A DNA stretch of 64,000 nt. Source: Corynebacterium testudinoris. GTDB lineage: Bacteria > Actinomycetota > Actinomycetes > Mycobacteriales > Mycobacteriaceae. Both the position numbers and the translations under genes were made by a program. The stretch lies in assembly GCF_001021045.1 (NCBI RefSeq), contig NZ_CP011545.1:682001-746000 (forward strand). Direction: 5' to 3'. Below, piece by piece: positions 1 to 64,000 of this stretch; the first letter of the stretch is position 1, and every line of letters begins with the position of its first letter. The notes under the pieces were generated by a model. The model saw nothing but the letters and a program-made list of their open reading frames with translations, searched no databases and had not been told where the DNA came from.

Positions 1-851
1 GCTTCCCCAACGGAGTGTCGGGAATGCGACTGACCCAGCGGGCGCGTTTCCAGGCGGGTCGCTTTGGGGCCCGGTTCTTCACCGGCCGAGCGGTGACGTT
101 CCTGGAGCCGGGGCCGGAGGATGAGCCGCCGCACCATCACGTCTTTGTGGGGGAGACCCACCTGTGCGCCCGAACGGTGGTCGTTGCCACGGGTGTCAAC
201 TATCGACGCCTCGGTGTCCCCTCCGTGGACAGCTTCGTCGGCGTCGGCGTGTACTACGGTGCCGCCACCTCGTTGGCACGAGAAATGGTGGGGAAGCGGG
301 TCTGTGTGGTCGGCGGCGGAAATTCTGCTGGTCAGGCCGCTGTGCACATGGCTAAGTTTGCCGAGCACGTGACCATTGCCGTCCGGCGAACTTCCCTCGA
401 GGAGACGATGTCGGCCTACCTCATCCGCGAGTTGGAAGCTATCCCCAATGTCACCATTCGCAGCCTCACTCGAGTCGTCGATGGTGGCGGCGACGGTGCG
501 TTGGAATGGCTCGACTTCGAGCACATTGATACGGGTGAAGTCGAGCGCCACACCATCGAGGGTCTCTTCTGCCTGTTGGGCGCCGAGCCGGATTGTTCCT
601 GGTTGCCCAGTGGGGTTGCCCTCGATGAGAAGGGCTATATCCTCACCGGTCGGGACGTGCCGTACGAGGCGTGGACCCGGGGCCGCCCGCCGGCGAACCT
701 CGAGACCACGGTGCCGGGCATTTTCGCCGTGGGCGACGTCCGCTCCGGGTCAATGAAGCGCGTCGCCTCCGCCGCAGGTGAAGGCGCGTCGGTGTTGCCG
801 TTGATCCACGCCCACCTCGCTGAACTGCGGGCGGCGGAGACAAGGACGTAG
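1..851 (+). CDS. Thioredoxin-reductase-like FAD/NAD(P) oxidoreductase, 5' truncated by window
   Basis: The frame is open from base 3, so the start lies outside the window. The visible 283 residues match the FAD- and NAD(P)H-binding half of the thioredoxin reductase family: an opening FPNGVSG segment, ATGV at the end of an FAD-domain strand, the dinucleotide-binding VVGGGNSAGQAA motif, and a C-terminal GIFAVGDVRSGSMKRVASAAGEG flavin-contact motif. Where true thioredoxin reductases carry a CxxC disulfide, this protein reads GVGVYYGAATS. That is typical of the TrxR-like proteins often fused to cyclic-nucleotide-binding domains. It is therefore probably not a classical TrxR. The missing N terminus could hold such a fused domain. 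It ends before a strong terminator shared with the convergent antiporter gene. Confidence 0.85.
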   Translation, partial: FPNGVSGMRLTQRARFQAGRFGARFFTGRAVTFLEPGPEDEPPHHHVFVGETHLCARTVVVATGVNYRRLGVPSVDSFVGVGVYYGAATSLAREMVGKRVCVVGGGNSAGQAAVHMAKFAEHVTIAVRRTSLEETMSAYLIRELEAIPNVTIRSLTRVVDGGGDGALEWLDFEHIDTGEVERHTIEGLFCLLGAEPDCSWLPSGVALDEKGYILTGRDVPYEAWTRGRPPANLETTVPGIFAVGDVRSGSMKRVASAAGEGASVLPLIHAHLAELRAAETRT

Positions 852-856
852 CGGGG

Positions 857-867
857 CGTCGATAAGC
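857..867 (-). repeat. Copy of over-represented 11-mer GCTTATCGACG, extragenic
   Basis: CGTCGATAAGC on the plus strand, 6 nt after the stop of the flavoprotein gene and 6 nt before the terminator palindrome. It is one of 18 copies of the word in the window. Confidence 0.9.
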
Positions 868-872
868 ACAAC

Positions 873-902
873 AAAGGGCATTCCCCGCGGGGAATGCCCT
901 TT
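873..902. terminator. Bidirectional rho-independent terminator
   Basis: A perfect 30-bp palindrome, AAAGGGCATTCCCC and its complement, lies between two convergent genes. A and T flanks on the two sides allow termination in both directions. Confidence 0.9.
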
Positions 903-907
903 AGTGA

Positions 908-2743
908 TTAGGAGCGGCGACGGCTGGGGGTTTCTTGCTCGAGTGCCATCTGCTCCTCCATGGCGGCGATGATGGTGCGCGCGTCATGGGAGCCAAGGTG
1001 GCGGGAGCCATTGAGGAAGAACGTCGGGGTGCCGCGAGCACCCGACTCGAAGGCGCTGACCTCGTCGGAGCGGACATGCTCGGCGACATCCTCGCAGTCC
1101 ACATCGGCCCAGAACTGCTCCATGTCCAGGCCTAGGTCTTCGGCAAAGCTCTGATACTTCTCGTCATTGAGGTCATTCTGGTTTTCAAAGAGCAACCGGT
1201 GCATCTTCCAGAATTTGCCCTGACGTGACGCAGCCTCGGCGACACAAGCAGCACGATAAGCATGCGAGTGGCGGTCTTCGATGGGCAAGTGCCGAACGAC
1301 GAATTGAACGCGGTCCCCGAAGTGGTCGAGGAGATCCATGCCCATGCCGGTGGTGCTGGCGCAGAAGGGGCATTCGTAGTCCATGTACTCGACGACGGTG
1401 AACCGCGACGGAGCTCCGTAGGTGTGGTCGCGCTCCTGGTCAATCGGTGGGGTGAGCGTCACGGGGAGATCGGCGGACGTTTCACCCAGCTTGACGCGGG
1501 CAAACTTGAAGATCGCCCAACCCAGCGCCCAGGCGAGGACCATGGACAGCAAGACACCGACGGTGGCGGAGTCGACCTGGACGGGATCAGTAAACGCCAG
1601 ACCGATGACCAGCAGGGAGACGGTAAATCCGATGCCGGACAGGGCCGCTCCACCCATGACCGATCCGGGGCCCACCCCATCGGGGAGGGTGCCCAAGCCC
1701 ATGCGGATGGCCACCCACGTGCCCAGGGAAATGCCGATGAGCTTGCCCAAGACGAGACCAGCGACGATGCCCCACGTGATGGGAGAGGTCATCGCGGTGC
1801 TGAGGGTATCCCCGCCGAGGTTGACGCCCGCATTGGCCAGGGCGAAGATCGGGACGATCACCATTGAGGACGTGCCGCGGAGTGCGATGTGCAGCCTCTC
1901 GTTGACCGAAATGGAGCGGGACAATCCCAAGGAGGCATTCCGCGCCACGCCTGCGTCCGGCGACTGCCAGTAGTCCCGGAACAGCTCGCCGGCACTTTCC
2001 ACCGTTCCGCGGTGGGTGGCGTAGGCCGGGACGAGCAGACCAGCCACCATTCCGGCGAGCGAGGGGTGGATGCCCGACTCGATCGTGGCCAGCCACAACA
2101 CCACGACGACAGCGACGTAGGGAGCACTGCGCCACTGACCGGTCCGGCCCAAGAGATACAAAGCAACCAGACACAGAAGCGCGACTGCGAGGGGCATGAG
2201 CTTGACGTCATCGGTGTAGAAAATGCCGATGATCGACACCGCGAGGAAATCATCCACCACGGTGAGGGTGAGCAAAAATACCCGCAGCTGGTTCGACATC
2301 CGGGGACCGACCAACGCCAGTGCGCCCAAGAGGAAGGCGGTATCCGTGCCGACCACGGCACCCCAGCCCGCGGGATTCTCCCGACCGGCGACGACGAGGT
2401 AAATCACCGCGGGGATGGCGACACCAAAGGTGCCGGCGATGAGGGGGACGAGTGCTTTGCGCCTGTCCCGGAGGGAGCCAACCGCTAGCTCTTGGCGGAC
2501 CTCCAGACCAACCACAAAGAAGAAGATGACCATGAGGCCGTCATTGACCCAGTGGTGCAGGCTGAGATCCAAGGAGAATTCACCCAGGGAAATTCCCATG
2601 TGTGTTTCCCACAGCTCAGTGTAAAAGGGGGACCAGGGGGAGTTTGCCCACACCAACGCCACAATGGTGACGGCGACGAGGAGGAGCGCACTGCCCGATT
2701 CGGTGCGTAATCGTTGGACGATTCCCAAGGAAGGTAGTTGCAT
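908..2743 (-). CDS. nhaA: Na+/H+ antiporter NhaA fused to a DsbA-like thioredoxin domain
   Basis: 611 residues. Residues about 10-400 form the NhaA antiporter, with about 11-12 hydrophobic segments and conserved stretches such as HHWVNDGLMVIFFFVVGLE and GTDTAFLLGAL. This exchanges cytoplasmic Na+ for external H+ in the plasma membrane. After a linker, residues about 430-600 are a DsbA/Thioredoxin_4 domain with active site CPFC near residue 458 and the cis-proline loop RGTPTFF. Classical NhaA is about 390 residues, so the rest is a true in-frame fusion. The fusion architecture is known in actinobacteria, but the role of the redox domain is not established. The gene ends at the shared terminator and lies 92 nt downstream of the peroxidase gene, possibly co-transcribed. 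Confidence 0.93.
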   Translation of the reverse strand: MQLPSLGIVQRLRTESGSALLLVAVTIVALVWANSPWSPFYTELWETHMGISLGEFSLDLSLHHWVNDGLMVIFFFVVGLEVRQELAVGSLRDRRKALVPLIAGTFGVAIPAVIYLVVAGRENPAGWGAVVGTDTAFLLGALALVGPRMSNQLRVFLLTLTVVDDFLAVSIIGIFYTDDVKLMPLAVALLCLVALYLLGRTGQWRSAPYVAVVVVLWLATIESGIHPSLAGMVAGLLVPAYATHRGTVESAGELFRDYWQSPDAGVARNASLGLSRSISVNERLHIALRGTSSMVIVPIFALANAGVNLGGDTLSTAMTSPITWGIVAGLVLGKLIGISLGTWVAIRMGLGTLPDGVGPGSVMGGAALSGIGFTVSLLVIGLAFTDPVQVDSATVGVLLSMVLAWALGWAIFKFARVKLGETSADLPVTLTPPIDQERDHTYGAPSRFTVVEYMDYECPFCASTTGMGMDLLDHFGDRVQFVVRHLPIEDRHSHAYRAACVAEAASRQGKFWKMHRLLFENQNDLNDEKYQSFAEDLGLDMEQFWADVDCEDVAEHVRSDEVSAFESGARGTPTFFLNGSRHLGSHDARTIIAAMEEQMALEQETPSRRRS

Positions 2744-2835
2744 GTGTGATTCTCTCGGGGGAGAGACAACAACGGATCAACGCCGATGCGGCCCGTCGTG
2801 TCTAACGGTTGGGACTAGTCCATACTACCCAGCAC

Positions 2836-3762
2836 TTAAGAATCGCAGTCCTCGAGGAAGTCGACCGTCGGGATGAAGAAGAGCGTCCCGGTGGCGGCGG
2901 TAGAGAAGTCGAGGATGCGATCGTAGTTGCCGGGAGGGGAGCCGATGAACATGTTATCGAGCATTTTCTCGGTGATAGCAGGATCTTTGGCGTAGCCAAT
3001 GAAGTAGGTGCCAAACTCCTCGGCGGTGACTTCGCCGAAGATCATGTTCTCGCGAACGATCTGGAGGTCATTGCCGTCATCATCGGTGATGGTGTTGGCG
3101 GCGACATGGGAGTTGCTGGGTTTGATGTCATCGGGCAGTTCGATGTCATCGAGCTTGGTGCGGCCAATGACCTTTTCCTGCTCTTCGACGGTCTCGCGGT
3201 TCCACGAGCTGAGGTCGTGGAAGTACTTCTGCACGATGAGGTAGGAACCTCCGGCGAAGTCCGGGTCGGAGGAATCGACGGTCACAGCATCGATGGCGGC
3301 GAGGCCTTCTGGGTTTTCGGTTCCGTCCACGAATCCGAGGAGATCGCGCTCGTCGAAGTACTTGAAAGTGTGGGTTTCGTCTTCGACGGTGACATAGCCG
3401 TCGAGGCGGGCCATGAACTGGCGGGCGAGCTCGAAACACAGGTCGAAGCGCTGGGCGCGGATGTGGAAGATAAGGTCGCCCGGGGTGGAGGGGGCCTGAT
3501 GGATCGCGCCCTCGACGGCCCGGAAGGGGTGGAGGTTGGCGGGACGGGGTCCGTCGAAAAGCTTGTCCCATGCATCGGAACCGATGCCGACGACCGCCGT
3601 GAGGCGGTCTTCCTTCGCGCGGAAGGCGACGGAGCGGATGAGACCGGGGACGTCGGCAAGCAGACTACGGACGGTATCTTCGGAGCCCTCCTTGAGACTG
3701 AGCACGAGGAGGACGGCCGCGCTGGCGGGTGGGACGACGATGGGTTGGGATGTGGTGGTCAT
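2836..3762 (-). CDS. DyP-type heme peroxidase (YfeX-like)
   Basis: 308 residues from the chosen ATG, which has an AGGAG ribosome site 7 nt upstream. An upstream in-frame ATG at 3798 has no such site. The signature GFVDGTENP carries the distal catalytic Asp, and the segment SNSHVAANT carries the likely proximal heme-ligand His. These define a dye-decolourising peroxidase, a cytoplasmic-type heme enzyme that oxidises porphyrins or phenols with H2O2. I see no signal peptide. The neighbouring iron importer is divergent, which suggests but does not prove a shared link to iron or heme. Confidence 0.92.
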   Translation of the reverse strand: MTTTSQPIVVPPASAAVLLVLSLKEGSEDTVRSLLADVPGLIRSVAFRAKEDRLTAVVGIGSDAWDKLFDGPRPANLHPFRAVEGAIHQAPSTPGDLIFHIRAQRFDLCFELARQFMARLDGYVTVEDETHTFKYFDERDLLGFVDGTENPEGLAAIDAVTVDSSDPDFAGGSYLIVQKYFHDLSSWNRETVEEQEKVIGRTKLDDIELPDDIKPSNSHVAANTITDDDGNDLQIVRENMIFGEVTAEEFGTYFIGYAKDPAITEKMLDNMFIGSPPGNYDRILDFSTAATGTLFFIPTVDFLEDCDS

Positions 3763-3935
3763 AGAGGCACTCCTGGGGACGGTAACTTGTGCTTCCACAA
3801 TAGGTCGCGCAAGTGGTCTCGCGGGGGCAAATTCGACCGGGGTAGAAAATTCCGCCCACTCGGGTCTTCCTGGGGGGAAATGCCCGCTCTGCCAGTTGTT
3901 TTTCAGAAAACGGGGTAGGCGGCCGAGGGGGGAAG

Positions 3936-3958
3936 TTAAATAAGGCTTTGCTTACTAA
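3936..3958. promoter_or_regulatory. Possible DtxR-type iron box
   Basis: A region with outer TTAA/TTAG-like half sites and a TAAG...CTTA core overlaps the -35 region of the siderophore importer promoter. It matches the DtxR consensus only weakly (about 8 of 19 in the best alignment). The position and the iron-uptake target are the main support. Confidence 0.35.
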
Positions 3959-3975
3959 GGGTGTCCTTGTATAGT
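3948..3975 (+). promoter_or_regulatory. Candidate promoter of the siderophore importer operon
   Basis: A -35 TTGCTT (3948-3953), a 16-nt spacer and a -10 TATAGT (3970-3975) lie about 80 nt ahead of the first gene. Confidence 0.55.
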
Positions 3976-4054
3976 TTCCTGCGAACGTTATCCGAGTTCA
4001 TTGTGACCTATCCTCCGGGGCTCAACACCCCGCCAAATTCATGTTAAGGACATC

Positions 4055-5056
4055 ATGGCCAAGATTCGTTACTCGCTCGTCGCAGCCGTCACCGCCGCGA
4101 GCCTCGTGCTGACCGCCTGCGGAAACGGGGAATCCTCCTCCAGCAACGAGACCACCGCAGCCAACGGCACCACCACCATCACGGTGGAAGACAACTTCGG
4201 CACCGAAGAGATCGCTCAGCCGATCGAGCGCGTCGCCATCACCGACAACCGCTCCTTCGAGATCCTCGACGAATGGGGCATCGTCCCCGTCGCCGTCCCG
4301 AAGTCCCTCGTGCCCGCCACCGTGCCAGACTACAAGGACAACGCCGACATCGTTGACCTGGGCAACCACCGCGAGCCGAACTTGGAAGCACTCGCCGCAG
4401 CACAGCCCGACCTCGTCGTCAACGGCCAGCGCTTCACGCAGTACCGCGAGGACATCGTCAAGCTCGTCCCCGAAGCAGCCGTCGTTGACTTCTCCCCCCG
4501 CGACGACAAGCCGCTGGACGAAGAACTCAAGCGCCAGGCCACCGAGCTGGGTGTGATCTTTGACAAGGAAGCCGAAGCTGACAAGCTCGTCGCTGACTTC
4601 GACGCCGCCCTCGAGCGCGCCAAGGCCGCCTACGACCCCACCAAGAAGGTCATGGCAGTCAACGTCTCCGGTGGCACCATCGGTTTCATCGCACCGGGCA
4701 TCGGCCGCACCTACGGACCGATCTTCGACCTGCTCAACCTCACCCCGGCCCTCGAGGTCGATGATGCATCCCAGAACCACCAGGGCGACGACATCTCCGT
4801 CGAGGCCATCGCTGCCGCCAACCCCGACTGGATCCTCGTCCTCGACCGTGACGGTGGCACCAGCTCCCGCAACGAGCCCGGCTACATCGCAGCCACCGAC
4901 GTCATCGAAGGTTCCGAGCCGCTGAAGAACGTCGTCGCCATCCAGGAAGGCAACGTTGTCTACGCTCCGCAGGACACCTACACCAACGAAAACATCATCA
5001 CCTACACCGAGATCCTGAATGACATCGCTGATGCCTTCGAGGCTCAGAACAACTAG
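4055..5056 (+). CDS. Iron-siderophore ABC transporter substrate-binding lipoprotein
   Basis: 333 residues. A lipoprotein signal peptide ends in the lipobox LTAC with the acylated Cys at about residue 22, followed by a Ser/Thr-rich linker. The rest is a periplasmic-binding-protein fold of the Fe3+-siderophore type (CeuA/FecB family), with EILDEWGIVPVAVP and NLEALAAAQPDLVV typical of the family. It would capture a ferric siderophore outside the membrane and deliver it to the two permeases encoded next. The ATG follows TAAGGA at 4 nt. The ligand cannot be told from sequence. Confidence 0.92.
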   Translation: MAKIRYSLVAAVTAASLVLTACGNGESSSSNETTAANGTTTITVEDNFGTEEIAQPIERVAITDNRSFEILDEWGIVPVAVPKSLVPATVPDYKDNADIVDLGNHREPNLEALAAAQPDLVVNGQRFTQYREDIVKLVPEAAVVDFSPRDDKPLDEELKRQATELGVIFDKEAEADKLVADFDAALERAKAAYDPTKKVMAVNVSGGTIGFIAPGIGRTYGPIFDLLNLTPALEVDDASQNHQGDDISVEAIAAANPDWILVLDRDGGTSSRNEPGYIAATDVIEGSEPLKNVVAIQEGNVVYAPQDTYTNENIITYTEILNDIADAFEAQNN

Positions 5057-5091
5057 GACTGTCAGCTCGACCACAGTAGGGTAAGAAATTC

Positions 5092-6081
5092 ATGACGACA
5101 GCGAAAGCGGCGAACAGCCGGGACGCCCGCACGAGGAAAAAACTCTTCGATTGGAAGCTACTCCTCGGATTGGCGGTAGTCCTCGGATTGCTCGCCGCTT
5201 CGTTGTCGGTAGGTGAATACGACATTCTCTCCACCAGTGATGGCTGGGACATGTTCGCCACCACTCGCATTCCCCGGACTATTGCGCTGGTGCTCTCTGG
5301 CGCCGCGATGGCTATGTCCGGCCTGGTGATGCAGCTGCTTACGCAGAACCGCTTCGTTGAACCCACCACGACCGGCACGACCGAGTGGGCCGGGCTTGGT
5401 CTGTTGGCCGTTACCTATTTCGTGCCCGCTGCGTCCCTGCTGGACCGGATGTTCGGCGCGGTGTTTTTCGCGTTCATCGGCACCATGGTCTTTTTCCTCT
5501 TCCTGCGCCGCGTGTCCCTGCGCTCCAGTCTCATCGTGCCGATCATCGGCATCATGCTCGGCGCGGTCGTGAGCTCGATTTCCACGTTCTTCGCCCTGCA
5601 GACAAACCTGCTGCAATCACTGGGCGTGTGGTTCGCGGGCTCCTTCACTGACATCTTCCGCGGCCAATACGAAGCGCTGTGGATCGTGGTGATCGTCGTT
5701 GTCGCAGTCTTCATCTTCGCCGATCGCCTCACCGTGGCCGGCATGGGTGAAGAGGTAGCCACCAACGTGGGCCTCAATTACAACCGGATGCTGCTCATTG
5801 GCACCGGCCTCATTGCGGTGGCGACGGGCGTGGTCACCGTCGTCGTGGGCAACTTGCCATTCCTGGGCCTCATCGTCCCCAATATCGTCTCGATGTTCCG
5901 CGGCGACGATCTGCGCTCCAACCTTCCGTGGGTGGCATTGCTCGGTATTGGCATTGTCACCGTGTGCGACCTCATTGGCCGCACGATCATCGCCCCCTTC
6001 GAGATCCCGGTCTCCGTTATTCTCGGCATTATCGGCGCCGTTGTCTTCGTCTTCCTGATTGTGAGGCAGCGCCGTGGATAA
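5092..6081 (+). CDS. Iron-chelate ABC transporter permease (FecCD family), first subunit
   Basis: 329 residues with nine to ten hydrophobic segments and the FecCD-family signatures SGAAMAMSGLVMQLLTQNRFVEPTTTG near the N terminus and GNLPFLGLIVPNIV near the C terminus. It forms half of the membrane channel of the siderophore importer. It starts 35 nt after the binding-protein gene, and its end overlaps the next permease gene by 8 nt, indicating translational coupling. Confidence 0.92.
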   Translation: MTTAKAANSRDARTRKKLFDWKLLLGLAVVLGLLAASLSVGEYDILSTSDGWDMFATTRIPRTIALVLSGAAMAMSGLVMQLLTQNRFVEPTTTGTTEWAGLGLLAVTYFVPAASLLDRMFGAVFFAFIGTMVFFLFLRRVSLRSSLIVPIIGIMLGAVVSSISTFFALQTNLLQSLGVWFAGSFTDIFRGQYEALWIVVIVVVAVFIFADRLTVAGMGEEVATNVGLNYNRMLLIGTGLIAVATGVVTVVVGNLPFLGLIVPNIVSMFRGDDLRSNLPWVALLGIGIVTVCDLIGRTIIAPFEIPVSVILGIIGAVVFVFLIVRQRRG

Positions 6082-7240
6082 GAAACGCTACGTAGAAGAC
6101 ATGGTGGAGCGGCCCGATTCCGCGGGTGTGGAGAATTTCTTGGGCGATGAAACGGCCGAGGCTGCCCGCCAGGAACAACTCGAAGAGAACTGGCCACCGC
6201 ACGCTCCTTCCGCGCAGCAGGCTCCTTCGCCGCAGCACGGCCGCACGGCCGGTACCTTCCAGTCCCGCGCTGCGGCGCGTAAGTACTGGATCATTCTCAC
6301 GGCCGTCTACGGCTTCGGCCTGCTCTTCGCTTTCGGGCTGTTGGCGTGGGGAAACCCGATGCCCTTCGGTAGTGACACCTTCTGGCTGATCGCGCAGCGG
6401 CGTGCCGACGCCGTCATCGCCATGATCATCGTCGCCGTCTGCCAGGCGGTGGCCACCGTGGCGTTCCAAACCGTGACCAACAACCGCATCATCACGCCGT
6501 CGATCATGGGTTTCGAATCGCTGTATACCGCGATCCATACCTCTACTATCTACTTCTTCGGCGCCGCGGGCCTCATCCAGGCGCGCAACCTCACGACCTT
6601 CCTCTTGCAGCTCGTCCTCATGGTGGGGCTCTCGCTCATTCTCTATTCGTGGCTGCTGACGGGGAAGCACTCCAACATGCACGCCATGTTGCTCGTGGGC
6701 ATCGTCATTGGTGGCGGCTTGGGCTCCGTTTCCACGTTCATGCAGCGCATGCTCACGCCTTCGGACTTCGACGTCCTCACCGCTCGCCTTTTCGGTTCGG
6801 TGAACAACGCCGATGCGTCGTACTATCCCATCGCGATTTCGCTGGTGGCGGGCGCCACGTTCCTCATGTACCTCAATTCCCGCAAACTCAATATCATTGC
6901 GCTCGGCCGCGACACCTCAACCAACTTGGGGCTGCAATATAAAGGCCTCGCGATTTACACGCTGATTTTGGTGTCGGTCCTCATGGCGGTGTCCACGGCG
7001 CTTGTTGGCCCGATGACTTTCCTCGGTTTCCTCGTGGCCACGCTGGCCTACCAATTTGCCGATACTTATGATCACCGTTTCCTGTTCCCGATGGCAGCGG
7101 GCCTGGCATTCTTGGTCCTCACCGGGGCATACTTCATCATGAATCACGTCTTCTATGCGCAGGGCGTGGTCTCCATCATCATTGAGCTGATCGGCGGCTC
7201 GGTGTTCCTGTACGTCATCCTCAGAAAGGGCCGGCTGTGA
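6074..7240 (+). CDS. Iron-chelate ABC transporter permease (FecCD family), second subunit with N-terminal extension
   Basis: 388 residues from a GTG that overlaps the upstream stop region. After a charged hydrophilic extension of about 70 residues (EDMVERPDSAGVENFLGDE and onward), the FecCD core starts with hydrophobic segments. It contains FQTVTNNRIITPSIMGFESLY, the counterpart of the first subunit's substrate-path motif, and GPMTFLGFLVATLAY. It is the partner half-channel. The extension is absent from the first subunit and from most family members. It is either a cytoplasmic tail or a sign that a later start is used. The 3' end overlaps the ATPase start (GTGA). Confidence 0.9.
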   Translation: MDKKRYVEDMVERPDSAGVENFLGDETAEAARQEQLEENWPPHAPSAQQAPSPQHGRTAGTFQSRAAARKYWIILTAVYGFGLLFAFGLLAWGNPMPFGSDTFWLIAQRRADAVIAMIIVAVCQAVATVAFQTVTNNRIITPSIMGFESLYTAIHTSTIYFFGAAGLIQARNLTTFLLQLVLMVGLSLILYSWLLTGKHSNMHAMLLVGIVIGGGLGSVSTFMQRMLTPSDFDVLTARLFGSVNNADASYYPIAISLVAGATFLMYLNSRKLNIIALGRDTSTNLGLQYKGLAIYTLILVSVLMAVSTALVGPMTFLGFLVATLAYQFADTYDHRFLFPMAAGLAFLVLTGAYFIMNHVFYAQGVVSIIIELIGGSVFLYVILRKGRL

Positions 7241-7992
7241 TTACGCTGAACAACGTCCGCAAGGAGTACAACAGTGAGGTCTCCATTGGTCCGGTGAATT
7301 TGGAGATCCCGGCCGGCGGAATCACGGCCCTCGTTGGGCCTAATGGTGCTGGTAAGTCGACGTTGTTGACCATGATTGGTCGCCTCCTTGCCCTCGATGA
7401 TGGTGATATCAAGGTGGCGCAGTACGACGTGTCCACCACTAAGTCGAAGGATTTGGCCAAGATCATCTCGATCCTGCGCCAGGAGAATCACTTCATCACC
7501 AAGTTGACGGTCCGCCAGCTCGTCGGTTTTGGCCGTTTTCCCTACTCGGGTGGGCGGCTGACCAAGGAGGATGAGGCGATTATTTCGCGCTACATCGACT
7601 TCCTCCACCTCACTGATTTGGAGAATCGCTACCTCGACCAGCTGTCCGGCGGTCAGCGCCAGCGCGCGTATGTGGCGATGGTCCTGTGCCAGGAAACTGA
7701 TTATGTGCTTCTTGATGAGCCGCTCAACAACCTCGACATCGCTCACTCTGTGGAGATGATGCGTCATCTTCATCAGGCCGCTCGCGAGCTCGGCCGCACC
7801 ATCATCGTTGTCTTGCACGACATCAACTTCGCCGCCCAGTACGCCGATTACATCTGCGCGGTGAAGGGTGGGGAGATCGTGGAGTTCGGCCCGTCTGCCG
7901 AGATCATGTGCGATGAGGTCCTCACGGGCATCTTCAACACCCCGGTTCAGGTCATTGAAGGTCCCAACGGTCCGATCGCTACGTACCACTAA
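7237..7992 (+). CDS. Iron-siderophore ABC transporter ATP-binding protein
   Basis: 251 residues. Walker A is GPNGAGKST, the ABC signature is LSGGQRQRA, Walker B is YVLLDEP, and the switch histidine is in VVLHDINFA. This is the FecE/FepC-type ATPase that powers the two preceding permeases. The GTG start overlaps the upstream stop in GTGA, so the four genes behave as one operon. The gene is followed by a strong hairpin just ahead of the rRNA promoters. Confidence 0.94.
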   Translation: MITLNNVRKEYNSEVSIGPVNLEIPAGGITALVGPNGAGKSTLLTMIGRLLALDDGDIKVAQYDVSTTKSKDLAKIISILRQENHFITKLTVRQLVGFGRFPYSGGRLTKEDEAIISRYIDFLHLTDLENRYLDQLSGGQRQRAYVAMVLCQETDYVLLDEPLNNLDIAHSVEMMRHLHQAARELGRTIIVVLHDINFAAQYADYICAVKGGEIVEFGPSAEIMCDEVLTGIFNTPVQVIEGPNGPIATYH

Positions 7993-7998
7993 CAAGCT

Positions 7999-8009
7999 GC
8001 TTATCGACG
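7999..8009 (+). repeat. Copy of over-represented 11-mer GCTTATCGACG, extragenic
   Basis: The word begins 7 nt after the ATPase stop codon and abuts the terminator stem. Confidence 0.9.
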
Positions 8010-8010
8010 C

Positions 8011-8046
8011 CCGCCGGTCCCGACGTTTACACGTCGTGACCGGCGG
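8011..8046 (+). terminator. Rho-independent terminator of the siderophore importer operon
   Basis: Arms CCGCCGGTC-C-CGACGT and ACGTCG-T-GACCGGCGG close a TTAC loop, followed by a T-rich stretch. Confidence 0.85.
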
Positions 8047-8048
8047 AT

Positions 8049-8078
8049 TTGTCTTATCGGGACAGATCTTCGTATAGT
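8049..8078 (+). promoter_or_regulatory. Candidate upstream rrn promoter
   Basis: -35-like TTGTCT (8049-8054), 18-nt spacer, -10 TATAGT (8073-8078), directly after the importer terminator. Confidence 0.45.
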
Positions 8079-8149
8079 ATTCAACGTTGCCAACGAGCAG
8101 CCGAGAGGTTGCAAGGCGGCAGACAGAAAATGAACTTCATAGCCCGGAT

Positions 8150-8178
8150 TTGACAGTGTCAGTCCGCTAGCGTAAGTT
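8150..8178 (+). promoter_or_regulatory. rrn promoter
   Basis: A consensus -35 TTGACA (8150-8155), a 17-nt spacer and a -10 TAAGTT (8173-8178) lie about 440 nt before the 16S gene. Confidence 0.75.
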
Positions 8179-8616
8179 CAAACAAGTCGCTCCGAGCGGG
8201 TCGCAAGGCCGCAGCAGAGGGTGTACGGATGTTGTGTGAGAACTCAATAGTGTGCCAATGTACTTTTGTTTGTGATGATGATTGTGCTGTTGGCCAGCTG
8301 TACCTGCCGGCGTGTTGTTGGTGGGTGTGGTTGGTGTGTGCCGGGTGGTACCTTTTTTTGGATCGGGTGCCACGGTAAATAACGCGCCATGTGCATGACT
8401 CTTGCTTTTGTGGTGGGGGTGTGTGGGTGGTGAGTGTGTCCGGTGCGTGCAGTGATGTGAATCGTTGTCGTATATTTTTTAAGCCTGCCCCTGTTTTTTG
8501 CCCCGTCGGGTGTGGGGGTGGGTGTGAGCAGTTGATGATTTTTTGTAAAAATCGTTGGTTGTTTGTTTTTTGGTTGGGAATTTGGGCTCTGCCTGGAATT
8601 GTTTCTTCTGAAATTT
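8179..8616 (+). other. rrn leader, G/T-rich, no gene seen
   Basis: Transcribed leader of the rRNA operon. At 8230-8256 it carries a TGTGAGAACTCAATAG block that recurs before 23S and resembles the antitermination (boxA) region of actinobacterial rrn leaders. The rest is strongly biased to G and T on the plus strand. No start codon with a plausible protein is present. Confidence 0.7.
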
Positions 8617-13705
<5,089 letters not shown>

Positions 13706-13902
13706 CACACACATTTGACTGCTGTGGTGGTTGGTGGGTGTTTTTTACGCAACGTAACAAAAAAATAAGATCACATGGTCACTCCCTTGTTGGGGTGGTT
13801 GGTGGTTCGCGTCCATTATGCAGTGTCTGACACAGCACACCCGTGTCACAGAACGAAACAGTCCATCATCTTGTGTGGGTGGTGGGTGTTGTTCTGGTGG
13901 GT

Positions 13903-14023
13903 GTGTCGGTGGTTGATGGCAGCAGGGAAACGCCCGGTCCCTTTCCGAACCCGGAAGCTAAGCCTGGTTGCGCTGATGGTACTGCACCTGGGAGGGTGTG
14001 GGAGAGTAGGTTACCGCCGACAC
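13903..14023 (+). rRNA. rrf: 5S ribosomal RNA
   Basis: 121 nt with terminal stem GTGTCGGTGG / CCGCCGACAC, and the typical CCGAACCCGGAAGCTAAG and GGTACTGCACCTGGGAGGGT segments. Confidence 0.95.
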
Positions 14024-14049
14024 TAAAAACTTAACATTTTGTTTGATGT

Positions 14050-14107
14050 GTGTAGGCCTTGTTCATCTGGCCCCCTTTGGTGGGGGTTGGGTGGGCAGGG
14101 CCTACAC
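14050..14107 (+). terminator. rrn operon terminator candidate
   Basis: Arms GTGTAGGCC and GGCCTACAC enclose a C-rich/G-rich inner stem. There is no long T tract, so this is less certain than the other terminators. Confidence 0.55.
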
Positions 14108-14123
14108 GCGATTCCAGGGAGTG

Positions 14124-14609
14124 TCATCCGTGAAGCTTCGGTGGCTCCATCGCGTACTTCTCGACGGCCCGGGAGTAGAGCGGAAGAGTGCGGGCCAGGG
14201 CCCGGAGGGCGACGCGGAGAGCCTCGTCAGTGCGGCCGGCATCCCGCAGGGCCAGGGCTAGGAAAGCTTGCGCTGCATCACCGGTTATGTCGTCACTCGG
14301 ATGGTTTTCCAGGAGTGCGATAGCGCCATTGGCGTCGCCAATGTTGCGCAATGAGCTCGCGAGCTGGATGACAGCTTGAGGGCGTCTCGGTCCGGCTAGG
14401 CCGTTCTCGAGCGCCGCCTGGTAGAGCGGCACAGCCTCGCGTTCGCTGCCAAGAAAATCGTGGATCGAAGCCCATTCGTAGAGGGCATCTGGATCATCAG
14501 CGGGGCGTTCGTCGACGAGGGCGCGCATGCTGCGCATCATCTCCTCGGGGCGGGACTCGTCCGCTGCGGCCCAGAAGGCAGTAATTCTGTCGTCCCACTC
14601 ATCAGTCAT
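14124..14609 (-). CDS. Tetratricopeptide-repeat protein (TPR_5-like)
   Basis: 161 residues from the ATG at 14609. An upstream ATG at 14651 would add 14 residues and has AAAGGAG 10 nt before it, but that block is part of the terminator of the preceding gene, so I prefer 14609. The helical repeats (ALYEWASIHDFLGSEREAVPLYQAALENGL; AVIQLASSLRNIGDANGAIALLENH; AQAFLALALRDAGRTDEALRVALRAL) are typical TPR pairs of a short cytoplasmic scaffold family. The partner is unknown. Confidence 0.8.
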   Translation of the reverse strand: MTDEWDDRITAFWAAADESRPEEMMRSMRALVDERPADDPDALYEWASIHDFLGSEREAVPLYQAALENGLAGPRRPQAVIQLASSLRNIGDANGAIALLENHPSDDITGDAAQAFLALALRDAGRTDEALRVALRALARTLPLYSRAVEKYAMEPPKLHG

Positions 14610-14654
14610 GCCCTCAAGGATGCCATGGGTGCTGGGGCGTGAAATCACCATGTG

Positions 14655-14701
14655 GAAAGGGCTCCTTTCACCGGCACTAGAGCGGGTGAAAGGAGCCCTT
14701 T
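14655..14701 (-). terminator. Terminator of the XPB-DUF3239-aminotransferase operon
   Basis: A long perfect inverted repeat, GAAAGGGCTCCTTTCACC with its complement and an 11-nt loop, lies just after the aminotransferase gene on the minus strand. Confidence 0.85.
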
Positions 14702-14736
14702 CGACAGCGTGAGATCACGCGAAACGAGTGAGAAGG

Positions 14737-15903
14737 TCAGGCGCCTAACTGGGTAATCCTGCGGGCGGCTTCGGCCAAGGTTGCTGGCTGTTTGCAGAAC
14801 GCGAAACGGACCTTCGTGCGCCACGGTTCGGGGTCGTCGCAGAAGACCTGGACCGGGATGGCGGCCACGCCGATCTGCTGGGGGAGGGCGGTGCAGAATT
14901 CAACGCCATCGCTAAAGCCCAGGGGAGCGATGTCAACCACGGTGAAGTAGGTTCCGGCGGTGGAGGAGACGGGGAAGCCGGCGGTGCGGAGGGCATCGCC
15001 AAGCAAATCCCGGTTGGACTGCAGGCCGCTCACCATGTCCTCAAGCCAGGCGGATTCGTGGTCCAGGGCGTAGTGCACGGCCGGTTGGAACGGGGTGGGG
15101 CCGACGTAGGTCATGAATTGCTTGGCTTTGAGGACGGCGTCGAGAAGCGGGGCGGGGGCGAGGGCCCAGCCGATTTTCCAGCCGGTGACGTTGTAGCTCT
15201 TCGCGGCGGAGGAGACGGTGATGGTGCGGGACCACATGCCCGGCAGAGCGGCGAGGGCGGTGTGCGTGGTGTCATCGAAGACGAGGTTTTCGTAGACCTC
15301 ATCGGACAGCACGAGGAGGTCGTTCTCCACGCAGACAGCGGACAGCTCGGTCAAGACCTCCCGGGAGAATACCGACCCGGTGGGGTTGTGCGGGGAGTTG
15401 ATAATGACCATGGCGGTTCGCGGGGTGATCGCGGCGCGAACGGCGTCGACGTCGACGGTCCAGGTATCACCGGCGGACACCAGGGGGACGGCTACGCGGG
15501 TCGCCCCGGCCAATGCAATGGCGGCGGCGTAGGCGTCGAAGTAGGGCTCGAGGACGATGACCTCGGACCCCGGCTCGACGAGCCCGAGGACGGTAGCGGA
15601 GATCGCCTCGGTGGCGCCGACGGTGACCAATACTTCCGCCTCGGGGTGGTAGGTCACCCCGTAGTCGCGCTGGCGCTGCCGGGCGATCGCGGAACGCAAT
15701 CCCATAAAGCCGCGGCCGGGGCCGTATTGGTTGTTGCCGGAGGAGATCTCCGCGCAGGCGAGTTCGAGCATCGCGGCGGGGCCATCGGAATCCGGGAAGC
15801 CCTGGCCGAGGTTAATAGCGTCGTGGGTGACAGCCAGTTCGGTCATCGTGGCGAAGACGGTTTCCCCGAAGGGCTGCAGGCGGGTGACTTCTCTGCCGCT
15901 CAT
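14737..15903 (-). CDS. Class I/II PLP aminotransferase (DapC/methionine-aminotransferase type)
   Basis: 388 residues. The ATG at 15903 overlaps the upstream stop as ATGA. The open frame continues upstream to 16392, but that part is a shadow of the DUF3239 gene. It has the family start NLGQGFPDSDGP, the PLP-phosphate and substrate region NSPHNPTGSVFS, the DEVYENLVFD segment and the Schiff-base Lys in SSAAKSYNVTGWKIGW. Relatives include N-succinyldiaminopimelate aminotransferase (DapC, lysine and peptidoglycan precursor synthesis) and methionine/kynurenine aminotransferases. The substrate cannot be decided from sequence. The context mirrors the dapC-ercc3 neighbourhood of mycobacteria. Confidence 0.9.
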   Translation of the reverse strand: MSGREVTRLQPFGETVFATMTELAVTHDAINLGQGFPDSDGPAAMLELACAEISSGNNQYGPGRGFMGLRSAIARQRQRDYGVTYHPEAEVLVTVGATEAISATVLGLVEPGSEVIVLEPYFDAYAAAIALAGATRVAVPLVSAGDTWTVDVDAVRAAITPRTAMVIINSPHNPTGSVFSREVLTELSAVCVENDLLVLSDEVYENLVFDDTTHTALAALPGMWSRTITVSSAAKSYNVTGWKIGWALAPAPLLDAVLKAKQFMTYVGPTPFQPAVHYALDHESAWLEDMVSGLQSNRDLLGDALRTAGFPVSSTAGTYFTVVDIAPLGFSDGVEFCTALPQQIGVAAIPVQVFCDDPEPWRTKVRFAFCKQPATLAEAARRITQLGA

Positions 15904-16550
15904 GACAGCACCAGGAGGTTGAAGTCGGTGGCTTTGACGTCGCTGAGCCGCTTGCGGGCCTTTTCTAGGCGGTTCCACTGGTCGTCGGGGATGGATTTGC
16001 GGGCAATGTCTACCACGTTCGCATCGGGGGTGCCCCAGGCGATGGGCATGGGGGAGATCTCGTCCCAGTGTTCTTGATTGCGGACGGTGCGGCGGCCGGA
16101 GACGGCGGCGACGGGCAAGCGGGTTCCTAGCTTGGGGTCCTTGATGCCGTTGATGCGGGTCACGGTGCGCAGTGCGGCACCCCAGCGTGGGGGCAGTGCC
16201 GGATCGACGTTGGTGTTGACGAGGGCCATGATGACGAAGTCGCGTTCGTTGACTTCGACGATGATGGCCGGGGCGAGTGGGTATTTGTCGTAGAGGTCCT
16301 GGGCGGAGCCGACCTGGCGCGGAACGACGAACACGAGGAAGAAGCAGACGAGGGCGAAGGTGAAGAGGATGATCCCAGCCACGAGGCCCCACGCCTGACC
16401 GGCGCCGAACCAGAAGTACACGGCCCCCGCGAGGACCAAGAGAATGAGGCCGAAGACGGCTGCCGAGAGTTGGAGGCGCCGAGAATCTTTGAGCATCTCG
16501 TTGTTCTTCTTGGCAAAAGCCTCGTCGACGTCAAACTTAAATACCTTCAT
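15900..16550 (-). CDS. DUF3239 membrane protein
   Basis: 216 residues. Residues about 28-72 form two hydrophobic segments (LSAAVFGLILLVLAGAVYFWF and onward, then GLVAGIILFTFALVCFFLVFVV). They are followed by a soluble domain with DLYDKYPLAPAIIVEVNERDFVIMALVNTNVDP, which matches the Corynebacterium DUF3239 family as I recall it. The soluble part probably faces the cytoplasm. The function is unknown. The gene sits 11 nt after the XPB helicase gene and overlaps the aminotransferase by 4 nt, so it is operon-internal. Confidence 0.85.
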   Translation of the reverse strand: MKVFKFDVDEAFAKKNNEMLKDSRRLQLSAAVFGLILLVLAGAVYFWFGAGQAWGLVAGIILFTFALVCFFLVFVVPRQVGSAQDLYDKYPLAPAIIVEVNERDFVIMALVNTNVDPALPPRWGAALRTVTRINGIKDPKLGTRLPVAAVSGRRTVRNQEHWDEISPMPIAWGTPDANVVDIARKSIPDDQWNRLEKARKRLSDVKATDFNLLVLS

Positions 16551-16561
16551 GGGCTCTCATC

Positions 16562-18211
16562 CTAATCGAGGTCGTCGGCGTCAATAATGCGGTAGGCGTA
16601 GCCCTGTTCGGCGAGGAAGCGTTGCCGGTGGGCGGCGTATTCGGAGTCGAGGGTGTCCCGGGAGACGACGGAGTAGAAGTGGGCTTCGCCGCCGTCGGCC
16701 TTGGGCCGCAACAATCGGCCCAAGCGTTGGGCCTCTTCCTGCCGGGAGCCGAACGTGCCGGAGACCTGGATGGCCACTGCCGCCTCAGGCAGGTCGATGG
16801 AGAAGTTAGCCACCTTGCTCACCACTAGTACCGAGATGTCGCCGGAGCGGAAGGCATCGAAAAGTTCCTGGCGGCGTTTGGTGGAGGTGCGGCCTTCGAT
16901 GAGCGGGGCATCGAAACGCTCGGACAACTCTTCGAGTTGGTCAAGGTAGGCGCCGATGATGAGCGTCGGCTGCCCGGCATGTCGGTGCAAGAGCTTATCG
17001 ACGACCCGCATCTTCGCCTCCGCGCTCGCCGCCAGGCGGTAGCGGTCCGAGGTCTCGGCCGTGGCATAGGTCATCCGTTCCGCCTCGCTCATCGTCGTCC
17101 GCACTTCGACGCATTCAGCGGTGGCGATGAAGCCCTGGGCTTCGATGTCCTTCCACGGGGCGTCATAACGCTTCGGGCCGATGAGGGAGAAAACGTCGCC
17201 CTCGCGGCCGTCCTCGCGCACGAGGGTGGCGGTGAGGCCGAGACGGCGGCGGGATTGCAGATCGGAGGTCATGCGGAACACGGGCGCGGGGAGAAGGTGG
17301 ACCTCGTCGTAGATGATGAGGCCCCAGTCGCGGGAATCAAAAAGCTCCAGCGCCCGGTATTCGCCCTTCGTTTTGCGGGTGACCACCTGATACGTGGCGA
17401 TGGTCACCGGGCGGATCTCCTTGCGCTCCCCGGAGTATTCGCCGATCTCCTCCGGCGTGAGGGTCGTGCGTCGAAGGAGCTCATCGCGCCATTGGCGGCC
17501 GGCGACGGTGTTGGTGACGAGGATGAGCGTGGTCGCCTGGGCGCGCGCCATCGACGCCGCACCCACCATGGTTTTACCCGCGCCACAGGGCAGCACGACG
17601 ACTCCCGAGCCGCCCTCCCAGAAGGAGTCGGCGGCGTAGCGCTGGTAATCGCGCAGCTCCCACTGCTCATTGGCGGTGGACAAGGCGATGGGGTGGGCCT
17701 CGCCATCGACGTAACCGGCACGATCGTCGGCCGGCCACCCGACCTTGAGCAGTTCCTGCTTCAGCCGCCCACGCTCGGACGGGTGCACGGCGATGGTCTC
17801 CTCGTCGATGCGCTCGCCGAACATGGGCCGGATCTTTTTGTGCCGTTCCAACTCGGCGAGGATCGCCGGCTCGGCCGATTCCAGGACGAGGCCGTGGGCC
17901 GGGTGTTTGTGCAACCGCACGCGACCGTAGCGAGACATCGTCTCAGCGACGTCGATAAGCAGGGCCTGGGGGACAGGGAAGCGCGAGAAACGCTCCAGGA
18001 CGTCGACCACCTGCTCGGCGTCATGCCCCGCGGCGCGCGCATTCCACAGCGCGAGCGGGGTGATGCGGTAGGTGTGCACGTGCTCGGGGGCGCGTTCGAG
18101 CTCAGCGAACGGCGCGAGCGCGGCGCGGGCCTCATCCGCCAGTGGGTGATCAATCTCCAGCAGGACCGTCTTGTCCGATTGCACGATGAGGGGTCCGTCG
18201 CCAAAAGCCAT
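16562..18211 (-). CDS. XPB/ERCC3-type DNA helicase
   Basis: 549 residues from the ATG at 18211 (MAFGDGPLIVQSDKTVLLEIDH, as in relatives). An in-frame ATG 9 nt upstream is also possible. Order: an N-terminal XPB damage-recognition-like domain, helicase domain 1 with Walker A LPCGAGKT (near residue 210) and DEVH box (near 302), the ATLVREDGREG motif, then helicase domain 2 with QRLGRLLRPK. It is a superfamily 2 3'-5' helicase; bacterial XPB is linked to nucleotide-excision-type repair. The upstream helicase-associated gene is a constant neighbour in actinobacteria. Two copies of the 11-mer GCTTATCGACG lie inside. Confidence 0.94.
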   Translation of the reverse strand: MAFGDGPLIVQSDKTVLLEIDHPLADEARAALAPFAELERAPEHVHTYRITPLALWNARAAGHDAEQVVDVLERFSRFPVPQALLIDVAETMSRYGRVRLHKHPAHGLVLESAEPAILAELERHKKIRPMFGERIDEETIAVHPSERGRLKQELLKVGWPADDRAGYVDGEAHPIALSTANEQWELRDYQRYAADSFWEGGSGVVVLPCGAGKTMVGAASMARAQATTLILVTNTVAGRQWRDELLRRTTLTPEEIGEYSGERKEIRPVTIATYQVVTRKTKGEYRALELFDSRDWGLIIYDEVHLLPAPVFRMTSDLQSRRRLGLTATLVREDGREGDVFSLIGPKRYDAPWKDIEAQGFIATAECVEVRTTMSEAERMTYATAETSDRYRLAASAEAKMRVVDKLLHRHAGQPTLIIGAYLDQLEELSERFDAPLIEGRTSTKRRQELFDAFRSGDISVLVVSKVANFSIDLPEAAVAIQVSGTFGSRQEEAQRLGRLLRPKADGGEAHFYSVVSRDTLDSEYAAHRQRFLAEQGYAYRIIDADDLD

Positions 18212-18229
18212 GGACGCCATTATGGCACG

Positions 18230-20434
18230 TCAGTCCAACAGCACCTCCGTGATGCGGTGGAGCATGAATCGCTGCACGTCACCGGACACTTCATCGAGCG
18301 CGTCGACCTGCCCGCCGCTCACCGTCAGCGGTGTGACCACCCGGTGCACGGCGAGTCCATGCTTATCGACGAACCCGAGCGTCACCGTCCGCCCGCCCCG
18401 CGCCGCCGCCTGCAACACGGCGAGCGTCTTACCGCTCTCGGCGGGTACCTTTTCGGAGCTATCATCCGCCCGGCGGATGGCGGAGACGGCCGCGGCAATC
18501 CGCTCGGCGGGGATCGTCGTCAATCGTTCCGGCGCCGCATCGGGCGTGGGCAGCCGGAGGGGCTTCGGGCGAATATCGAGCGCCGCCCCCGACGCATCCT
18601 CCGCTACCGGCTGGAAACCCGCTCCCCGCAGTGCATCGATGACCCGGACGAGGGGTGCCTGGGAAATGGCGACGGTTGGGGCGATGATCTGCAGCGCGAC
18701 GTCGTCGGCGGCGGGGGTGCGAGCGGCCTCGAGCAGGAGCGCGGGGTCATCGCACCGCACGTAACTCAACGCGGGGCCGCCACGGAGGGTCCCGTGGCGG
18801 CGGGCGACATCATCGATGAGGTAGGTGATGGACTGCGGGACCTCCCCGAGGACGTGGTCCGCGAGCCAGGTCTTCAGCTCCTCCGCCGTGCGGCCGGTAT
18901 CCAAAGCACGGCGGACGGAATGCTCGGTGACCCGGTAGACGCTAGCCAGACCTCCCGAATCGAGATCCCCGAGGAGCTCCATCTCCGCCTGCACGGCGCG
19001 GGGGAGCGGGCCGGGGGCAAGAATCGTCATATCCGCCTGCGCGATGACCCGCTCGACGGTCCCGGGTGTGACATCGGCGGCGACGGCCTCGGCATCGGCA
19101 GTGGGATCGAGCAGGGCGCGAAGCAGGGAGGTGGCGGTGCCCCCGGCTAGGGCTCCGAGCCACCGGGCCTCGGAAAGAATCTCCTCCACGGTGCACGCCG
19201 GCAGGAGAGTCGCGGGGATGGGGTGGGTGTAGAAGAAATCATCGAACATCTCCTCATCACTGATCTCCACCCCCGGGGCAGGCCGAGTGAACTGGGACAA
19301 AATGAGCTGGCGGTGCTCAGGCAGCTGCGGGCGATGAGACTGCTCAGAGAGCAGACGAATGGGAAGCTTCTTCTCATCCTTGTCGCCCACCAGCCAAGGA
19401 GCCCACGGGGAGTCAAGCCAACTGCGCAGGAGAGTGAGCCATTGCGTGCCAAGCTCCGCCTCCAGCCACTCATCGGCCGCCTGCGTAGGACCAAGCCCCT
19501 CCTCGCCCCGGCTCAGCAGCCGGGCGGCCGTGCCCAAGAAAACGAGCCGATTGATGTCGACCTCGGACACCCCGAGCTGGCGGGAGAGGGAGGCCGTGAC
19601 CCGCACACCCACGCCGCCATCCTTGAGAAGTTCCACAGGGTGCTCGCCCAGCACATCCAGCAGTTGGCGCAGGTGGCGGGCGACCTCCAGCCCCGCGCCG
19701 GCGCCGATGGTGTCGGTGCGGTCTTGACCGCGGACGTCGATAAGCGATTCGCCGAGCACCCGAGGTGACGGGACCAGCGGCCGGGCAACGTGGGGACGGC
19801 CGAGGAGAGCGGCGCGAATGCGGCGCGGCAAGCGCACCGTGCCCGCATCGACGCGGGTGAGCAGGCCAGCTGCCAGGAGCTGCGGGATGGGATGAGCGGG
19901 ATCAGCATCCGGGGCGGCATGCTTCGTCGTGCCGACGCCGCCGGAATGCAGCAACGTATCCACAATGGCGCGCTGCTGAGCCGGGAGATCCTCCGGGAGC
20001 GCGGGAGTCTCATTGTCCAACAGCTGCCAATCCTGCGGCAGCGACGGCATGGCCTCGGTGACCAGGAGCAGGGCTTCGGCACTACCGAAGAAGATGGCGA
20101 GGGCGAACAGCCTCTCCGTCGCTTCCCCAACCTGGGCTGGGGTGGCACTCGGGATCCGACGAGTGGCCTCCGCACCCAGCGCCGCGGAGCTGATCGGCTC
20201 CAGCTCCGCCCCGAGCTCAGCGGCCACCTCAACCAGTGCCAACTCCAGCGCCGTGACCGTTCGCAATGCCCGCCCCACTGACGCCCGCAACTGCAAACGC
20301 GCCGCCAAGGGGGTAATCCCTGGGGGGAGCGGCAAGACGACGTCGGGGCGCGCCGCGAGGAGGAAACTCAGCTCATCATCACTGCGCTGAGCCAGCCAGG
20401 TGCGGAAATCGGGGCGATCGGGGGTAGATGTCAT
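18230..20434 (-). CDS. Helicase-associated domain protein, XPB partner
   Basis: 734 residues. I recognise it as the large actinobacterial protein encoded next to XPB (counterpart of Rv0862c). It has an N-terminal FRTWLAQRSDDELSFLLAARPDV motif, a middle region of winged-helix-like repeats and a C-terminal helicase-associated module ending in TVTLGFVDKHGLAVHRVVTPLTVSGGQVDALDEVSG, which resembles the WYL-like fold. There is no Walker motif. It is probably cytoplasmic and works with XPB, but its activity is not known. It is the first gene of a four-gene minus-strand operon and contains two copies of the 11-mer. Confidence 0.85.
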   Translation of the reverse strand: MTSTPDRPDFRTWLAQRSDDELSFLLAARPDVVLPLPPGITPLAARLQLRASVGRALRTVTALELALVEVAAELGAELEPISSAALGAEATRRIPSATPAQVGEATERLFALAIFFGSAEALLLVTEAMPSLPQDWQLLDNETPALPEDLPAQQRAIVDTLLHSGGVGTTKHAAPDADPAHPIPQLLAAGLLTRVDAGTVRLPRRIRAALLGRPHVARPLVPSPRVLGESLIDVRGQDRTDTIGAGAGLEVARHLRQLLDVLGEHPVELLKDGGVGVRVTASLSRQLGVSEVDINRLVFLGTAARLLSRGEEGLGPTQAADEWLEAELGTQWLTLLRSWLDSPWAPWLVGDKDEKKLPIRLLSEQSHRPQLPEHRQLILSQFTRPAPGVEISDEEMFDDFFYTHPIPATLLPACTVEEILSEARWLGALAGGTATSLLRALLDPTADAEAVAADVTPGTVERVIAQADMTILAPGPLPRAVQAEMELLGDLDSGGLASVYRVTEHSVRRALDTGRTAEELKTWLADHVLGEVPQSITYLIDDVARRHGTLRGGPALSYVRCDDPALLLEAARTPAADDVALQIIAPTVAISQAPLVRVIDALRGAGFQPVAEDASGAALDIRPKPLRLPTPDAAPERLTTIPAERIAAAVSAIRRADDSSEKVPAESGKTLAVLQAAARGGRTVTLGFVDKHGLAVHRVVTPLTVSGGQVDALDEVSGDVQRFMLHRITEVLLD

Positions 20435-20499
20435 GGTGTGGACGAGTTTAATGGCAGTTCAAGTTACTTTTTGTCCCCAGGTTTGCAAGAATGGACGGC

Positions 20500-20691
20500 A
20501 TGGCAAACGTTGAGAAGAAGGGCTACGTCGATCCGGCCTGGCCGAAGAATATCCCTGAAGACGGTCACGTGGTGACTGAGTTGATCTCCAAGCTGGCTGG
20601 CGCGTCCAGCCCCTTCGGCGACGACACCGTGCTTCCGGTCCCGGCCGAGCAGCTCGGCTACGTCCACCCGTACACCCGCTACAACACTTAA
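20500..20691 (+). CDS. Small conserved protein (63 aa), function unknown
   Basis: 63 residues starting MANVEKKGYVDPAWPKN; an ATG 9 nt upstream is also in frame. It has an unusually ordered, proline-containing sequence with no hydrophobic segment. It is divergent from the helicase-associated gene. By position it corresponds to the small gene (Rv0863) found between the XPB pair and rpfA in mycobacteria. It ends just before a strong terminator, which supports its being a real transcript. No function can be assigned. Confidence 0.7.
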   Translation: MANVEKKGYVDPAWPKNIPEDGHVVTELISKLAGASSPFGDDTVLPVPAEQLGYVHPYTRYNT

Positions 20692-20713
20692 GCGTTCTTT
20701 TCTCTCAACGCGG

Positions 20714-20760
20714 ATCCCCCGCACCCCAGGCACGTTTGTGCTGGCTAGGGTGCGGGGGAT
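20714..20760 (+). terminator. Rho-independent terminator after the small gene
   Basis: Outer arms ATCCCCCGCACCC / GGGTGCGGGGGAT with an inner GCAC-GTTT-GTGC stem. Confidence 0.85.
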
Positions 20761-20800
20761 TGGCGTGTCTGCGTCTCGCTGTTGATCGATGGTGGCGGGC

Positions 20801-20874
20801 AAACCCGCTTTCGCTAACAATTTCGGGGGTTCGGAAGTTGGTGAGATGCCAGAGTTGTTAGCGAGTGCGGGTTT
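20801..20874. repeat. Intergenic inverted repeat with 20-nt arms
   Basis: AAACCCGCTTTCGCTAACAA (20801-20820) and the near-exact complement at 20855-20874 (two mismatches), separated by 34 nt. It lies between two terminators, outside any gene. Confidence 0.75.
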
Positions 20875-20911
20875 CGGGGTCCGCCTGGAGCTGCCCGGGC
20901 TTGGCAAAACG

Positions 20912-20940
20912 AAGCCCCCGCACCAGTGGTGCGGGGGCTT
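20912..20940 (-). terminator. Terminator of rpf
   Basis: Palindrome AAGCCCCCGCACC-AGT-GGTGCGGGGGCTT; on the minus strand it is followed by CGTTTTG. Confidence 0.85.
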
Positions 20941-20959
20941 GTCAGGCGTCTGGGGGAGT

Positions 20960-22078
<1,119 letters not shown>

Positions 22079-22462
22079 GTGCCGATCGGCAAGGTGAAGT
22101 GGTACGACGCCGGAAAGGGCTTCGGATTCGTCTCCAACCCGGGGGATGAAGATGTCTACGTGGGCAAGCAGGTACTGCCCGAAGGCGTGGAGGAGTTAGT
22201 CGCTGGTCAGCGCATTGAGTTTGACTTCGCCGCTGGACGCCGCGGCCCGCAAGCCCTGCGCGTCAAAATTCTAGACTCCCCGCGCCGCCGCCCCGCCCAC
22301 CGGCACAAGCCCGAAGAGCTATCCAGCATGATTTCGGACCTGCTCACCCTGCTGGAAAGCGATGTCCAGCCCGGCCTGGCCGCTGGCCGCTACCCGGACC
22401 GTAAGGTCGGCCGCCAGGTCGCTGAGATCCTCCGCGCTGTGGCCAAGGAGCTCGACGCCTAA
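22079..22462 (+). CDS. cspB: Cold-shock-domain protein with C-terminal extension
   Basis: 127 residues from a GTG at 22079 ([10 protein letters not shown]); the frame opens earlier without a better start. Residues 1-65 are the cold-shock OB fold with RNP1 KGFGFVSN and an RNP2-like VYVGK, binding single-stranded RNA or DNA. A basic linker, [14 protein letters not shown], leads to a helical C-terminal tail of about 50 residues ([16 protein letters not shown] and onward) typical of the longer mycobacterial CspB type, not of 67-residue CspA. The order next to rpf matches mycobacteria. Confidence 0.88.
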
Positions 22463-22479
22463 ACCCGGCTCACTGCTGG

Positions 22480-23007
22480 CTAGCTCATGGTGCTCAAGGA
22501 CCACACCGTTGTATAAGGGGTTTCCTCCCCGGCGTCGTTGTGGCCGAGCATCACCGAGGAGACTTCGACGACCATGAGGCGGGGGCGCTCGGTGTTCTCG
22601 CCGATGGGGTCGGTGGAACCGGGGATTTCCACCTGTTGCGCATCATTGGCTGCGTGGAGTTGTTGGTCGTTGGCGGCCGGGTCATCATAAATCATGAGGA
22701 CTTGCCAGTCGTGGTCGTAGATCGCTTCCGGGATGTCGAGCACGAGCGTGTCGTCGGGGCCGACGGCGAGGTTGGGGACCTCACCCTCGGGGCAGTCCAC
22801 GCCCGGCTCGCACACGAGGTACGGGGAGATCTCGAGGGATGCGTCGCCGACCGTGGCCGTAATGGACACCTCTTGGGGCTGCGGGCCGGGGCGATTGTTC
22901 CACCAGTTCTGCAGCAAGACACCACCGACCAGCAGGATAACAACGGCAATCAGGAGAGCAAGGATCTGCAGCAGGGACTTCTGCCGCGCCTGTTTACGGG
23001 TGGCCAT
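22480..23007 (-). CDS. DUF2771 protein, single-pass exported
   Basis: 175 residues. One N-terminal membrane anchor (LLQILALLIAVVILLVGGVLLQ) is followed by an extracytoplasmic domain with a Cys pair in PYLVCEPGVDCPEGEVP and a conserved core, IYDHDWQVLMIYDDPAANDQQ. This matches DUF2771, found in mycolic-acid bacteria. The function is unknown. It runs 11 nt after the glutaminyl cyclase gene on the same strand, so the two are probably co-transcribed. It converges on the cold-shock gene. Confidence 0.85.
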   Translation of the reverse strand: MATRKQARQKSLLQILALLIAVVILLVGGVLLQNWWNNRPGPQPQEVSITATVGDASLEISPYLVCEPGVDCPEGEVPNLAVGPDDTLVLDIPEAIYDHDWQVLMIYDDPAANDQQLHAANDAQQVEIPGSTDPIGENTERPRLMVVEVSSVMLGHNDAGEETPYTTVWSLSTMS

Positions 23008-23018
23008 GGGTCCTTATC

Positions 23019-23813
23019 CTACCGTTGGGGCAGGAACTGGACCTCATACAGGTCGGGCCAGCGCTTGCCACTGAGTAGGAAATGATCGGTGCCGGGAATG
23101 TGCGCGATGCCGTTGAGGACGTTGTTGGGGTCGGGGAAGGAGTTGTCGGGGAGCCCGGAGGCGTCGATGGTGCCGGTGACGTGGCCGGTCGCGGCGTCGA
23201 TACGCAGGATGTCGGTGGTGAGGAACACGTTGGCGTAGACCTCCCCGTCGACGCATTCGAGCTCATTGAGTTCGGAGACGTCGCGGTCGGCGCGGGTGAC
23301 CACGGTGCGGGAGCGTTCCTCGAAGGTGTCGGGGTCGAGGTGGCGCAGCTCGTCGGTGCCGTCGGACATGATGAGCTCGTCCTCGAAGGAGCACAGCCCC
23401 CAGCCTTCGCCGGGGTAGGTGACCCGGTCGAGTTCGGCCAGCGTCTCGGCGTCGCGTTTGATGGCGATGCCGTTGCGCCAGGTCAATTGCCAGATGATGT
23501 CGCCGTGCCGGGTGATGCCTTCGCCGAAGAATCGGGGCTCGAGCGATGCGGAGGCGAGCTCGGTGCCCGCCATATCGCGGCGATAGATGCGCGATTCGTC
23601 CCACATGCCGGTGCCCACGAGGAGCGTGCCGTCGTCCTCCATCTCTAGGCCTTGGGTGTAGCTCAAGACGTCGAAAGGATAGGAGTCAATGATGTTGACT
23701 TCCAGCGGCTCAACGGCCAGGCCGGCCTTCTCCTTCGGTGCCGCGCAGGCGCCAAGGGCAAGGGCGGGAACCAGGATTAAAGAGAAGGCGGAAGCGACGA
23801 CTCGGAGGCTCAT
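23019..23813 (-). CDS. Glutaminyl-peptide cyclotransferase, lipoprotein
   Basis: 264 residues from the ATG at 23813; an ATG at 23822 is also in frame. A signal peptide with lipobox LGAC is followed by a five-bladed beta-propeller of the plant/bacterial glutaminyl cyclase family (YTQGLEMEDDGTLLVGTGMWDESRIYRRD; FGEGITRHGDIIWQLTWRN; NELECVDGEVYANVFLTTDILRID; NVLNGIAH). It converts N-terminal Gln to pyroglutamate on exported proteins. It is on the outer face of the membrane and shares its transcript with the DUF2771 gene. Confidence 0.9.
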   Translation of the reverse strand: MSLRVVASAFSLILVPALALGACAAPKEKAGLAVEPLEVNIIDSYPFDVLSYTQGLEMEDDGTLLVGTGMWDESRIYRRDMAGTELASASLEPRFFGEGITRHGDIIWQLTWRNGIAIKRDAETLAELDRVTYPGEGWGLCSFEDELIMSDGTDELRHLDPDTFEERSRTVVTRADRDVSELNELECVDGEVYANVFLTTDILRIDAATGHVTGTIDASGLPDNSFPDPNNVLNGIAHIPGTDHFLLSGKRWPDLYEVQFLPQR

Positions 23814-23842
23814 GACCAACATTCTGCCCCAGATGGCCCATA

Positions 23843-24526
23843 ATGAGGGGCGTGTCCCCAAGCAATCGCCGCCGGAAAACCAGCCCGCTTCTCGACGCCC
23901 GCGCAGTCGACCTCGCACGTACCGCACTGGAGGAGCTCGGGGACGGCGGGGTCGGCGACCACATCGGGGTCCAGGTGGTGGGGCATAACGTGGCCAACCA
24001 CCGCTTCGCGGCGGATGTCCCCGGTTACAGCGGCTGGGAATGGAATGCGGTCCTGGCCTGCGCCTCCGGATCCAGGCACGTCACCATCAACGAAGTAGCG
24101 CTGGTCCCGGCGCCGAGCGGGGAAGCCCTCCAAGCCCCCGAATGGGTGCCGTGGGCCGATCGCATTCGGCCCGGCGATTTGGGCCCAGGTGATCTCATGC
24201 CGCCGGAGCCCGACGATCCGCGCCTCGATGCGGACGGTCAGCTCAGCGACCAGGGGTTGCGTGATGCCATGCAGCGCTGGCGCACCGGCGACTACGGCCC
24301 GACGAGCGAGTTCGCTGAAAAAGCCACCCTCGACTGCACGACGTGCGCGTTCTTCGTCCCCGTGGGCGATGTCATCGGCCCCAATTTCGGTGCCTGCGTC
24401 AACGAGTACTCCGCCGACGGCCACCTCGTCCACGCCAAGTACGGCTGCGGCGCGCACTCCCGCACCCCCGCTGACTCGCTTGTCGACGCCCCCGATGCCT
24501 ACGACGACGAAGGCTTGATCTTCTAG
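23843..24526 (+). CDS. DUF3027 protein with Cys motifs
   Basis: 227 residues (a GTG three codons later is an alternative start). The family hallmarks are LLDARAVDLARTALEE, PGYSGWEWNAVLA, and a Cys-rich C-terminal part, DCTTCAFFVPVGDVIGPNFGACVNEYSADGHLVHAKYGCGAHS, whose spaced cysteines and histidines could bind zinc. It has no signal peptide. The family is actinobacterial and of unknown function. The start is only 20-29 nt from the divergent glutaminyl cyclase start, and the stop overlaps the convergent aminotransferase by 4 nt. Confidence 0.85.
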   Translation: MRGVSPSNRRRKTSPLLDARAVDLARTALEELGDGGVGDHIGVQVVGHNVANHRFAADVPGYSGWEWNAVLACASGSRHVTINEVALVPAPSGEALQAPEWVPWADRIRPGDLGPGDLMPPEPDDPRLDADGQLSDQGLRDAMQRWRTGDYGPTSEFAEKATLDCTTCAFFVPVGDVIGPNFGACVNEYSADGHLVHAKYGCGAHSRTPADSLVDAPDAYDDEGLIF

Positions 24527-25227
24527 ACGCTGCTCGCCGACGCCCACATCCGCTCGTTGATCTCGCGGTGGGTGGGGGCGCCACCCCGCGGCAGGCCCGT
24601 GATCTGCGGAGGAAGGGTGGAACCGTACTCCATCCAGCCGGTGACGTTGCGGACCCCTTCGAGGGAACTCATCAGCCACGTTTCTTTGGTCCGAAGCTGA
24701 TGCATGGGCAGACCTTGGGGATGCTCGACGACGTCAACCCCGGCGTCGATAAGCATGGCCAAGGTGGCGTCCAACGTGATGGACTGCGCGGCGCGGGGGT
24801 GCGCCGAAACGTGGGCGGTACCCCCGCTGAGGTAGAGGACGCTGGAGAAGATGCCGGAGATGATGTTGCCGCGGTCGTCGACAAGCAGCCCAGCATCAGC
24901 CCCCTGATTACGCACCCGCTGAAGCTGATGCACCTGCCACCCAAAGTCCGGGCCCTTGCGGGTCGGGCGGCGACGCTCATCACGAATGCCCTCCGCATCG
25001 ACCACCACATCATCATTCGGCATGACCGCCGGGCGCAAGTCAACGGACACGGTAGACCCCACCACCTCGATGTGCGGGCGGAACACTCCGGGGCCGGCCG
25101 AGCGCAACGTAGCCAACACTTCTTCCTCGGCGGAAGGGTGAAAAGTCGTCTCAGTGCGCAGCCGACGCAGGTGGGCGTCGAGGTTGGCCACCCGACCGTC
25201 ACGCATGAGGAAAGTTGTGGCGTACAC
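24523..25227 (-). CDS. Class IV aminotransferase (aminodeoxychorismate lyase/branched-chain type)
   Basis: 234 residues, shorter than the usual 270-300. It has the fold-type IV PLP motifs: a Lys in RKGPDFGWQVHQLQRV, and DDRGNIISGIFSSVLYLSGG around the phosphate-binding turn. The first ORF residues MYATTFLMRDGRVANLDAHLRRL match the usual N terminus. Candidates are 4-amino-4-deoxychorismate lyase (folate synthesis) or a D-/branched-chain amino-acid aminotransferase. The low similarity of the substrate loop leaves this open. Confidence 0.82.
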   Translation of the reverse strand: MYATTFLMRDGRVANLDAHLRRLRTETTFHPSAEEEVLATLRSAGPGVFRPHIEVVGSTVSVDLRPAVMPNDDVVVDAEGIRDERRRPTRKGPDFGWQVHQLQRVRNQGADAGLLVDDRGNIISGIFSSVLYLSGGTAHVSAHPRAAQSITLDATLAMLIDAGVDVVEHPQGLPMHQLRTKETWLMSSLEGVRNVTGWMEYGSTLPPQITGLPRGGAPTHREINERMWASASSV

Positions 25228-25341
25228 GTAGCTCAGCTCCTTGGGATATCGCCCATGAATCTAGGCGAAGTTGTGTGGAAACGCGATTGAGTCCAAAATC
25301 AGGCCTTGGAATCATCACTTTTTGAACAGGGGAACCACACC

Positions 25342-26805
25342 ATGACCGCTGGCGTGCACACGGCCCAAAACAGCAGCGCTTTGGACCGCTATTTTCACAT
25401 CTCGGAACGAGGATCCACCGTCGGCACCGAGATCCGCGCCGGTGTGGTCACCTTCTTCGCGATGGCCTACATCGTCATCCTCAACCCGCTGATCATCGGC
25501 ACCGTCGAAGACGTCAACGGCAACACCCTGGGCATCCCGCAGGTCGCGGCCGCCACCGCCCTGACCGCCGGCGTGATGACGATCGCCTTCGGCCTCATCG
25601 CCCGCTATCCCTTCGGCATCGCCGCTGGCCTGGGCCTGAACACGCTCGTTGCGGTCACCCTCGTCGCCAGCGAAGGCCTCACCTGGCCCGAGGCCATGGG
25701 CCTGGTCGTCATCGACGGAATCGTCATCGTCGTGCTCGCCGTCTCCGGCTTCCGCACCGCCGTGTTCCGCGCCATCCCGCAGTCGATGAAGGCCGCGATG
25801 GGCGTGGGCATTGGCATGTTCATCGCCATGATCGGGCTGGTTGACGCCGGCTTTGTTCGCCGCATCCCCGACGCCGCCGGCACCACCGTCCCCGTCGGCC
25901 TGGGTATCGACGGCTCCGTCGCCTCTTGGCCCACCCTCACCTTCGTCCTCGGCCTCATCATCTGCGGCTTCATGGTTGTCCGCCGCGTGCGCGGTGGCCT
26001 CTTCCTCGGCATCGTCGCCACCACCGTCATCGCGATGATCGTCGAGGCTCTCACCCATTCCGGCGCCTCCTTCGAAGACGGCCAGCCCAACCCCACCGGC
26101 TGGTCACTGGCCGTCCCCCTGATCCCGGACAGCTTCGGTGGCCTGCCGGATCTCTCCCTCGTCGGCGCCGTCGACCTCATTGGCGCCTTCACCCGCATCG
26201 GCGTGCTGGCCGCCTCGCTGCTGGTGTTCACCCTCGTCCTGGCCAACTTCTTCGACGCCATGGGCACCATGACCGCGCTGGGCAAGCAGGGCAACCTCGT
26301 CGGCGAGGACGGCGTGCTGCCGGACATGAAACGCGCCCTCGTCGTCGAAGGCTTCGGCGCCATCGTCGGCGGCGGCACCTCCACCTCGTCGGCTACCGTC
26401 TACGCCGACTCCTCCGCCGGCATCGCCGACGGCGCGCGCACCGGCCTGGCCAACATTGTCACCGGCGTGCTGTTCCTCCTGGCCATGTTCCTCACCCCGC
26501 TGTACGAAGTCGTGCCCATCGAGGCCGCCGCCCCCGTGCTCGTCATCGTCGGCGCCATGATGATCGCCCAGGTCACCGATATCGACTGGTCCAAGTTCCA
26601 CATCGCCCTCCCGGCTTTCCTCACGATCGTCATCATGCCCTTTACCTACTCCATCGCCAACGGCATCGGCGTCGGCTTCATCGCTTTCTCCGTCATGGCC
26701 GTCGCGGCGGGCAAAGCCAAGGACGTCCACTGGATCATGTGGCTCGTCTCCGCCCTGTTTGTGCTCTTCTTCGGCATGGACCCGATCCTCCAGGCCCTTA
26801 ACTAA
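25342..26805 (+). CDS. NCS2-family purine permease (guanine/hypoxanthine type)
   Basis: 487 residues from the ATG at 25342, with GGGGAA 8 nt upstream. Twelve or more hydrophobic segments follow LDRYFHISERGSTVGTEIRAGVVTFFAMAYI, the start motif of the AzgA/PbuG subfamily. NFFDAMGTMTALGKQGNLV is the conserved substrate-site segment. It would take up adenine, guanine or hypoxanthine with protons across the plasma membrane. The following methyltransferase starts 3 nt after its stop. Confidence 0.9.
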   Translation: MTAGVHTAQNSSALDRYFHISERGSTVGTEIRAGVVTFFAMAYIVILNPLIIGTVEDVNGNTLGIPQVAAATALTAGVMTIAFGLIARYPFGIAAGLGLNTLVAVTLVASEGLTWPEAMGLVVIDGIVIVVLAVSGFRTAVFRAIPQSMKAAMGVGIGMFIAMIGLVDAGFVRRIPDAAGTTVPVGLGIDGSVASWPTLTFVLGLIICGFMVVRRVRGGLFLGIVATTVIAMIVEALTHSGASFEDGQPNPTGWSLAVPLIPDSFGGLPDLSLVGAVDLIGAFTRIGVLAASLLVFTLVLANFFDAMGTMTALGKQGNLVGEDGVLPDMKRALVVEGFGAIVGGGTSTSSATVYADSSAGIADGARTGLANIVTGVLFLLAMFLTPLYEVVPIEAAAPVLVIVGAMMIAQVTDIDWSKFHIALPAFLTIVIMPFTYSIANGIGVGFIAFSVMAVAAGKAKDVHWIMWLVSALFVLFFGMDPILQALN

Positions 26806-26808
26806 CCC

Positions 26809-27627
26809 ATGCGCATTCGTATCGAGGACCCCGCCGATCCCCGGCTGGATGATGTCCGCGACCTCAAGAAATCCGACGGCCCCTCCCGCCGACTCGTCAT
26901 CGCCGAAGGCCCCCTCGTCGTCGGCCGGCTACTCGAGTCACGGTTCCCGGTGCGCAGCATCGTCGGCTACGCCCGCAAGCTCGACACCTTCCTCGAATCC
27001 CACGAGGTCGATGACTCCATCCCCATCTTTGAGGTCACCCGCGACATGCTCACCGAGGTTGCTGGCTTCGACATGCACCGTGGCCTGCTCGCTGCCGCCG
27101 ATCGCGCGCCGGAGCCCTCCGTGGAGTCCATCCTCGCCTCCGCCTCGACCATCGTCGTCCTCGAAGGCGTGGGGGACCACGAGAATATCGGCTCGCTGTT
27201 CCGCAACGCCGCGGGCATGGGCGCCGACGCCATGCTCTTCGGCAACGGCTGCGCCGATCCGCTCTACCGCCGCGTCGTCCGCGTATCCATGGGGCACGTC
27301 CTGCGCACCCCCTACGCCCACTTAGAAGGCACCTACACCACGTGGCAGCGCTCTCTGTCGCAGCTGCGTGAGGCCGGTTTCCATCTGGTGTCGCTCACTC
27401 CCGATCCCGCCGCCACCCACCTCGCGGACGCGCTTGTCGACGCCGCCGGGAACCCCCACCCCAAAGTCGCCCTCCTCGTCGGCTCCGAAGGCCCCGGCCT
27501 CACCGAACACGCAATGCGCGCCACCGACGTCCGCGCCCGGATCCCCATGGGGGCGGGCACGGACTCCCTCAACTTGGCTACGTCTGCGGCGATTGCCTTC
27601 TACGAGCGCGATCGCAGCCTGCGTTAG
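26809..27627 (+). CDS. SpoU/TrmH-family RNA 2'-O-methyltransferase
   Basis: 272 residues. An N-terminal substrate-binding region (RRLVIAEGPLVVGRLLES) precedes the SPOUT trefoil-knot domain with motif 1 NIGSLFRNAAGMGADA, motif 2 ALLVGSEGPGL and motif 3 IPMGAGTDSLNLATSAAIAFYE, the S-adenosylmethionine knot. It methylates a ribose in tRNA or rRNA; the target nucleotide is not predictable. It is probably translationally linked to the permease upstream. Confidence 0.9.
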   Translation: MRIRIEDPADPRLDDVRDLKKSDGPSRRLVIAEGPLVVGRLLESRFPVRSIVGYARKLDTFLESHEVDDSIPIFEVTRDMLTEVAGFDMHRGLLAAADRAPEPSVESILASASTIVVLEGVGDHENIGSLFRNAAGMGADAMLFGNGCADPLYRRVVRVSMGHVLRTPYAHLEGTYTTWQRSLSQLREAGFHLVSLTPDPAATHLADALVDAAGNPHPKVALLVGSEGPGLTEHAMRATDVRARIPMGAGTDSLNLATSAAIAFYERDRSLR

Positions 27628-27645
27628 GCAGGCAGGGTGGTGGCC

Positions 27646-28470
27646 CTAGCCGCGATCGGTGTGGCGGAGTTTCTCGGCGAGGTAGGCGCGGGCGCTGCGC
27701 CACCGGCGGCTCACCGACCCACGGAAGCTCTGAACCGCCTCCGCGGAGGAATCGGCGAAGCGAACGAAAGAGTCTGACTGCTCCTTGTGCTCCTCATAAT
27801 CGTCGTAGTCGCCCTCGGCGGGTTCCGGCGCGGGAGGCGGGATGACCCGCCCCTGGGGAGCATCGTTGAACTTCGGCTCCGGCCGCCCGTCAACGGCATA
27901 GGCCACCACCTGGATGTCCGGGCCCGTGGGGGAGACGTCGACGCCGATCCAGTGTCGTTGAGCTTCGTCCACCAGGTCGAGCGGCTCAAAAGGCAAAGAG
28001 ATTCCGCCCATGGATTCCGCGCGCTCGCCGGCCCAAAAGGGTGACTCGAAAGGCTCCGGCAAGCCCACGTCCTCGTAGGTGCGCGTGCGGGTGGCACACA
28101 GCGAGCGCTTCAGCACCCCGCCGCGCCAATGCGCGAATCCTCCGTAGCCGCCTGGCCCCTGCGCGAAGGCGTAGACCTCGGCGGCGGGCACGGAGTCGAG
28201 CAGGCGGGGGCTGATCTCGGAGAGGACAGGGACGTCCGTGATCACCGTCTGCACGATGGTGATGCCGGGGAAACCGGCGATATAAAACTCACCCGAGGAG
28301 GCAGGGGCGGACCGGTTCAGCGGGAACTGCCCGATGGGCACGATGGGCCACGCCGGGTTGAGTTGGGCGAGATACTTGCGCCCATACCCTCGGTCGGCCT
28401 TGGGCTCCGCCTCGATGATGGTGGCTGGTTCGGCAGCTGTGACGAACCAGAGGGTGCACACGGACTCCAT
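27646..28470 (-). CDS. DUF6928 family protein
   Basis: 274 residues from the ATG at 28470. The N-terminal two thirds fit the DUF6928 pattern: TLWFVTAAEPATIIEAEPKADRGYGRKYLAQLNPAW, then SSGEFYIAGFPGITIVQT, FAHWRGGVLKRSLC, and GLPEPFESPFWAGERAES. The C-terminal 80 residues are acidic and low in complexity, then basic. It is a soluble cytoplasmic protein with no known activity. Its start is 2 nt from the stop of sepH upstream, so the two are translationally coupled. Confidence 0.8.
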   Translation of the reverse strand: MESVCTLWFVTAAEPATIIEAEPKADRGYGRKYLAQLNPAWPIVPIGQFPLNRSAPASSGEFYIAGFPGITIVQTVITDVPVLSEISPRLLDSVPAAEVYAFAQGPGGYGGFAHWRGGVLKRSLCATRTRTYEDVGLPEPFESPFWAGERAESMGGISLPFEPLDLVDEAQRHWIGVDVSPTGPDIQVVAYAVDGRPEPKFNDAPQGRVIPPPAPEPAEGDYDDYEEHKEQSDSFVRFADSSAEAVQSFRGSVSRRWRSARAYLAEKLRHTDRG

Positions 28471-28472
28471 CG

Positions 28473-29360
28473 CTATCCGCGTGGGCGCTTCGTGTTGGTC
28501 CGCACCCCAAGCAGGACATCTTCCCAATGGGGGGTTACTGCTTTACGACGTCGCTTCGTCGTCGCCGCCGGCTTGTCCTCCGGGTCGGGGTGGCGCAGGA
28601 ATTCCTCGCCCTCGGCGACTCCGTCGCCGTCGAAGTCCTGTTCTTCCGGCTCGTGCTCTTCTTCGTAGCGGTTGCCCCGCCCAACGGAGGTGAGGGTGCG
28701 CACGGGTTGGACAAAGTCCGGGTCGGTGAGGTCGGCGGCAATGGCGTTGCGAGCCTCAGCCGTGGAGGCAGAAGAGGCGTGGTTGCTGATGGTCCATTCG
28801 GCCTCATTGTCCGACAGACCCGCAGCCCAGCTCACGCGCACGACCCACTTGCCGGTGGGCTCGCGATAAGCATCCCACGAACTATCCGCGACGGATTGTC
28901 CGCGCGCGGCAAAAGCAGTGGCGAGGACCTCCCACAATGTCAGCTTGGCTGGGCCGTCCTCGCGGATGGGGTGGGCTTGCTTAGCCAGCTCCGCCATGCG
29001 CTGACGCTCCAAGATGACGGGGTGGGCAAAAGGCTCGACGCGGGATTCGGCCACACCCATTTCTTCGGCGAGATCAGCGATGCTCGCCCCACTGCGGATA
29101 CGCCCTTGGATATCACGGGGGCGCATGGTCAACGGGGTGGTCAGCAGGGGATCCGGGGCGGGAATGGAGCGCTCAACCTCAACGACCGGCTCCTCGGGCT
29201 CCGGCTCCGCCGGAGCTTCTTCCGCGGCAGGGGGCAGGAGGGAGGCACGTGCGGCGTCGTCAAGCGAAGCGACCGCAATGAAGAACTGTTCGCCATCCTC
29301 GGCGCGCAACACCAAGGAGCTATCGGTTGAATCTTCATTGACGAGGAACAGCTCGCGCAT
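28473..29360 (-). CDS. sepH: Septation protein SepH (DUF3071)
   Basis: 295 residues from the ATG at 29360, with AAGGAGA 5 nt upstream. The N-terminal DUF3071 domain (MRELFLVNEDSTDSSLVLRAEDGEQFFIAV) is followed by a helix-turn-helix-like motif, RPRDIQGRIRSGASIADLAEEMGVAESRVEPFAHPVILER. The C-terminal part is an acidic/basic unstructured tail ending TKRRRKAVTPHWEDVLLGVR. In Streptomyces, SepH binds FtsZ and stabilises cytokinetic rings, and the family is conserved across actinobacteria. It lies between serC and the DUF6928 gene. Confidence 0.9.
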   Translation of the reverse strand: MRELFLVNEDSTDSSLVLRAEDGEQFFIAVASLDDAARASLLPPAAEEAPAEPEPEEPVVEVERSIPAPDPLLTTPLTMRPRDIQGRIRSGASIADLAEEMGVAESRVEPFAHPVILERQRMAELAKQAHPIREDGPAKLTLWEVLATAFAARGQSVADSSWDAYREPTGKWVVRVSWAAGLSDNEAEWTISNHASSASTAEARNAIAADLTDPDFVQPVRTLTSVGRGNRYEEEHEPEEQDFDGDGVAEGEEFLRHPDPEDKPAATTKRRRKAVTPHWEDVLLGVRTNTKRPRG

Positions 29361-29407
29361 GAGTTCTCCTTCGGGCCTGCGGGACTGATGCGTCCACCCT
29401 AACGCAG

Positions 29408-29441
29408 ACATGCGCCGAACCGTGGCAGGTCCGGCGCATGT
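29408..29441 (-). terminator. Terminator candidate after serC
   Basis: 10-bp stem ACATGCGCCG / CGGCGCATGT with a 14-nt loop between serC and sepH. The T tract is weak. Confidence 0.55.
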
Positions 29442-29459
29442 TGATGCGGGTCAACGGGC

Positions 29460-31113
<1,654 letters not shown>

Positions 31114-32406
31114 GTGGCTACTGACAACAATGACAAGGCCGTACTCCACTACCCGGGCGGCGAGTTCGAAATGGACATCATCAAGGCCACAGAAGGCAAT
31201 GATGGTGTTGTCCTGGGCAAGATGTTGGCTGACACCGGCCTGGTGACCTTCGACCCGGGCTACGTCTCCACCGGTTCCTGCGAATCTGAGATCACCTACA
31301 TTGACGGTGATAATGGCGTCCTGCGCCACCGTGGATACGACATCGCTGATCTGGCGGAAAACGCCACCTTCAACGAGGTGTCCTACCTGCTCATCAACGG
31401 TGAGCTGCCGACCGTCGAAGAACTGCACAAGTTCAACGATGATATCCGCCACCACACCCTGCTGGATGAGGACTTCAAGTCGCAGTTCAACGTCTTCCCC
31501 CGCAACGCGCACCCCATGTCGGTGCTCGCCTCCTCCGTCAACATTTTGTCGACGTACTACCAGGACGAGCTCGACCCGCTCAACGAAGAGCACCTGGACA
31601 AGGCCACCGTCCGCCTCATGGCCAAGGTGCCCATGCTGGCCGCTTACGCCTACCGCGCGTCCAAGGGCGCTCCGTACATGTACCCGGACAACTCCCTCAA
31701 TGCCCGCGAGAACTTCCTGCGCATGATGTTCGGTTACCCGACCGAGCCCTACGAGGTTGACCCGATCATGGTCAAGGCCCTGGACAAGCTGCTCATCCTG
31801 CACGCTGACCACGAGCAGAACTGCTCCACCTCCACCGTCCGCATGATCGGTTCGGCACACGCCAACATGTTCGTCTCCATCGCCGGTGGCATCAACGCCC
31901 TCTCCGGCCCGCTGCACGGCGGCGCAAACCAGGCAGTCCTCGAGATGCTCGAGGAGATTGACGCCAACGGCGGCGACGCAACCGACTTCATGAACCGCGT
32001 GAAGAACAAGGAGAAGGGTGTCCGCCTCATGGGCTTCGGACACCGCGTCTACCGCAACTATGATCCGCGTGCAGCCATCGTCAAGGAGACCGCGCACGAG
32101 ATCCTGGAGCACCTGGGCGGCGATCACCTCCTCGACCTGGCCATGAAGCTGGAAGAGATCGCCCTCAACGACGAGTACTTCATCTCCCGCAAGCTCTACC
32201 CGAACGTGGACTTCTACACCGGTCTCATCTACCGCGCCATGGGCTTCCCGACGGACTTCTTCACTGTCCTGTTCGCCATTGGTCGTCTCCCGGGCTGGAT
32301 CGCTCACTACCGTGAGCAGCTCAAGACTTCCACCAAGATCAACCGCCCGCGCCAGATCTACACCGGCCAGAACCTGCGCACCCTCATCCCCCGCGAAGAG
32401 CGCTAA
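31114..32406 (+). CDS. gltA: Citrate synthase
   Basis: 430 residues from a GTG with GAAAGG 8 nt upstream. It condenses oxaloacetate and acetyl-CoA as the entry step of the citric-acid cycle. Active-site motifs are LHADHEQNCSTSTVR and GPLHGGANQAV (catalytic His), GFGHRVYRNYDPRA (His/Arg) and NVDFYTGLIYRAMG (catalytic Asp). The length and N-terminal small domain fit the hexameric type II bacterial enzyme. The long upstream region suggests transcriptional control, as known in C. glutamicum (RamA, RamB, GlxR). Confidence 0.96.
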   Translation: MATDNNDKAVLHYPGGEFEMDIIKATEGNDGVVLGKMLADTGLVTFDPGYVSTGSCESEITYIDGDNGVLRHRGYDIADLAENATFNEVSYLLINGELPTVEELHKFNDDIRHHTLLDEDFKSQFNVFPRNAHPMSVLASSVNILSTYYQDELDPLNEEHLDKATVRLMAKVPMLAAYAYRASKGAPYMYPDNSLNARENFLRMMFGYPTEPYEVDPIMVKALDKLLILHADHEQNCSTSTVRMIGSAHANMFVSIAGGINALSGPLHGGANQAVLEMLEEIDANGGDATDFMNRVKNKEKGVRLMGFGHRVYRNYDPRAAIVKETAHEILEHLGGDHLLDLAMKLEEIALNDEYFISRKLYPNVDFYTGLIYRAMGFPTDFFTVLFAIGRLPGWIAHYREQLKTSTKINRPRQIYTGQNLRTLIPREER

Positions 32407-32431
32407 GACGCAGCTAAGCTGCGCCTAACTC

Positions 32432-32480
32432 AGCCGGGCACGACGACACCTCTCTATAATGGGGCCCGTTGTGCCCGGCT
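32432..32480 (+). terminator. gltA terminator hairpin containing a promoter element
   Basis: Arms AGCCGGGCAC (32432-32441) and GTGCCCGGCT (32471-32480) are followed by CGTTTATTT. The 29-nt loop carries a perfect -10 hexamer TATAAT (32455-32460), a candidate promoter for the following FKBP gene. Confidence 0.7.
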
Positions 32481-32508
32481 CGTTTATTTCTTAAGGAGAC
32501 ATTTCCAC

Positions 32509-32868
32509 ATGGAAAAGCCACAGATTGACACCCAGTCCGGACCTGCCCCCGAAGAATTGGTCGCCGTTGACCTCGTCGTCGGTGACGGCGATGAGGCCCA
32601 GCCCGGTGGCCTGGTCAAGGTGCACTACGTTGGCGTTGACTTCGAGTCCGGCCAGGAGTTTGACTCCTCTTGGGACCGCGGGGAAGCCATCGAGTTCCCG
32701 CTCAACGGGCTCATCGCCGGCTGGCAAGAAGGCATCCCCGGCATGAAGGTGGGCGGGCGTCGCCAGCTCACCATCCCGCCGGAGCTGGCCTACGGCCCGG
32801 CGGGTGGGGGACACCCGCTGTCCGGCCGCACCCTGGTGTTCGTCATCGACCTGCTCAGTGTCGGATAG
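32509..32868 (+). CDS. fkpA: FKBP-type peptidyl-prolyl cis-trans isomerase
   Basis: 119 residues, cytoplasmic, with AAGGAG upstream. A single FKBP domain includes LVKVHYVGVDFESGQEFDSSWDRGEAIEFPLNGLIAGWQEGIPGMKVGGRRQLTIPPELAYG, with the conserved VHY, FDSS, GWxxG and AYG positions. It accelerates proline isomerisation in folding proteins. It directly follows gltA in Corynebacterium and is convergent with the malic enzyme gene (13 nt apart). Confidence 0.93.
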   Translation: MEKPQIDTQSGPAPEELVAVDLVVGDGDEAQPGGLVKVHYVGVDFESGQEFDSSWDRGEAIEFPLNGLIAGWQEGIPGMKVGGRRQLTIPPELAYGPAGGGHPLSGRTLVFVIDLLSVG

Positions 32869-32881
32869 TTCGTCGGAAAAG

Positions 32882-34066
32882 TTACTGAGCGTTTTCCCAC
32901 GCGGCGGCGACCGCCTTGCTCACAGCAGGGGCAACGCGGGCGTCCAAGGGGGAGGGCACGATGTATTCCACATCGAGGTGCTCCTCCGCGACCTTGGCAA
33001 TAGCTCGGGACGCCGCTAACTTCATGGCCGGAGTGATCCTGGTGGCTCCGGCCTGCAACGCCCCGTGGAAAATACCGGGGAACGCCAGGACATTATTAAT
33101 CTGGTTCGGGAAGTCTGAGCGCCCCGTCGCCACCACGGCGCCGTAGCGGTGCGCCAGCTCCGGATCGATTTCCGGGTCCGGGTTGGCCAAGGAGAAGAGG
33201 ATCGGCTCGGGCGCCATGCCCTTAAGAGCGTCCTCGGACACGTGCCCGCGGGACAGCCCAATGAAACAATCCGCGCCAGCGAGGGCGTCGGCGACCGAAC
33301 CGGCCACCCCGCGGGGGTTGGTGGTGGCGGCGAGGTCCTGCTTGATCTCATTGAGGTCGTCGCGCCCGGCGTGGATGGTGCCGCGCGAGTCGAGCATGAT
33401 GATGTCGGTGACACCGGCGTCGATAAGCATCTTTGCACACGCTACCCCGGCAGCACCCGCACCGGAGATGACGACCTTGAGGTCCTGCATGGTGCGGTCC
33501 AGCAGCTGGCACGCATTGCCCAGCGCGGCGGTGATGACGACGGCGGTGCCATGCTGATCGTCGTGCATGACGGGGATGTCCAGCGCCTCGATGAGGCGGC
33601 GTTCGATCTCGAAGCAGCGTGGGGCTGAGATGTCTTCCAGGTTGATCGCGCCGAAGGACGGGGCGATGGCCGTGATCGTGGCGACGATCGCGTCGGTGTC
33701 CTTCTCATCGAGCACGATGGGAAAGGCGTTGAGCCCGGCGAAACGATCAAAAAGCTGGGCCTTGCCTTCCATGACGGGCAGGGCGGCCTGCGGGCCAATA
33801 TCGCCCAGCCCGAGGACAGCAGTGCCATCGGAGATGATGGCCACGGTGTGCCCAATGCCGGTGTAGCGGTGGGCCAGCTTCGGGTTTTCAGAGATGGCGG
33901 TGCACACCTCGGCCACGCCCGGAGTGTAGGAAATGGACAGATCGCGTTGGGTCTTCAGGGGGCGGGCGGTGTGGATGGACAGCTTCCCGCCTTCGTGCGC
34001 GGCGAAAATCTCATCATGGGAGAGTTCAGAAATGTGATGGGCGTGGGGACTACGCGGGTCAGTCAT
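32882..34066 (-). CDS. malE: Malic enzyme (oxaloacetate-decarboxylating)
   Basis: 394 residues from the ATG at 34066 (an ATG 9 nt earlier is possible). It oxidatively decarboxylates malate to pyruvate with NAD(P)+. Motifs are SISYTPGVAEVCTAISENP (conserved Tyr), EDISAPRCFEIERRL (metal-binding Glu/Asp), DDQHGTAVVITAALGNA and the nucleotide-binding VISGAGAAGVACAKML. The length is like the NADP-dependent MalE of C. glutamicum and it lacks the C-terminal phosphotransacetylase-like domain of larger forms. Cofactor choice is inferred. It is divergent from the aldo/keto reductase gene. Confidence 0.93.
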   Translation of the reverse strand: MTDPRSPHAHHISELSHDEIFAAHEGGKLSIHTARPLKTQRDLSISYTPGVAEVCTAISENPKLAHRYTGIGHTVAIISDGTAVLGLGDIGPQAALPVMEGKAQLFDRFAGLNAFPIVLDEKDTDAIVATITAIAPSFGAINLEDISAPRCFEIERRLIEALDIPVMHDDQHGTAVVITAALGNACQLLDRTMQDLKVVISGAGAAGVACAKMLIDAGVTDIIMLDSRGTIHAGRDDLNEIKQDLAATTNPRGVAGSVADALAGADCFIGLSRGHVSEDALKGMAPEPILFSLANPDPEIDPELAHRYGAVVATGRSDFPNQINNVLAFPGIFHGALQAGATRITPAMKLAASRAIAKVAEEHLDVEYIVPSPLDARVAPAVSKAVAAAWENAQ

Positions 34067-34130
34067 AAGGACCATCCTATTGTGTGATGAGGACCCAATC
34101 GGGCACACATGGACAGTAATAAAGGGCACA

Positions 34131-35009
34131 ATGGGTGGCATGACTACGTCGAAACCAACCAACGTGCCCAGCGTCACCCTCAATGATGGAACCGAGATGC
34201 CCCAGATTGGGCTGGGAACATGGAACCTCACCGGGGATGATGGCGCGCGCATCATCCGCGACGCCATCGCCATGGGCTACCGCCATATAGATACCGCCTC
34301 GATCTATCACAACGAAGAAGAAGTCGGCCGGGCGATCCGGGAGGCCATCGCCGCTGGAGATGTCACCCGCGAGGAGCTGTTCGTTACCTCCAAGTTGTGG
34401 AACGACGATCAGGGCGAGGACCGCGTGCCCGCCGCCTTCCAGGAGTCGCTGCACCGCCTCGGCCTGGAATACCTCGACCTCTACTTGGTGCACTGGCCCG
34501 CCCCCTCCCTGGGGAAGTACCTGGAAAGCTACGAGGCCATCGCCCGCCTGCAGGGGCTCGGAGTCATCCAGTCCATCGGTGTCTCGAACTTCTACGAAGA
34601 AGTTCTTCAGGAGCTTATCGACGCCACGGGTACCGCCCCCGCCGTCAATCAGGTGGAGCTGCACCCGGGCTTTTCCCAGGCGCCGCTGCGCCAGGTCCAC
34701 GAAGAGCTGGGCATCCTCACCGGGGCGTGGTCCCCGCTCGGCCGCGGCGCCATCCTGCAGGACCCGGTCCTCGACGCCGTGGCTCGGGACGTGGGGAAGA
34801 CGACAGCTCAGGTGGCCTTGCGCTGGGAGATGCAACTGGGCTGCTCCGTCATTCCGAAGTCCACCAACCGTGAGCGGTTGGGGAAGATTCTCGAGGTCAC
34901 GGACTTCACCCTGAATTCCGATCAGATGGCTGCTATTAGCTCCCTCGATGAGGCCGAGGGATTCGGGCGGATTTTCGATGACCCGCGTACCTACCCCAGT
35001 GAAGACTAG
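34131..35009 (+). CDS. Aldo/keto reductase (2,5-diketo-D-gluconate reductase type)
   Basis: 292 residues from the ATG at 34131, with AAAGGG 4 nt before it; the ATG at 34140 is equally possible. The catalytic tetrad is visible: Asp and Tyr in GYRHIDTASIYHNEEEVG, Lys in FVTSKLWNDDQ and His in YLVHWPAPS. NADPH-binding segments are GVSNFYEE, SPLGRGAIL and IPKSTNRERL. It is a cytoplasmic TIM-barrel reductase for aldehydes or keto sugars, with the natural substrate unknown. One copy of the 11-mer GCTTATCGACG lies inside (ELIDA). Confidence 0.92.
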   Translation: MGGMTTSKPTNVPSVTLNDGTEMPQIGLGTWNLTGDDGARIIRDAIAMGYRHIDTASIYHNEEEVGRAIREAIAAGDVTREELFVTSKLWNDDQGEDRVPAAFQESLHRLGLEYLDLYLVHWPAPSLGKYLESYEAIARLQGLGVIQSIGVSNFYEEVLQELIDATGTAPAVNQVELHPGFSQAPLRQVHEELGILTGAWSPLGRGAILQDPVLDAVARDVGKTTAQVALRWEMQLGCSVIPKSTNRERLGKILEVTDFTLNSDQMAAISSLDEAEGFGRIFDDPRTYPSED

Positions 35010-35113
35010 CTAGCCCCCACGTCACCGCGCTGACCTGCTTGTTGTCAGCTGATTGGCTAAGTGAGTTAAGCGCGGTGCGAGGGATTGGCAAGGCTTGCTA
35101 ATATCTGGAATGT

Positions 35114-35141
35114 AGCTAACAATTGCTTTGCAAAGTTAGCT
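35114..35141. promoter_or_regulatory. Hairpin with CTTTGCAAAGTT core, RamB-like site
   Basis: AGCTAAC and GTTAGCT arms enclose TTGC-TTT-GCAA. The core CTTTGCAAAGTT resembles the RamB motif (ACTTTGCAAA-like) that controls acetate and propionate genes in C. glutamicum. The assignment rests on recollection of the consensus. Confidence 0.45.
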
Positions 35142-35299
35142 GGGGCCGGGGGTTGGGAATCTGGGGGTAAAGGAGGCGCCGATAAAATCGCAGGCCAAGG
35201 GGAGGGCCGGGGGTGGAGCGTGGACCTAATCGGTAAAAGATTTCTGTTTCGCTTCGTCGTTGCATTGTGAGGCAGGTAACTTCAATTTGCAGCACGCGG

Positions 35300-35315
35300 T
35301 GTGATCACTGGCACA
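35300..35315. promoter_or_regulatory. Candidate GlxR (cAMP receptor) operator
   Basis: TGTGATCACTGGCACA matches TGTGA-N6-TCACA at 9 of 10 fixed half-site positions. It lies 79 nt before the DUF485 start. Confidence 0.6.
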
Positions 35316-35393
35316 GGGAGTCCTTCCCGTGGCAGAGGCCACCACAAGATTGACCCCCAGAACTTCCTGGGGCCAAGTGAAAGAGAGATCAAC

Positions 35394-35741
35394 GTGAGTG
35401 CAACTCCAGTGGTCCGCCCGGATGGACGGCGCGAGCCGACCTCCCAGGACTTCATCGACATGCAAAACAGTGAGCAGTTCAAAGAGCTGCGGAGGACCTA
35501 CCGGTCCTTCACCTTCCCCATGTCTGTGGCCTTCTTCGTCTGGTTCATCCTCTACGTTCTCGTAGCGACCTTCGCTGCGGACTGGATGGGCACCGAGATC
35601 GGCGGCGGCTTTAACATCGGCATCGTCTTCGGACTCCTCCAGTTCCTGACCACCTTCGTGATCACCTGGGTCTACGTGCGGTACGCCAACAAGAACATCG
35701 AGCCGCAAGCGGCCGCCATTCGCGAAGCAATGGAGGGTTAG
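35394..35741 (+). CDS. DUF485 membrane protein, partner of MctC
   Basis: 115 residues from the GTG at 35394, preceded by GAGAG. The frame opens at 35301 without a better start. After a soluble start come two transmembrane helices (TFPMSVAFFVWFILYVLVATFA; GIVFGLLQFLTTFVITWVYVRYA). The family nearly always precedes an acetate/monocarboxylate symporter gene and is thought to assist it. The next gene starts 3 nt after its stop. Confidence 0.9.
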   Translation: MSATPVVRPDGRREPTSQDFIDMQNSEQFKELRRTYRSFTFPMSVAFFVWFILYVLVATFAADWMGTEIGGGFNIGIVFGLLQFLTTFVITWVYVRYANKNIEPQAAAIREAMEG

Positions 35742-35744
35742 AAC

Positions 35745-37391
35745 ATGACCACTGCATACCTTGCTCAGGAATCCTCCAACACCGGCAACCCGATCCTTAA
35801 TATTGCGGTCTTCGTTGTCTTCATCGTCGTCACCATGGCCGTGGTCATGCGCGCCGGTAAGTCCACCAAGGAAGCAGCCGACTTCTACACCGGCGGCGCA
35901 TCCTTCACCGGCACCCAGAACGGCCTGGCCATCGCAGGCGACTACCTTTCCGCCGCCTCCTTCCTCGGTATCGTCGGCTCCATCGCGATCTCCGGCTACG
36001 ACGGCTTCCTTTACTCCATCGGCTTCTTCGTCGCCTGGCTCGTCGCCCTGCTGCTCGTCGCTGAGCCGCTGCGTAACGTCGGCCGCTTCACCATGGCTGA
36101 CGTGCTCTCCTTCCGCCTGCGCCAGAAGCCGGTCCGTGTGGCCGCCGCCGTTGGTACCCTCGCGGTCTCTCTCTTCTACCTCATCGCTCAGATGGCCGGC
36201 GCCGGCTCGCTGGTCTCCGTGCTCCTGGACCTCCACGGCACCGCGGAGCAGGCTATCGTCGTCGCGATCGTCGGCGTCATCATGATCGCCTACGTCCTCA
36301 TCGGCGGCATGAAGGGCACCACCTACGTCCAGATGATCAAGGCTGTCCTGCTCGTCGGTGGCGTGGCCGTCATGACCATCCTCGTCTTCGTCGCCATCCG
36401 CGGCGGCTTCTCCACCCTGTTCCACGATGCTGTGGCAACGCACGCCGCTTCGGAGACCATCCAGAAGGCTGGCTACGAGGCCACCGACATCATGAAGCCG
36501 GGTCTCAAGTACGGCGGCACCTTCATCAAGCAGCTGGACTTCATCTCCCTGGGCCTCGCCCTGGTGCTTGGTACTGCTGGTCTGCCCCACGTCCTCATGC
36601 GCTTCTACACGGTCCCGACCGCTCGTGAAGCACGTAAGTCCGTCACCTGGGCCATCGTCCTCATCGGTGCCTTCTACCTCATGACCCTGGTCCTCGGCTA
36701 CGGCGCTGCCGCACTCGTCGGCCCGGACCGCATCCTCGCCGCCCCAGGTGGCGCGAATGCTGCGGCACCGCTGTTGGCACTCGAACTCGGTGGCAGCATC
36801 TTCATGGCCCTGATCTCCGCAGTTGCCTTCGCTACCGTCCTCGCGGTCGTCGCCGGACTCGCCATCACGGCGTCTGCCTCCGTCGCCCACGACGTCTACG
36901 ATGCCGTCTTCCGCGATGGTCAGTCCTCCGAGGCTGAGCAGGTCCGCGTCTCCCGCATCACGGTTGTTGTCCTCGGTGTCATCTCCATCATCCTGGGCAT
37001 CCTGGCCATGTCGCAAAACGTCGCCTTCCTGGTGTCCCTGGCCTTCGCCGTGGCCGCCTCTGCGAACCTGCCGACCATCCTGTTCTCGCTGTACTGGAAG
37101 CGTTTCAACACCTCCGGTGCCGTCGCCTCCATGTACACCGGTACCTTCAGCGCCCTGATCCTCATCTTCCTGTCTCCGGCAGTGTCGGGCGTTCCGTCCG
37201 CCATGTTCCCGAACCACGACTGGTCGATCTTCCCGCTGACCAGCCCGGGCATCGTGTCCATCCCGCTGGCCTTCCTCGTGGGTATTGTGGTCACCCTGGC
37301 TACCAAGCCAGACAACCTCGACCACCTCGCTTCTGAAATGGAAGTCCGCTCCCTCACCGGAGTTGGTGTGGAGGCCCCGGTCGACCACTAG
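35745..37391 (+). CDS. mctC: Monocarboxylate (acetate/pyruvate/propionate) sodium-solute symporter
   Basis: 548 residues with about 13 transmembrane helices of the SSS family, ActP type. Recognisable parts are KSTKEAADFYTGGASFTGTQNGLAIAGDYLSAASFLGI, GLPHVLMRFYTVPTAREARKSV (the family signature) and SAVAFATVLAVVAGLAITASASVAHDVYD. In C. glutamicum the gene in this position is mctC, which imports pyruvate, acetate and propionate and is controlled by RamA and RamB. The upstream GlxR- and RamB-like sites fit that. Confidence 0.92.
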   Translation: MTTAYLAQESSNTGNPILNIAVFVVFIVVTMAVVMRAGKSTKEAADFYTGGASFTGTQNGLAIAGDYLSAASFLGIVGSIAISGYDGFLYSIGFFVAWLVALLLVAEPLRNVGRFTMADVLSFRLRQKPVRVAAAVGTLAVSLFYLIAQMAGAGSLVSVLLDLHGTAEQAIVVAIVGVIMIAYVLIGGMKGTTYVQMIKAVLLVGGVAVMTILVFVAIRGGFSTLFHDAVATHAASETIQKAGYEATDIMKPGLKYGGTFIKQLDFISLGLALVLGTAGLPHVLMRFYTVPTAREARKSVTWAIVLIGAFYLMTLVLGYGAAALVGPDRILAAPGGANAAAPLLALELGGSIFMALISAVAFATVLAVVAGLAITASASVAHDVYDAVFRDGQSSEAEQVRVSRITVVVLGVISIILGILAMSQNVAFLVSLAFAVAASANLPTILFSLYWKRFNTSGAVASMYTGTFSALILIFLSPAVSGVPSAMFPNHDWSIFPLTSPGIVSIPLAFLVGIVVTLATKPDNLDHLASEMEVRSLTGVGVEAPVDH

Positions 37392-37413
37392 TCTGACCGC
37401 TCTGTAGAGCAAA

Positions 37414-37451
37414 AATGCCACCGTCGCGATAGTCATCGCGGCGGTGGCATT
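37414..37451 (+). terminator. Terminator of the mctC operon
   Basis: 17-bp arms AATGCCACCGTCGCGAT with one G-U pair, loop AGTC, then a T-containing tail. Confidence 0.85.
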
Positions 37452-37464
37452 ACTATTTGTAGAT

Positions 37465-38277
37465 GTGTCTTCAATTAAAGGTCGCTTGACGACGATCGTT
37501 CTCGCCATCGTCGTCATCACAGTGCTCATTGCGGTGCCCATTGTCTTCCTCTTCGATCGAACGAGCGACGATGGGGCGGGGAATGTCGACGGTGTCGAAT
37601 CCGGGGGTTCAGTCCAGCTCTCGGAATCCGCGGCGCCCATCGGGCCCGATGCTTCGGCGTTTGAGGATTACGTCTTGGGCTCCCAGGTGAGCTTCTACCG
37701 GCTTTCTGACGGCCATCGCACCGGCACCGCCACCGAGCGTTTCGCGCGCCCTGCGCTCAGCCTGAGCAAGCTCTACATCGCCGACTACGTCCTCGAGCAC
37801 GGCTCCCTCACGGAGCAATACGAAGCGATCGAGATGATCAGTTCCTCCGACGACCTCTCCGCCGATGACCTCTACGAGAAATACCCCACCTCGATCACCG
37901 AGGTTGCTCAGAAGTACGGGCTCACCGCCACGCGCGCGGACGACCAGTGGGGCTACTCCGTCACCTCCACCTATGACGTCGTGAGTTTCATCGCGCAACT
38001 GATGAAGAAGGACCCGACGCACCCCATCCTCGTCGCGATGGCCGAGGCCAGTCCCGTCGCAGCCGACGGCTACGGGCAGGACTTTGGCACCTCAACGCTT
38101 CCCGAGGTCATCGGAACCAAGTGGGGCTGGTCCGACGCCGGTGATCTGCATTCCTCCGTCTCCTTCGGCGAGAATTTCGTCGTAGCGGCAGCCGTGACCG
38201 GAACGTCAAACGACCTCACCGATCTCGTCGAATTCCAACTGACCGACGAGGTCGATGAGGCCGCACGAGTGAACTAG
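37465..38277 (+). CDS. Exported serine-hydrolase-like protein with SxxK motif
   Basis: 270 residues from a GTG at 37465. The ORF opens at 37444 inside the mctC terminator, which is an unlikely start. No Shine-Dalgarno is visible, so it may be leaderless. It has one N-terminal signal anchor (LTTIVLAIVVITVLIAVPIVFLF), then an extracytoplasmic domain. The segment ARPALSLSKLYIADYVLEHG contains S-x-x-K in the position typical of beta-lactamase/penicillin-binding-protein folds, with a possible KWG triad later (GTKWGWSD). The assignment to that fold is an inference; catalysis is unproven. It converges on the DUF1906 gene with a 3-nt gap. Confidence 0.7.
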   Translation: MSSIKGRLTTIVLAIVVITVLIAVPIVFLFDRTSDDGAGNVDGVESGGSVQLSESAAPIGPDASAFEDYVLGSQVSFYRLSDGHRTGTATERFARPALSLSKLYIADYVLEHGSLTEQYEAIEMISSSDDLSADDLYEKYPTSITEVAQKYGLTATRADDQWGYSVTSTYDVVSFIAQLMKKDPTHPILVAMAEASPVAADGYGQDFGTSTLPEVIGTKWGWSDAGDLHSSVSFGENFVVAAAVTGTSNDLTDLVEFQLTDEVDEAARVN

Positions 38278-38280
38278 CTG

Positions 38281-39150
38281 CTAGCTGGACAGGCCCTGGA
38301 CCGTCTTCACGATCTGGTTGATCTGGTTCTGATCAATGTTCGGCAGACCCGGGATGTTCGGAATGCCCGGAATGCTGGGGCTCGACGCCGCGGGGGCGGA
38401 CGGAGCCTGGCCTGGCATCCACTGGCCCCAGTCGTGGGCGTAGACGTTGTTAATATCGACCGTCAGATTGCCAATCTTGCGCTGACGCGACACCGGAAGC
38501 TGATGAATCGTGGTGCGCGGGTGGATCTTTCCACCGGAACCCCAATCGTGCATCCAGTAGAAGGTGCCGATGTTGTCCTTTGATGCCCATTCGATGACGT
38601 TGTAGTTGCCATATACGCCGGTCTGCAGGCCCGCAGCACCCAGTGCCAGTTGGAAGGCCTGGAGGTACGGGCGGATCTGACGGTTGTACTGATCCCACGT
38701 CGGGTTGTCATCGATGGCGACGTAGATCGGACGGCCATTGGGGCCACCCGCTGCGCGATGCAGCGCGATTGCCTGCGGGGCGTGCACGCCCGCACCGGCC
38801 GCACCCTGGAGCCAGTCGGCGGTATTAGCCCGGCCGAACTGATACACCGAGGCGGTGGAGAGGCCGTTCGCGGCGAAATCACGCGTCTCATTCAGCAACA
38901 CCGGCTTGCCCACCATCCACTGCGCATCCGGACGACGCTGCGACACATAGCGCACAGCGCCGAGGTGACCGGCCGCCTTCACGGATGCACCCGAGGGAAC
39001 CCCCGCCGCATAGTCGATGACGGTGCCCAGGACGGGACCCAGGGCATGGGCTTGGGGGACGCTGGCGCCCACGGTTCCTACGGCGGCGGCAACAGCGGCG
39101 GTGCGTAGGAAGGTGCGACGGCTAACAGACACATTCTTCACAATGGCCAC
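38281..39150 (-). CDS. Tat-exported DUF1906 glycoside-hydrolase-like protein
   Basis: 289 residues. The twin-arginine signal VSRRTFLRTAAVAAAVGTVGASVPQAHA directs folded export. The mature domain (GTVIDYAAGVPSGASVKAAGHLGAVRYVSQR; PIYVAIDDNPTWDQYNRQIRPYLQAF; GVYGNYNVIEW; FYWMHDWGSGGKIHPRTTIHQ; LTVDINNVYAHDWGQW) is a TIM-barrel glycoside-hydrolase-like DUF1906, the family of the mycobacterial Tat substrate Rv2525c. A Pro-rich C-terminal tail (IPGIPNIPGLPNIDQ) may anchor or extend it. It is presumably involved in the cell envelope; the enzymatic activity is unknown. Confidence 0.9.
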   Translation of the reverse strand: MAIVKNVSVSRRTFLRTAAVAAAVGTVGASVPQAHALGPVLGTVIDYAAGVPSGASVKAAGHLGAVRYVSQRRPDAQWMVGKPVLLNETRDFAANGLSTASVYQFGRANTADWLQGAAGAGVHAPQAIALHRAAGGPNGRPIYVAIDDNPTWDQYNRQIRPYLQAFQLALGAAGLQTGVYGNYNVIEWASKDNIGTFYWMHDWGSGGKIHPRTTIHQLPVSRQRKIGNLTVDINNVYAHDWGQWMPGQAPSAPAASSPSIPGIPNIPGLPNIDQNQINQIVKTVQGLSS

Positions 39151-39199
39151 AGTAGCAACATCTGCCTCAATGGGCTAGGGGACGAGTGGAGGCCTGTCG

Positions 39200-39286
39200 G
39201 CAAAAGGGTGATTTGACTTCACCCATTAATCGAGTGGCGACACCCGGCTACTCGATTGATGGGTCTCCTCGAATTGCCCTTTTGGC
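39200..39286. repeat. Inverted repeat A, about 36-nt imperfect arms
   Basis: Arms 39200-39235 and 39250-39286 share GCAAAAGGG, ACCCAT and ATCGAGT, separated by a 14-nt loop. Outer ends read GGCAAAA / TTTTGGC. Confidence 0.75.
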
Positions 39287-39365
39287 GCACCCACCAAGGT
39301 GAGACGTGTCGCCTTCAAAAGCCTGGCCGATTTGGGTCGACGTGATGGTGCTCTTTGGTAAATGG

Positions 39366-39405
39366 CGGGGAGCTGTCAATCGCGATCATGTGACTGCTCT
39401 CCCCG
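39366..39405. repeat. Inverted repeat B
   Basis: CGGGGAGCTGTCA (39366-39378) faces TGACTGCTCTCCCCG (39391-39405) around a 12-nt loop with ATCGCGATCATG. Confidence 0.65.
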
Positions 39406-39468
39406 GGCCAAGGCTGACCAGTTTGTGCACCGCTTCGGGTCTGGGGTCGCGATCAGGAAGTCGCGAGG

Positions 39469-39553
39469 GCCAAAATTCTCTAGAATGTAAAACCCGATTC
39501 TCTGCGACCTGCGGAAACGCAAAGTAATACCATTCATTCTAGAGAATTTTGGC
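39469..39553. repeat. Inverted repeat C, perfect 19-bp arms
   Basis: GCCAAAATTCTCTAGAATG (39469-39487) and its exact complement (39535-39553) lie 47 nt apart, with partial extension into GAGG/CCTC outside. Confidence 0.85.
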
Positions 39554-39645
39554 ACCCTCCAGATCGCACTGCTCGAAAGTGCCTCATGGAGATGCACCGG
39601 GAGCCCAAGGGCCTGAGCGGAATGATGTTTCAAGACATGAAAAAG

Positions 39646-39718
39646 CGCCCCAGAGAGGAATCGAACCTCCGACACCCGCTTTAGGAGAGCGGTGCTCTAT
39701 CCACTGAGCTACTAGGGC
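39646..39718 (-). tRNA. tRNA-Arg (anticodon CCT)
   Basis: Cloverleaf on the minus strand: acceptor GCCCTAG/CTGGGGC, D arm with TAGCTCAGTGGATAGAGC, anticodon stem CCGCT/AGCGG with loop CTCCTAA (anticodon CCT, reads AGG), T arm GGAGGTTCGATTCCTC. CCA is not encoded. A run of T follows the 3' end. Confidence 0.95.
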
Positions 39719-39835
39719 TGGACGTGACTAGGTTAGCGCATATGGGGGAGGAGTCGGAAACTCGCGGGGCGCCCACTAGTCTGTACGTAGAACCTTGTGC
39801 ACCCCCACCTGAAGATGTGAGAAAGGACCACAGCC

Positions 39836-40114
39836 GTGGCCCAGAACGAGCCCACCTTTACTGATGTCCAGCGCCGTGACATTGTCGTCGAGATTGTGAC
39901 GAAGGACGGTGTGCCGGTGTTGTCGATCGATAAGCAGGTGCCGGGTGGGTCGTCGAAACGCATCTTGTTGCTCAACAAGATTGATGCCAAGCAGCTCTCG
40001 GAGGTGCTGGATAATTACCTCAAGCAGGTGTATTCGCTGGAGCTGTCTGGTCTGAATTCGTCGTTGTCCCCGGCGGATATGGCGGAGCTGTTCGGCGAGG
40101 ACGACGACGATTAA
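39836..40114 (+). CDS. Small conserved protein (92 aa), function unknown
   Basis: 92 residues from a GTG with AAAGGA 8 nt upstream. The pattern RRDIVVEIVTKDGVPVLSIDKQVPGGSSKRILLLNKIDAKQLSEVLDNYLKQVYSLELSG is a compact alpha/beta protein ending in an acidic EDDDD tail. I know of similar small proteins at this place in Corynebacterium but not their job. It is convergent with mrx1. Confidence 0.75.
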   Translation: MAQNEPTFTDVQRRDIVVEIVTKDGVPVLSIDKQVPGGSSKRILLLNKIDAKQLSEVLDNYLKQVYSLELSGLNSSLSPADMAELFGEDDDD

Positions 40115-40129
40115 TACCCCCGACAATCC

Positions 40130-40390
40130 TTAAGCGGTGAGTTCCTCCAGCTTGCGGCGCACGGCCGAGGCTTCGGGGTTGGTGGCGTGCGTGCCGTCGG
40201 AGTACTTGACGGTGGGGACGACGCGATTGCCGTTGTTGACGGATTCGACCCAGGTGGCGGCATCGGCGTCTGCCTCGACGTCGATAAGCTCGTAGGGTGT
40301 GTCCGTCCGGTTGAGGCGGCTGATGAGGTTGTGGCAGTAGGGGCACCAGTCAGTGGCGTAGATGGTGACGTGCGCGGGGTCGGTGGTCAT
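40130..40390 (-). CDS. mrx1: Mycoredoxin 1
   Basis: 86 residues. A glutaredoxin fold with active site TDWCPYCHNL and the mycothiol-binding TVKYSDGTHATNP. Mycoredoxin reduces mixed disulfides between mycothiol and proteins in the cytoplasm, taking the place of glutaredoxin in actinobacteria. The ATG overlaps the folA stop in ATGA, and it is the last gene of thyA-folA-mrx1. One 11-mer copy lies inside. Confidence 0.92.
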   Translation of the reverse strand: MTTDPAHVTIYATDWCPYCHNLISRLNRTDTPYELIDVEADADAATWVESVNNGNRVVPTVKYSDGTHATNPEASAVRRKLEELTA

Positions 40391-40923
40391 GCGGCTTCCT
40401 TTCGTTCGTACCGCAAGAAACGGTACCGCAGGGGCAGATCACTGCGGTGACCATCCAGGGTGAGCCGGCCCTTGTCCGAGATCAGCCAGTCTGTGTCGGA
40501 GACTAACCCGAAGCTGGCGGGGATATCGGGGGCGAAGACGGCACGCTCGCCGAGAGCATCTCCCAGGTGGGCGCCGATGAGGGTGACTTCGAGGACGTCG
40601 ACGTCGTCGATGGTGGCGGCGTAGACCTGGCCCCCACCCATCACCCACGCTTCACGGTCGGGGTAGGTCAAAGAGGAGATGACCTGGCCGCCGGCCGACC
40701 ATTGGCCGGGTTCCCGGGAGCAGAGGATGTAGTTGTCTCGGCCCGGCAGGGGGCGCACCGTCGGAGGCAGGCTCAGCCACGTGTGGCGGCCCATGATGAC
40801 GGGGTGCCCGGTGGTGACCTCGCGGAAGTGGGCAAGGTCCTCGGGAAGGTGCCAGGGCATGGACTGGCCGTCACCGATGATCCCGTCGAGGGATTGCGCC
40901 CAGATGGCCCCGAGCGGTGACAT
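40387..40923 (-). CDS. folA: Dihydrofolate reductase
   Basis: 178 residues. It reduces dihydrofolate to tetrahydrofolate with NADPH. Characteristic segments are GAIWAQSLDGIIGDGQSMPWHLPEDLAHFREVTTGHPVIMGRHTWLSLP (catalytic-site Trp-His-Leu-Pro-Glu-Asp) and WVMGGGQVYAATI. The ATG shares one base with the thyA stop (TAATG) and overlaps mrx1 by 4 nt, so the three are translated together. Confidence 0.96.
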   Translation of the reverse strand: MSPLGAIWAQSLDGIIGDGQSMPWHLPEDLAHFREVTTGHPVIMGRHTWLSLPPTVRPLPGRDNYILCSREPGQWSAGGQVISSLTYPDREAWVMGGGQVYAATIDDVDVLEVTLIGAHLGDALGERAVFAPDIPASFGLVSDTDWLISDKGRLTLDGHRSDLPLRYRFLRYERKEAA

Positions 40924-41732
40924 TACACCGACACCTTGGCCTTAATCGTGGGGTGCGGGTCGTAGCCCTCCACCACGATGTCGTCGAAGGTGTAGTCAAA
41001 CAGCGATGGGGCTTTCCGCAGCTTAAGCTGCGGGTAGGGGCGCGCATCTCGGGAGAGTTGCTCGCGGACCTGGGCCAAGTGGTCGTCGTAAATGTGGCAA
41101 TCGCCGCCGGTCCAGATGAGCTCGCCAACCTTCAGGCCTGCCTGCTGCGCGAACATGTGCGTGAGCAGAGCGTAGGAGGCGATGTTGAAGGGAACGCCTA
41201 AGAACATGTCGGCGGAGCGCTGGTAGACCTGCATGGATAGTGTGCCGTCGACGACGTAGAGCTGGAAGAGCAGGTGGCAGGGCAGAAGCGCCATCTTGTC
41301 CAGTTCGCTGACATTCCACGCGGAGACGACGTTGCGGCGCGAATCCGGGTCGGACTGGAGCAACTCCAAAGCCCCGGAAATCTGGTCAATGTGGGCGCCA
41401 TCGGGGGTTGGCCAGGAACGCCACTGCACGCCGTACACCGGGCCGAGTTCGCCATCGTCGGAGGCCCACTCGTTCCAAATGCGGATGCTGTTGTCCTTGA
41501 GCCAGCTGATGTTGGATTCGCCGCGGAGGAACCACAGCAGTTCGCCGACGACGGAATGCAGGTGCACCTTCTTGGTGGTGAGCAGGGGGAAGGACTCGGC
41601 GAGGTTGTAGCGCAGTTGCCTACCGAACACACTGAGGGTGCCCGTGCCGGTGCGATCACCTTTCTGGGTACCCTGGTCCACGATGTCCCGGAGGAGATCT
41701 TCGTAGGGAGTGTCAATGGCGGAGTCTGTCAT
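40923..41732 (-). CDS. thyA: Thymidylate synthase
   Basis: 269 residues from the ATG at 41732 with GGAG just upstream. The frame opens at 41954 without a good start. It makes dTMP from dUMP using methylene-tetrahydrofolate. The catalytic Cys is in [14 protein letters not shown], with [14 protein letters not shown] and [22 protein letters not shown]. It releases dihydrofolate, which FolA, encoded next, recycles. Confidence 0.97.
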
Positions 41733-41764
41733 GCGCTCCACCATACCGCTGGGATAAGCAGTGA

Positions 41765-42523
41765 CTAGTAGCGGCCGTTCTCCGCCAGGAAGGCGGCAGC
41801 GATGCCCAGGATTTCCTCGGCCATCTCGGGGCGGCAGATGAGCACATCCGGCAGGAAGGTGTCCTTGTGGTTGTAGGTCAGCTCGGATCCGTCGAGGCGG
41901 GAGCAGTGCAGGCCAGCGGCCTTGGCCACGCCGACGGGAGCCGCCGAATCCCATTCGTATTGGCCGCCGGCGTGGACGTAGGCGTCATAGTCGCCGAGCA
42001 GGACGTGCATGGCCTTGGCGCCGGCGGAGCCGATGGCCGCGGTCTGGAAACCCAGCTCGTCGGCGATATGGAGGGCGACCTTCGGGGGGCGGTTATGGGA
42101 GATCGCGATCTTCTTGGCGTAGGGGCCGCCGACCGCGCGGGCCTCATCGGAGTGGAACACCACGCCGAGGTCGGGCAGACCGACGGCGGCGTGGGTGGGA
42201 ATGCCCTTTTCCACGAGGGCGATGTGCACCGCCCAATCGGAGCGGCCGGTGGCGAATTCCTTGGTGCCGTCGAGTGGGTCGATGATCCAGACGCGGTCTT
42301 TGTCCAAGCGCTCCGGGTTATCGGCCGCTTCCTCCGAGAGGAAGCCGTCGTCGGGGCGGTGCTGCTCAAGGACGCGGGCGATCCAGTTTTGGGCGAGGTC
42401 ATCGCCTGCATCACCGAGATTGCGGCCCCGCAGCACGCCGACGTTGCGGACTCCCTTGAGGATCTCACCCGTGCCTTGCGCGAGGAGGCGGGTGAGGCGG
42501 GCGTCGTCAAGCTGAGCTGTCAT
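41765..42523 (-). CDS. cysQ: 3'(2'),5'-bisphosphate nucleotidase / inositol-phosphatase family protein
   Basis: 252 residues from the ATG at 42523. Metal-binding motifs of the IMPase superfamily are present: [39 protein letters not shown] and [19 protein letters not shown]. CysQ removes 3'-phosphoadenosine-5'-phosphate from sulfate assimilation; family members may also act on inositol phosphates. Only 34 bp separate its start from that of lhr on the other strand. Confidence 0.9.
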
Positions 42524-42557
42524 GCAACCGACATTACCGCGCGGGTTAAGGTTGGGC

Positions 42558-45500
42558 ATGGCCAAGGACATCCTCCAGCGTTTCCGCCCCCAGGTGGCCA
42601 CCTGGTTCACGGAGGTTTTTGACGCGCCCACCCCGGTCCAGGAGCGCGCGTGGCAGGCGATCGCGGATGGGGACAATGCGCTGGTCGTGGCCCCAACTGG
42701 CTCGGGAAAGACGCTGGCGGCCTTCCTGTGGGCGCTCAATTCCCTCGTGGAAAGACCGGGGCAGACGGCTCTGCCGGTGTCCGACCCGAAGGCCAGTCAT
42801 GGCGGCGTGCGCGTGCTCTACATCTCACCATTGAAGGCCCTCGGTGTGGATGTGGAGAACAATCTGCGGGCCCCGCTGACGGGGATTAGTCGGGTGGCCG
42901 ATCGGCTTGGCCTCGACCTGCCGGATATTTCCGTCGGCGTGCGCTCGGGCGATACCCCGGTGGCGGAGCGGGCCAGGCAGGTGCGCAAGCCCCCGGATAT
43001 CCTCATTACGACGCCGGAGTCGGCGTATCTCATGCTCACTTCCAAAGCGGCGGGCATTTTGAAGACGGTGGACACGGTCATCATCGATGAGATCCACGCG
43101 TTGGCGGGCACGAAGCGGGGCGTCCATCTGTCGTTGACCCTGGAGCGCCTGGCCCGGCTGACGGGTGGTTTCCAACGCATCGGCCTCTCCGCCACTGTGC
43201 GTCCCCTGGAGACCGTGGCTAACTTCCTCGGCGGCGATCGCCCGGTGGAGATCATCGCCCCGCCGGCGGAGAAGCAATGGGAGTTCGACGTCCACGTGGG
43301 CGTGGAGGACATGTCGGATCTGCCGGTACCCGAGATCGGCTCGACGATCGGCGAGGCGACCATCGATGATCCCCTGGGCCTGACGGGTCCGCCGGGGGAG
43401 AGCAGCGAACCGGTCGTTGGTCAGCAACGCTCCATCTGGCCTTTCATCGAGCGTGACGTCTACGAGGACGTGATGGCGCACCGCTCGACGCTGGTCTTTG
43501 TCAATTCCCGGCGTTCCGCCGAGCGCCTGACCAGCAGGCTCAACGAGATTTACGCCGAGATCCACGATCCTGACTCACTGTCCCCGGAGTTGCGGCGTCC
43601 GCCCGCCCAACTCATGGTGCCGTCGCTGCAGGCGGGCAAGGCGCCCCCGGTTATCGCCCGCGCCCACCATGGGTCCGTGTCCAAGGATGAACGCGCCACG
43701 ACGGAACGCCTGCTCAAGGAGGGCGCCCTCAAGGCCGTCGTGTCTACGAGCTCCCTCGAGTTGGGCATCGACATGGGCGCGGTGGATCTGGTCATTCAGG
43801 TGGAGTCGCCGCCGAGCGTGGCGTCTGGCCTGCAGCGCGTCGGCCGCGCCGGGCACTCCGTGGGCGAGGTCAGCCACGGTGCTTTCTATCCCAAGCACCG
43901 CTCGGATCTGCTGCAATCGGCGGTCACTGTGCAGCGCATGCGGGCGGGCCTCATTGAGGAGCTCCACGTGCCCACCTCGCCGTTGGATGTGTTGGCGCAG
44001 CAGACCATCGCGGCGGTCTCGGTCAGTGATTGGGATGTCGAGGAATGGTACGCCACGGTCCGGCGGTCCTGGCCGTACCGCGACCTCTCCCGCGACGTGT
44101 TCGATGCGGTCATTGACCTGGTCAGCGGCGTTTACCCATCGACGGATTTCGCGGAGCTGCGCCCCAAGGTCCACTTCGATCGGATCACCGGCCAGCTGCA
44201 GGCTCGTCCCGGAGCGCAGCGCGTGGCGGTGACCTCCGGGGGCACGATTCCGGATCGGGGCATGTTCGGTGTCTTTCTCCTCGGTGGGGAGGGCGCCCCG
44301 CGCCGGGTGGGGGAGCTGGATGAGGAGATGGTCTACGAGTCCCGGGTCGGTGACGTGTTTACCCTGGGGGCGTCGAGTTGGCGCATCGAGGACATCACCC
44401 GCGATCAGGTCCTGGTCAGCCCCGCGCCGGGGCACACCGGGCGGCTGCCGTTTTGGACGGGCGATGCCGCGGGCCGCCCCTTCGAGTTGGGCGTGGCCCT
44501 GGGCCAGTTCCGCCGCGAGGTCCACACCGATCCCACGATCGCCGATACCCTCGATCTCGACGCGAATGCCCGCACCAACCTCCTCGCCTTCCTCGAAGAG
44601 CAGAACGAGGCGACGGGCATCATCCCAGATGAGAAGACCCTCGTCCTGGAACGATTTAAGGATGAGCTGGGGGATTGGCGCGTCGTCCTGCACACCCCCT
44701 TCGGCCGTCCCGTCAACGCGGCGTGGGCGCTGGCCGTCGGGTCGCGCTTTGACATGGATGTCCAGGCCGTCGCCGGTGATGATGGCATTGTCTTGCGCCT
44801 GCCGGAGGGTGAGTCGGAGCCGGATGCGTCGATGTTTCTTATCGACGCCGAGGATATCGGCGACATCGTCACCGATCAGGTCGGCAATTCCGCCCTGTTT
44901 GCCTCCCGCTTCCGCGAGTGCGCCGCCCGCGCGCTCCTGCTCCCGCGTCGCAATCCCGGCAAGCGGGCGCCGTTGTGGCAGCAGCGTCAGCGCGCGTCCC
45001 AGCTTCTCGACGTCGCGCGCAAGTACCCCAGCTTCCCCATCATCTTGGAGACGGTGCGGGAATGCCTCCAGGATGTCTACGACCTGCCTTCGTTGACCCA
45101 GGTGTGCGCTGACCTGGGTAGTCGCCGGATCCGCATCGCCGAGGTCACCACTGATCAGCCGAGCCCGTTCGCTTCCTCTTTGTTGTTTAACTACACCGGC
45201 GCGTTCATGTACGAGGGCGATAGCCCGCTGGCGGAAAAGCGCGCCGCCGCCCTGGCGTTGGACCCCGGGTTGCTGGCCAAGCTGCTGGGCACCGTTGAAC
45301 TGCGGGAGTTACTCGATCCGGAGATCATCGCGGAGGTTCACGCGCAGTTGCAGCGCTCCGCCGCGGACCGGCGGGCGCGCAGCCCCGAGGAGTTCTACGA
45401 CATCCTTCGGCTGCTCGGCCCCATTCCGACCGATTCTGTGCCGGACAAGGTGACGTTCCCCTGGCCGGCGCCGCTCGATGATCGCGTCATGGAGGTGCGC

Positions 45501-47153
45501 ATCGGGGGAGTGCCGCACATCGCGCAGGCGCTCGATGCCCCGTTGCTTCGTGATGCCCTCGGTATCCCCGTTCCACCCGGCGTCGCCGCGCAGCAAGCCA
45601 CCATCCTCGATGCGCTCGATCAGTTGCTTTCCCGTTGGGTCCGCACCCGCGGCCCCTTCGTCCTTCGGGATGTGGCCAGCGCCTTTGGGCTGGGGGCTAG
45701 CGCCGCTCACTCTGCGCTACAGAATTTGCTTTCCGACGGCCGCGTCATCGACGGTCGCTTCCGCCAAGGCGTCGATGAGCAGGAGTATTGCTCGGCCGAG
45801 GTCCTCACCATCCTGCGGCGTCGCTCGTTGGCCGCCGCCCGCGCGGCCACCCAGCCGGTCTCGCAGACGGCGTTGGCGCGCTTCCTGGCCGACTGGCAGC
45901 AGGTCGCCCCCGTGGGGAAGCGACCGGCGCTGCGCGGCGCGGATGGGGTCTACGCGGTCATCGAGAGGCTCGCTGGGGTTCGATTGCCCGCCAGCGCCTG
46001 GGAATCGTTGGTGCTGCCCGGGCGGGTAGGCGACTACCAGCCCAGCATGCTCGATGAGCTCACGGCCAACGGCGAGGTAGTCATCCACGGGGCAGGAACG
46101 GCGGCGGCCCGTGACCCGTGGATCATGCTGCTGCCCACGGACATTGCCCCGGAGCTCGTCCCGGACGTCGAGCCGGAGGGATTGACGTTTATTCAGGAAC
46201 AGGTGATGTCGATCTTGCACCGCGGTGGCGGGTTCCTATTCGGCGATCTGTCTACGGAACTGACGGACCTGGTGACGGCGGAGCAGCTGCGCGAAGCCCT
46301 GTGGGGCCTGGTGGACTTTGGCTTGGTTAGCCCGGATAGTTTTGGTCCGCTGCGAGCTCGGCTGGCGTCGACTGGCGGGACCACGGCCCATCGGGCTCGT
46401 CGCCGACCGAACCGGACGCGCCGCCGCCTCGGCCCACCCCTGGACATGGCCGGGCGGTGGGCTATGAGTACCCGGGCGGAGCACAACGCGACGACGCGCT
46501 CGGTGGCACTGGGGGAGACGTGGCTCGACCGCTACGGGGTGGTCACCCGCGGCAGCATCGTCGCCGAGGACGTCCTCGGCGGGTTTGCCTTGGCCTACAA
46601 AGTGCTCAGTGGCTTCGAGGAGTCGGGCAAGGCGATGCGCGGCTACCTCGTGGAGGGGCTCGGCGCCTCGCAGTTTTCCACGCCGGCGGTTATCGATCGG
46701 CTGCGTGGCTGCGATGATTCCACGGACGTCGAGGGGTGGCCGTCGGGCACGACCGACCCGGACGTCTACGTCCTGGCCGCCGCTGATCCCGCCAACCCTT
46801 ATGGTGCCGCGCTCCCGTGGCCGGAGACGGGGCCGAGCCGGGCGGCGGGTGCGATGGTGGTCATCGCCGATGGCGTGCTGCTGGCGCACCTGACCAGGGG
46901 TGGCCGCACGCTCACGGTCTTTCACCCGGAGCACCTGGGGATCATCGTCGATGCCTTGGCGGCGGCGAGCACGCACGCGTTGACGGTGGAAAAGCTCAAT
47001 GGTGAACCAGTGTTCAGTTCGCCGCTGCTGGCGACGTTGCGGGAGGCAGGGGCGCAGATCAGCCCCAAGGGGGCGCGGATCGGGGGACGCAGCTCCGCGC
47101 CACGCACCCCCGTTAGGGGGCGAACAATGTCGCAGGCGCTGGATGATCTCTGA
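42558..47153 (+). CDS. lhr: Lhr-type ATP-dependent DNA helicase
   Basis: 1531 residues from the ATG at 42558, full length for long Lhr. It has an N-terminal RecA pair with Walker A VVAPTGSGKT (near residue 48) and DEIH box (near 176), the helicase C domain with ELGIDMGAVDLVIQVESPPSVASGLQRVGRAGH, then winged-helix and Lhr core domains and the large C-terminal Lhr domain. It is a 3'-5' superfamily 2 helicase with DNA and RNA-DNA unwinding activity, associated with DNA repair. The flanking repair glycosylase gene fits this. One TTATCGACG-type word occurs near 44838. Confidence 0.95.
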   Translation: MAKDILQRFRPQVATWFTEVFDAPTPVQERAWQAIADGDNALVVAPTGSGKTLAAFLWALNSLVERPGQTALPVSDPKASHGGVRVLYISPLKALGVDVENNLRAPLTGISRVADRLGLDLPDISVGVRSGDTPVAERARQVRKPPDILITTPESAYLMLTSKAAGILKTVDTVIIDEIHALAGTKRGVHLSLTLERLARLTGGFQRIGLSATVRPLETVANFLGGDRPVEIIAPPAEKQWEFDVHVGVEDMSDLPVPEIGSTIGEATIDDPLGLTGPPGESSEPVVGQQRSIWPFIERDVYEDVMAHRSTLVFVNSRRSAERLTSRLNEIYAEIHDPDSLSPELRRPPAQLMVPSLQAGKAPPVIARAHHGSVSKDERATTERLLKEGALKAVVSTSSLELGIDMGAVDLVIQVESPPSVASGLQRVGRAGHSVGEVSHGAFYPKHRSDLLQSAVTVQRMRAGLIEELHVPTSPLDVLAQQTIAAVSVSDWDVEEWYATVRRSWPYRDLSRDVFDAVIDLVSGVYPSTDFAELRPKVHFDRITGQLQARPGAQRVAVTSGGTIPDRGMFGVFLLGGEGAPRRVGELDEEMVYESRVGDVFTLGASSWRIEDITRDQVLVSPAPGHTGRLPFWTGDAAGRPFELGVALGQFRREVHTDPTIADTLDLDANARTNLLAFLEEQNEATGIIPDEKTLVLERFKDELGDWRVVLHTPFGRPVNAAWALAVGSRFDMDVQAVAGDDGIVLRLPEGESEPDASMFLIDAEDIGDIVTDQVGNSALFASRFRECAARALLLPRRNPGKRAPLWQQRQRASQLLDVARKYPSFPIILETVRECLQDVYDLPSLTQVCADLGSRRIRIAEVTTDQPSPFASSLLFNYTGAFMYEGDSPLAEKRAAALALDPGLLAKLLGTVELRELLDPEIIAEVHAQLQRSAADRRARSPEEFYDILRLLGPIPTDSVPDKVTFPWPAPLDDRVMEVRIGGVPHIAQALDAPLLRDALGIPVPPGVAAQQATILDALDQLLSRWVRTRGPFVLRDVASAFGLGASAAHSALQNLLSDGRVIDGRFRQGVDEQEYCSAEVLTILRRRSLAAARAATQPVSQTALARFLADWQQVAPVGKRPALRGADGVYAVIERLAGVRLPASAWESLVLPGRVGDYQPSMLDELTANGEVVIHGAGTAAARDPWIMLLPTDIAPELVPDVEPEGLTFIQEQVMSILHRGGGFLFGDLSTELTDLVTAEQLREALWGLVDFGLVSPDSFGPLRARLASTGGTTAHRARRRPNRTRRRLGPPLDMAGRWAMSTRAEHNATTRSVALGETWLDRYGVVTRGSIVAEDVLGGFALAYKVLSGFEESGKAMRGYLVEGLGASQFSTPAVIDRLRGCDDSTDVEGWPSGTTDPDVYVLAAADPANPYGAALPWPETGPSRAAGAMVVIADGVLLAHLTRGGRTLTVFHPEHLGIIVDALAAASTHALTVEKLNGEPVFSSPLLATLREAGAQISPKGARIGGRSSAPRTPVRGRTMSQALDDL

Positions 47154-47217
47154 TTCCCACTGCGGTGGGCAAAGCTGCTTGGCTAGGGAGCAAAAGGTAT
47201 GGGCATAATCGGCAGCG

Positions 47218-47301
47218 GCACGGGGCGCGACTCACACCCACAGCCGTCGCACTGGGATACACAATCGGGGGGTTGGTGGCGGCGGGAAACGCGCCCCGTG
47301 C
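47218..47301. repeat. Inverted repeat with perfect 12-bp arms upstream of nei2
   Basis: GCACGGGGCGCG (47218-47229) and CGCGCCCCGTGC (47290-47301) are 60 nt apart, ending 21 nt before the glycosylase start. Confidence 0.7.
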
Positions 47302-47322
47302 AGCGGGAGTAGATTTAGTCCC

Positions 47323-48123
47323 GTGCCCGAAGGTGATTCAGTTCTCCAATTATCCCACCGCCTGCAGTTCATGACCGGCCGCGAGGTCGTGGCCTGCTCA
47401 TTGCGAGTGCCGTCGGTGGCGCTGGTTGATTTCTCCGGAGAGACCGTCGATCGGGTGTGGCCCTACGGCAAGCACCTGTTCATGCAGTTCGGCGAGCGGA
47501 TTTTGCACACCCACCTGAAAATGGAGGGCACCTGGGCGATTCACCTGGCCGGTGACCGCTGGCGGAAACCGGGCCACACCGCGCGGGTCGTGCTGGAACT
47601 GGCCGGCGCCCCGCACCCGAGACCCATTGAGGTCGTGGGGCACTCGCTCGGTCTGGTCGAGGTGTTTCCCACAGATCACTACCACGAAAAAATGGGCTAC
47701 CTCGGGCCGGATGTCCTGGCGGAAGAATGGGACCGGGAGGAGGCGTACCGGCGGGTGATGGGGCGGGCGTCGAGAAGCATTGGGACAGCTTTGCTGGACC
47801 AGCAGAACCTGGCCGGAGTGGGCAACGAGTATCGGGCCGAGGCGTGTTTCCTCTGCGGGATTCATCCCGCGACCCCGGTTGGCCAGGTCGACGTCGGGCA
47901 CGTGCTCGACGTGACGCGGCGGATCATGTGGGCGAATCGGGATTCGCCCGTGCGGGTGACCACAGGGGTCAAGCGCGCGGGCGAGAGTTCCTATGTGTTT
48001 GGGCGCAACGGCAAGCCTTGCCGACGGTGCGGCACCCCGATCGAGAAGGCGATGCTGGGCAATGGCCGCGATGAGCTGGAACGGGTCATCTGGTGGTGTC
48101 CGCGCTGCCAACCGGCGGTGTAG
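47323..48123 (+). CDS. nei2: Fpg/Nei-family DNA glycosylase (endonuclease VIII type)
   Basis: 266 residues from a GTG at 47323. The mature N terminus PEGD (catalytic Pro and Glu) follows the start. The helix-two-turn-helix IGTALLDQQNLAGVGNEYRAEACFLCGIHP is present, and a C-terminal zinc finger, CRRCGTPIEKAMLGNGRDELERVIWWCPRC, has four Cys. It removes oxidised bases and cleaves the abasic strand. The last 38 nt overlap the convergent dedA-type gene. Confidence 0.93.
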   Translation: MPEGDSVLQLSHRLQFMTGREVVACSLRVPSVALVDFSGETVDRVWPYGKHLFMQFGERILHTHLKMEGTWAIHLAGDRWRKPGHTARVVLELAGAPHPRPIEVVGHSLGLVEVFPTDHYHEKMGYLGPDVLAEEWDREEAYRRVMGRASRSIGTALLDQQNLAGVGNEYRAEACFLCGIHPATPVGQVDVGHVLDVTRRIMWANRDSPVRVTTGVKRAGESSYVFGRNGKPCRRCGTPIEKAMLGNGRDELERVIWWCPRCQPAV

Positions 48124-48739
48124 CCCGCTTGCGCAGGCGATCCCGGCGGATGAGATAGATGAGGGCCCCGGCCAGGGCGAGGGCGACGAGGGCATAGATG
48201 ACGACGGCATATTTGCCGATGTAGACCTCGACGAGGTGGTAGCGCTCGCCGAGCAGGACGCCGAGCCAGATGAGAAGGGCATTCCAGACCGCGGAGCCAG
48301 CCGTGGTGAGCGCGCCAAAGGTGAGCAGGCTCATGCGGTCAATGCCCGCCGGGATGGAAATGAGGGAGCGAACGCCCGGAATGAGGCGGCCCAGCAGGAT
48401 GGATACCTTGCCGTAGCGATCGAAGAAAGCAAGCGACTTATCCACATCCTCAGGGTCGACCAACCACATGCGGTCTGCGACCTGCCGCAGCCGTTGTGCG
48501 CCGACCGCCGCCCCCAGCCAATACAGCAGGTACGCGCCGAGCACGGAACCCAGCGTGGCAAAGAGGAAGGCGGCGTAGACATTGAGCTGACCCTGGGTCG
48601 AGGTGAAGCCGGCGAGCGGCAGCACCACCTCCGAGGGGATGGGCGGGAAGAGGCTCTCCAGGAGGATGGCGATACCCACGCCCGGGGCGCCGAGCGACTC
48701 CATGAGGGAGACGACCCAATCGACGATCGAATTCAGCAT
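48086..48739 (-). CDS. DedA-family membrane protein
   Basis: 217 residues with several hydrophobic segments and the DedA/SNARE-associated motif LLESLFPPIPSEVVLPLAGF, then RLIPGVRSLISIPAGIDRM. Members recycle undecaprenyl phosphate or polyprenyl lipids across the membrane, which is well supported for related DedA proteins. The 3' end overlaps the nei2 gene on the opposite strand. Confidence 0.9.
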   Translation of the reverse strand: MLNSIVDWVVSLMESLGAPGVGIAILLESLFPPIPSEVVLPLAGFTSTQGQLNVYAAFLFATLGSVLGAYLLYWLGAAVGAQRLRQVADRMWLVDPEDVDKSLAFFDRYGKVSILLGRLIPGVRSLISIPAGIDRMSLLTFGALTTAGSAVWNALLIWLGVLLGERYHLVEVYIGKYAVVIYALVALALAGALIYLIRRDRLRKRATPPVGSADTTR

Positions 48740-48776
48740 GTCGGAAGACTACCCCGGATAGCCCGAGCGGGAGCTG

Positions 48777-49301
48777 TTACTCCAATTCGCGCAACCTGTC
48801 AGTGGCCTGCTTGAGCCGCAGTTCGCGTTCCTTCTTCTCAATCTCTTTTAATTCCTCGTAGGCTTCCTCGTCCGCATCCGAAAAGCCGCTGAGCAGGCGG
48901 GGGATCACCATGACGCCGGCCATCACGGGCCACACCACCCAGGCGTGGGAGACGTTGAAGACAAACATGAGGATGAAAAACGACGCCAGGGTCACGGAGA
49001 AGATCGCCCCATCGAGCATCTCGACGCGCTTGCCTTTCTCCTTGATGGTGGCCAGCTCTTCCAGCTCGCTGTCCTGGGTGTTCGCGATGGCCGTGGTGCG
49101 CGTCGGCGTCAACGCCTCCTCGATCCCGCCCGGCAAGTCCTCGAACAGCGGCCGCAAATCAGCGTTGATGCGGGCAGTGCTTGCTGCCGCCGTGCGCTCA
49201 TCGAACTCCTGATAGTCAAGGCGTCCCTCGGCGTAATGCGATGCGAGCGCTTGCAGCGCGTTGATGCGATCGTTGTCTGACAGCCGCAGGTTCTCGTCCA
49301 T
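48777..49301 (-). CDS. DUF1707 protein with two membrane helices
   Basis: 174 residues. The N-terminal DUF1707 motif, LRLSDNDRINALQALASHYAEGRLDYQEFDERTAAASTARINADLRPLFEDLPGG, is a SHOCT-like actinobacterial domain. It is followed by two membrane spans (IFSVTLASFFILMFVF; WVVWPVMAGVMVIPRLL) and an acidic/basic coiled tail. The function is unknown. Confidence 0.88.
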   Translation of the reverse strand: MDENLRLSDNDRINALQALASHYAEGRLDYQEFDERTAAASTARINADLRPLFEDLPGGIEEALTPTRTTAIANTQDSELEELATIKEKGKRVEMLDGAIFSVTLASFFILMFVFNVSHAWVVWPVMAGVMVIPRLLSGFSDADEEAYEELKEIEKKERELRLKQATDRLRELE

Positions 49302-49336
49302 GCCATTTATCGTAGTGAAGGCGCTAAATTGGGGCT

Positions 49337-49750
49337 ATGAACCTCCTCCTCAACATCGCTTGGTTTATTTTCGGCGGATTCTTTCTCGCGGCGGGCTACT
49401 TCCTCTTCGGCATCCTCGCCTGCCTGCTCGTGGTCACCATCCCCGCCGGCGTCGCTTCCTTCCGCATGGCCAACTACGCGCTCGCCCCGTTTGGCCGCAC
49501 CGTGGTGCAGAAAAAGGGCGGCGGGAGCGGCCTCTCCGCCGTTACCAACGTCATTTGGTTCCTCATCGCGGGCCTGTGGCTGGCCATCGGCCACATCACC
49601 ACCGCCGCCGCGCAGGCCATCACCATCATCGGTATCCCGCTGGCCATCGCCAACGTCAAGATGATCCCCGTGACCTGCTTCCCCTTCGGCAAAGAGATTG
49701 TCCCCTCGGACCGCATCCCCTTTGGCTACGAACCGATGGTCAAGCTCTAA
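49337..49750 (+). CDS. YccF-domain membrane protein
   Basis: 137 residues. Two YccF (DUF307) modules are visible: LLLNIAWFIFGGFFLAAGYFLFGILACLLVVTIPAG and SAVTNVIWFLIAGLWLAIGHITTAAAQAITIIGIPLAIANVKMIPVTCFPFGKEIV. It is an integral membrane protein of unknown function. The stop overlaps the convergent ligase gene by 4 nt. Confidence 0.9.
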   Translation: MNLLLNIAWFIFGGFFLAAGYFLFGILACLLVVTIPAGVASFRMANYALAPFGRTVVQKKGGGSGLSAVTNVIWFLIAGLWLAIGHITTAAAQAITIIGIPLAIANVKMIPVTCFPFGKEIVPSDRIPFGYEPMVKL

Positions 49751-51231
49751 GCGCCGATCGTCCACGTATGCACGGGCTCGTCCGTCGCCTGATGCTCCAG
49801 GTACAGCCGGAGCATGCTCGCCAGGGCTTCGCGCCGGGCAGGTGAATCCGGGACCGTGCCGCCGGGGTGGATGGCGTCGAGCGTGCGCAACTGCCACATC
49901 GCGCCATTCTGTCGCGTTCGAGCTCGCTCACCGATGATGCCAAGGTAGCGGTCAATGAGATGCTTATCGACGTCGAGTGCCTCCAGCCCGAGCCTCGCCT
50001 GTGGTAGCAGGTGCTCGCTCACCAGCGTGGCGACGTCGATCTTGCCCAATGTCGGCCACGTCATCCGGGCAAACATGCCCGCCCGGGCTCCCACCTGGAA
50101 GTTGGCCTCCGCATCGGCGAAGGTCAGCCGCGACCACACGGGACGCGTCTCCATCGCGAGGTATTTGGCCATCCCGTAATAGAAGGCGGAATCGGCGATG
50201 ATGTCCGACACTGTGGGGCCCGCCGGGAGGAGGCGGTTTTCCACCCGCAGGTGGGCCTTTTCGGTGCCAGGGGCGTAAATCGGCCGGTTCCACCGCCACA
50301 CCGTGCCGTTGTGCAGGTTGAGGTAGTGCAGGGTCGGGCTGCTGTGGGTGGCGGGGGCGTCTGTCGCCTCCTTGTGCTCGGCGATGAGTGGGGAGAAGTA
50401 GCGGACGTTTTCCTCAAAGAGGTCGAACACGCTGGTAATCCACCGCTCCCCAAACCACACCCTGGGGCGCACCCCCTGGTTGACCAACTCCGGGGTCCGC
50501 GTATCAATGGATTGGGTGAACACCGGAATCCGGGACTCGTGCCATACCTTTCGCCCCAGGAACAGCGGGGAATTGGCAGCCAGCGCCACCTGAATGCCCG
50601 CGATAGCCTGCGAGGCGTTCCACGCCGCCGGGAAACGCTCCGGAGCCACCTGCAAGTGCAGCTGCATCGACGTGCACGTCGCCTCGGGGGCGATGTTGAC
50701 GAAATCGAGGCGGCAATACTCCCGATCGGAGACATCAATGTGAATGAGCTCGCCGCGGGTTTCCATGATGGTGTTCCCCAACGCCCGGTAGCGGTTCTCC
50801 GGCGTCATCCACTCCGGGCCCTCAAGCAACTCCCGGGTGACGGTGGGAAGCGTGCCAATCATCGCCACCTGGGCGCCCGCCGCCTTCGCCGCCGCGCGAA
50901 CCTGGTCAAGCCTCGATGCGATGCCATCATGCATCTTCTGCAGGCCGTCACCCTCGACGGACAGTGGGGGATGGTTCATCTCCACATTGAAGGCGCCGAT
51001 CTCCGACTGATACTCCTCATCCAGGTGCGTGAGCACCTGACCATTAACCAGCGCCGGTTGCATGTTGTCATCGACGAGATTGAGCTCTAGCTCCAGGCCG
51101 ATGGTGCCCTTGTTCTCAAACTCCGCGGACTGGAGGTGAGCATCAAAAATCTCCAGGTCAGCCCCGAGGCTCTGGCGGTACCTGGTCCGCTGGCTCGGGG
51201 TGTAATTCTCGGAGGAAATGGCTTCGCCCAT
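49747..51231 (-). CDS. GCS2-type glutamate-cysteine ligase / carboxylate-amine ligase family protein
   Basis: 494 residues. GTIGLELELNLVD, EIGAFNVEMNHPPL, MQLHLQVAPERFPAAWNASQ and HLRVENRLLPAGPTVSDIIADSAFYYG match the GCS2 fold, an ATP-grasp-like ligase with conserved Glu metal ligands. Mycothiol makers do not need glutathione, so a gamma-glutamylcysteine product is unlikely here; the real substrate is unknown. It has no partner operon and contains one 11-mer copy. Confidence 0.85.
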   Translation of the reverse strand: MGEAISSENYTPSQRTRYRQSLGADLEIFDAHLQSAEFENKGTIGLELELNLVDDNMQPALVNGQVLTHLDEEYQSEIGAFNVEMNHPPLSVEGDGLQKMHDGIASRLDQVRAAAKAAGAQVAMIGTLPTVTRELLEGPEWMTPENRYRALGNTIMETRGELIHIDVSDREYCRLDFVNIAPEATCTSMQLHLQVAPERFPAAWNASQAIAGIQVALAANSPLFLGRKVWHESRIPVFTQSIDTRTPELVNQGVRPRVWFGERWITSVFDLFEENVRYFSPLIAEHKEATDAPATHSSPTLHYLNLHNGTVWRWNRPIYAPGTEKAHLRVENRLLPAGPTVSDIIADSAFYYGMAKYLAMETRPVWSRLTFADAEANFQVGARAGMFARMTWPTLGKIDVATLVSEHLLPQARLGLEALDVDKHLIDRYLGIIGERARTRQNGAMWQLRTLDAIHPGGTVPDSPARREALASMLRLYLEHQATDEPVHTWTIGA

Positions 51232-51332
51232 GACGTTGAGATAACCATACTTTCCGCTGCTGGCATACGGTTTTATGGGAAAAGATTCCTGAGGGTTTCC
51301 CGCGCTTGGTCAACCGCTGGACCAAGATAGGC

Positions 51333-51372
51333 AAAAACGTGCGCCCCGAACCGGCTGGGCTCGGTGCGCACG
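51333..51372 (-). terminator. Terminator of pgi
   Basis: On the minus strand a CGTGCGCACCGA / TCGGGGCGCACG stem is followed by TTTTTGC. Confidence 0.85.
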
Positions 51373-51397
51373 CTCGTGGTGCAGAAAGCGGATCTAC

Positions 51398-53035
51398 CTA
51401 GCGCTTCGACCGGTACCAGCGGATCAGTGAGTCGGTGGAGGAGTCCCCGGAGTTGACCTCTTCCTCACCGGACACGGCGGCCGCCAGCTGGTTGGCCTGG
51501 GCTTTACCCAGCTCCACGCCCCACTGGTCGAAGGAGTTGATGCCCCAGATCGCACCCTGGACGAAGGTGATGTGCTCGTAGAGGGCGATGAGCGCACCCA
51601 ACACAGCCGGGGTCAGTTCCTCCGCGAGAATCGTGGTGGAGGGGCGGTTACCCGGCATGACCTTGTGCTCCACGAGCTCCGCGGGAACACCTTCCGCGGC
51701 GATTTCCTCGGAGTTCTTGCCAAAGGCCAGGACCTTGGACTGGGCGAACAGGTTGCCCATGAGGAGGTCGTGCATGGAGCCTTCGCCAGAGGCAGTCGGC
51801 AGGTCATCCTTTGGGCGGGCAAAGCCGATGAAATCGGCGGGGATGACGCGGGTTCCCTGGTGCATGAGCTGGTAGAAGGCGTGCTGGCCGTTGGTACCCG
51901 GCTCGCCCCAGTAGATTTCTCCGGTGGAGTATGACACCCGCGCACCGTCGCGACGCACGGACTTACCGTTGGACTCCATGGTCAGCTGCTGCAAGTAGGC
52001 AGGGAAGCGGGCCAAATCCTGGGAGTAGGGGAGCACCGCGTGGGTGTCGCAACCATGGAAGTTCGAGTACCAAACACCCAACAGGGCCATGAGAACAGGA
52101 ACGTTCTTCTCAAAGGGAGTCGAGCGGAAGTGCTCATCCATCGCGCGGAAACCCTCAAGGAAGCGGATGAAGTCGTGGGGGCCGATGACCGCCATGAGCG
52201 ACAGGCCGATGGCGGAGTCCACGGAGTAGCGGCCGCCGACCCAGTCCCAGAAGCCGAACATGTTGGCCGTATCGATCCCGAACTCAGCGACCTTCTCGGC
52301 GTTCGTGGACACAGCGACGAAGTGCTTGGCCACGGCCGACTCATCGCCATCGAACTTCTTCAGCAGCCAGCGCTTGGCGGCGTGGGCGTTGGCCAGGGTT
52401 TCCTGGGTGGTGAACGTCTTGGAGGCAACGATGAACAGCGTCGAATCCGCATCAAGGTTGTCCAGGACGGCCGTCATATCCGCCGGATCAACATTGGAGA
52501 CGAACTCAGCGGTGATGCCCGCGGTGGCGTAGGGGCGCAGCGCGAGAGTGGCCATCGCGGGCCCGAGGTCAGAGCCACCGATACCAATGTTGACGATCTT
52601 CTTGATGGTGTGGCCCGTGTGACCCTGCCACTTGCCGGAACGCAGCGCGGAAACGAAATCGCGCATGCGACCGAGCACCTCATGGACATCAGCGGCGACA
52701 TCTTGGCCGTCGACCTCCAGGTCCTGGTCCACAGGCAAACGCAGTGCGGTGTGGAGTACCGCGCGGTCCTCCGTGTTGTTGAGGTGGGCGCCGGTGAACA
52801 TCGCCTCAATGGAGTCGGTGAGCTCTGATTCCTTGGCCAAGGCGATGAGAGCTTCCACCGTCTCCTCATCAATGAGGTTTTTGGAGAGATCCACGTGCAG
52901 ACCCGCAGCATCGAAGGTGAGGGCATGTGCGCGTTCGGGATCGGCGGCGAACAACTCCCGCAGCGTGGTCGCCTGAGTCCGCTCGTACACGGCCTCCAGG
53001 TTCTTCCATTCGGCGGAGAGGGTGATGTCAGCCAT
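51398..53035 (-). CDS. pgi: Glucose-6-phosphate isomerase
   Basis: 545 residues from the ATG at 53035 with AGGAG 8 nt upstream; ATG at 53062 has no ribosome site. It interconverts glucose-6-phosphate and fructose-6-phosphate. The substrate-binding [14 protein letters not shown], the PGI signature [18 protein letters not shown], the catalytic Glu region and GANQHAF-like [15 protein letters not shown] are all present. It is the standard length. Confidence 0.97.
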
Positions 53036-53138
53036 GTCGTGGGCTCCTAAATTGATGGACAAATTGCGTATCTACCCCGAATCTAGTGAAGAACCGACCA
53101 TCCCGCCGCCGGAGGGAAATAAAAGGCACAATGATCAC

Positions 53139-53441
53139 ATGAGCATCGTCAAGATCAACGCCATCACTGTTCCCGAGAACGCCGGATCCGAGCTGGAGGC
53201 CCGCTTCGCCGCCCGCAAGCACGCCGTCGATTCCTCCCCCGGGTTCGAAGGGTTCCAGCTCTTGCGCCCCGTCGCCGGCGAAGACCGCTACTTCGTGGTC
53301 ACCCGCTGGGCCGATGAGGAGTCCTACGTCGCGTGGCGCGATGGGGATGCGCGCAAGGCCCACAGCGGCGAGGCCCGCAAGCCCGTCGCCACTGGTGCGG
53401 AACTCCTCGAGTTTGAGGTCGTCTTCGACACGACTGACTAG
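53139..53441 (+). CDS. ABM/heme-degrading monooxygenase family protein (MhuD-like)
   Basis: 100 residues from the ATG at 53139. It is a single ferredoxin-like ABM domain: an Asn in IVKINAITVPENAG, the PGFEGFQLLRPV strand, a Trp in VTRWADEESY and a His in RKAHSGEARKP. These match positions used for heme binding in MhuD/HmoA enzymes, which open the heme ring to release iron. It could equally be a heme-independent ABM protein. It is divergent from pgi. A copy of the 11-mer follows its stop. Confidence 0.8.
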   Translation: MSIVKINAITVPENAGSELEARFAARKHAVDSSPGFEGFQLLRPVAGEDRYFVVTRWADEESYVAWRDGDARKAHSGEARKPVATGAELLEFEVVFDTTD

Positions 53442-53447
53442 AAAGTC

Positions 53448-53458
53448 GCTTATCGACG
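53448..53458 (+). repeat. Copy of over-represented 11-mer GCTTATCGACG, extragenic
   Basis: The word begins 7 nt after the monooxygenase stop codon and 8 nt before the stop of the convergent chorismate mutase gene. Confidence 0.9.
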
Positions 53459-53465
53459 TCCGCGT

Positions 53466-53774
53466 TTACCCCAACCGTCCCCGCCCCATCTTCAGCAGTG
53501 CGGAGGCAATCTCTGGGCCCTCCGGGCCCAGTTCCTCACGGAACTGATTGATGATGGCTAGTTCGCGGGTATGGACGAGGCGGGTGCCCCCGGAGCCCAT
53601 GCGTGTCTTACCGATCGCCTTGGATACTTGGGTGCGGCGTTTGACCGAGTCGAGGATGACTCGGTCGAGGCGGTCGATTTCTTGGCGGTACTGCTGAATT
53701 TCCGCGTCCGACAATGGGTCCTCGGTGCCGGAAGGCATCCGGATTTCAAACTGGTTCTCAGCAGCATCGTTCAT
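53466..53774 (-). CDS. Chorismate mutase (AroQ-delta type)
   Basis: 102 residues from the ATG at 53774 (an ATG 9 nt upstream also fits). It is a short three-helix AroQ protein: LSDAEIQQYRQEIDRLDRVILDSVKRRTQVSKAIGKTRMGSGGTRLVHTRELAIINQFREELG, with the active-site Arg and Lys positions. It converts chorismate to prephenate for Phe/Tyr synthesis. The delta type of mycobacteria and corynebacteria has weak activity alone and is activated by the DAHP synthase; that is known of the family, not seen here. Confidence 0.93.
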   Translation of the reverse strand: MNDAAENQFEIRMPSGTEDPLSDAEIQQYRQEIDRLDRVILDSVKRRTQVSKAIGKTRMGSGGTRLVHTRELAIINQFREELGPEGPEIASALLKMGRGRLG

Positions 53775-53831
53775 GTCCCACATTGTGCCACGGGGGTTGT
53801 GTCGGGACCTACGAGTAGGTTGTTAGTCATC

Positions 53832-56213
53832 ATGGAATCGCCGTTTACGCCTAGCCCTCAGCGCCCTCAGCCTTCTTCCCAGGATCTCACTCTCGGTCTC
53901 AATGAGCAGCAACGCGCTGCCGTTGAGCACGCGGGTTCCCCGCTTCTTATCGTTGCCGGAGCGGGTTCTGGTAAAACCGCCGTGCTGACCCGCCGCATTG
54001 CCTATTTGATGAGCCAGCGGGGTGTCTCGCCTTTTGAAATCTTAGCCATTACCTTCACCAACAAGGCTGCCGCTGAGATGAAGGAGCGCGTCGCCGCCCT
54101 CGTGGGCCCAGTCGCGGAGCGGATGTGGGTGTCCACGTTCCACTCGGTGTGCGTGCGAATTCTGCGCCAGCAGGCCCAGTTGGTGCCGGGGTTGAACACC
54201 AACTTCACCATCTATGATTCGGATGATTCGCGCCGTCTGCTCAGCATGATCGCTAAGGATCATTCCCTGGATCTCAAGCGTTTCACGGCGCGGGTGTTGG
54301 CCGGTGCGATTTCTAATTTGAAGAATGAGTTGATTGGGCCGGAGGAAGCTATCGCGGATGCGGAGGCGACTCACAATCCCTTCGAGATCACGGTTGCGCA
54401 GGTGTACAAGGATTATCAGCGGCGGCTGCGGTCGGCCAATGCGGTGGACTTCGATGACCTGATCGGTGAGGTCGTGCGGATTTTCACCGAGCATCCGGCG
54501 GTGACGGATTACTACCGGCGTCGCTTCCGCCACGTCCTCATCGATGAATATCAGGACACCAACCACGCGCAGTACATGCTCATCGCCCGGTTGGTTGGGG
54601 ATGGGCCAGATGCCCCGGAATTGTGTGTGGTGGGCGATTCGGATCAGTCGATTTATGCCTTCCGTGGGGCGACGATCCGCAATATCGAGGAGTTTGAGCG
54701 GGATTATCCGCAGGCGCGCACGATTCTGTTGGAGCAGAATTACCGCTCGACCCAGACGATTCTTAATGCCGCGAACTCGGTCATTTCCCGCAATGATGGC
54801 CGCCGGGAGAAGAAGCTGTGGACGGCGCTGGGGAACGGGCAAGAGATCATCGGCTACGTGGCGGACAATGAGCACGATGAGGCGCGGTTTGTCGCCGGGG
54901 AGATTGACGCGATCGTCGATAAGGGAAAGACCTATGCCGATGTGGCGGTGATGTACCGCACGAACAATGCTTCCCGCGCATTGGAGGATATTTTTATCCG
55001 CTCCGGAATTCCTTACAAGGTGGTCGGCGGCACGCGCTTCTATGAGCGCCGTGAGATCCGCGATCTAGTCGCCTACCTGCGGGTCCTGGACAATCCGGAT
55101 GACACGGTGAGTCTGCGGCGCATCATCAATACCCCGCGCCGCGGCATCGGCGACCGGGCGCAGGCCTTCATCGCGTTGCACGCGGAAAACAACAATCAGT
55201 CCTTCGGACAGGCGCTTATCGACGCCGCGGGGGACAAGGTCGACTTCCTTGGTGCGCGTGGGCGCAATGCGGTTGCGAAGTTCAACGAGATGATGGACGC
55301 GGTCCGCGCGGAGATGCCATCGATGACCAACGAGGTCACGGGAATGCCGGATCTCGGTGAGTTGATCAGCCGCGTCCTCGACATCACGGGCTATCGCGGT
55401 GAACTGGAAGCGAGCAATGATCCGCAAGACGGGGCTCGCTTGGACAACCTCAACGAGCTCGTGTCCGTGGCCCGGGAGTTTTCCTCGGAGGCGGCGAACC
55501 AGGTGGCCTATGCCGAGATGGATGGGGATGAATTCGAGCCGGAGGAAGGTGAGGCTCAACCGGGCTCTCTCCAGGCCTTTTTGGAAAAGGTCTCGCTGGT
55601 GGCCGACGCCGACCAGATCCCCGACAATGAACAGGGCGTGGTCACGCTCATGACCCTGCACACTGCCAAGGGCCTGGAGTTTCCCGTCGTGTTCCTCACC
55701 GGATGGGAGGACGGCCAGTTCCCGCACCTGCGCGCCCTCGGGGACCCGAAGGAGCTCGCGGAGGAACGACGCTTGGCTTACGTGGGTATCACTCGTGCCC
55801 GTGAGCAGCTTTACATCACCCGAGCCATGTTGCGCTCCTCCTGGGGCAACTCGGTGACCAACCCGCCGAGCCGTTTCCTGGCGGAAATCCCCCCGGAGCT
55901 CATCGATTGGCGCCGAGAGGAGCCGGAGCATTCCTTCTCCGATTCGTGGGGGATGAGTTCCGGCGGTGGGGGCGGCATGTACGGCTATCAGCGGCCAAGT
56001 GCCCCGAAGAAGAAGCCGGGCCTGCCGAAGGCGTCCCGCAACAACAATCTGGAATTGGCGGTGGGAGACCGGGTCAACCACGACAAATATGGCCTGGGAA
56101 CGGTCATCGCCGCCGACGGCTCGGGTGCCCGTGCCACGGTGACCATCGATTTCGGATCATCCGGCAAGGTGCGCCTCATGCTCATCGGCGGCGTGCCTAT
56201 GGAGAAGCTTTAG
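53832..56213 (+). CDS. uvrD1: UvrD1/PcrA-type DNA helicase
   Basis: 793 residues from the ATG at 53832; the frame is open from 53571. It is superfamily 1A 3'-5' helicase. Walker A is GAGSGKT (near residue 44), followed by LTFTNKAAAEMKERV, Walker B DEYQDTNHAQY, the GDSDQSIYAFRGA motif and VTLMTLHTAKGLEFPVVFLTGWEDGQFPH. The C-terminal tail (DRVNHDKYGLGTVIAADGSGARATVTIDFGSSGKVRLML) is the Tudor-like RNA-polymerase-interacting domain of PcrA/UvrD. It acts in repair and transcription-linked DNA processing. Two copies of the 11-mer family lie inside. Confidence 0.96.
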   Translation: MESPFTPSPQRPQPSSQDLTLGLNEQQRAAVEHAGSPLLIVAGAGSGKTAVLTRRIAYLMSQRGVSPFEILAITFTNKAAAEMKERVAALVGPVAERMWVSTFHSVCVRILRQQAQLVPGLNTNFTIYDSDDSRRLLSMIAKDHSLDLKRFTARVLAGAISNLKNELIGPEEAIADAEATHNPFEITVAQVYKDYQRRLRSANAVDFDDLIGEVVRIFTEHPAVTDYYRRRFRHVLIDEYQDTNHAQYMLIARLVGDGPDAPELCVVGDSDQSIYAFRGATIRNIEEFERDYPQARTILLEQNYRSTQTILNAANSVISRNDGRREKKLWTALGNGQEIIGYVADNEHDEARFVAGEIDAIVDKGKTYADVAVMYRTNNASRALEDIFIRSGIPYKVVGGTRFYERREIRDLVAYLRVLDNPDDTVSLRRIINTPRRGIGDRAQAFIALHAENNNQSFGQALIDAAGDKVDFLGARGRNAVAKFNEMMDAVRAEMPSMTNEVTGMPDLGELISRVLDITGYRGELEASNDPQDGARLDNLNELVSVAREFSSEAANQVAYAEMDGDEFEPEEGEAQPGSLQAFLEKVSLVADADQIPDNEQGVVTLMTLHTAKGLEFPVVFLTGWEDGQFPHLRALGDPKELAEERRLAYVGITRAREQLYITRAMLRSSWGNSVTNPPSRFLAEIPPELIDWRREEPEHSFSDSWGMSSGGGGGMYGYQRPSAPKKKPGLPKASRNNNLELAVGDRVNHDKYGLGTVIAADGSGARATVTIDFGSSGKVRLMLIGGVPMEKL

Positions 56214-56995
56214 CGAACGGTGATCCCGTTCCGCGCGAACCACGCGGTGGGGTCGGCCGGGCTTGCGCCATCGGGCCGGATCTCGAAGTGGAGGTGGGGG
56301 CCGGTGGACTGGCCCTCGTTGCCCATGCCCGCGATGCGCTGACCGGCAGTGACTCGCTCGCCGACGTTGACGTCCAAGGTGTTCATGTGGCCGTAGACGG
56401 AAATCGAACCGTCGTCGTGGCGGATACGGATCCAATTGCCGAAGCCCTGGGCCGGTCCAGCGTCAATGACCGTGCCATCCATGACTGCGAGGACCGGGGT
56501 GCCGACGGAGTTGCCGATGTCAATGCCCTCGTGGGTCGCGCCCCAACGGGAGCCGTAGCCCGACGTGAAGGTACCGCTGGTGGGGAACACGACCGTCCGG
56601 CCGTCGGCGGTTTGGCCGCGGACGGGGCGCATGGTGGTGGTGACCCCGAGGAGATCACTGAGGTCCTTCGGCAGGATGTCGGGGCCGGAGCTGCCGAGGA
56701 GGAGCATGAGCGGGTCGATGATGACGTTGGAGTCCGAACTGCCTGCATTGCCAGCATCGGCCTTGGGATCAACCGCAGCACCGACCTTGCCGTTGTTGGC
56801 GGCCTCCGCGAGTCGGATGATCGCCTTCAGAGCGGTGCTGGCGTCATCGGCGTCGAAGCCGCTGACTCCGTTCTGATTGACCGTGAAAGAAGCCTCCTGG
56901 GCGGAGGCGGAAGGGGCAACCAGGGTGGAAGTGATTCCGATGGTGGCGATGGCGGTGGCAGCAAGAAAAGCCTTGCCTCCGAAGCGTGTGAACAT
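56210..56995 (-). CDS. Secreted M23 zinc peptidase
   Basis: 261 residues. Signal peptide FLAATAIATIGITSTLVAPSASA, an Asp/Ser-rich mid region, then an LytM/M23 domain with ligands in THEGIDIGNSVG (His, Asp) and GPHLHFEIRP (His). It cleaves peptide cross-links in peptidoglycan outside the membrane, or acts as a regulator if inactive. The zinc ligands look complete. The stop overlaps uvrD1 by 4 nt. The order uvrD1-M23 is conserved in mycobacteria. Confidence 0.93.
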   Translation of the reverse strand: MFTRFGGKAFLAATAIATIGITSTLVAPSASAQEASFTVNQNGVSGFDADDASTALKAIIRLAEAANNGKVGAAVDPKADAGNAGSSDSNVIIDPLMLLLGSSGPDILPKDLSDLLGVTTTMRPVRGQTADGRTVVFPTSGTFTSGYGSRWGATHEGIDIGNSVGTPVLAVMDGTVIDAGPAQGFGNWIRIRHDDGSISVYGHMNTLDVNVGERVTAGQRIAGMGNEGQSTGPHLHFEIRPDGASPADPTAWFARNGITVR

Positions 56996-57030
56996 GCGTC
57001 AACCTTCTCGTGATTGGGAACGAGTTAAAG

Positions 57031-57075
57031 CTACCTGCAATCCTCCGCAGGATCAACGGATAAATCTGCAGGTAG
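57031..57075 (-). promoter_or_regulatory. Leader hairpin upstream of the M23 gene
   Basis: A perfect 9-bp stem CTACCTGCA/TGCAGGTAG encloses 27 nt with an inner ATCCT/AGGAT stem, 35 nt before the start codon. It is not the ydaO aptamer. It could be a regulatory structure or attenuator. Confidence 0.5.
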
Positions 57076-57260
57076 AGGGGTTTTCGCTACTCGACGCCCT
57101 GGAAAAGCGCAGGTCAGAGCCATGTTTCCTATGTTACTAATGTGACTAAAATTAACTAGTGGTGCACCGGGTTGGGGGTAGAAAAGGAGCTTGCCCGCCC
57201 CAACCGGCGTGAGAAAACCCCACCCAGCAACACCTGGATGGGGTTCACGGATGAAGAACC

Positions 57261-59930
57261 TTACGTCTCCCGATACTCCAACTCCGCGCGGCGGCGATGG
57301 AACAACGAGCCCACCCCAGCGGCCAGGAGCGGGGCTACTACCACCAGCGCGATGATGGGGTACCAGTTGATCTGGAAGAACTGAACATCTCCCAGCCTTT
57401 CAATCTCGCCGGAGAAGTAATTGTGATAATCCGCTTGCAGTGTCAGCCAGGTAAACAGCAGCCCGATGACGCTACCCGTGAGGGTGCCGGCGAGGGTCAG
57501 ACCACCAGCGAAGAGGGCCGTGGCCCGGGAGGGAAGTGAGGGTGAGGCTCCGAGGGCGTCGATAAGCGCGAAGTGACGGCGCGACGTCTGCATCGACAAG
57601 GCCAGGACCAGCGCAACAACCACGACCACGATCAGGGCAAGAATGCCTGCAAGTAGCGGTGCAGTGTACTTCCAGCTAACACCGAACGTTGGAGTAAAGG
57701 TCGCATTGAGCCCGATTGCCGATTCTTTGAGTGAATCGCTTATCTCTGTGCGCTGCTCGTAAGTGAGCTTGTTCAAAGGCATCAACGTGGTGCCCACATA
57801 CTCGTAGTGGAGACCGAGCTGCCCCGCTACCTCGCGCGGAATGATGGTTGCCCCTCCGCCTGCAGGTAAGACCGCCATTGCTGGCAATTGGATGGGCTCG
57901 GCGATGTCACCTGTCAGGAGTTCGAAGGTGGCTGTTCCATCTTCCTCGACGAGAATCGCTTGAGAAGTCGGAATGAGAACCACACCCCGTAATAGAGCGG
58001 TACTCGCTTCTTGCCGAACTGAATCATCAAGGGCAAACATCTCCAGCAAGTCGGGGCCGCCGAAGACTGTGCTTGCCATGCCCGCTCTGAACGGACCCCC
58101 TACCCATCCGCTGTTGGTCAGTGCGGAGCATTTTTCTGACTCTAATTCTTCTGGCCAACGGCAGTCAGGGTACTTAATCGAGAGAGTTGGGTGAGGGTCC
58201 CCAGTGACGAGGGTCATAGGCATGCCGTAAAGGTCTACCTCCTTCGCCGGACCGGTTATCGCTTTGACGCTGTCGAGGGTGCTTTGCAGCTCCTCTTTTT
58301 TGAGTTCCTGAGGCAGGTAACCAGACGACATGATCGTGGCGGTGTCATATTGATATACCTCCGCGGTCTCCGTGAGCTGACGGTTATTCGAGGTCTCAGC
58401 ACTCGTCCACACGGAAACCGCCACAAATGATATCGCCATGATCGCGGCGAGAGCCGGAGCCGTTTTCATCATCTGCCGTCCGGCGTCACGAACGGCGAGC
58501 CGCAGCGTCAGAGGAGCAGTTCGACCGAGTCGGGCGATCAACCATCCCAGCGCCGGTGCCGAAGCAGCTAGTGCAGCAATGACAACTAGCCTGCCAAAGG
58601 ACTCATAAAACATGTACCAGTCAGGGATGAACTCTCGCATCACCCCGAGAAACGCCAGAGTCAGCACAAGAACGACGGGACCAACCGCCATCCACGGTCG
58701 CCAGCGCATCATACGGTCAGGAGCGGCCCCGGCGATGCCGGCGCTTATCGACGCCCGCGATGCCAAAACCGCTGGCAAGAATGCCGCGACGACCGAGCCG
58801 ATCACCGCCGTCACCCAGGCGGCACCAACAATCTGCCACGGGACATTCATCGGCCATCCGGGGTAGCGATACATCCACCAGCCGGTGGCGGTGGCAAGGC
58901 CGATAGCCGCGCCGAGGGTCGCACCAACCAGACCGGCGCCCAGGCCATACGCGAGGACTGCCCAGCGGATCTGACGAGGCGTCGCTCCCTGGGAACTCAT
59001 CAAGGCGAAAACCTTCGTCTGGCGGGACACCGCGATGGTGAACACCGGTGAAATGATGAGGAGGATGAGCATGCCGACCAGCATGATGCTGGGGACCATG
59101 ATGGAGAGGAAGAAATTCAGAGACTGGTCAGGATAGATGGGCTCGAGGCCACGCATCGCCGGATCGAGTTCTTCCTCCGTGGGCGGATTGGCCTTGACAT
59201 CCAAGGAGTTGACCACGAAGCCTGCGGCGTTGAGAGCCTGCACGTCCTCCCAGGTAAACTTCCGATCTCCGGAGATTACCCACGAAATGCCCGAGCCGAA
59301 GCCCTCAAACTCCGTGGAGACCGATTCCGGGGAGAACAAGGTGGGTTGGATGGTCAGGGGCCAGGCGCCCGGCATCGTGCCAGAAATGCGGAGCGGACCG
59401 GAGGCTCCCTCGTGATCGGGAGAAGTGAAGGTGATGGAGTCCCCGACGGAGACTTGTAGTTGGTCCGCGATGCTCGGAGAAATCATGATCTCGCCAGAGG
59501 CGGGCAGGGTGCCGGTGCGCGGTTGCAGGTTATGCGGTAGCGACTCCGCCGGAAGCTGCTGAATCGAGGAATAAACGGTCCGATTGTTGTCGGCCCGAAG
59601 TTCACCCGGGAGGAGGACGCTCAGTTCCGTGCGAAAGCCCGATGGTAGGGCCCGCTCCAGCTCCTCACGCTCATTCCCAGTGCTGGCGGTGCCGGTGCAC
59701 TCAGAGTTAGAGCCAGAGACAGTTTGGACACACGACGCGCCCCCGCCCTTCCACGTCGTGGAATGAACCTCGGTGGCCCGCAGCACGTTGTTTGAAGATG
59801 ACTCGTAAGTGGCCAAAGAGACGATCAGGAATACCGGCAGGGCGACGAGCAACATGGCAGCAAACAAGCGCCAAGGGTGTTTGACCATGTCGCGCCGGGT
59901 AGGTCGGGTGGCGGCTAGGAGGGTGCTCAT
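57261..59930 (-). CDS. ABC transporter permease, FtsX-like, large
   Basis: 889 residues. An N-terminal helix (WRLFAAMLLVALPVFLIVSLA), a large extracytoplasmic domain with a Cys pair (GGASCVQTVSGSNSEC), then four-helix FtsX-type modules at residues about 280-420 and at the C terminus, and a second extracytoplasmic part. It is the membrane part of a MacB-like lipid/peptide exporter or resistance system. The ATPase gene overlaps by 4 nt. Two 11-mer copies are inside. Confidence 0.85.
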   Translation of the reverse strand: MSTLLAATRPTRRDMVKHPWRLFAAMLLVALPVFLIVSLATYESSSNNVLRATEVHSTTWKGGGASCVQTVSGSNSECTGTASTGNEREELERALPSGFRTELSVLLPGELRADNNRTVYSSIQQLPAESLPHNLQPRTGTLPASGEIMISPSIADQLQVSVGDSITFTSPDHEGASGPLRISGTMPGAWPLTIQPTLFSPESVSTEFEGFGSGISWVISGDRKFTWEDVQALNAAGFVVNSLDVKANPPTEEELDPAMRGLEPIYPDQSLNFFLSIMVPSIMLVGMLILLIISPVFTIAVSRQTKVFALMSSQGATPRQIRWAVLAYGLGAGLVGATLGAAIGLATATGWWMYRYPGWPMNVPWQIVGAAWVTAVIGSVVAAFLPAVLASRASISAGIAGAAPDRMMRWRPWMAVGPVVLVLTLAFLGVMREFIPDWYMFYESFGRLVVIAALAASAPALGWLIARLGRTAPLTLRLAVRDAGRQMMKTAPALAAIMAISFVAVSVWTSAETSNNRQLTETAEVYQYDTATIMSSGYLPQELKKEELQSTLDSVKAITGPAKEVDLYGMPMTLVTGDPHPTLSIKYPDCRWPEELESEKCSALTNSGWVGGPFRAGMASTVFGGPDLLEMFALDDSVRQEASTALLRGVVLIPTSQAILVEEDGTATFELLTGDIAEPIQLPAMAVLPAGGGATIIPREVAGQLGLHYEYVGTTLMPLNKLTYEQRTEISDSLKESAIGLNATFTPTFGVSWKYTAPLLAGILALIVVVVVALVLALSMQTSRRHFALIDALGASPSLPSRATALFAGGLTLAGTLTGSVIGLLFTWLTLQADYHNYFSGEIERLGDVQFFQINWYPIIALVVVAPLLAAGVGSLFHRRRAELEYRET

Positions 59931-60625
59931 CGCTGATCATCCTCATCAAAGATCCGCCCGTCGCGCACCATGACAACTCGGTCAGCCCAGCCGGCGAGGC
60001 GCGGCTCGTGGGTCACCAACAGGCCAGCGGCCCCGGAGTCGACGCGCTCGCGCAGGATGCGCAGGACGGCGTCGCCAGTGGTGGTATCCAGGGCGCCGGT
60101 GGGTTCATCGGCAAGCAGCACACGGCGCTCACCGATGAGCGCCCGGGCGATGGCCGCGCGCTGGGCCTGCCCGCCGGAAATCTCATCGGGGAAACGCGCT
60201 GCCAGGCCCTCGAGACCGACCTCGGCCAAAGCGATCTCCGCAGCGTCCCGGCACTGAGCGGGGGAGACCCCGTCCAGTTCGAGGGGAAGCGTCACGTTCT
60301 CGCCGATGGTGAGAGTGGGAACAAGGTTGTAATGCTGGAAGACCAGGCCGATGCGGCTTCGCCGCAGCTGGGCGGACCGGGACGGGGAGAGATCGGCGGC
60401 ATCGGCGCCGTCGATAAGCACCCGACCGGAGGTCGGAGTTTGCAGCAGCCCCGCAACGTTGAGCAACGTGGACTTGCCCGAGCCGGACGGACCCATGACG
60501 GCCACGAGCTCGCCGGGAGACACCGCCAACGACACATCGTCGAGGGCGACGACCTGACGGGGACCCTGCCCGTACACGCAGGAAACGTTCTGGAGCTCAA
60601 TGGGGTAAGGGGACGTGGGTGACAT
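59927..60625 (-). CDS. ABC transporter ATP-binding protein (MacB/LolD type)
   Basis: 232 residues. Walker A MGPSGSGKST, signature EISGGQAQR, Walker B RVLLADEPTGALD and the H-loop in LLVTHEPRL. It powers the FtsX-like permease that follows. The start is preceded by AAGGAGG and sits 3 nt from the padR stop, so the three genes form an operon. Confidence 0.93.
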   Translation of the reverse strand: MSPTSPYPIELQNVSCVYGQGPRQVVALDDVSLAVSPGELVAVMGPSGSGKSTLLNVAGLLQTPTSGRVLIDGADAADLSPSRSAQLRRSRIGLVFQHYNLVPTLTIGENVTLPLELDGVSPAQCRDAAEIALAEVGLEGLAARFPDEISGGQAQRAAIARALIGERRVLLADEPTGALDTTTGDAVLRILRERVDSGAAGLLVTHEPRLAGWADRVVMVRDGRIFDEDDQR

Positions 60626-60628
60626 GGG

Positions 60629-61174
60629 TCATGCCTCCTTGGTTGCGGGGTGGGTACCTGGACGGGAAAGAGCCTCAACGCGGTCAAGCCAGCGAACCTC
60701 GGACTCCAAATCGTGAATCCGGCGCTCAACCTGGAGGCGTTCGGCCGTGCGCGTATCGGGCAAATCGCGGGAAGTAATAGTGAGCGCGCGCAGATCAGCG
60801 ATGGCGGCGCGGCGCTGCCTATCGAGGAGCGCAATGAGATCTACCTCATCGAAATGCGCGGCCAGAGCCACTTTGATCACCAACTCATCGCGCTCAGCCT
60901 TGGGGCGGATCACGGGCTCGGTCCACCACGTGGCCAGGAGCGCGCGGCCTTGGTCAGTGAGCCGGTAGGTGTCCGTGGGGTGGCCGTTGGCACCAATGAT
61001 TTGCTCGGCGGGCTCGATGAGGGCATCGCGTTCCAGTCGGGAGATCGTCTGGGTGACCTGGCCGATGTTCAGTGGCCAAAATTCATCAGTAACCTGCCGA
61101 AACTGGTTCTGCAGTTGGCTGGCGGAGCACGGGCCCTTCGCCAGGAGTGCGAGTATGGAGTATTTGATCGACAT
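60629..61174 (-). CDS. PadR-family transcriptional regulator
   Basis: 181 residues. The N-terminal winged helix (YSILALLAKGPCSASQLQNQFRQVTDEFWPLNIGQVTQTISRLERDALI) and the Vir-C type C-terminal coiled domain (RDELVIKVALAAHFDEVDLIALLDRQRRAAIADLRAL) define PadR-like regulators. It probably represses its own operon with the ABC exporter and responds to a small molecule. Two palindromes sit upstream of its start. Confidence 0.92.
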   Translation of the reverse strand: MSIKYSILALLAKGPCSASQLQNQFRQVTDEFWPLNIGQVTQTISRLERDALIEPAEQIIGANGHPTDTYRLTDQGRALLATWWTEPVIRPKAERDELVIKVALAAHFDEVDLIALLDRQRRAAIADLRALTITSRDLPDTRTAERLQVERRIHDLESEVRWLDRVEALSRPGTHPATKEA

Positions 61175-61199
61175 GGTGGCGTCCTTTGTGGGAGACGGA

Positions 61200-61240
61200 G
61201 GTTACTGAGTAACCTTCGTGGTTCAGGTTACTGGGTAATC
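61200..61240. promoter_or_regulatory. Twin palindromic operator upstream of padR
   Basis: GGTTACTGAGTAACC (61200-61214) is a perfect 7-1-7 palindrome. GGTTACTGGGTAATC (61226-61240) is a close second copy, with centres 26 bp apart. They lie 26-66 nt before the padR start, typical of autoregulation. Confidence 0.75.
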
Positions 61241-61274
61241 TGAAGGGCGTCAATGGGTGGCGGGTGCTGTTATC

Positions 61275-61381
61275 GTCATCGCGACGGGCTGACCCCGACT
61301 TCTAGCGCATTATGTGTTGTGTGCTGGCTATTAATCGCCCGCGAAAGCGTTCCGGTCGCGATCAGGAGGTCGGGATCACGC
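61275..61381. repeat. 107-nt repeat, copy 1
   Basis: Direct repeat of copy 2 at 61419-61525, with about 8 differences. It begins GTCATCGCGACGGGCTG and ends GGTCGGGATCACGC. The ends form an imperfect inverted repeat (TGACCCCGAC / GTCGGGATCA). Confidence 0.9.
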
Positions 61382-61418
61382 AAGCCATGAAAAAGGGCCA
61401 GGCAGGCTCGGCTGAATA

Positions 61419-61525
61419 GTCATCGCGACGGGCTGACCCCGACTTTTAGCGCATTATGTGTTGTTTGTTGGCCCTTAATCGCCCGCGGAGGCGTTCCGGT
61501 CGCGATCAGGGGGTCGGGATCACGC
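61419..61525. repeat. 107-nt repeat, copy 2
   Basis: Same length and ends as copy 1, with a 37-nt spacer between the copies. It contains no ORF. Confidence 0.9.
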
Positions 61526-61539
61526 GTCGGACATAAGAA

Positions 61540-61568
61540 AAGGACCCGACCACCCCGGTCGAGTCCTT
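61540..61568 (-). terminator. Terminator of the second M23 gene
   Basis: AAGGAC-CCGACC and GGTCG-A-GTCCTT pair on the minus strand and are followed by TTTTCTT. Confidence 0.8.
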
Positions 61569-61583
61569 CTGGAAGAAAGCAAA

Positions 61584-62315
61584 TTAGGCGATGACGATGC
61601 CGCGCTCCGCGAACCACGGAACCGGATCGATTGCTCCGCCACCAGCGGGGTGGATCTCGAAGTGGAGGTGGGAGCCGGTGGAGAAACCGCGGCTACCCAT
61701 GCCGGCGATCTGCTGGCCAGCGTGCACAACCTCGCCGACGGCGACGTTGAGGGTCTCCATGTGGCCGTAGACGGAGATGGAGCCGTCAGCGTGCTGGATG
61801 CGGATCCAGTTGCCGTAGCCGGAGGCCGGGCCGGAGTCGATGACGGTGCCGTCCATGACTGCCAGGATCGGGGTGTTGATGGCGTTGGCGATATCGATGC
61901 CCGCGTGGAGGGCGCCCCAGCGCATGCCGTAGCCGGAGGTGAATGCACCTTCGGCGGGCTTGACCACGGCGGGGCCGCGCTGGGCCAGGTCGGCCTGGAC
62001 GCGGTTAACGTTGTATTCGATAGCCTTGTTGAGCTGGTCCTGGATGTTGACGACCGGCTTGAACTCGGCGATTGCCAGGATCTGCGGGGATGCGTTGAGG
62101 GCGCCGGCGAGGTCGCCTGCGTTGGCAGCGAGCTCAATGTCGTTGCCGGCGGGTGCGTCCTGGTTGTGCAGGGAGGCAGCGGCGGCGCCGCCGATACCTG
62201 CAGTGGATACCGCACCGGTGGCTACTGCCACGAGTGCGATGCGACCTTTGGTCGTCTGCGAGGTGGAGATCTTGCGGTGCCTACCTCGAGCTGACCGCTG
62301 AGTCGTCTGTCGCAT
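61584..62315 (-). CDS. Secreted M23 zinc peptidase, second copy
   Basis: 243 residues from the ATG at 62315, preceded by AGAGGG; an ATG at 62330 is possible. A basic start, RQTTQRSARGRHRKISTSQTTKGR, leads to a signal sequence, IALVAVATGAVSTAGIGGAAAA. The M23 domain has the ligands in LHAGIDIANAIN and GSHLHFEIHP. Its catalytic domain closely resembles that of the peptidase at 56.2 kb, suggesting an old duplication, while the N-terminal part differs. Confidence 0.92.
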   Translation of the reverse strand: MRQTTQRSARGRHRKISTSQTTKGRIALVAVATGAVSTAGIGGAAAASLHNQDAPAGNDIELAANAGDLAGALNASPQILAIAEFKPVVNIQDQLNKAIEYNVNRVQADLAQRGPAVVKPAEGAFTSGYGMRWGALHAGIDIANAINTPILAVMDGTVIDSGPASGYGNWIRIQHADGSISVYGHMETLNVAVGEVVHAGQQIAGMGSRGFSTGSHLHFEIHPAGGGAIDPVPWFAERGIVIA

Positions 62316-62530
62316 GAAGCCCTCTTCCATTTCGCCACGTCCCATTTGGGTTATGGGATTGTGACAATCTTGTTATCTACGAACGGTAACGATAGCGTCT
62401 CGATTGCCTCAAGGCAACTGGATTAAGAAAAAACCTTAAGTATTCGTAAAAGTTCCCAGGAGTGTTACATTCCCCGCGGGCATCGGACGCGCCATCCGTT
62501 TTCCGATTGGCCATCGTGGCACAGTGGACG

Positions 62531-63946
62531 ATGATGAGCAAAAAGACCAGTCCCCAGTCGCGTCCGGGCCGGCGCCTGCGCAACCTTCGTGTGGGCAGCA
62601 AGACGACGTCTCGCCCGAGCCGCACCCCGGATGCTGCCCCGCAGGCACCCACGACGACTGTGGGGCGCGTGCGTCGTTATGTTCCTGTCGTCGCTATCCC
62701 GTTGGCCATCCTCGTGTTGGGGCTCATTGTGGTGGGCCTGTCCGGCCTCATGATTACGGGCCTGTCCCTCACTGCGTTCTCGGCGACCATCGCGCAGCTG
62801 TGGCTGCTGCTCAATCTGGTGCCGGTCAACGCCGGGGGAATCACCATTGGCGTGCTGCCGCTTCTGCCCACCATCGGCCTCATCGCCTTCATGGCCCGCC
62901 GCATCCATCGGGCGGTCCGCGATCGGGTGAGCATCGCCGACCTTATTGTCTTGGTTACGGCGGCCTTGCTTATCCCGGTCGTGCTCACCCTCATTGCCGC
63001 CGGGATGATGTGGGATGCCGGCCGTGTCTTCGACGTCGGGCCGCCGCCCCTCGGCCATGCCATCGGCCGCACCGTGCTCGTGCATGGCCTCGCGGTAGTC
63101 ATCGGGATGGGCGGTCGGCTGTGGCGGGCGTTGCTCGGCCGCTACGGCGCGCCGGAATGGCTTGTCGACGCCGCCGTGGTCGCCGTCCGCATCTTCACCT
63201 GGCTGGCGATCGCCTCGTTGGTGCTGTTCCTCATCCTCCTGGTTACGGGGTGGTCGCGCCAGGTTGAGGTCGCGCAGGTCTACCAGGGTGCCGGCGGCTT
63301 CATTGGCATGGTGATTGTCAGCCTGCTCTATCTGCCGAATGCACTCATCTGGTCAATTGCCGTCCTGCTGGGTTCGGAGTTTCACTTCGGCGCAGCCTCC
63401 GTCTCGCTCTACGCCATTGATCTGGTCCAGCTCCCTCCGCTGTCCCTGCTTGCCCTCATCCCGGGGAGCGTCCATGACTGGGCCATCGGGTTGTTGTTCA
63501 TCGTGGCGGCGGTGTGCGCGTATGTGCACGGGCGGGTGCGCCCTGGGTTTCGTCAGGCATTGGCCTCAGGCGCCATTGCCGCGGGGCTCACCCTCGTCGC
63601 CTGCTATCTCACGTCGGGGCAAGTGGGCTACTTCGGTCACGTCGGCCCGATGTTGTGGATGACCGTCGGGTTGGCTTTCGTGTGGATCGCGGGCATTGGG
63701 CTCGTGGCAGCGGCCGTCGGGATGATTGCGGATCGTCGGGCGCCAGCCGTGGTGGTCGCCGAGCCGGAACCAGAACCCGAACCAGAACCGGAGCCGAGCC
63801 CAGAACCCGAAGAGGAGGAAGAAATCCTCGAGGGAGAGGTCGTCTCAGAAGAAACAGAAGACTCAGAAGACACTGTAATAACAGAGGACACTCCGGTCAC
63901 CGAAGATGGGGGAGAAGACGACGAGAAAGAGCCGCCCACGGGCTAG
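62531..63946 (+). CDS. PerM-like DUF6350 membrane protein with acidic tail
   Basis: 471 residues from the ATG at 62531 (62534 is also in frame). A basic start, SKKTSPQSRPGRRLRNLRVGSKTT, is followed by about ten hydrophobic segments. The tail after residue about 405 is an acidic Glu-Pro repeat run and a Glu/Asp-rich end. Position before purN and the membrane core match PerM of mycobacteria, where it supports divisome stability. The function here is inferred. The tail length may differ among species. Confidence 0.85.
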   Translation: MMSKKTSPQSRPGRRLRNLRVGSKTTSRPSRTPDAAPQAPTTTVGRVRRYVPVVAIPLAILVLGLIVVGLSGLMITGLSLTAFSATIAQLWLLLNLVPVNAGGITIGVLPLLPTIGLIAFMARRIHRAVRDRVSIADLIVLVTAALLIPVVLTLIAAGMMWDAGRVFDVGPPPLGHAIGRTVLVHGLAVVIGMGGRLWRALLGRYGAPEWLVDAAVVAVRIFTWLAIASLVLFLILLVTGWSRQVEVAQVYQGAGGFIGMVIVSLLYLPNALIWSIAVLLGSEFHFGAASVSLYAIDLVQLPPLSLLALIPGSVHDWAIGLLFIVAAVCAYVHGRVRPGFRQALASGAIAAGLTLVACYLTSGQVGYFGHVGPMLWMTVGLAFVWIAGIGLVAAAVGMIADRRAPAVVVAEPEPEPEPEPEPSPEPEEEEEILEGEVVSEETEDSEDTVITEDTPVTEDGGEDDEKEPPTG

Positions 63947-63956
63947 TATCAAACGC

Positions 63957-64000
63957 GTGACTTTTCCTCCCGCGAATACCCGGCTCAACGTTGTCGTCCT
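63957..64000 (+). CDS. purN: Phosphoribosylglycinamide formyltransferase, start only
   Basis: Only 14 codons from a GTG: MTFPPANTRLNVVV, reading into the GAR transformylase N-terminal strand. The order perM-purN-purH in actinobacteria supports the call. The gene continues beyond the window. Confidence 0.7.
   Translation, partial: MTFPPANTRLNVVV

Follow-up and report, generated by a model that had tools for sequence, protein, structure and literature searches.

Results

Copies of the word within the window

The window, i.e. the whole 64-kb stretch of the Corynebacterium testudinoris chromosome that was analysed, contains 16 exact copies of the 11-mer GCTTATCGACG, eight on each strand, as determined by a scan of both strands. 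All of them lie where the first-pass annotation, which was made from the bare sequence, had placed them, namely at 7999..8009, 16993..17003, 18361..18371, 34613..34623, 49962..49972, 53448..53458, 55214..55224 and 58743..58753 on the forward strand and at 857..867, 17950..17960, 19735..19745, 24744..24754, 33418..33428, 40279..40289, 57557..57567 and 60409..60419 on the reverse strand. Among the 11-mers listed for the window, this word is the most over-represented one. The excess claimed by the annotation holds, although its expectation of 0.03 copies was a uniform-base figure and an order-4 Markov model of the window predicts 0.13. If up to one mismatch is allowed, 29 matches are found, compared with a mean of 0.90 and a largest value of 4 in 100 dinucleotide shuffles.

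These matches include variants of the motif: GCTTTTCGACG, which differs at the free fifth base, at 3552..3562 (-); GCTTCTCGACG at 15138..15148 (-), 23887..23897 (+), 45002..45012 (+) and 47768..47778 (-); GCTTGTCGACG at 24478..24488 (+), 24876..24886 (-), 27432..27442 (+) and 63160..63170 (+); GCGTTTCGACG at 39951..39961 (-); and GCGTATCGACG, with a G at position 3, at 23195..23205 (-). Two near-matches that had likewise been recognised earlier, TCTTATCGACG at 44837..44847 (+) and CCTTATCGACG at 54914..54924 (-), carry a mismatch at position 1 and fall outside the motif as defined; the former is probably a decayed or chance copy.

Conservation in alignments had been proposed as a check, and indeed 22 of 25 window sites are identical in the relative G013 (88% identity), whereas 7.9 are expected (P 7e-9), and 24 of the 25 still fit the motif there. 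The identical sites are those given above for GCTTCTCGACG, GCGTATCGACG, GCTTGTCGACG and GCGTTTCGACG as well as the exact copies from 16993..17003 to 60409..60419, with two exceptions. At 19735..19745 G013 has GCTTAACGACG, the sole site of the 25 that leaves the motif, and at 33418..33428 it has GCTTCTCGACG; in the latter case, as at 7999..8009 where G013 has GCTTTTCGACG, the free base is changed.

Extent of the motif and abundance in the genome

The full site is longer than the 11-mer and partly degenerate. It can be written as (not G)GCTTNTCGACGNC, where N is mostly A, or as (not G)GCTTATCGACGNC, and constitutes a non-palindromic site of approximately 13 bp. In 464 kb, position 5 is free (A 72, C 21, G 15, T 10) while position 3 also accepts G (14 copies), whereas all other single-mismatch variants occur in only 0 to 3 copies each. 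The flank profile of the exact copies, for which 71 of 72 were used because one lay too close to the end, revealed that the base two places downstream of the word (+13) is a conserved C. The preference for C or T directly after the word that had been noted before is real (8 C and 5 T among the 16 window copies); the C at +13, which is stronger, had been missed, as had the free fifth base and the tolerated G. Both the C at +13 and the lack of a preceding G are found in 11 of 11 non-coding sites. Close inverted pairs are rare, with four neighbouring pairs at a distance of at most 150 bp in 464 kb, one of them in opposite orientation.

The whole genome of 2.72 Mb contains 439 copies of GCTTATCGACG, 213 forward and 226 reverse, and not a single copy of the reversed control word. 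The wide motif GCTTNYCGAYGNC occurs 834 times (417 on each strand), which corresponds to one copy per 3.3 kb or about 307 per Mb, with 8 copies of its control. No strand or replichore bias was detected: the strand counts do not differ (P 0.57) and 100 of the 213 forward copies lie in the first 46.3% of the chromosome (P 0.89), taking dnaA at coordinate 1 as the start and a terminus that is only approximate due to a noisy GC skew. The balanced orientation, unlike that of KOPS or Chi, had been correctly seen in the window. In addition, the spacing of the first 100 forward copies is more regular than random (CV 0.73 vs 0.98, P 0.0005).

Within genes, GCTTNTCGACG is found 108 times, compared with 7.6 (at most 14 in 100 shuffles) and 9.3 (at most 16) in two different synonymous-codon shuffles. 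The annotation had named beforehand, as the outcome that would refute it, that the excess vanishes once codon use is modelled; the excess remained, and codon or dipeptide bias as its cause is rejected on the basis of these shuffles. The copies were also rightly said to lie in different reading frames. All six codon phases are enriched, the rare ones most strongly, and 67 of the 108 genic copies share one phase (G CTT ATC GAC GNC, Leu-Ile-Asp). A further 11 copies of GCTTNTCGACG are located in 55 kb of non-coding DNA.

Distribution and dialects in the genus

The genome-wide count proposed by the annotation could be extended to the genus, where 182 of 242 genomes have at least 100 copies of the wide motif. 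Relative to the control, the median count is 46-fold in the carrier genomes and 2-fold in the sampled sister genera. Some genomes carry different spellings, i.e. GCTTGCCGATG in 14 genomes, GCTTNACGACG in five and ATGACGYCGCG in one, and these dialects differ at positions that are otherwise conserved. They cluster by clade on a tree of a single helicase gene from 51 genomes; in detail, one of 52 loci was left out (G036, on whose stretch no helicase was found), the long branch of G071 is unreliable, and G012, which has its own word, is labelled word-less in this tree.

The word-less genomes G043 and G232 are the nearest on the helicase tree to the word-rich G024 and G040. An unbiased word search found no strong new word in the word-less G043, G103, G132, G231, G232, G011 and G007; weak words around CGACG are present in G103, G231, G132 and G007. 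Loss of mycolic-acid synthesis was considered as a cause of word-less genomes and rejected, as a thioesterase match is listed for 79 of 80 genomes, irrespective of whether they carry the word. It lies within open frames of 1167 to 1826 aa, which by their size we take to be Pks13-like, and only G124 lacks it. Three corynephage stretches, 135 kb altogether, contain no GCTTNYCGAYGNC and one exact word, a scarcity in phage DNA that chance alone predicts.

Competence and pilus genes

In the C. testudinoris genome, genes for ComEA and ComEC as well as a Tad pilus locus are annotated, so that the search for com genes suggested by the annotation was successful. These genes are however also found in word-less genomes and therefore do not predict the word. 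ComEC is present in 241 of 242 genomes, and both ComEA and TadA gave a match in each of the 80 genomes tested, word-less ones included; ComEC and ComEA were thus discarded as discriminators. Many word-less genomes yield a weak ComEA match, but so do the word-rich G056 and G071; in the word-rich G129 ComEA is partial (a 121-aa frame), and in G107 one frame contains it as two separate pieces. TadA matches with an E value of 1.4e-49 or better were obtained in 40 of 40 word-carrying and 12 of 40 word-less genomes, a comparison that is confounded by phylogeny; at the level of sequence matches, this is suggestive of TadA match strength tracking the presence of the word. The word-less G043 and G232 retain genes resembling those for flp, TadE and TadG.

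According to passages of PMC6667448, transformation of Micrococcus luteus, which is also an actinobacterium, makes use of TadA proteins and ComEA. The literature matches listed include no account of Corynebacterium being naturally transformed, and no description of the Corynebacterium word was found in the literature searched.

Discussion

Of the three readings offered by the first-pass annotation, an uptake signal sequence, here with dialects, fits best, because the word is non-palindromic, spans about 13 bp, is equally frequent on both strands and found in all codon phases, is conserved at orthologous places, forms clade-specific dialects and is accompanied by ComEA, ComEC and Tad genes. We consider this reading probable, if by no means certain. 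On this reading, the machinery for natural transformation would include a DNA receptor at the cell surface, borne either by the Tad-type pilus or by ComEA, which favours double-stranded DNA holding (not G)GCTTATCGACGNC, and ComEC would be the inner-membrane channel. Word-bearing DNA would enter the cell and become part of the chromosome by recombination more frequently, and copies born by mutation would thus spread and be kept on both strands, in whichever reading frame the encoded protein allows. A shift of receptor specificity in a lineage would shift the favoured spelling and so create a dialect, and where the bias is lost the copies would decay. Receptor, uptake and drive are the parts of this scheme that we infer.

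Conservation, dialects and even spacing are also compatible with a chromosome-organising protein. The annotation had likewise mentioned the site of a nucleoid or modification protein. A nucleoid or chromosome-organising site, or a HIP1-like word of unexplained use, to which an intracellular protein binds at intervals of about 3 kb and which selection keeps, we regard as unlikely. Even spacing, conserved orthologous sites, genus-wide occurrence and equal strands would all follow from it, but the word is missing in G043 and G232, lineages adjoining word-rich ones, and is therefore dispensable. In addition, its spelling changes between clades, and the site is long and does not tolerate most mismatches, unlike the sites of typical nucleoid proteins. 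The large number of copies and the non-palindromic sequence could also point to a polar word that guides a translocase or recombination nuclease as it travels on the chromosome; as the forward copies are evenly distributed along it, whereas Chi and KOPS are shorter and skewed along the direction of replication, this is very unlikely.

We know of no defence or DNA-degradation system that uses a word of 11 to 13 bp. That the word serves as a self-mark by which such a system spares its own DNA is most improbable, since neither the even spacing nor the loss in neighbouring lineages is predicted by it; the dialects that differ between species would suit it, as would the three phage stretches devoid of the wide motif, but phage DNA would lack the word by chance anyway. 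Finally, the prevalence of a single codon phase might suggest that the word is a by-product of codon or dipeptide use, or else of biased mutation or gene conversion. This is scarcely credible given that synonymous shuffles yield only 7.6 to 9.3 copies, that the rare phases show the strongest enrichment, that the 11 non-coding copies have the same motif and that the dialects vary at otherwise conserved positions; a mutational bias would moreover have to act on approximately 13 bp.

If the word is indeed an uptake signal, the majority of Corynebacterium species, among them probably the industrial workhorse C. glutamicum (putatively genome G065), would be naturally transformable now or would have been so recently, picking their own DNA by the word. 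This would imply an independent origin of uptake words in a group whose outer membrane and pilus are of another kind, the question of why bacteria choose DNA would become testable by comparison, and there would be a direct route to genetic tools for species that are hard to transform. We see an even chance that this is a genus-wide and dialect-forming uptake specificity, which would be new for a Gram-positive lineage and without precedent beyond Neisseriaceae and Pasteurellaceae, acting across a mycolic-acid outer membrane via a Tad-type pilus, with the dialects as species barriers to gene exchange. If uptake is not its function, a 13-bp word that is maintained about every 3 kb and found in 182 of 242 genomes still demands an explanation.

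Comparison with known systems

HIP1, a palindromic octamer of cyanobacteria whose use has long been unexplained, resembles the Corynebacterium word in being very frequent in genes. The Corynebacterium word is however neither palindromic nor 8 bp in length, and for lack of a palindrome the strictly HIP1-like reading, also offered by the annotation, fails. Chi and KOPS are frequent non-palindromic words as well, but the skew along replication that marks them is not shared here. Regarding the known uptake words, Neisseria has a type IV pilus, whereas the actinobacterium studied here has a Tad-type pilus locus in its place. Close inverted pairs are common for known uptake words and rare for the Corynebacterium word, whose uptake role is presumed. 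Inverted pairs forming terminators are a common but not a defining property of uptake words, and this feature is not seen in the 464 kb covered.

Like the Corynebacterium word, the DUS of Neisseriaceae is short, present in very many copies and often intragenic, and passages of PMC3630211 describe eight dialects around a conserved core which follow phylogeny, five genomes without an obvious DUS and one with two dialects at about equal frequency. The words differ, and the count is lower here, with 834 copies in 2.72 Mb compared with the 943 to 5918 per genome given by the same source. The DUS receptor is the pilin ComP (PMC3868556). The USS of Pasteurellaceae, again a frequent short motif, directs DNA uptake in that family, and with about 1000 copies per Mb in Haemophilus it is denser than the unrelated word described here with its approximately 307 per Mb; all this is set out in sections of PMC7811141, where Pasteurellaceae and Neisseriaceae are named as the two families known to have strong preferences in uptake.

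Results

All 16 exact copies of the 11-base word GCTTATCGACG that the first-pass annotation had listed in the window were found, 8 on each strand, where 0.13 would be expected under an order-4 Markov model. Allowing up to one mismatch, 29 matches were seen against 0.90 in dinucleotide shuffles, among them two one-mismatch copies at 44837(+) and 54914(-). The over-representation is confirmed and is stronger than had been stated. The chromosome of the same genome (G000, a single contig of 2,721,226 bp, of which the window covers 682001-746000) contains 213 forward and 226 reverse copies, 439 genome-wide, and none of the reversed word, which served as control.

A 464-kb sample of G000, comprising the window and 20 further stretches, was used to define the site. 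It contains 72 exact copies; variants at position 5 are common (C 21, G 15, T 10), G at position 3 occurs in 14 copies and each remaining single-base variant in 0 to 3. The second base 3' of the word is C in 60 of 66 GCTTNTCGACG sites of the main sense phase, 17 of 19 of the main antisense phase, 19 of 22 in other phases and 11 of 11 in non-coding DNA, while G directly precedes 6, 0, 1 and 0 of these sites, respectively. The site is best written as (not G)GCTTATCGACGYCC, in which base 5 is free. The wide form, GCTTNYCGAYGNC, is found 417 times on each strand of G000 (control 8), a density of one per 3.3 kb.

Codon use does not account for this excess: GCTTNTCGACG occurs 108 times in the 417 predicted genes of the sample, compared with 7.6 expected from within-gene shuffling of synonymous codons (maximum 14 in 100 shuffles) and 9.3 when the next base was also preserved (maximum 16). 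Every one of the six codon phases exceeds the first shuffle, with 67 copies versus 2.0 in the Leu-Ile-Asp phase, 19 versus 4.8 in the main antisense phase and 22 versus about 0.3 in the four others; a further 11 copies lie in the 55 kb outside predicted genes. The chromosome is numbered from dnaA, followed by dnaN, recF and gyrB (assigned by length and order). Forward copies of GCTTATCGACG are uniformly distributed along it, 100 of 213 falling within its first 46.3% (P 0.89, the terminus being placed roughly), and the spacing of the first 100 of them is more even than random (CV 0.73 versus 0.98, P 0.0005).

The sites are also conserved beyond expectation in a relative, G013, which is 88.5% identical to the window over 58.6 kb. 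Among the 27 GC[TG]TNTCGACG sites of the window, 25 could be aligned, the other two lying beyond the G013 stretch compared. Identity over 11 bases was retained at 22 of these 25, whereas windows whose flanks are equally similar predict 7.9 (P 7e-9). The motif is still matched at 24; two of the three changed sites differ at the free fifth base.

Within the genus, counts of the exact word run from 0 to 782 per genome (242 genomes). GCTTNYCGAYGNC reaches at least 100 copies, and up to 1442, in 182 of them and 9 to 95 in the remaining 60 (reversed control 1 to 29). The ratio of wide pattern to control has a median of 46 among the 182 carriers, compared with a median of 2.2 and a maximum of 7.4 in 185 sampled genomes from 30 other genera of the family (9 to 166 copies). 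Fourteen of the 185, including G320, G333, G356, G386 and G395 of genus g23 and G294, G338 and G391 of genus g5, show a 4 to 7 fold excess, which may stem from codon use or from a weak, related word. The wide motif is absent from three corynephage stretches (BFK20, phi674 and part of P1201; 135 kb), where the exact word occurs once, a near-absence that unselected DNA would give.

A low count of the first word can reflect another spelling. In 14 of the 242 genomes, GCTTGCCGATG numbers 133 to 478 copies; the first word is found 45 times in one of these 14 and no more than 13 times in each of the others. Of the 74 genomes searched for GCTTNACGACG, five (G056, G070, G071, G168, G237) contain 671 to 835 copies of it; the spellings are not fully exclusive, since it is also moderately raised in some further genomes including G000 (95, control 10). 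G012 has its own word, ATGACGYCGCG (L080-L084, L102), which was counted 644 times in its 2.03 Mb (control 6), compared with 1 to 42 times in the 71 other genomes searched; it frequently takes the form TAATGACGYCGCG. TTNCCGACGYC is carried by G054 (116-kb sample). When words were sought without bias, allowing up to two wildcards, those of G000, G056, G012 and G054 came back unprompted, and no strong word emerged in G007, G011, G043, G103, G132, G231 or G232. G011, which lacks the main word, has a HIP1-like pattern, the palindrome CCGGATCCGG (12 versus 0.7 in 100 kb; L066-L070).

On a tree of one neighbouring helicase gene from 51 genomes, scored for four states with G012 as word-less, the word states require 9 changes compared with 24.6 when shuffled; the dialects therefore follow descent. 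Several separate branches of this tree are word-less. Loss of mycolic acids was considered as a reason for word-less genomes and does not explain them.

A separate interspersed family of inverted-repeat elements was noted in G000. The 464-kb sample contains 17 occurrences of ATTCTAGAGAA/TTCTAGAGAAT, most of them paired in inverted orientation some 60 bp from each other and flanked by gacctgcgg...ccgcaggtc-like sequence, at 39476-39546 of the window and in other stretches of the genome at L040 1800-1870 and 3104-3175, L044 3691-3761, L046 3908-3978, L049 10695-10765 and L050 8787-8857.

Competence genes were found in G000. At 2.03 Mb, ComEC (546 aa) is found together with ComEA, a 216-aa protein carrying SLBB and helix-hairpin-helix domains. 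A tad locus at 0.26 Mb encodes Ssd, TadA, two T2SSF proteins, a Flp-like small protein (DUF4244), an Rv3654c-like protein and a TadE-like protein, the last a weak match below the family cut-off. ComEC is present in 241 of 242 genomes, without a match in G186 (90% complete). It appears as two separate matches in G014, G091 and G229, the last nevertheless having 659 wide-word copies, and the match of G124 contains an in-frame TGA.

TadA and ComEA matches occur in all 80 chosen genomes (40 word-carriers, 40 word-less). TadA scores E 1.4e-49 or better in 40 of 40 carriers versus 12 of 40 word-less genomes, a contrast that may be due to descent alone, as the only weak-TadA genomes on the helicase tree (G007, G049, G072) are close relatives. 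Many word-less genomes have weak ComEA matches, but so do two word-rich ones, G056 and G071, and a third word-rich genome, G129, has a partial match. Word-less G043 adjoins word-rich G024 (support 88/86) and word-less G232 adjoins word-rich G040 (100/98); both word-less genomes retain flp-, TadE- and TadG-like genes. With these parts so widespread, no known one predicts the word, and a specificity factor was not found among those compared (ComEC, TadA, ComEA and the flp-, TadE- and TadG-like genes).

Discussion

The uptake signal sequence suggested by the first-pass annotation, here extended to one with dialects, stays the best reading and is probably correct, although the known competence and pilus parts do not predict the word. 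G000 has the components on which such a word would depend, namely ComEA, ComEC and a tad locus. A receptor on the Tad pilus, or ComEA itself, might prefer the word, and biased uptake would then enrich it in the chromosome. The main rival, considerably less probable, is that the word is a site of a chromosome-organising protein.

Among the papers listed by searches of the Corynebacterium literature, chiefly in open-access sources, there was neither a description of the word nor a report of natural transformation in the genus; a motif-finding paper names Corynebacterium for CRISPR repeats (PMC5217627). In another actinobacterium, Micrococcus luteus, TadA proteins and ComEA serve transformation (PMC6667448).

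The Corynebacterium word resembles in its profile the uptake words described in Neisseriaceae (PMC3630211) and Pasteurellaceae (PMC7811141): it is long, sharply defined, non-palindromic, strand-equal, evenly spaced, conserved and genic in every frame. The likeness extends to dialects that are built round a partly conserved core and track phylogeny, and to the occurrence of some members without the word.
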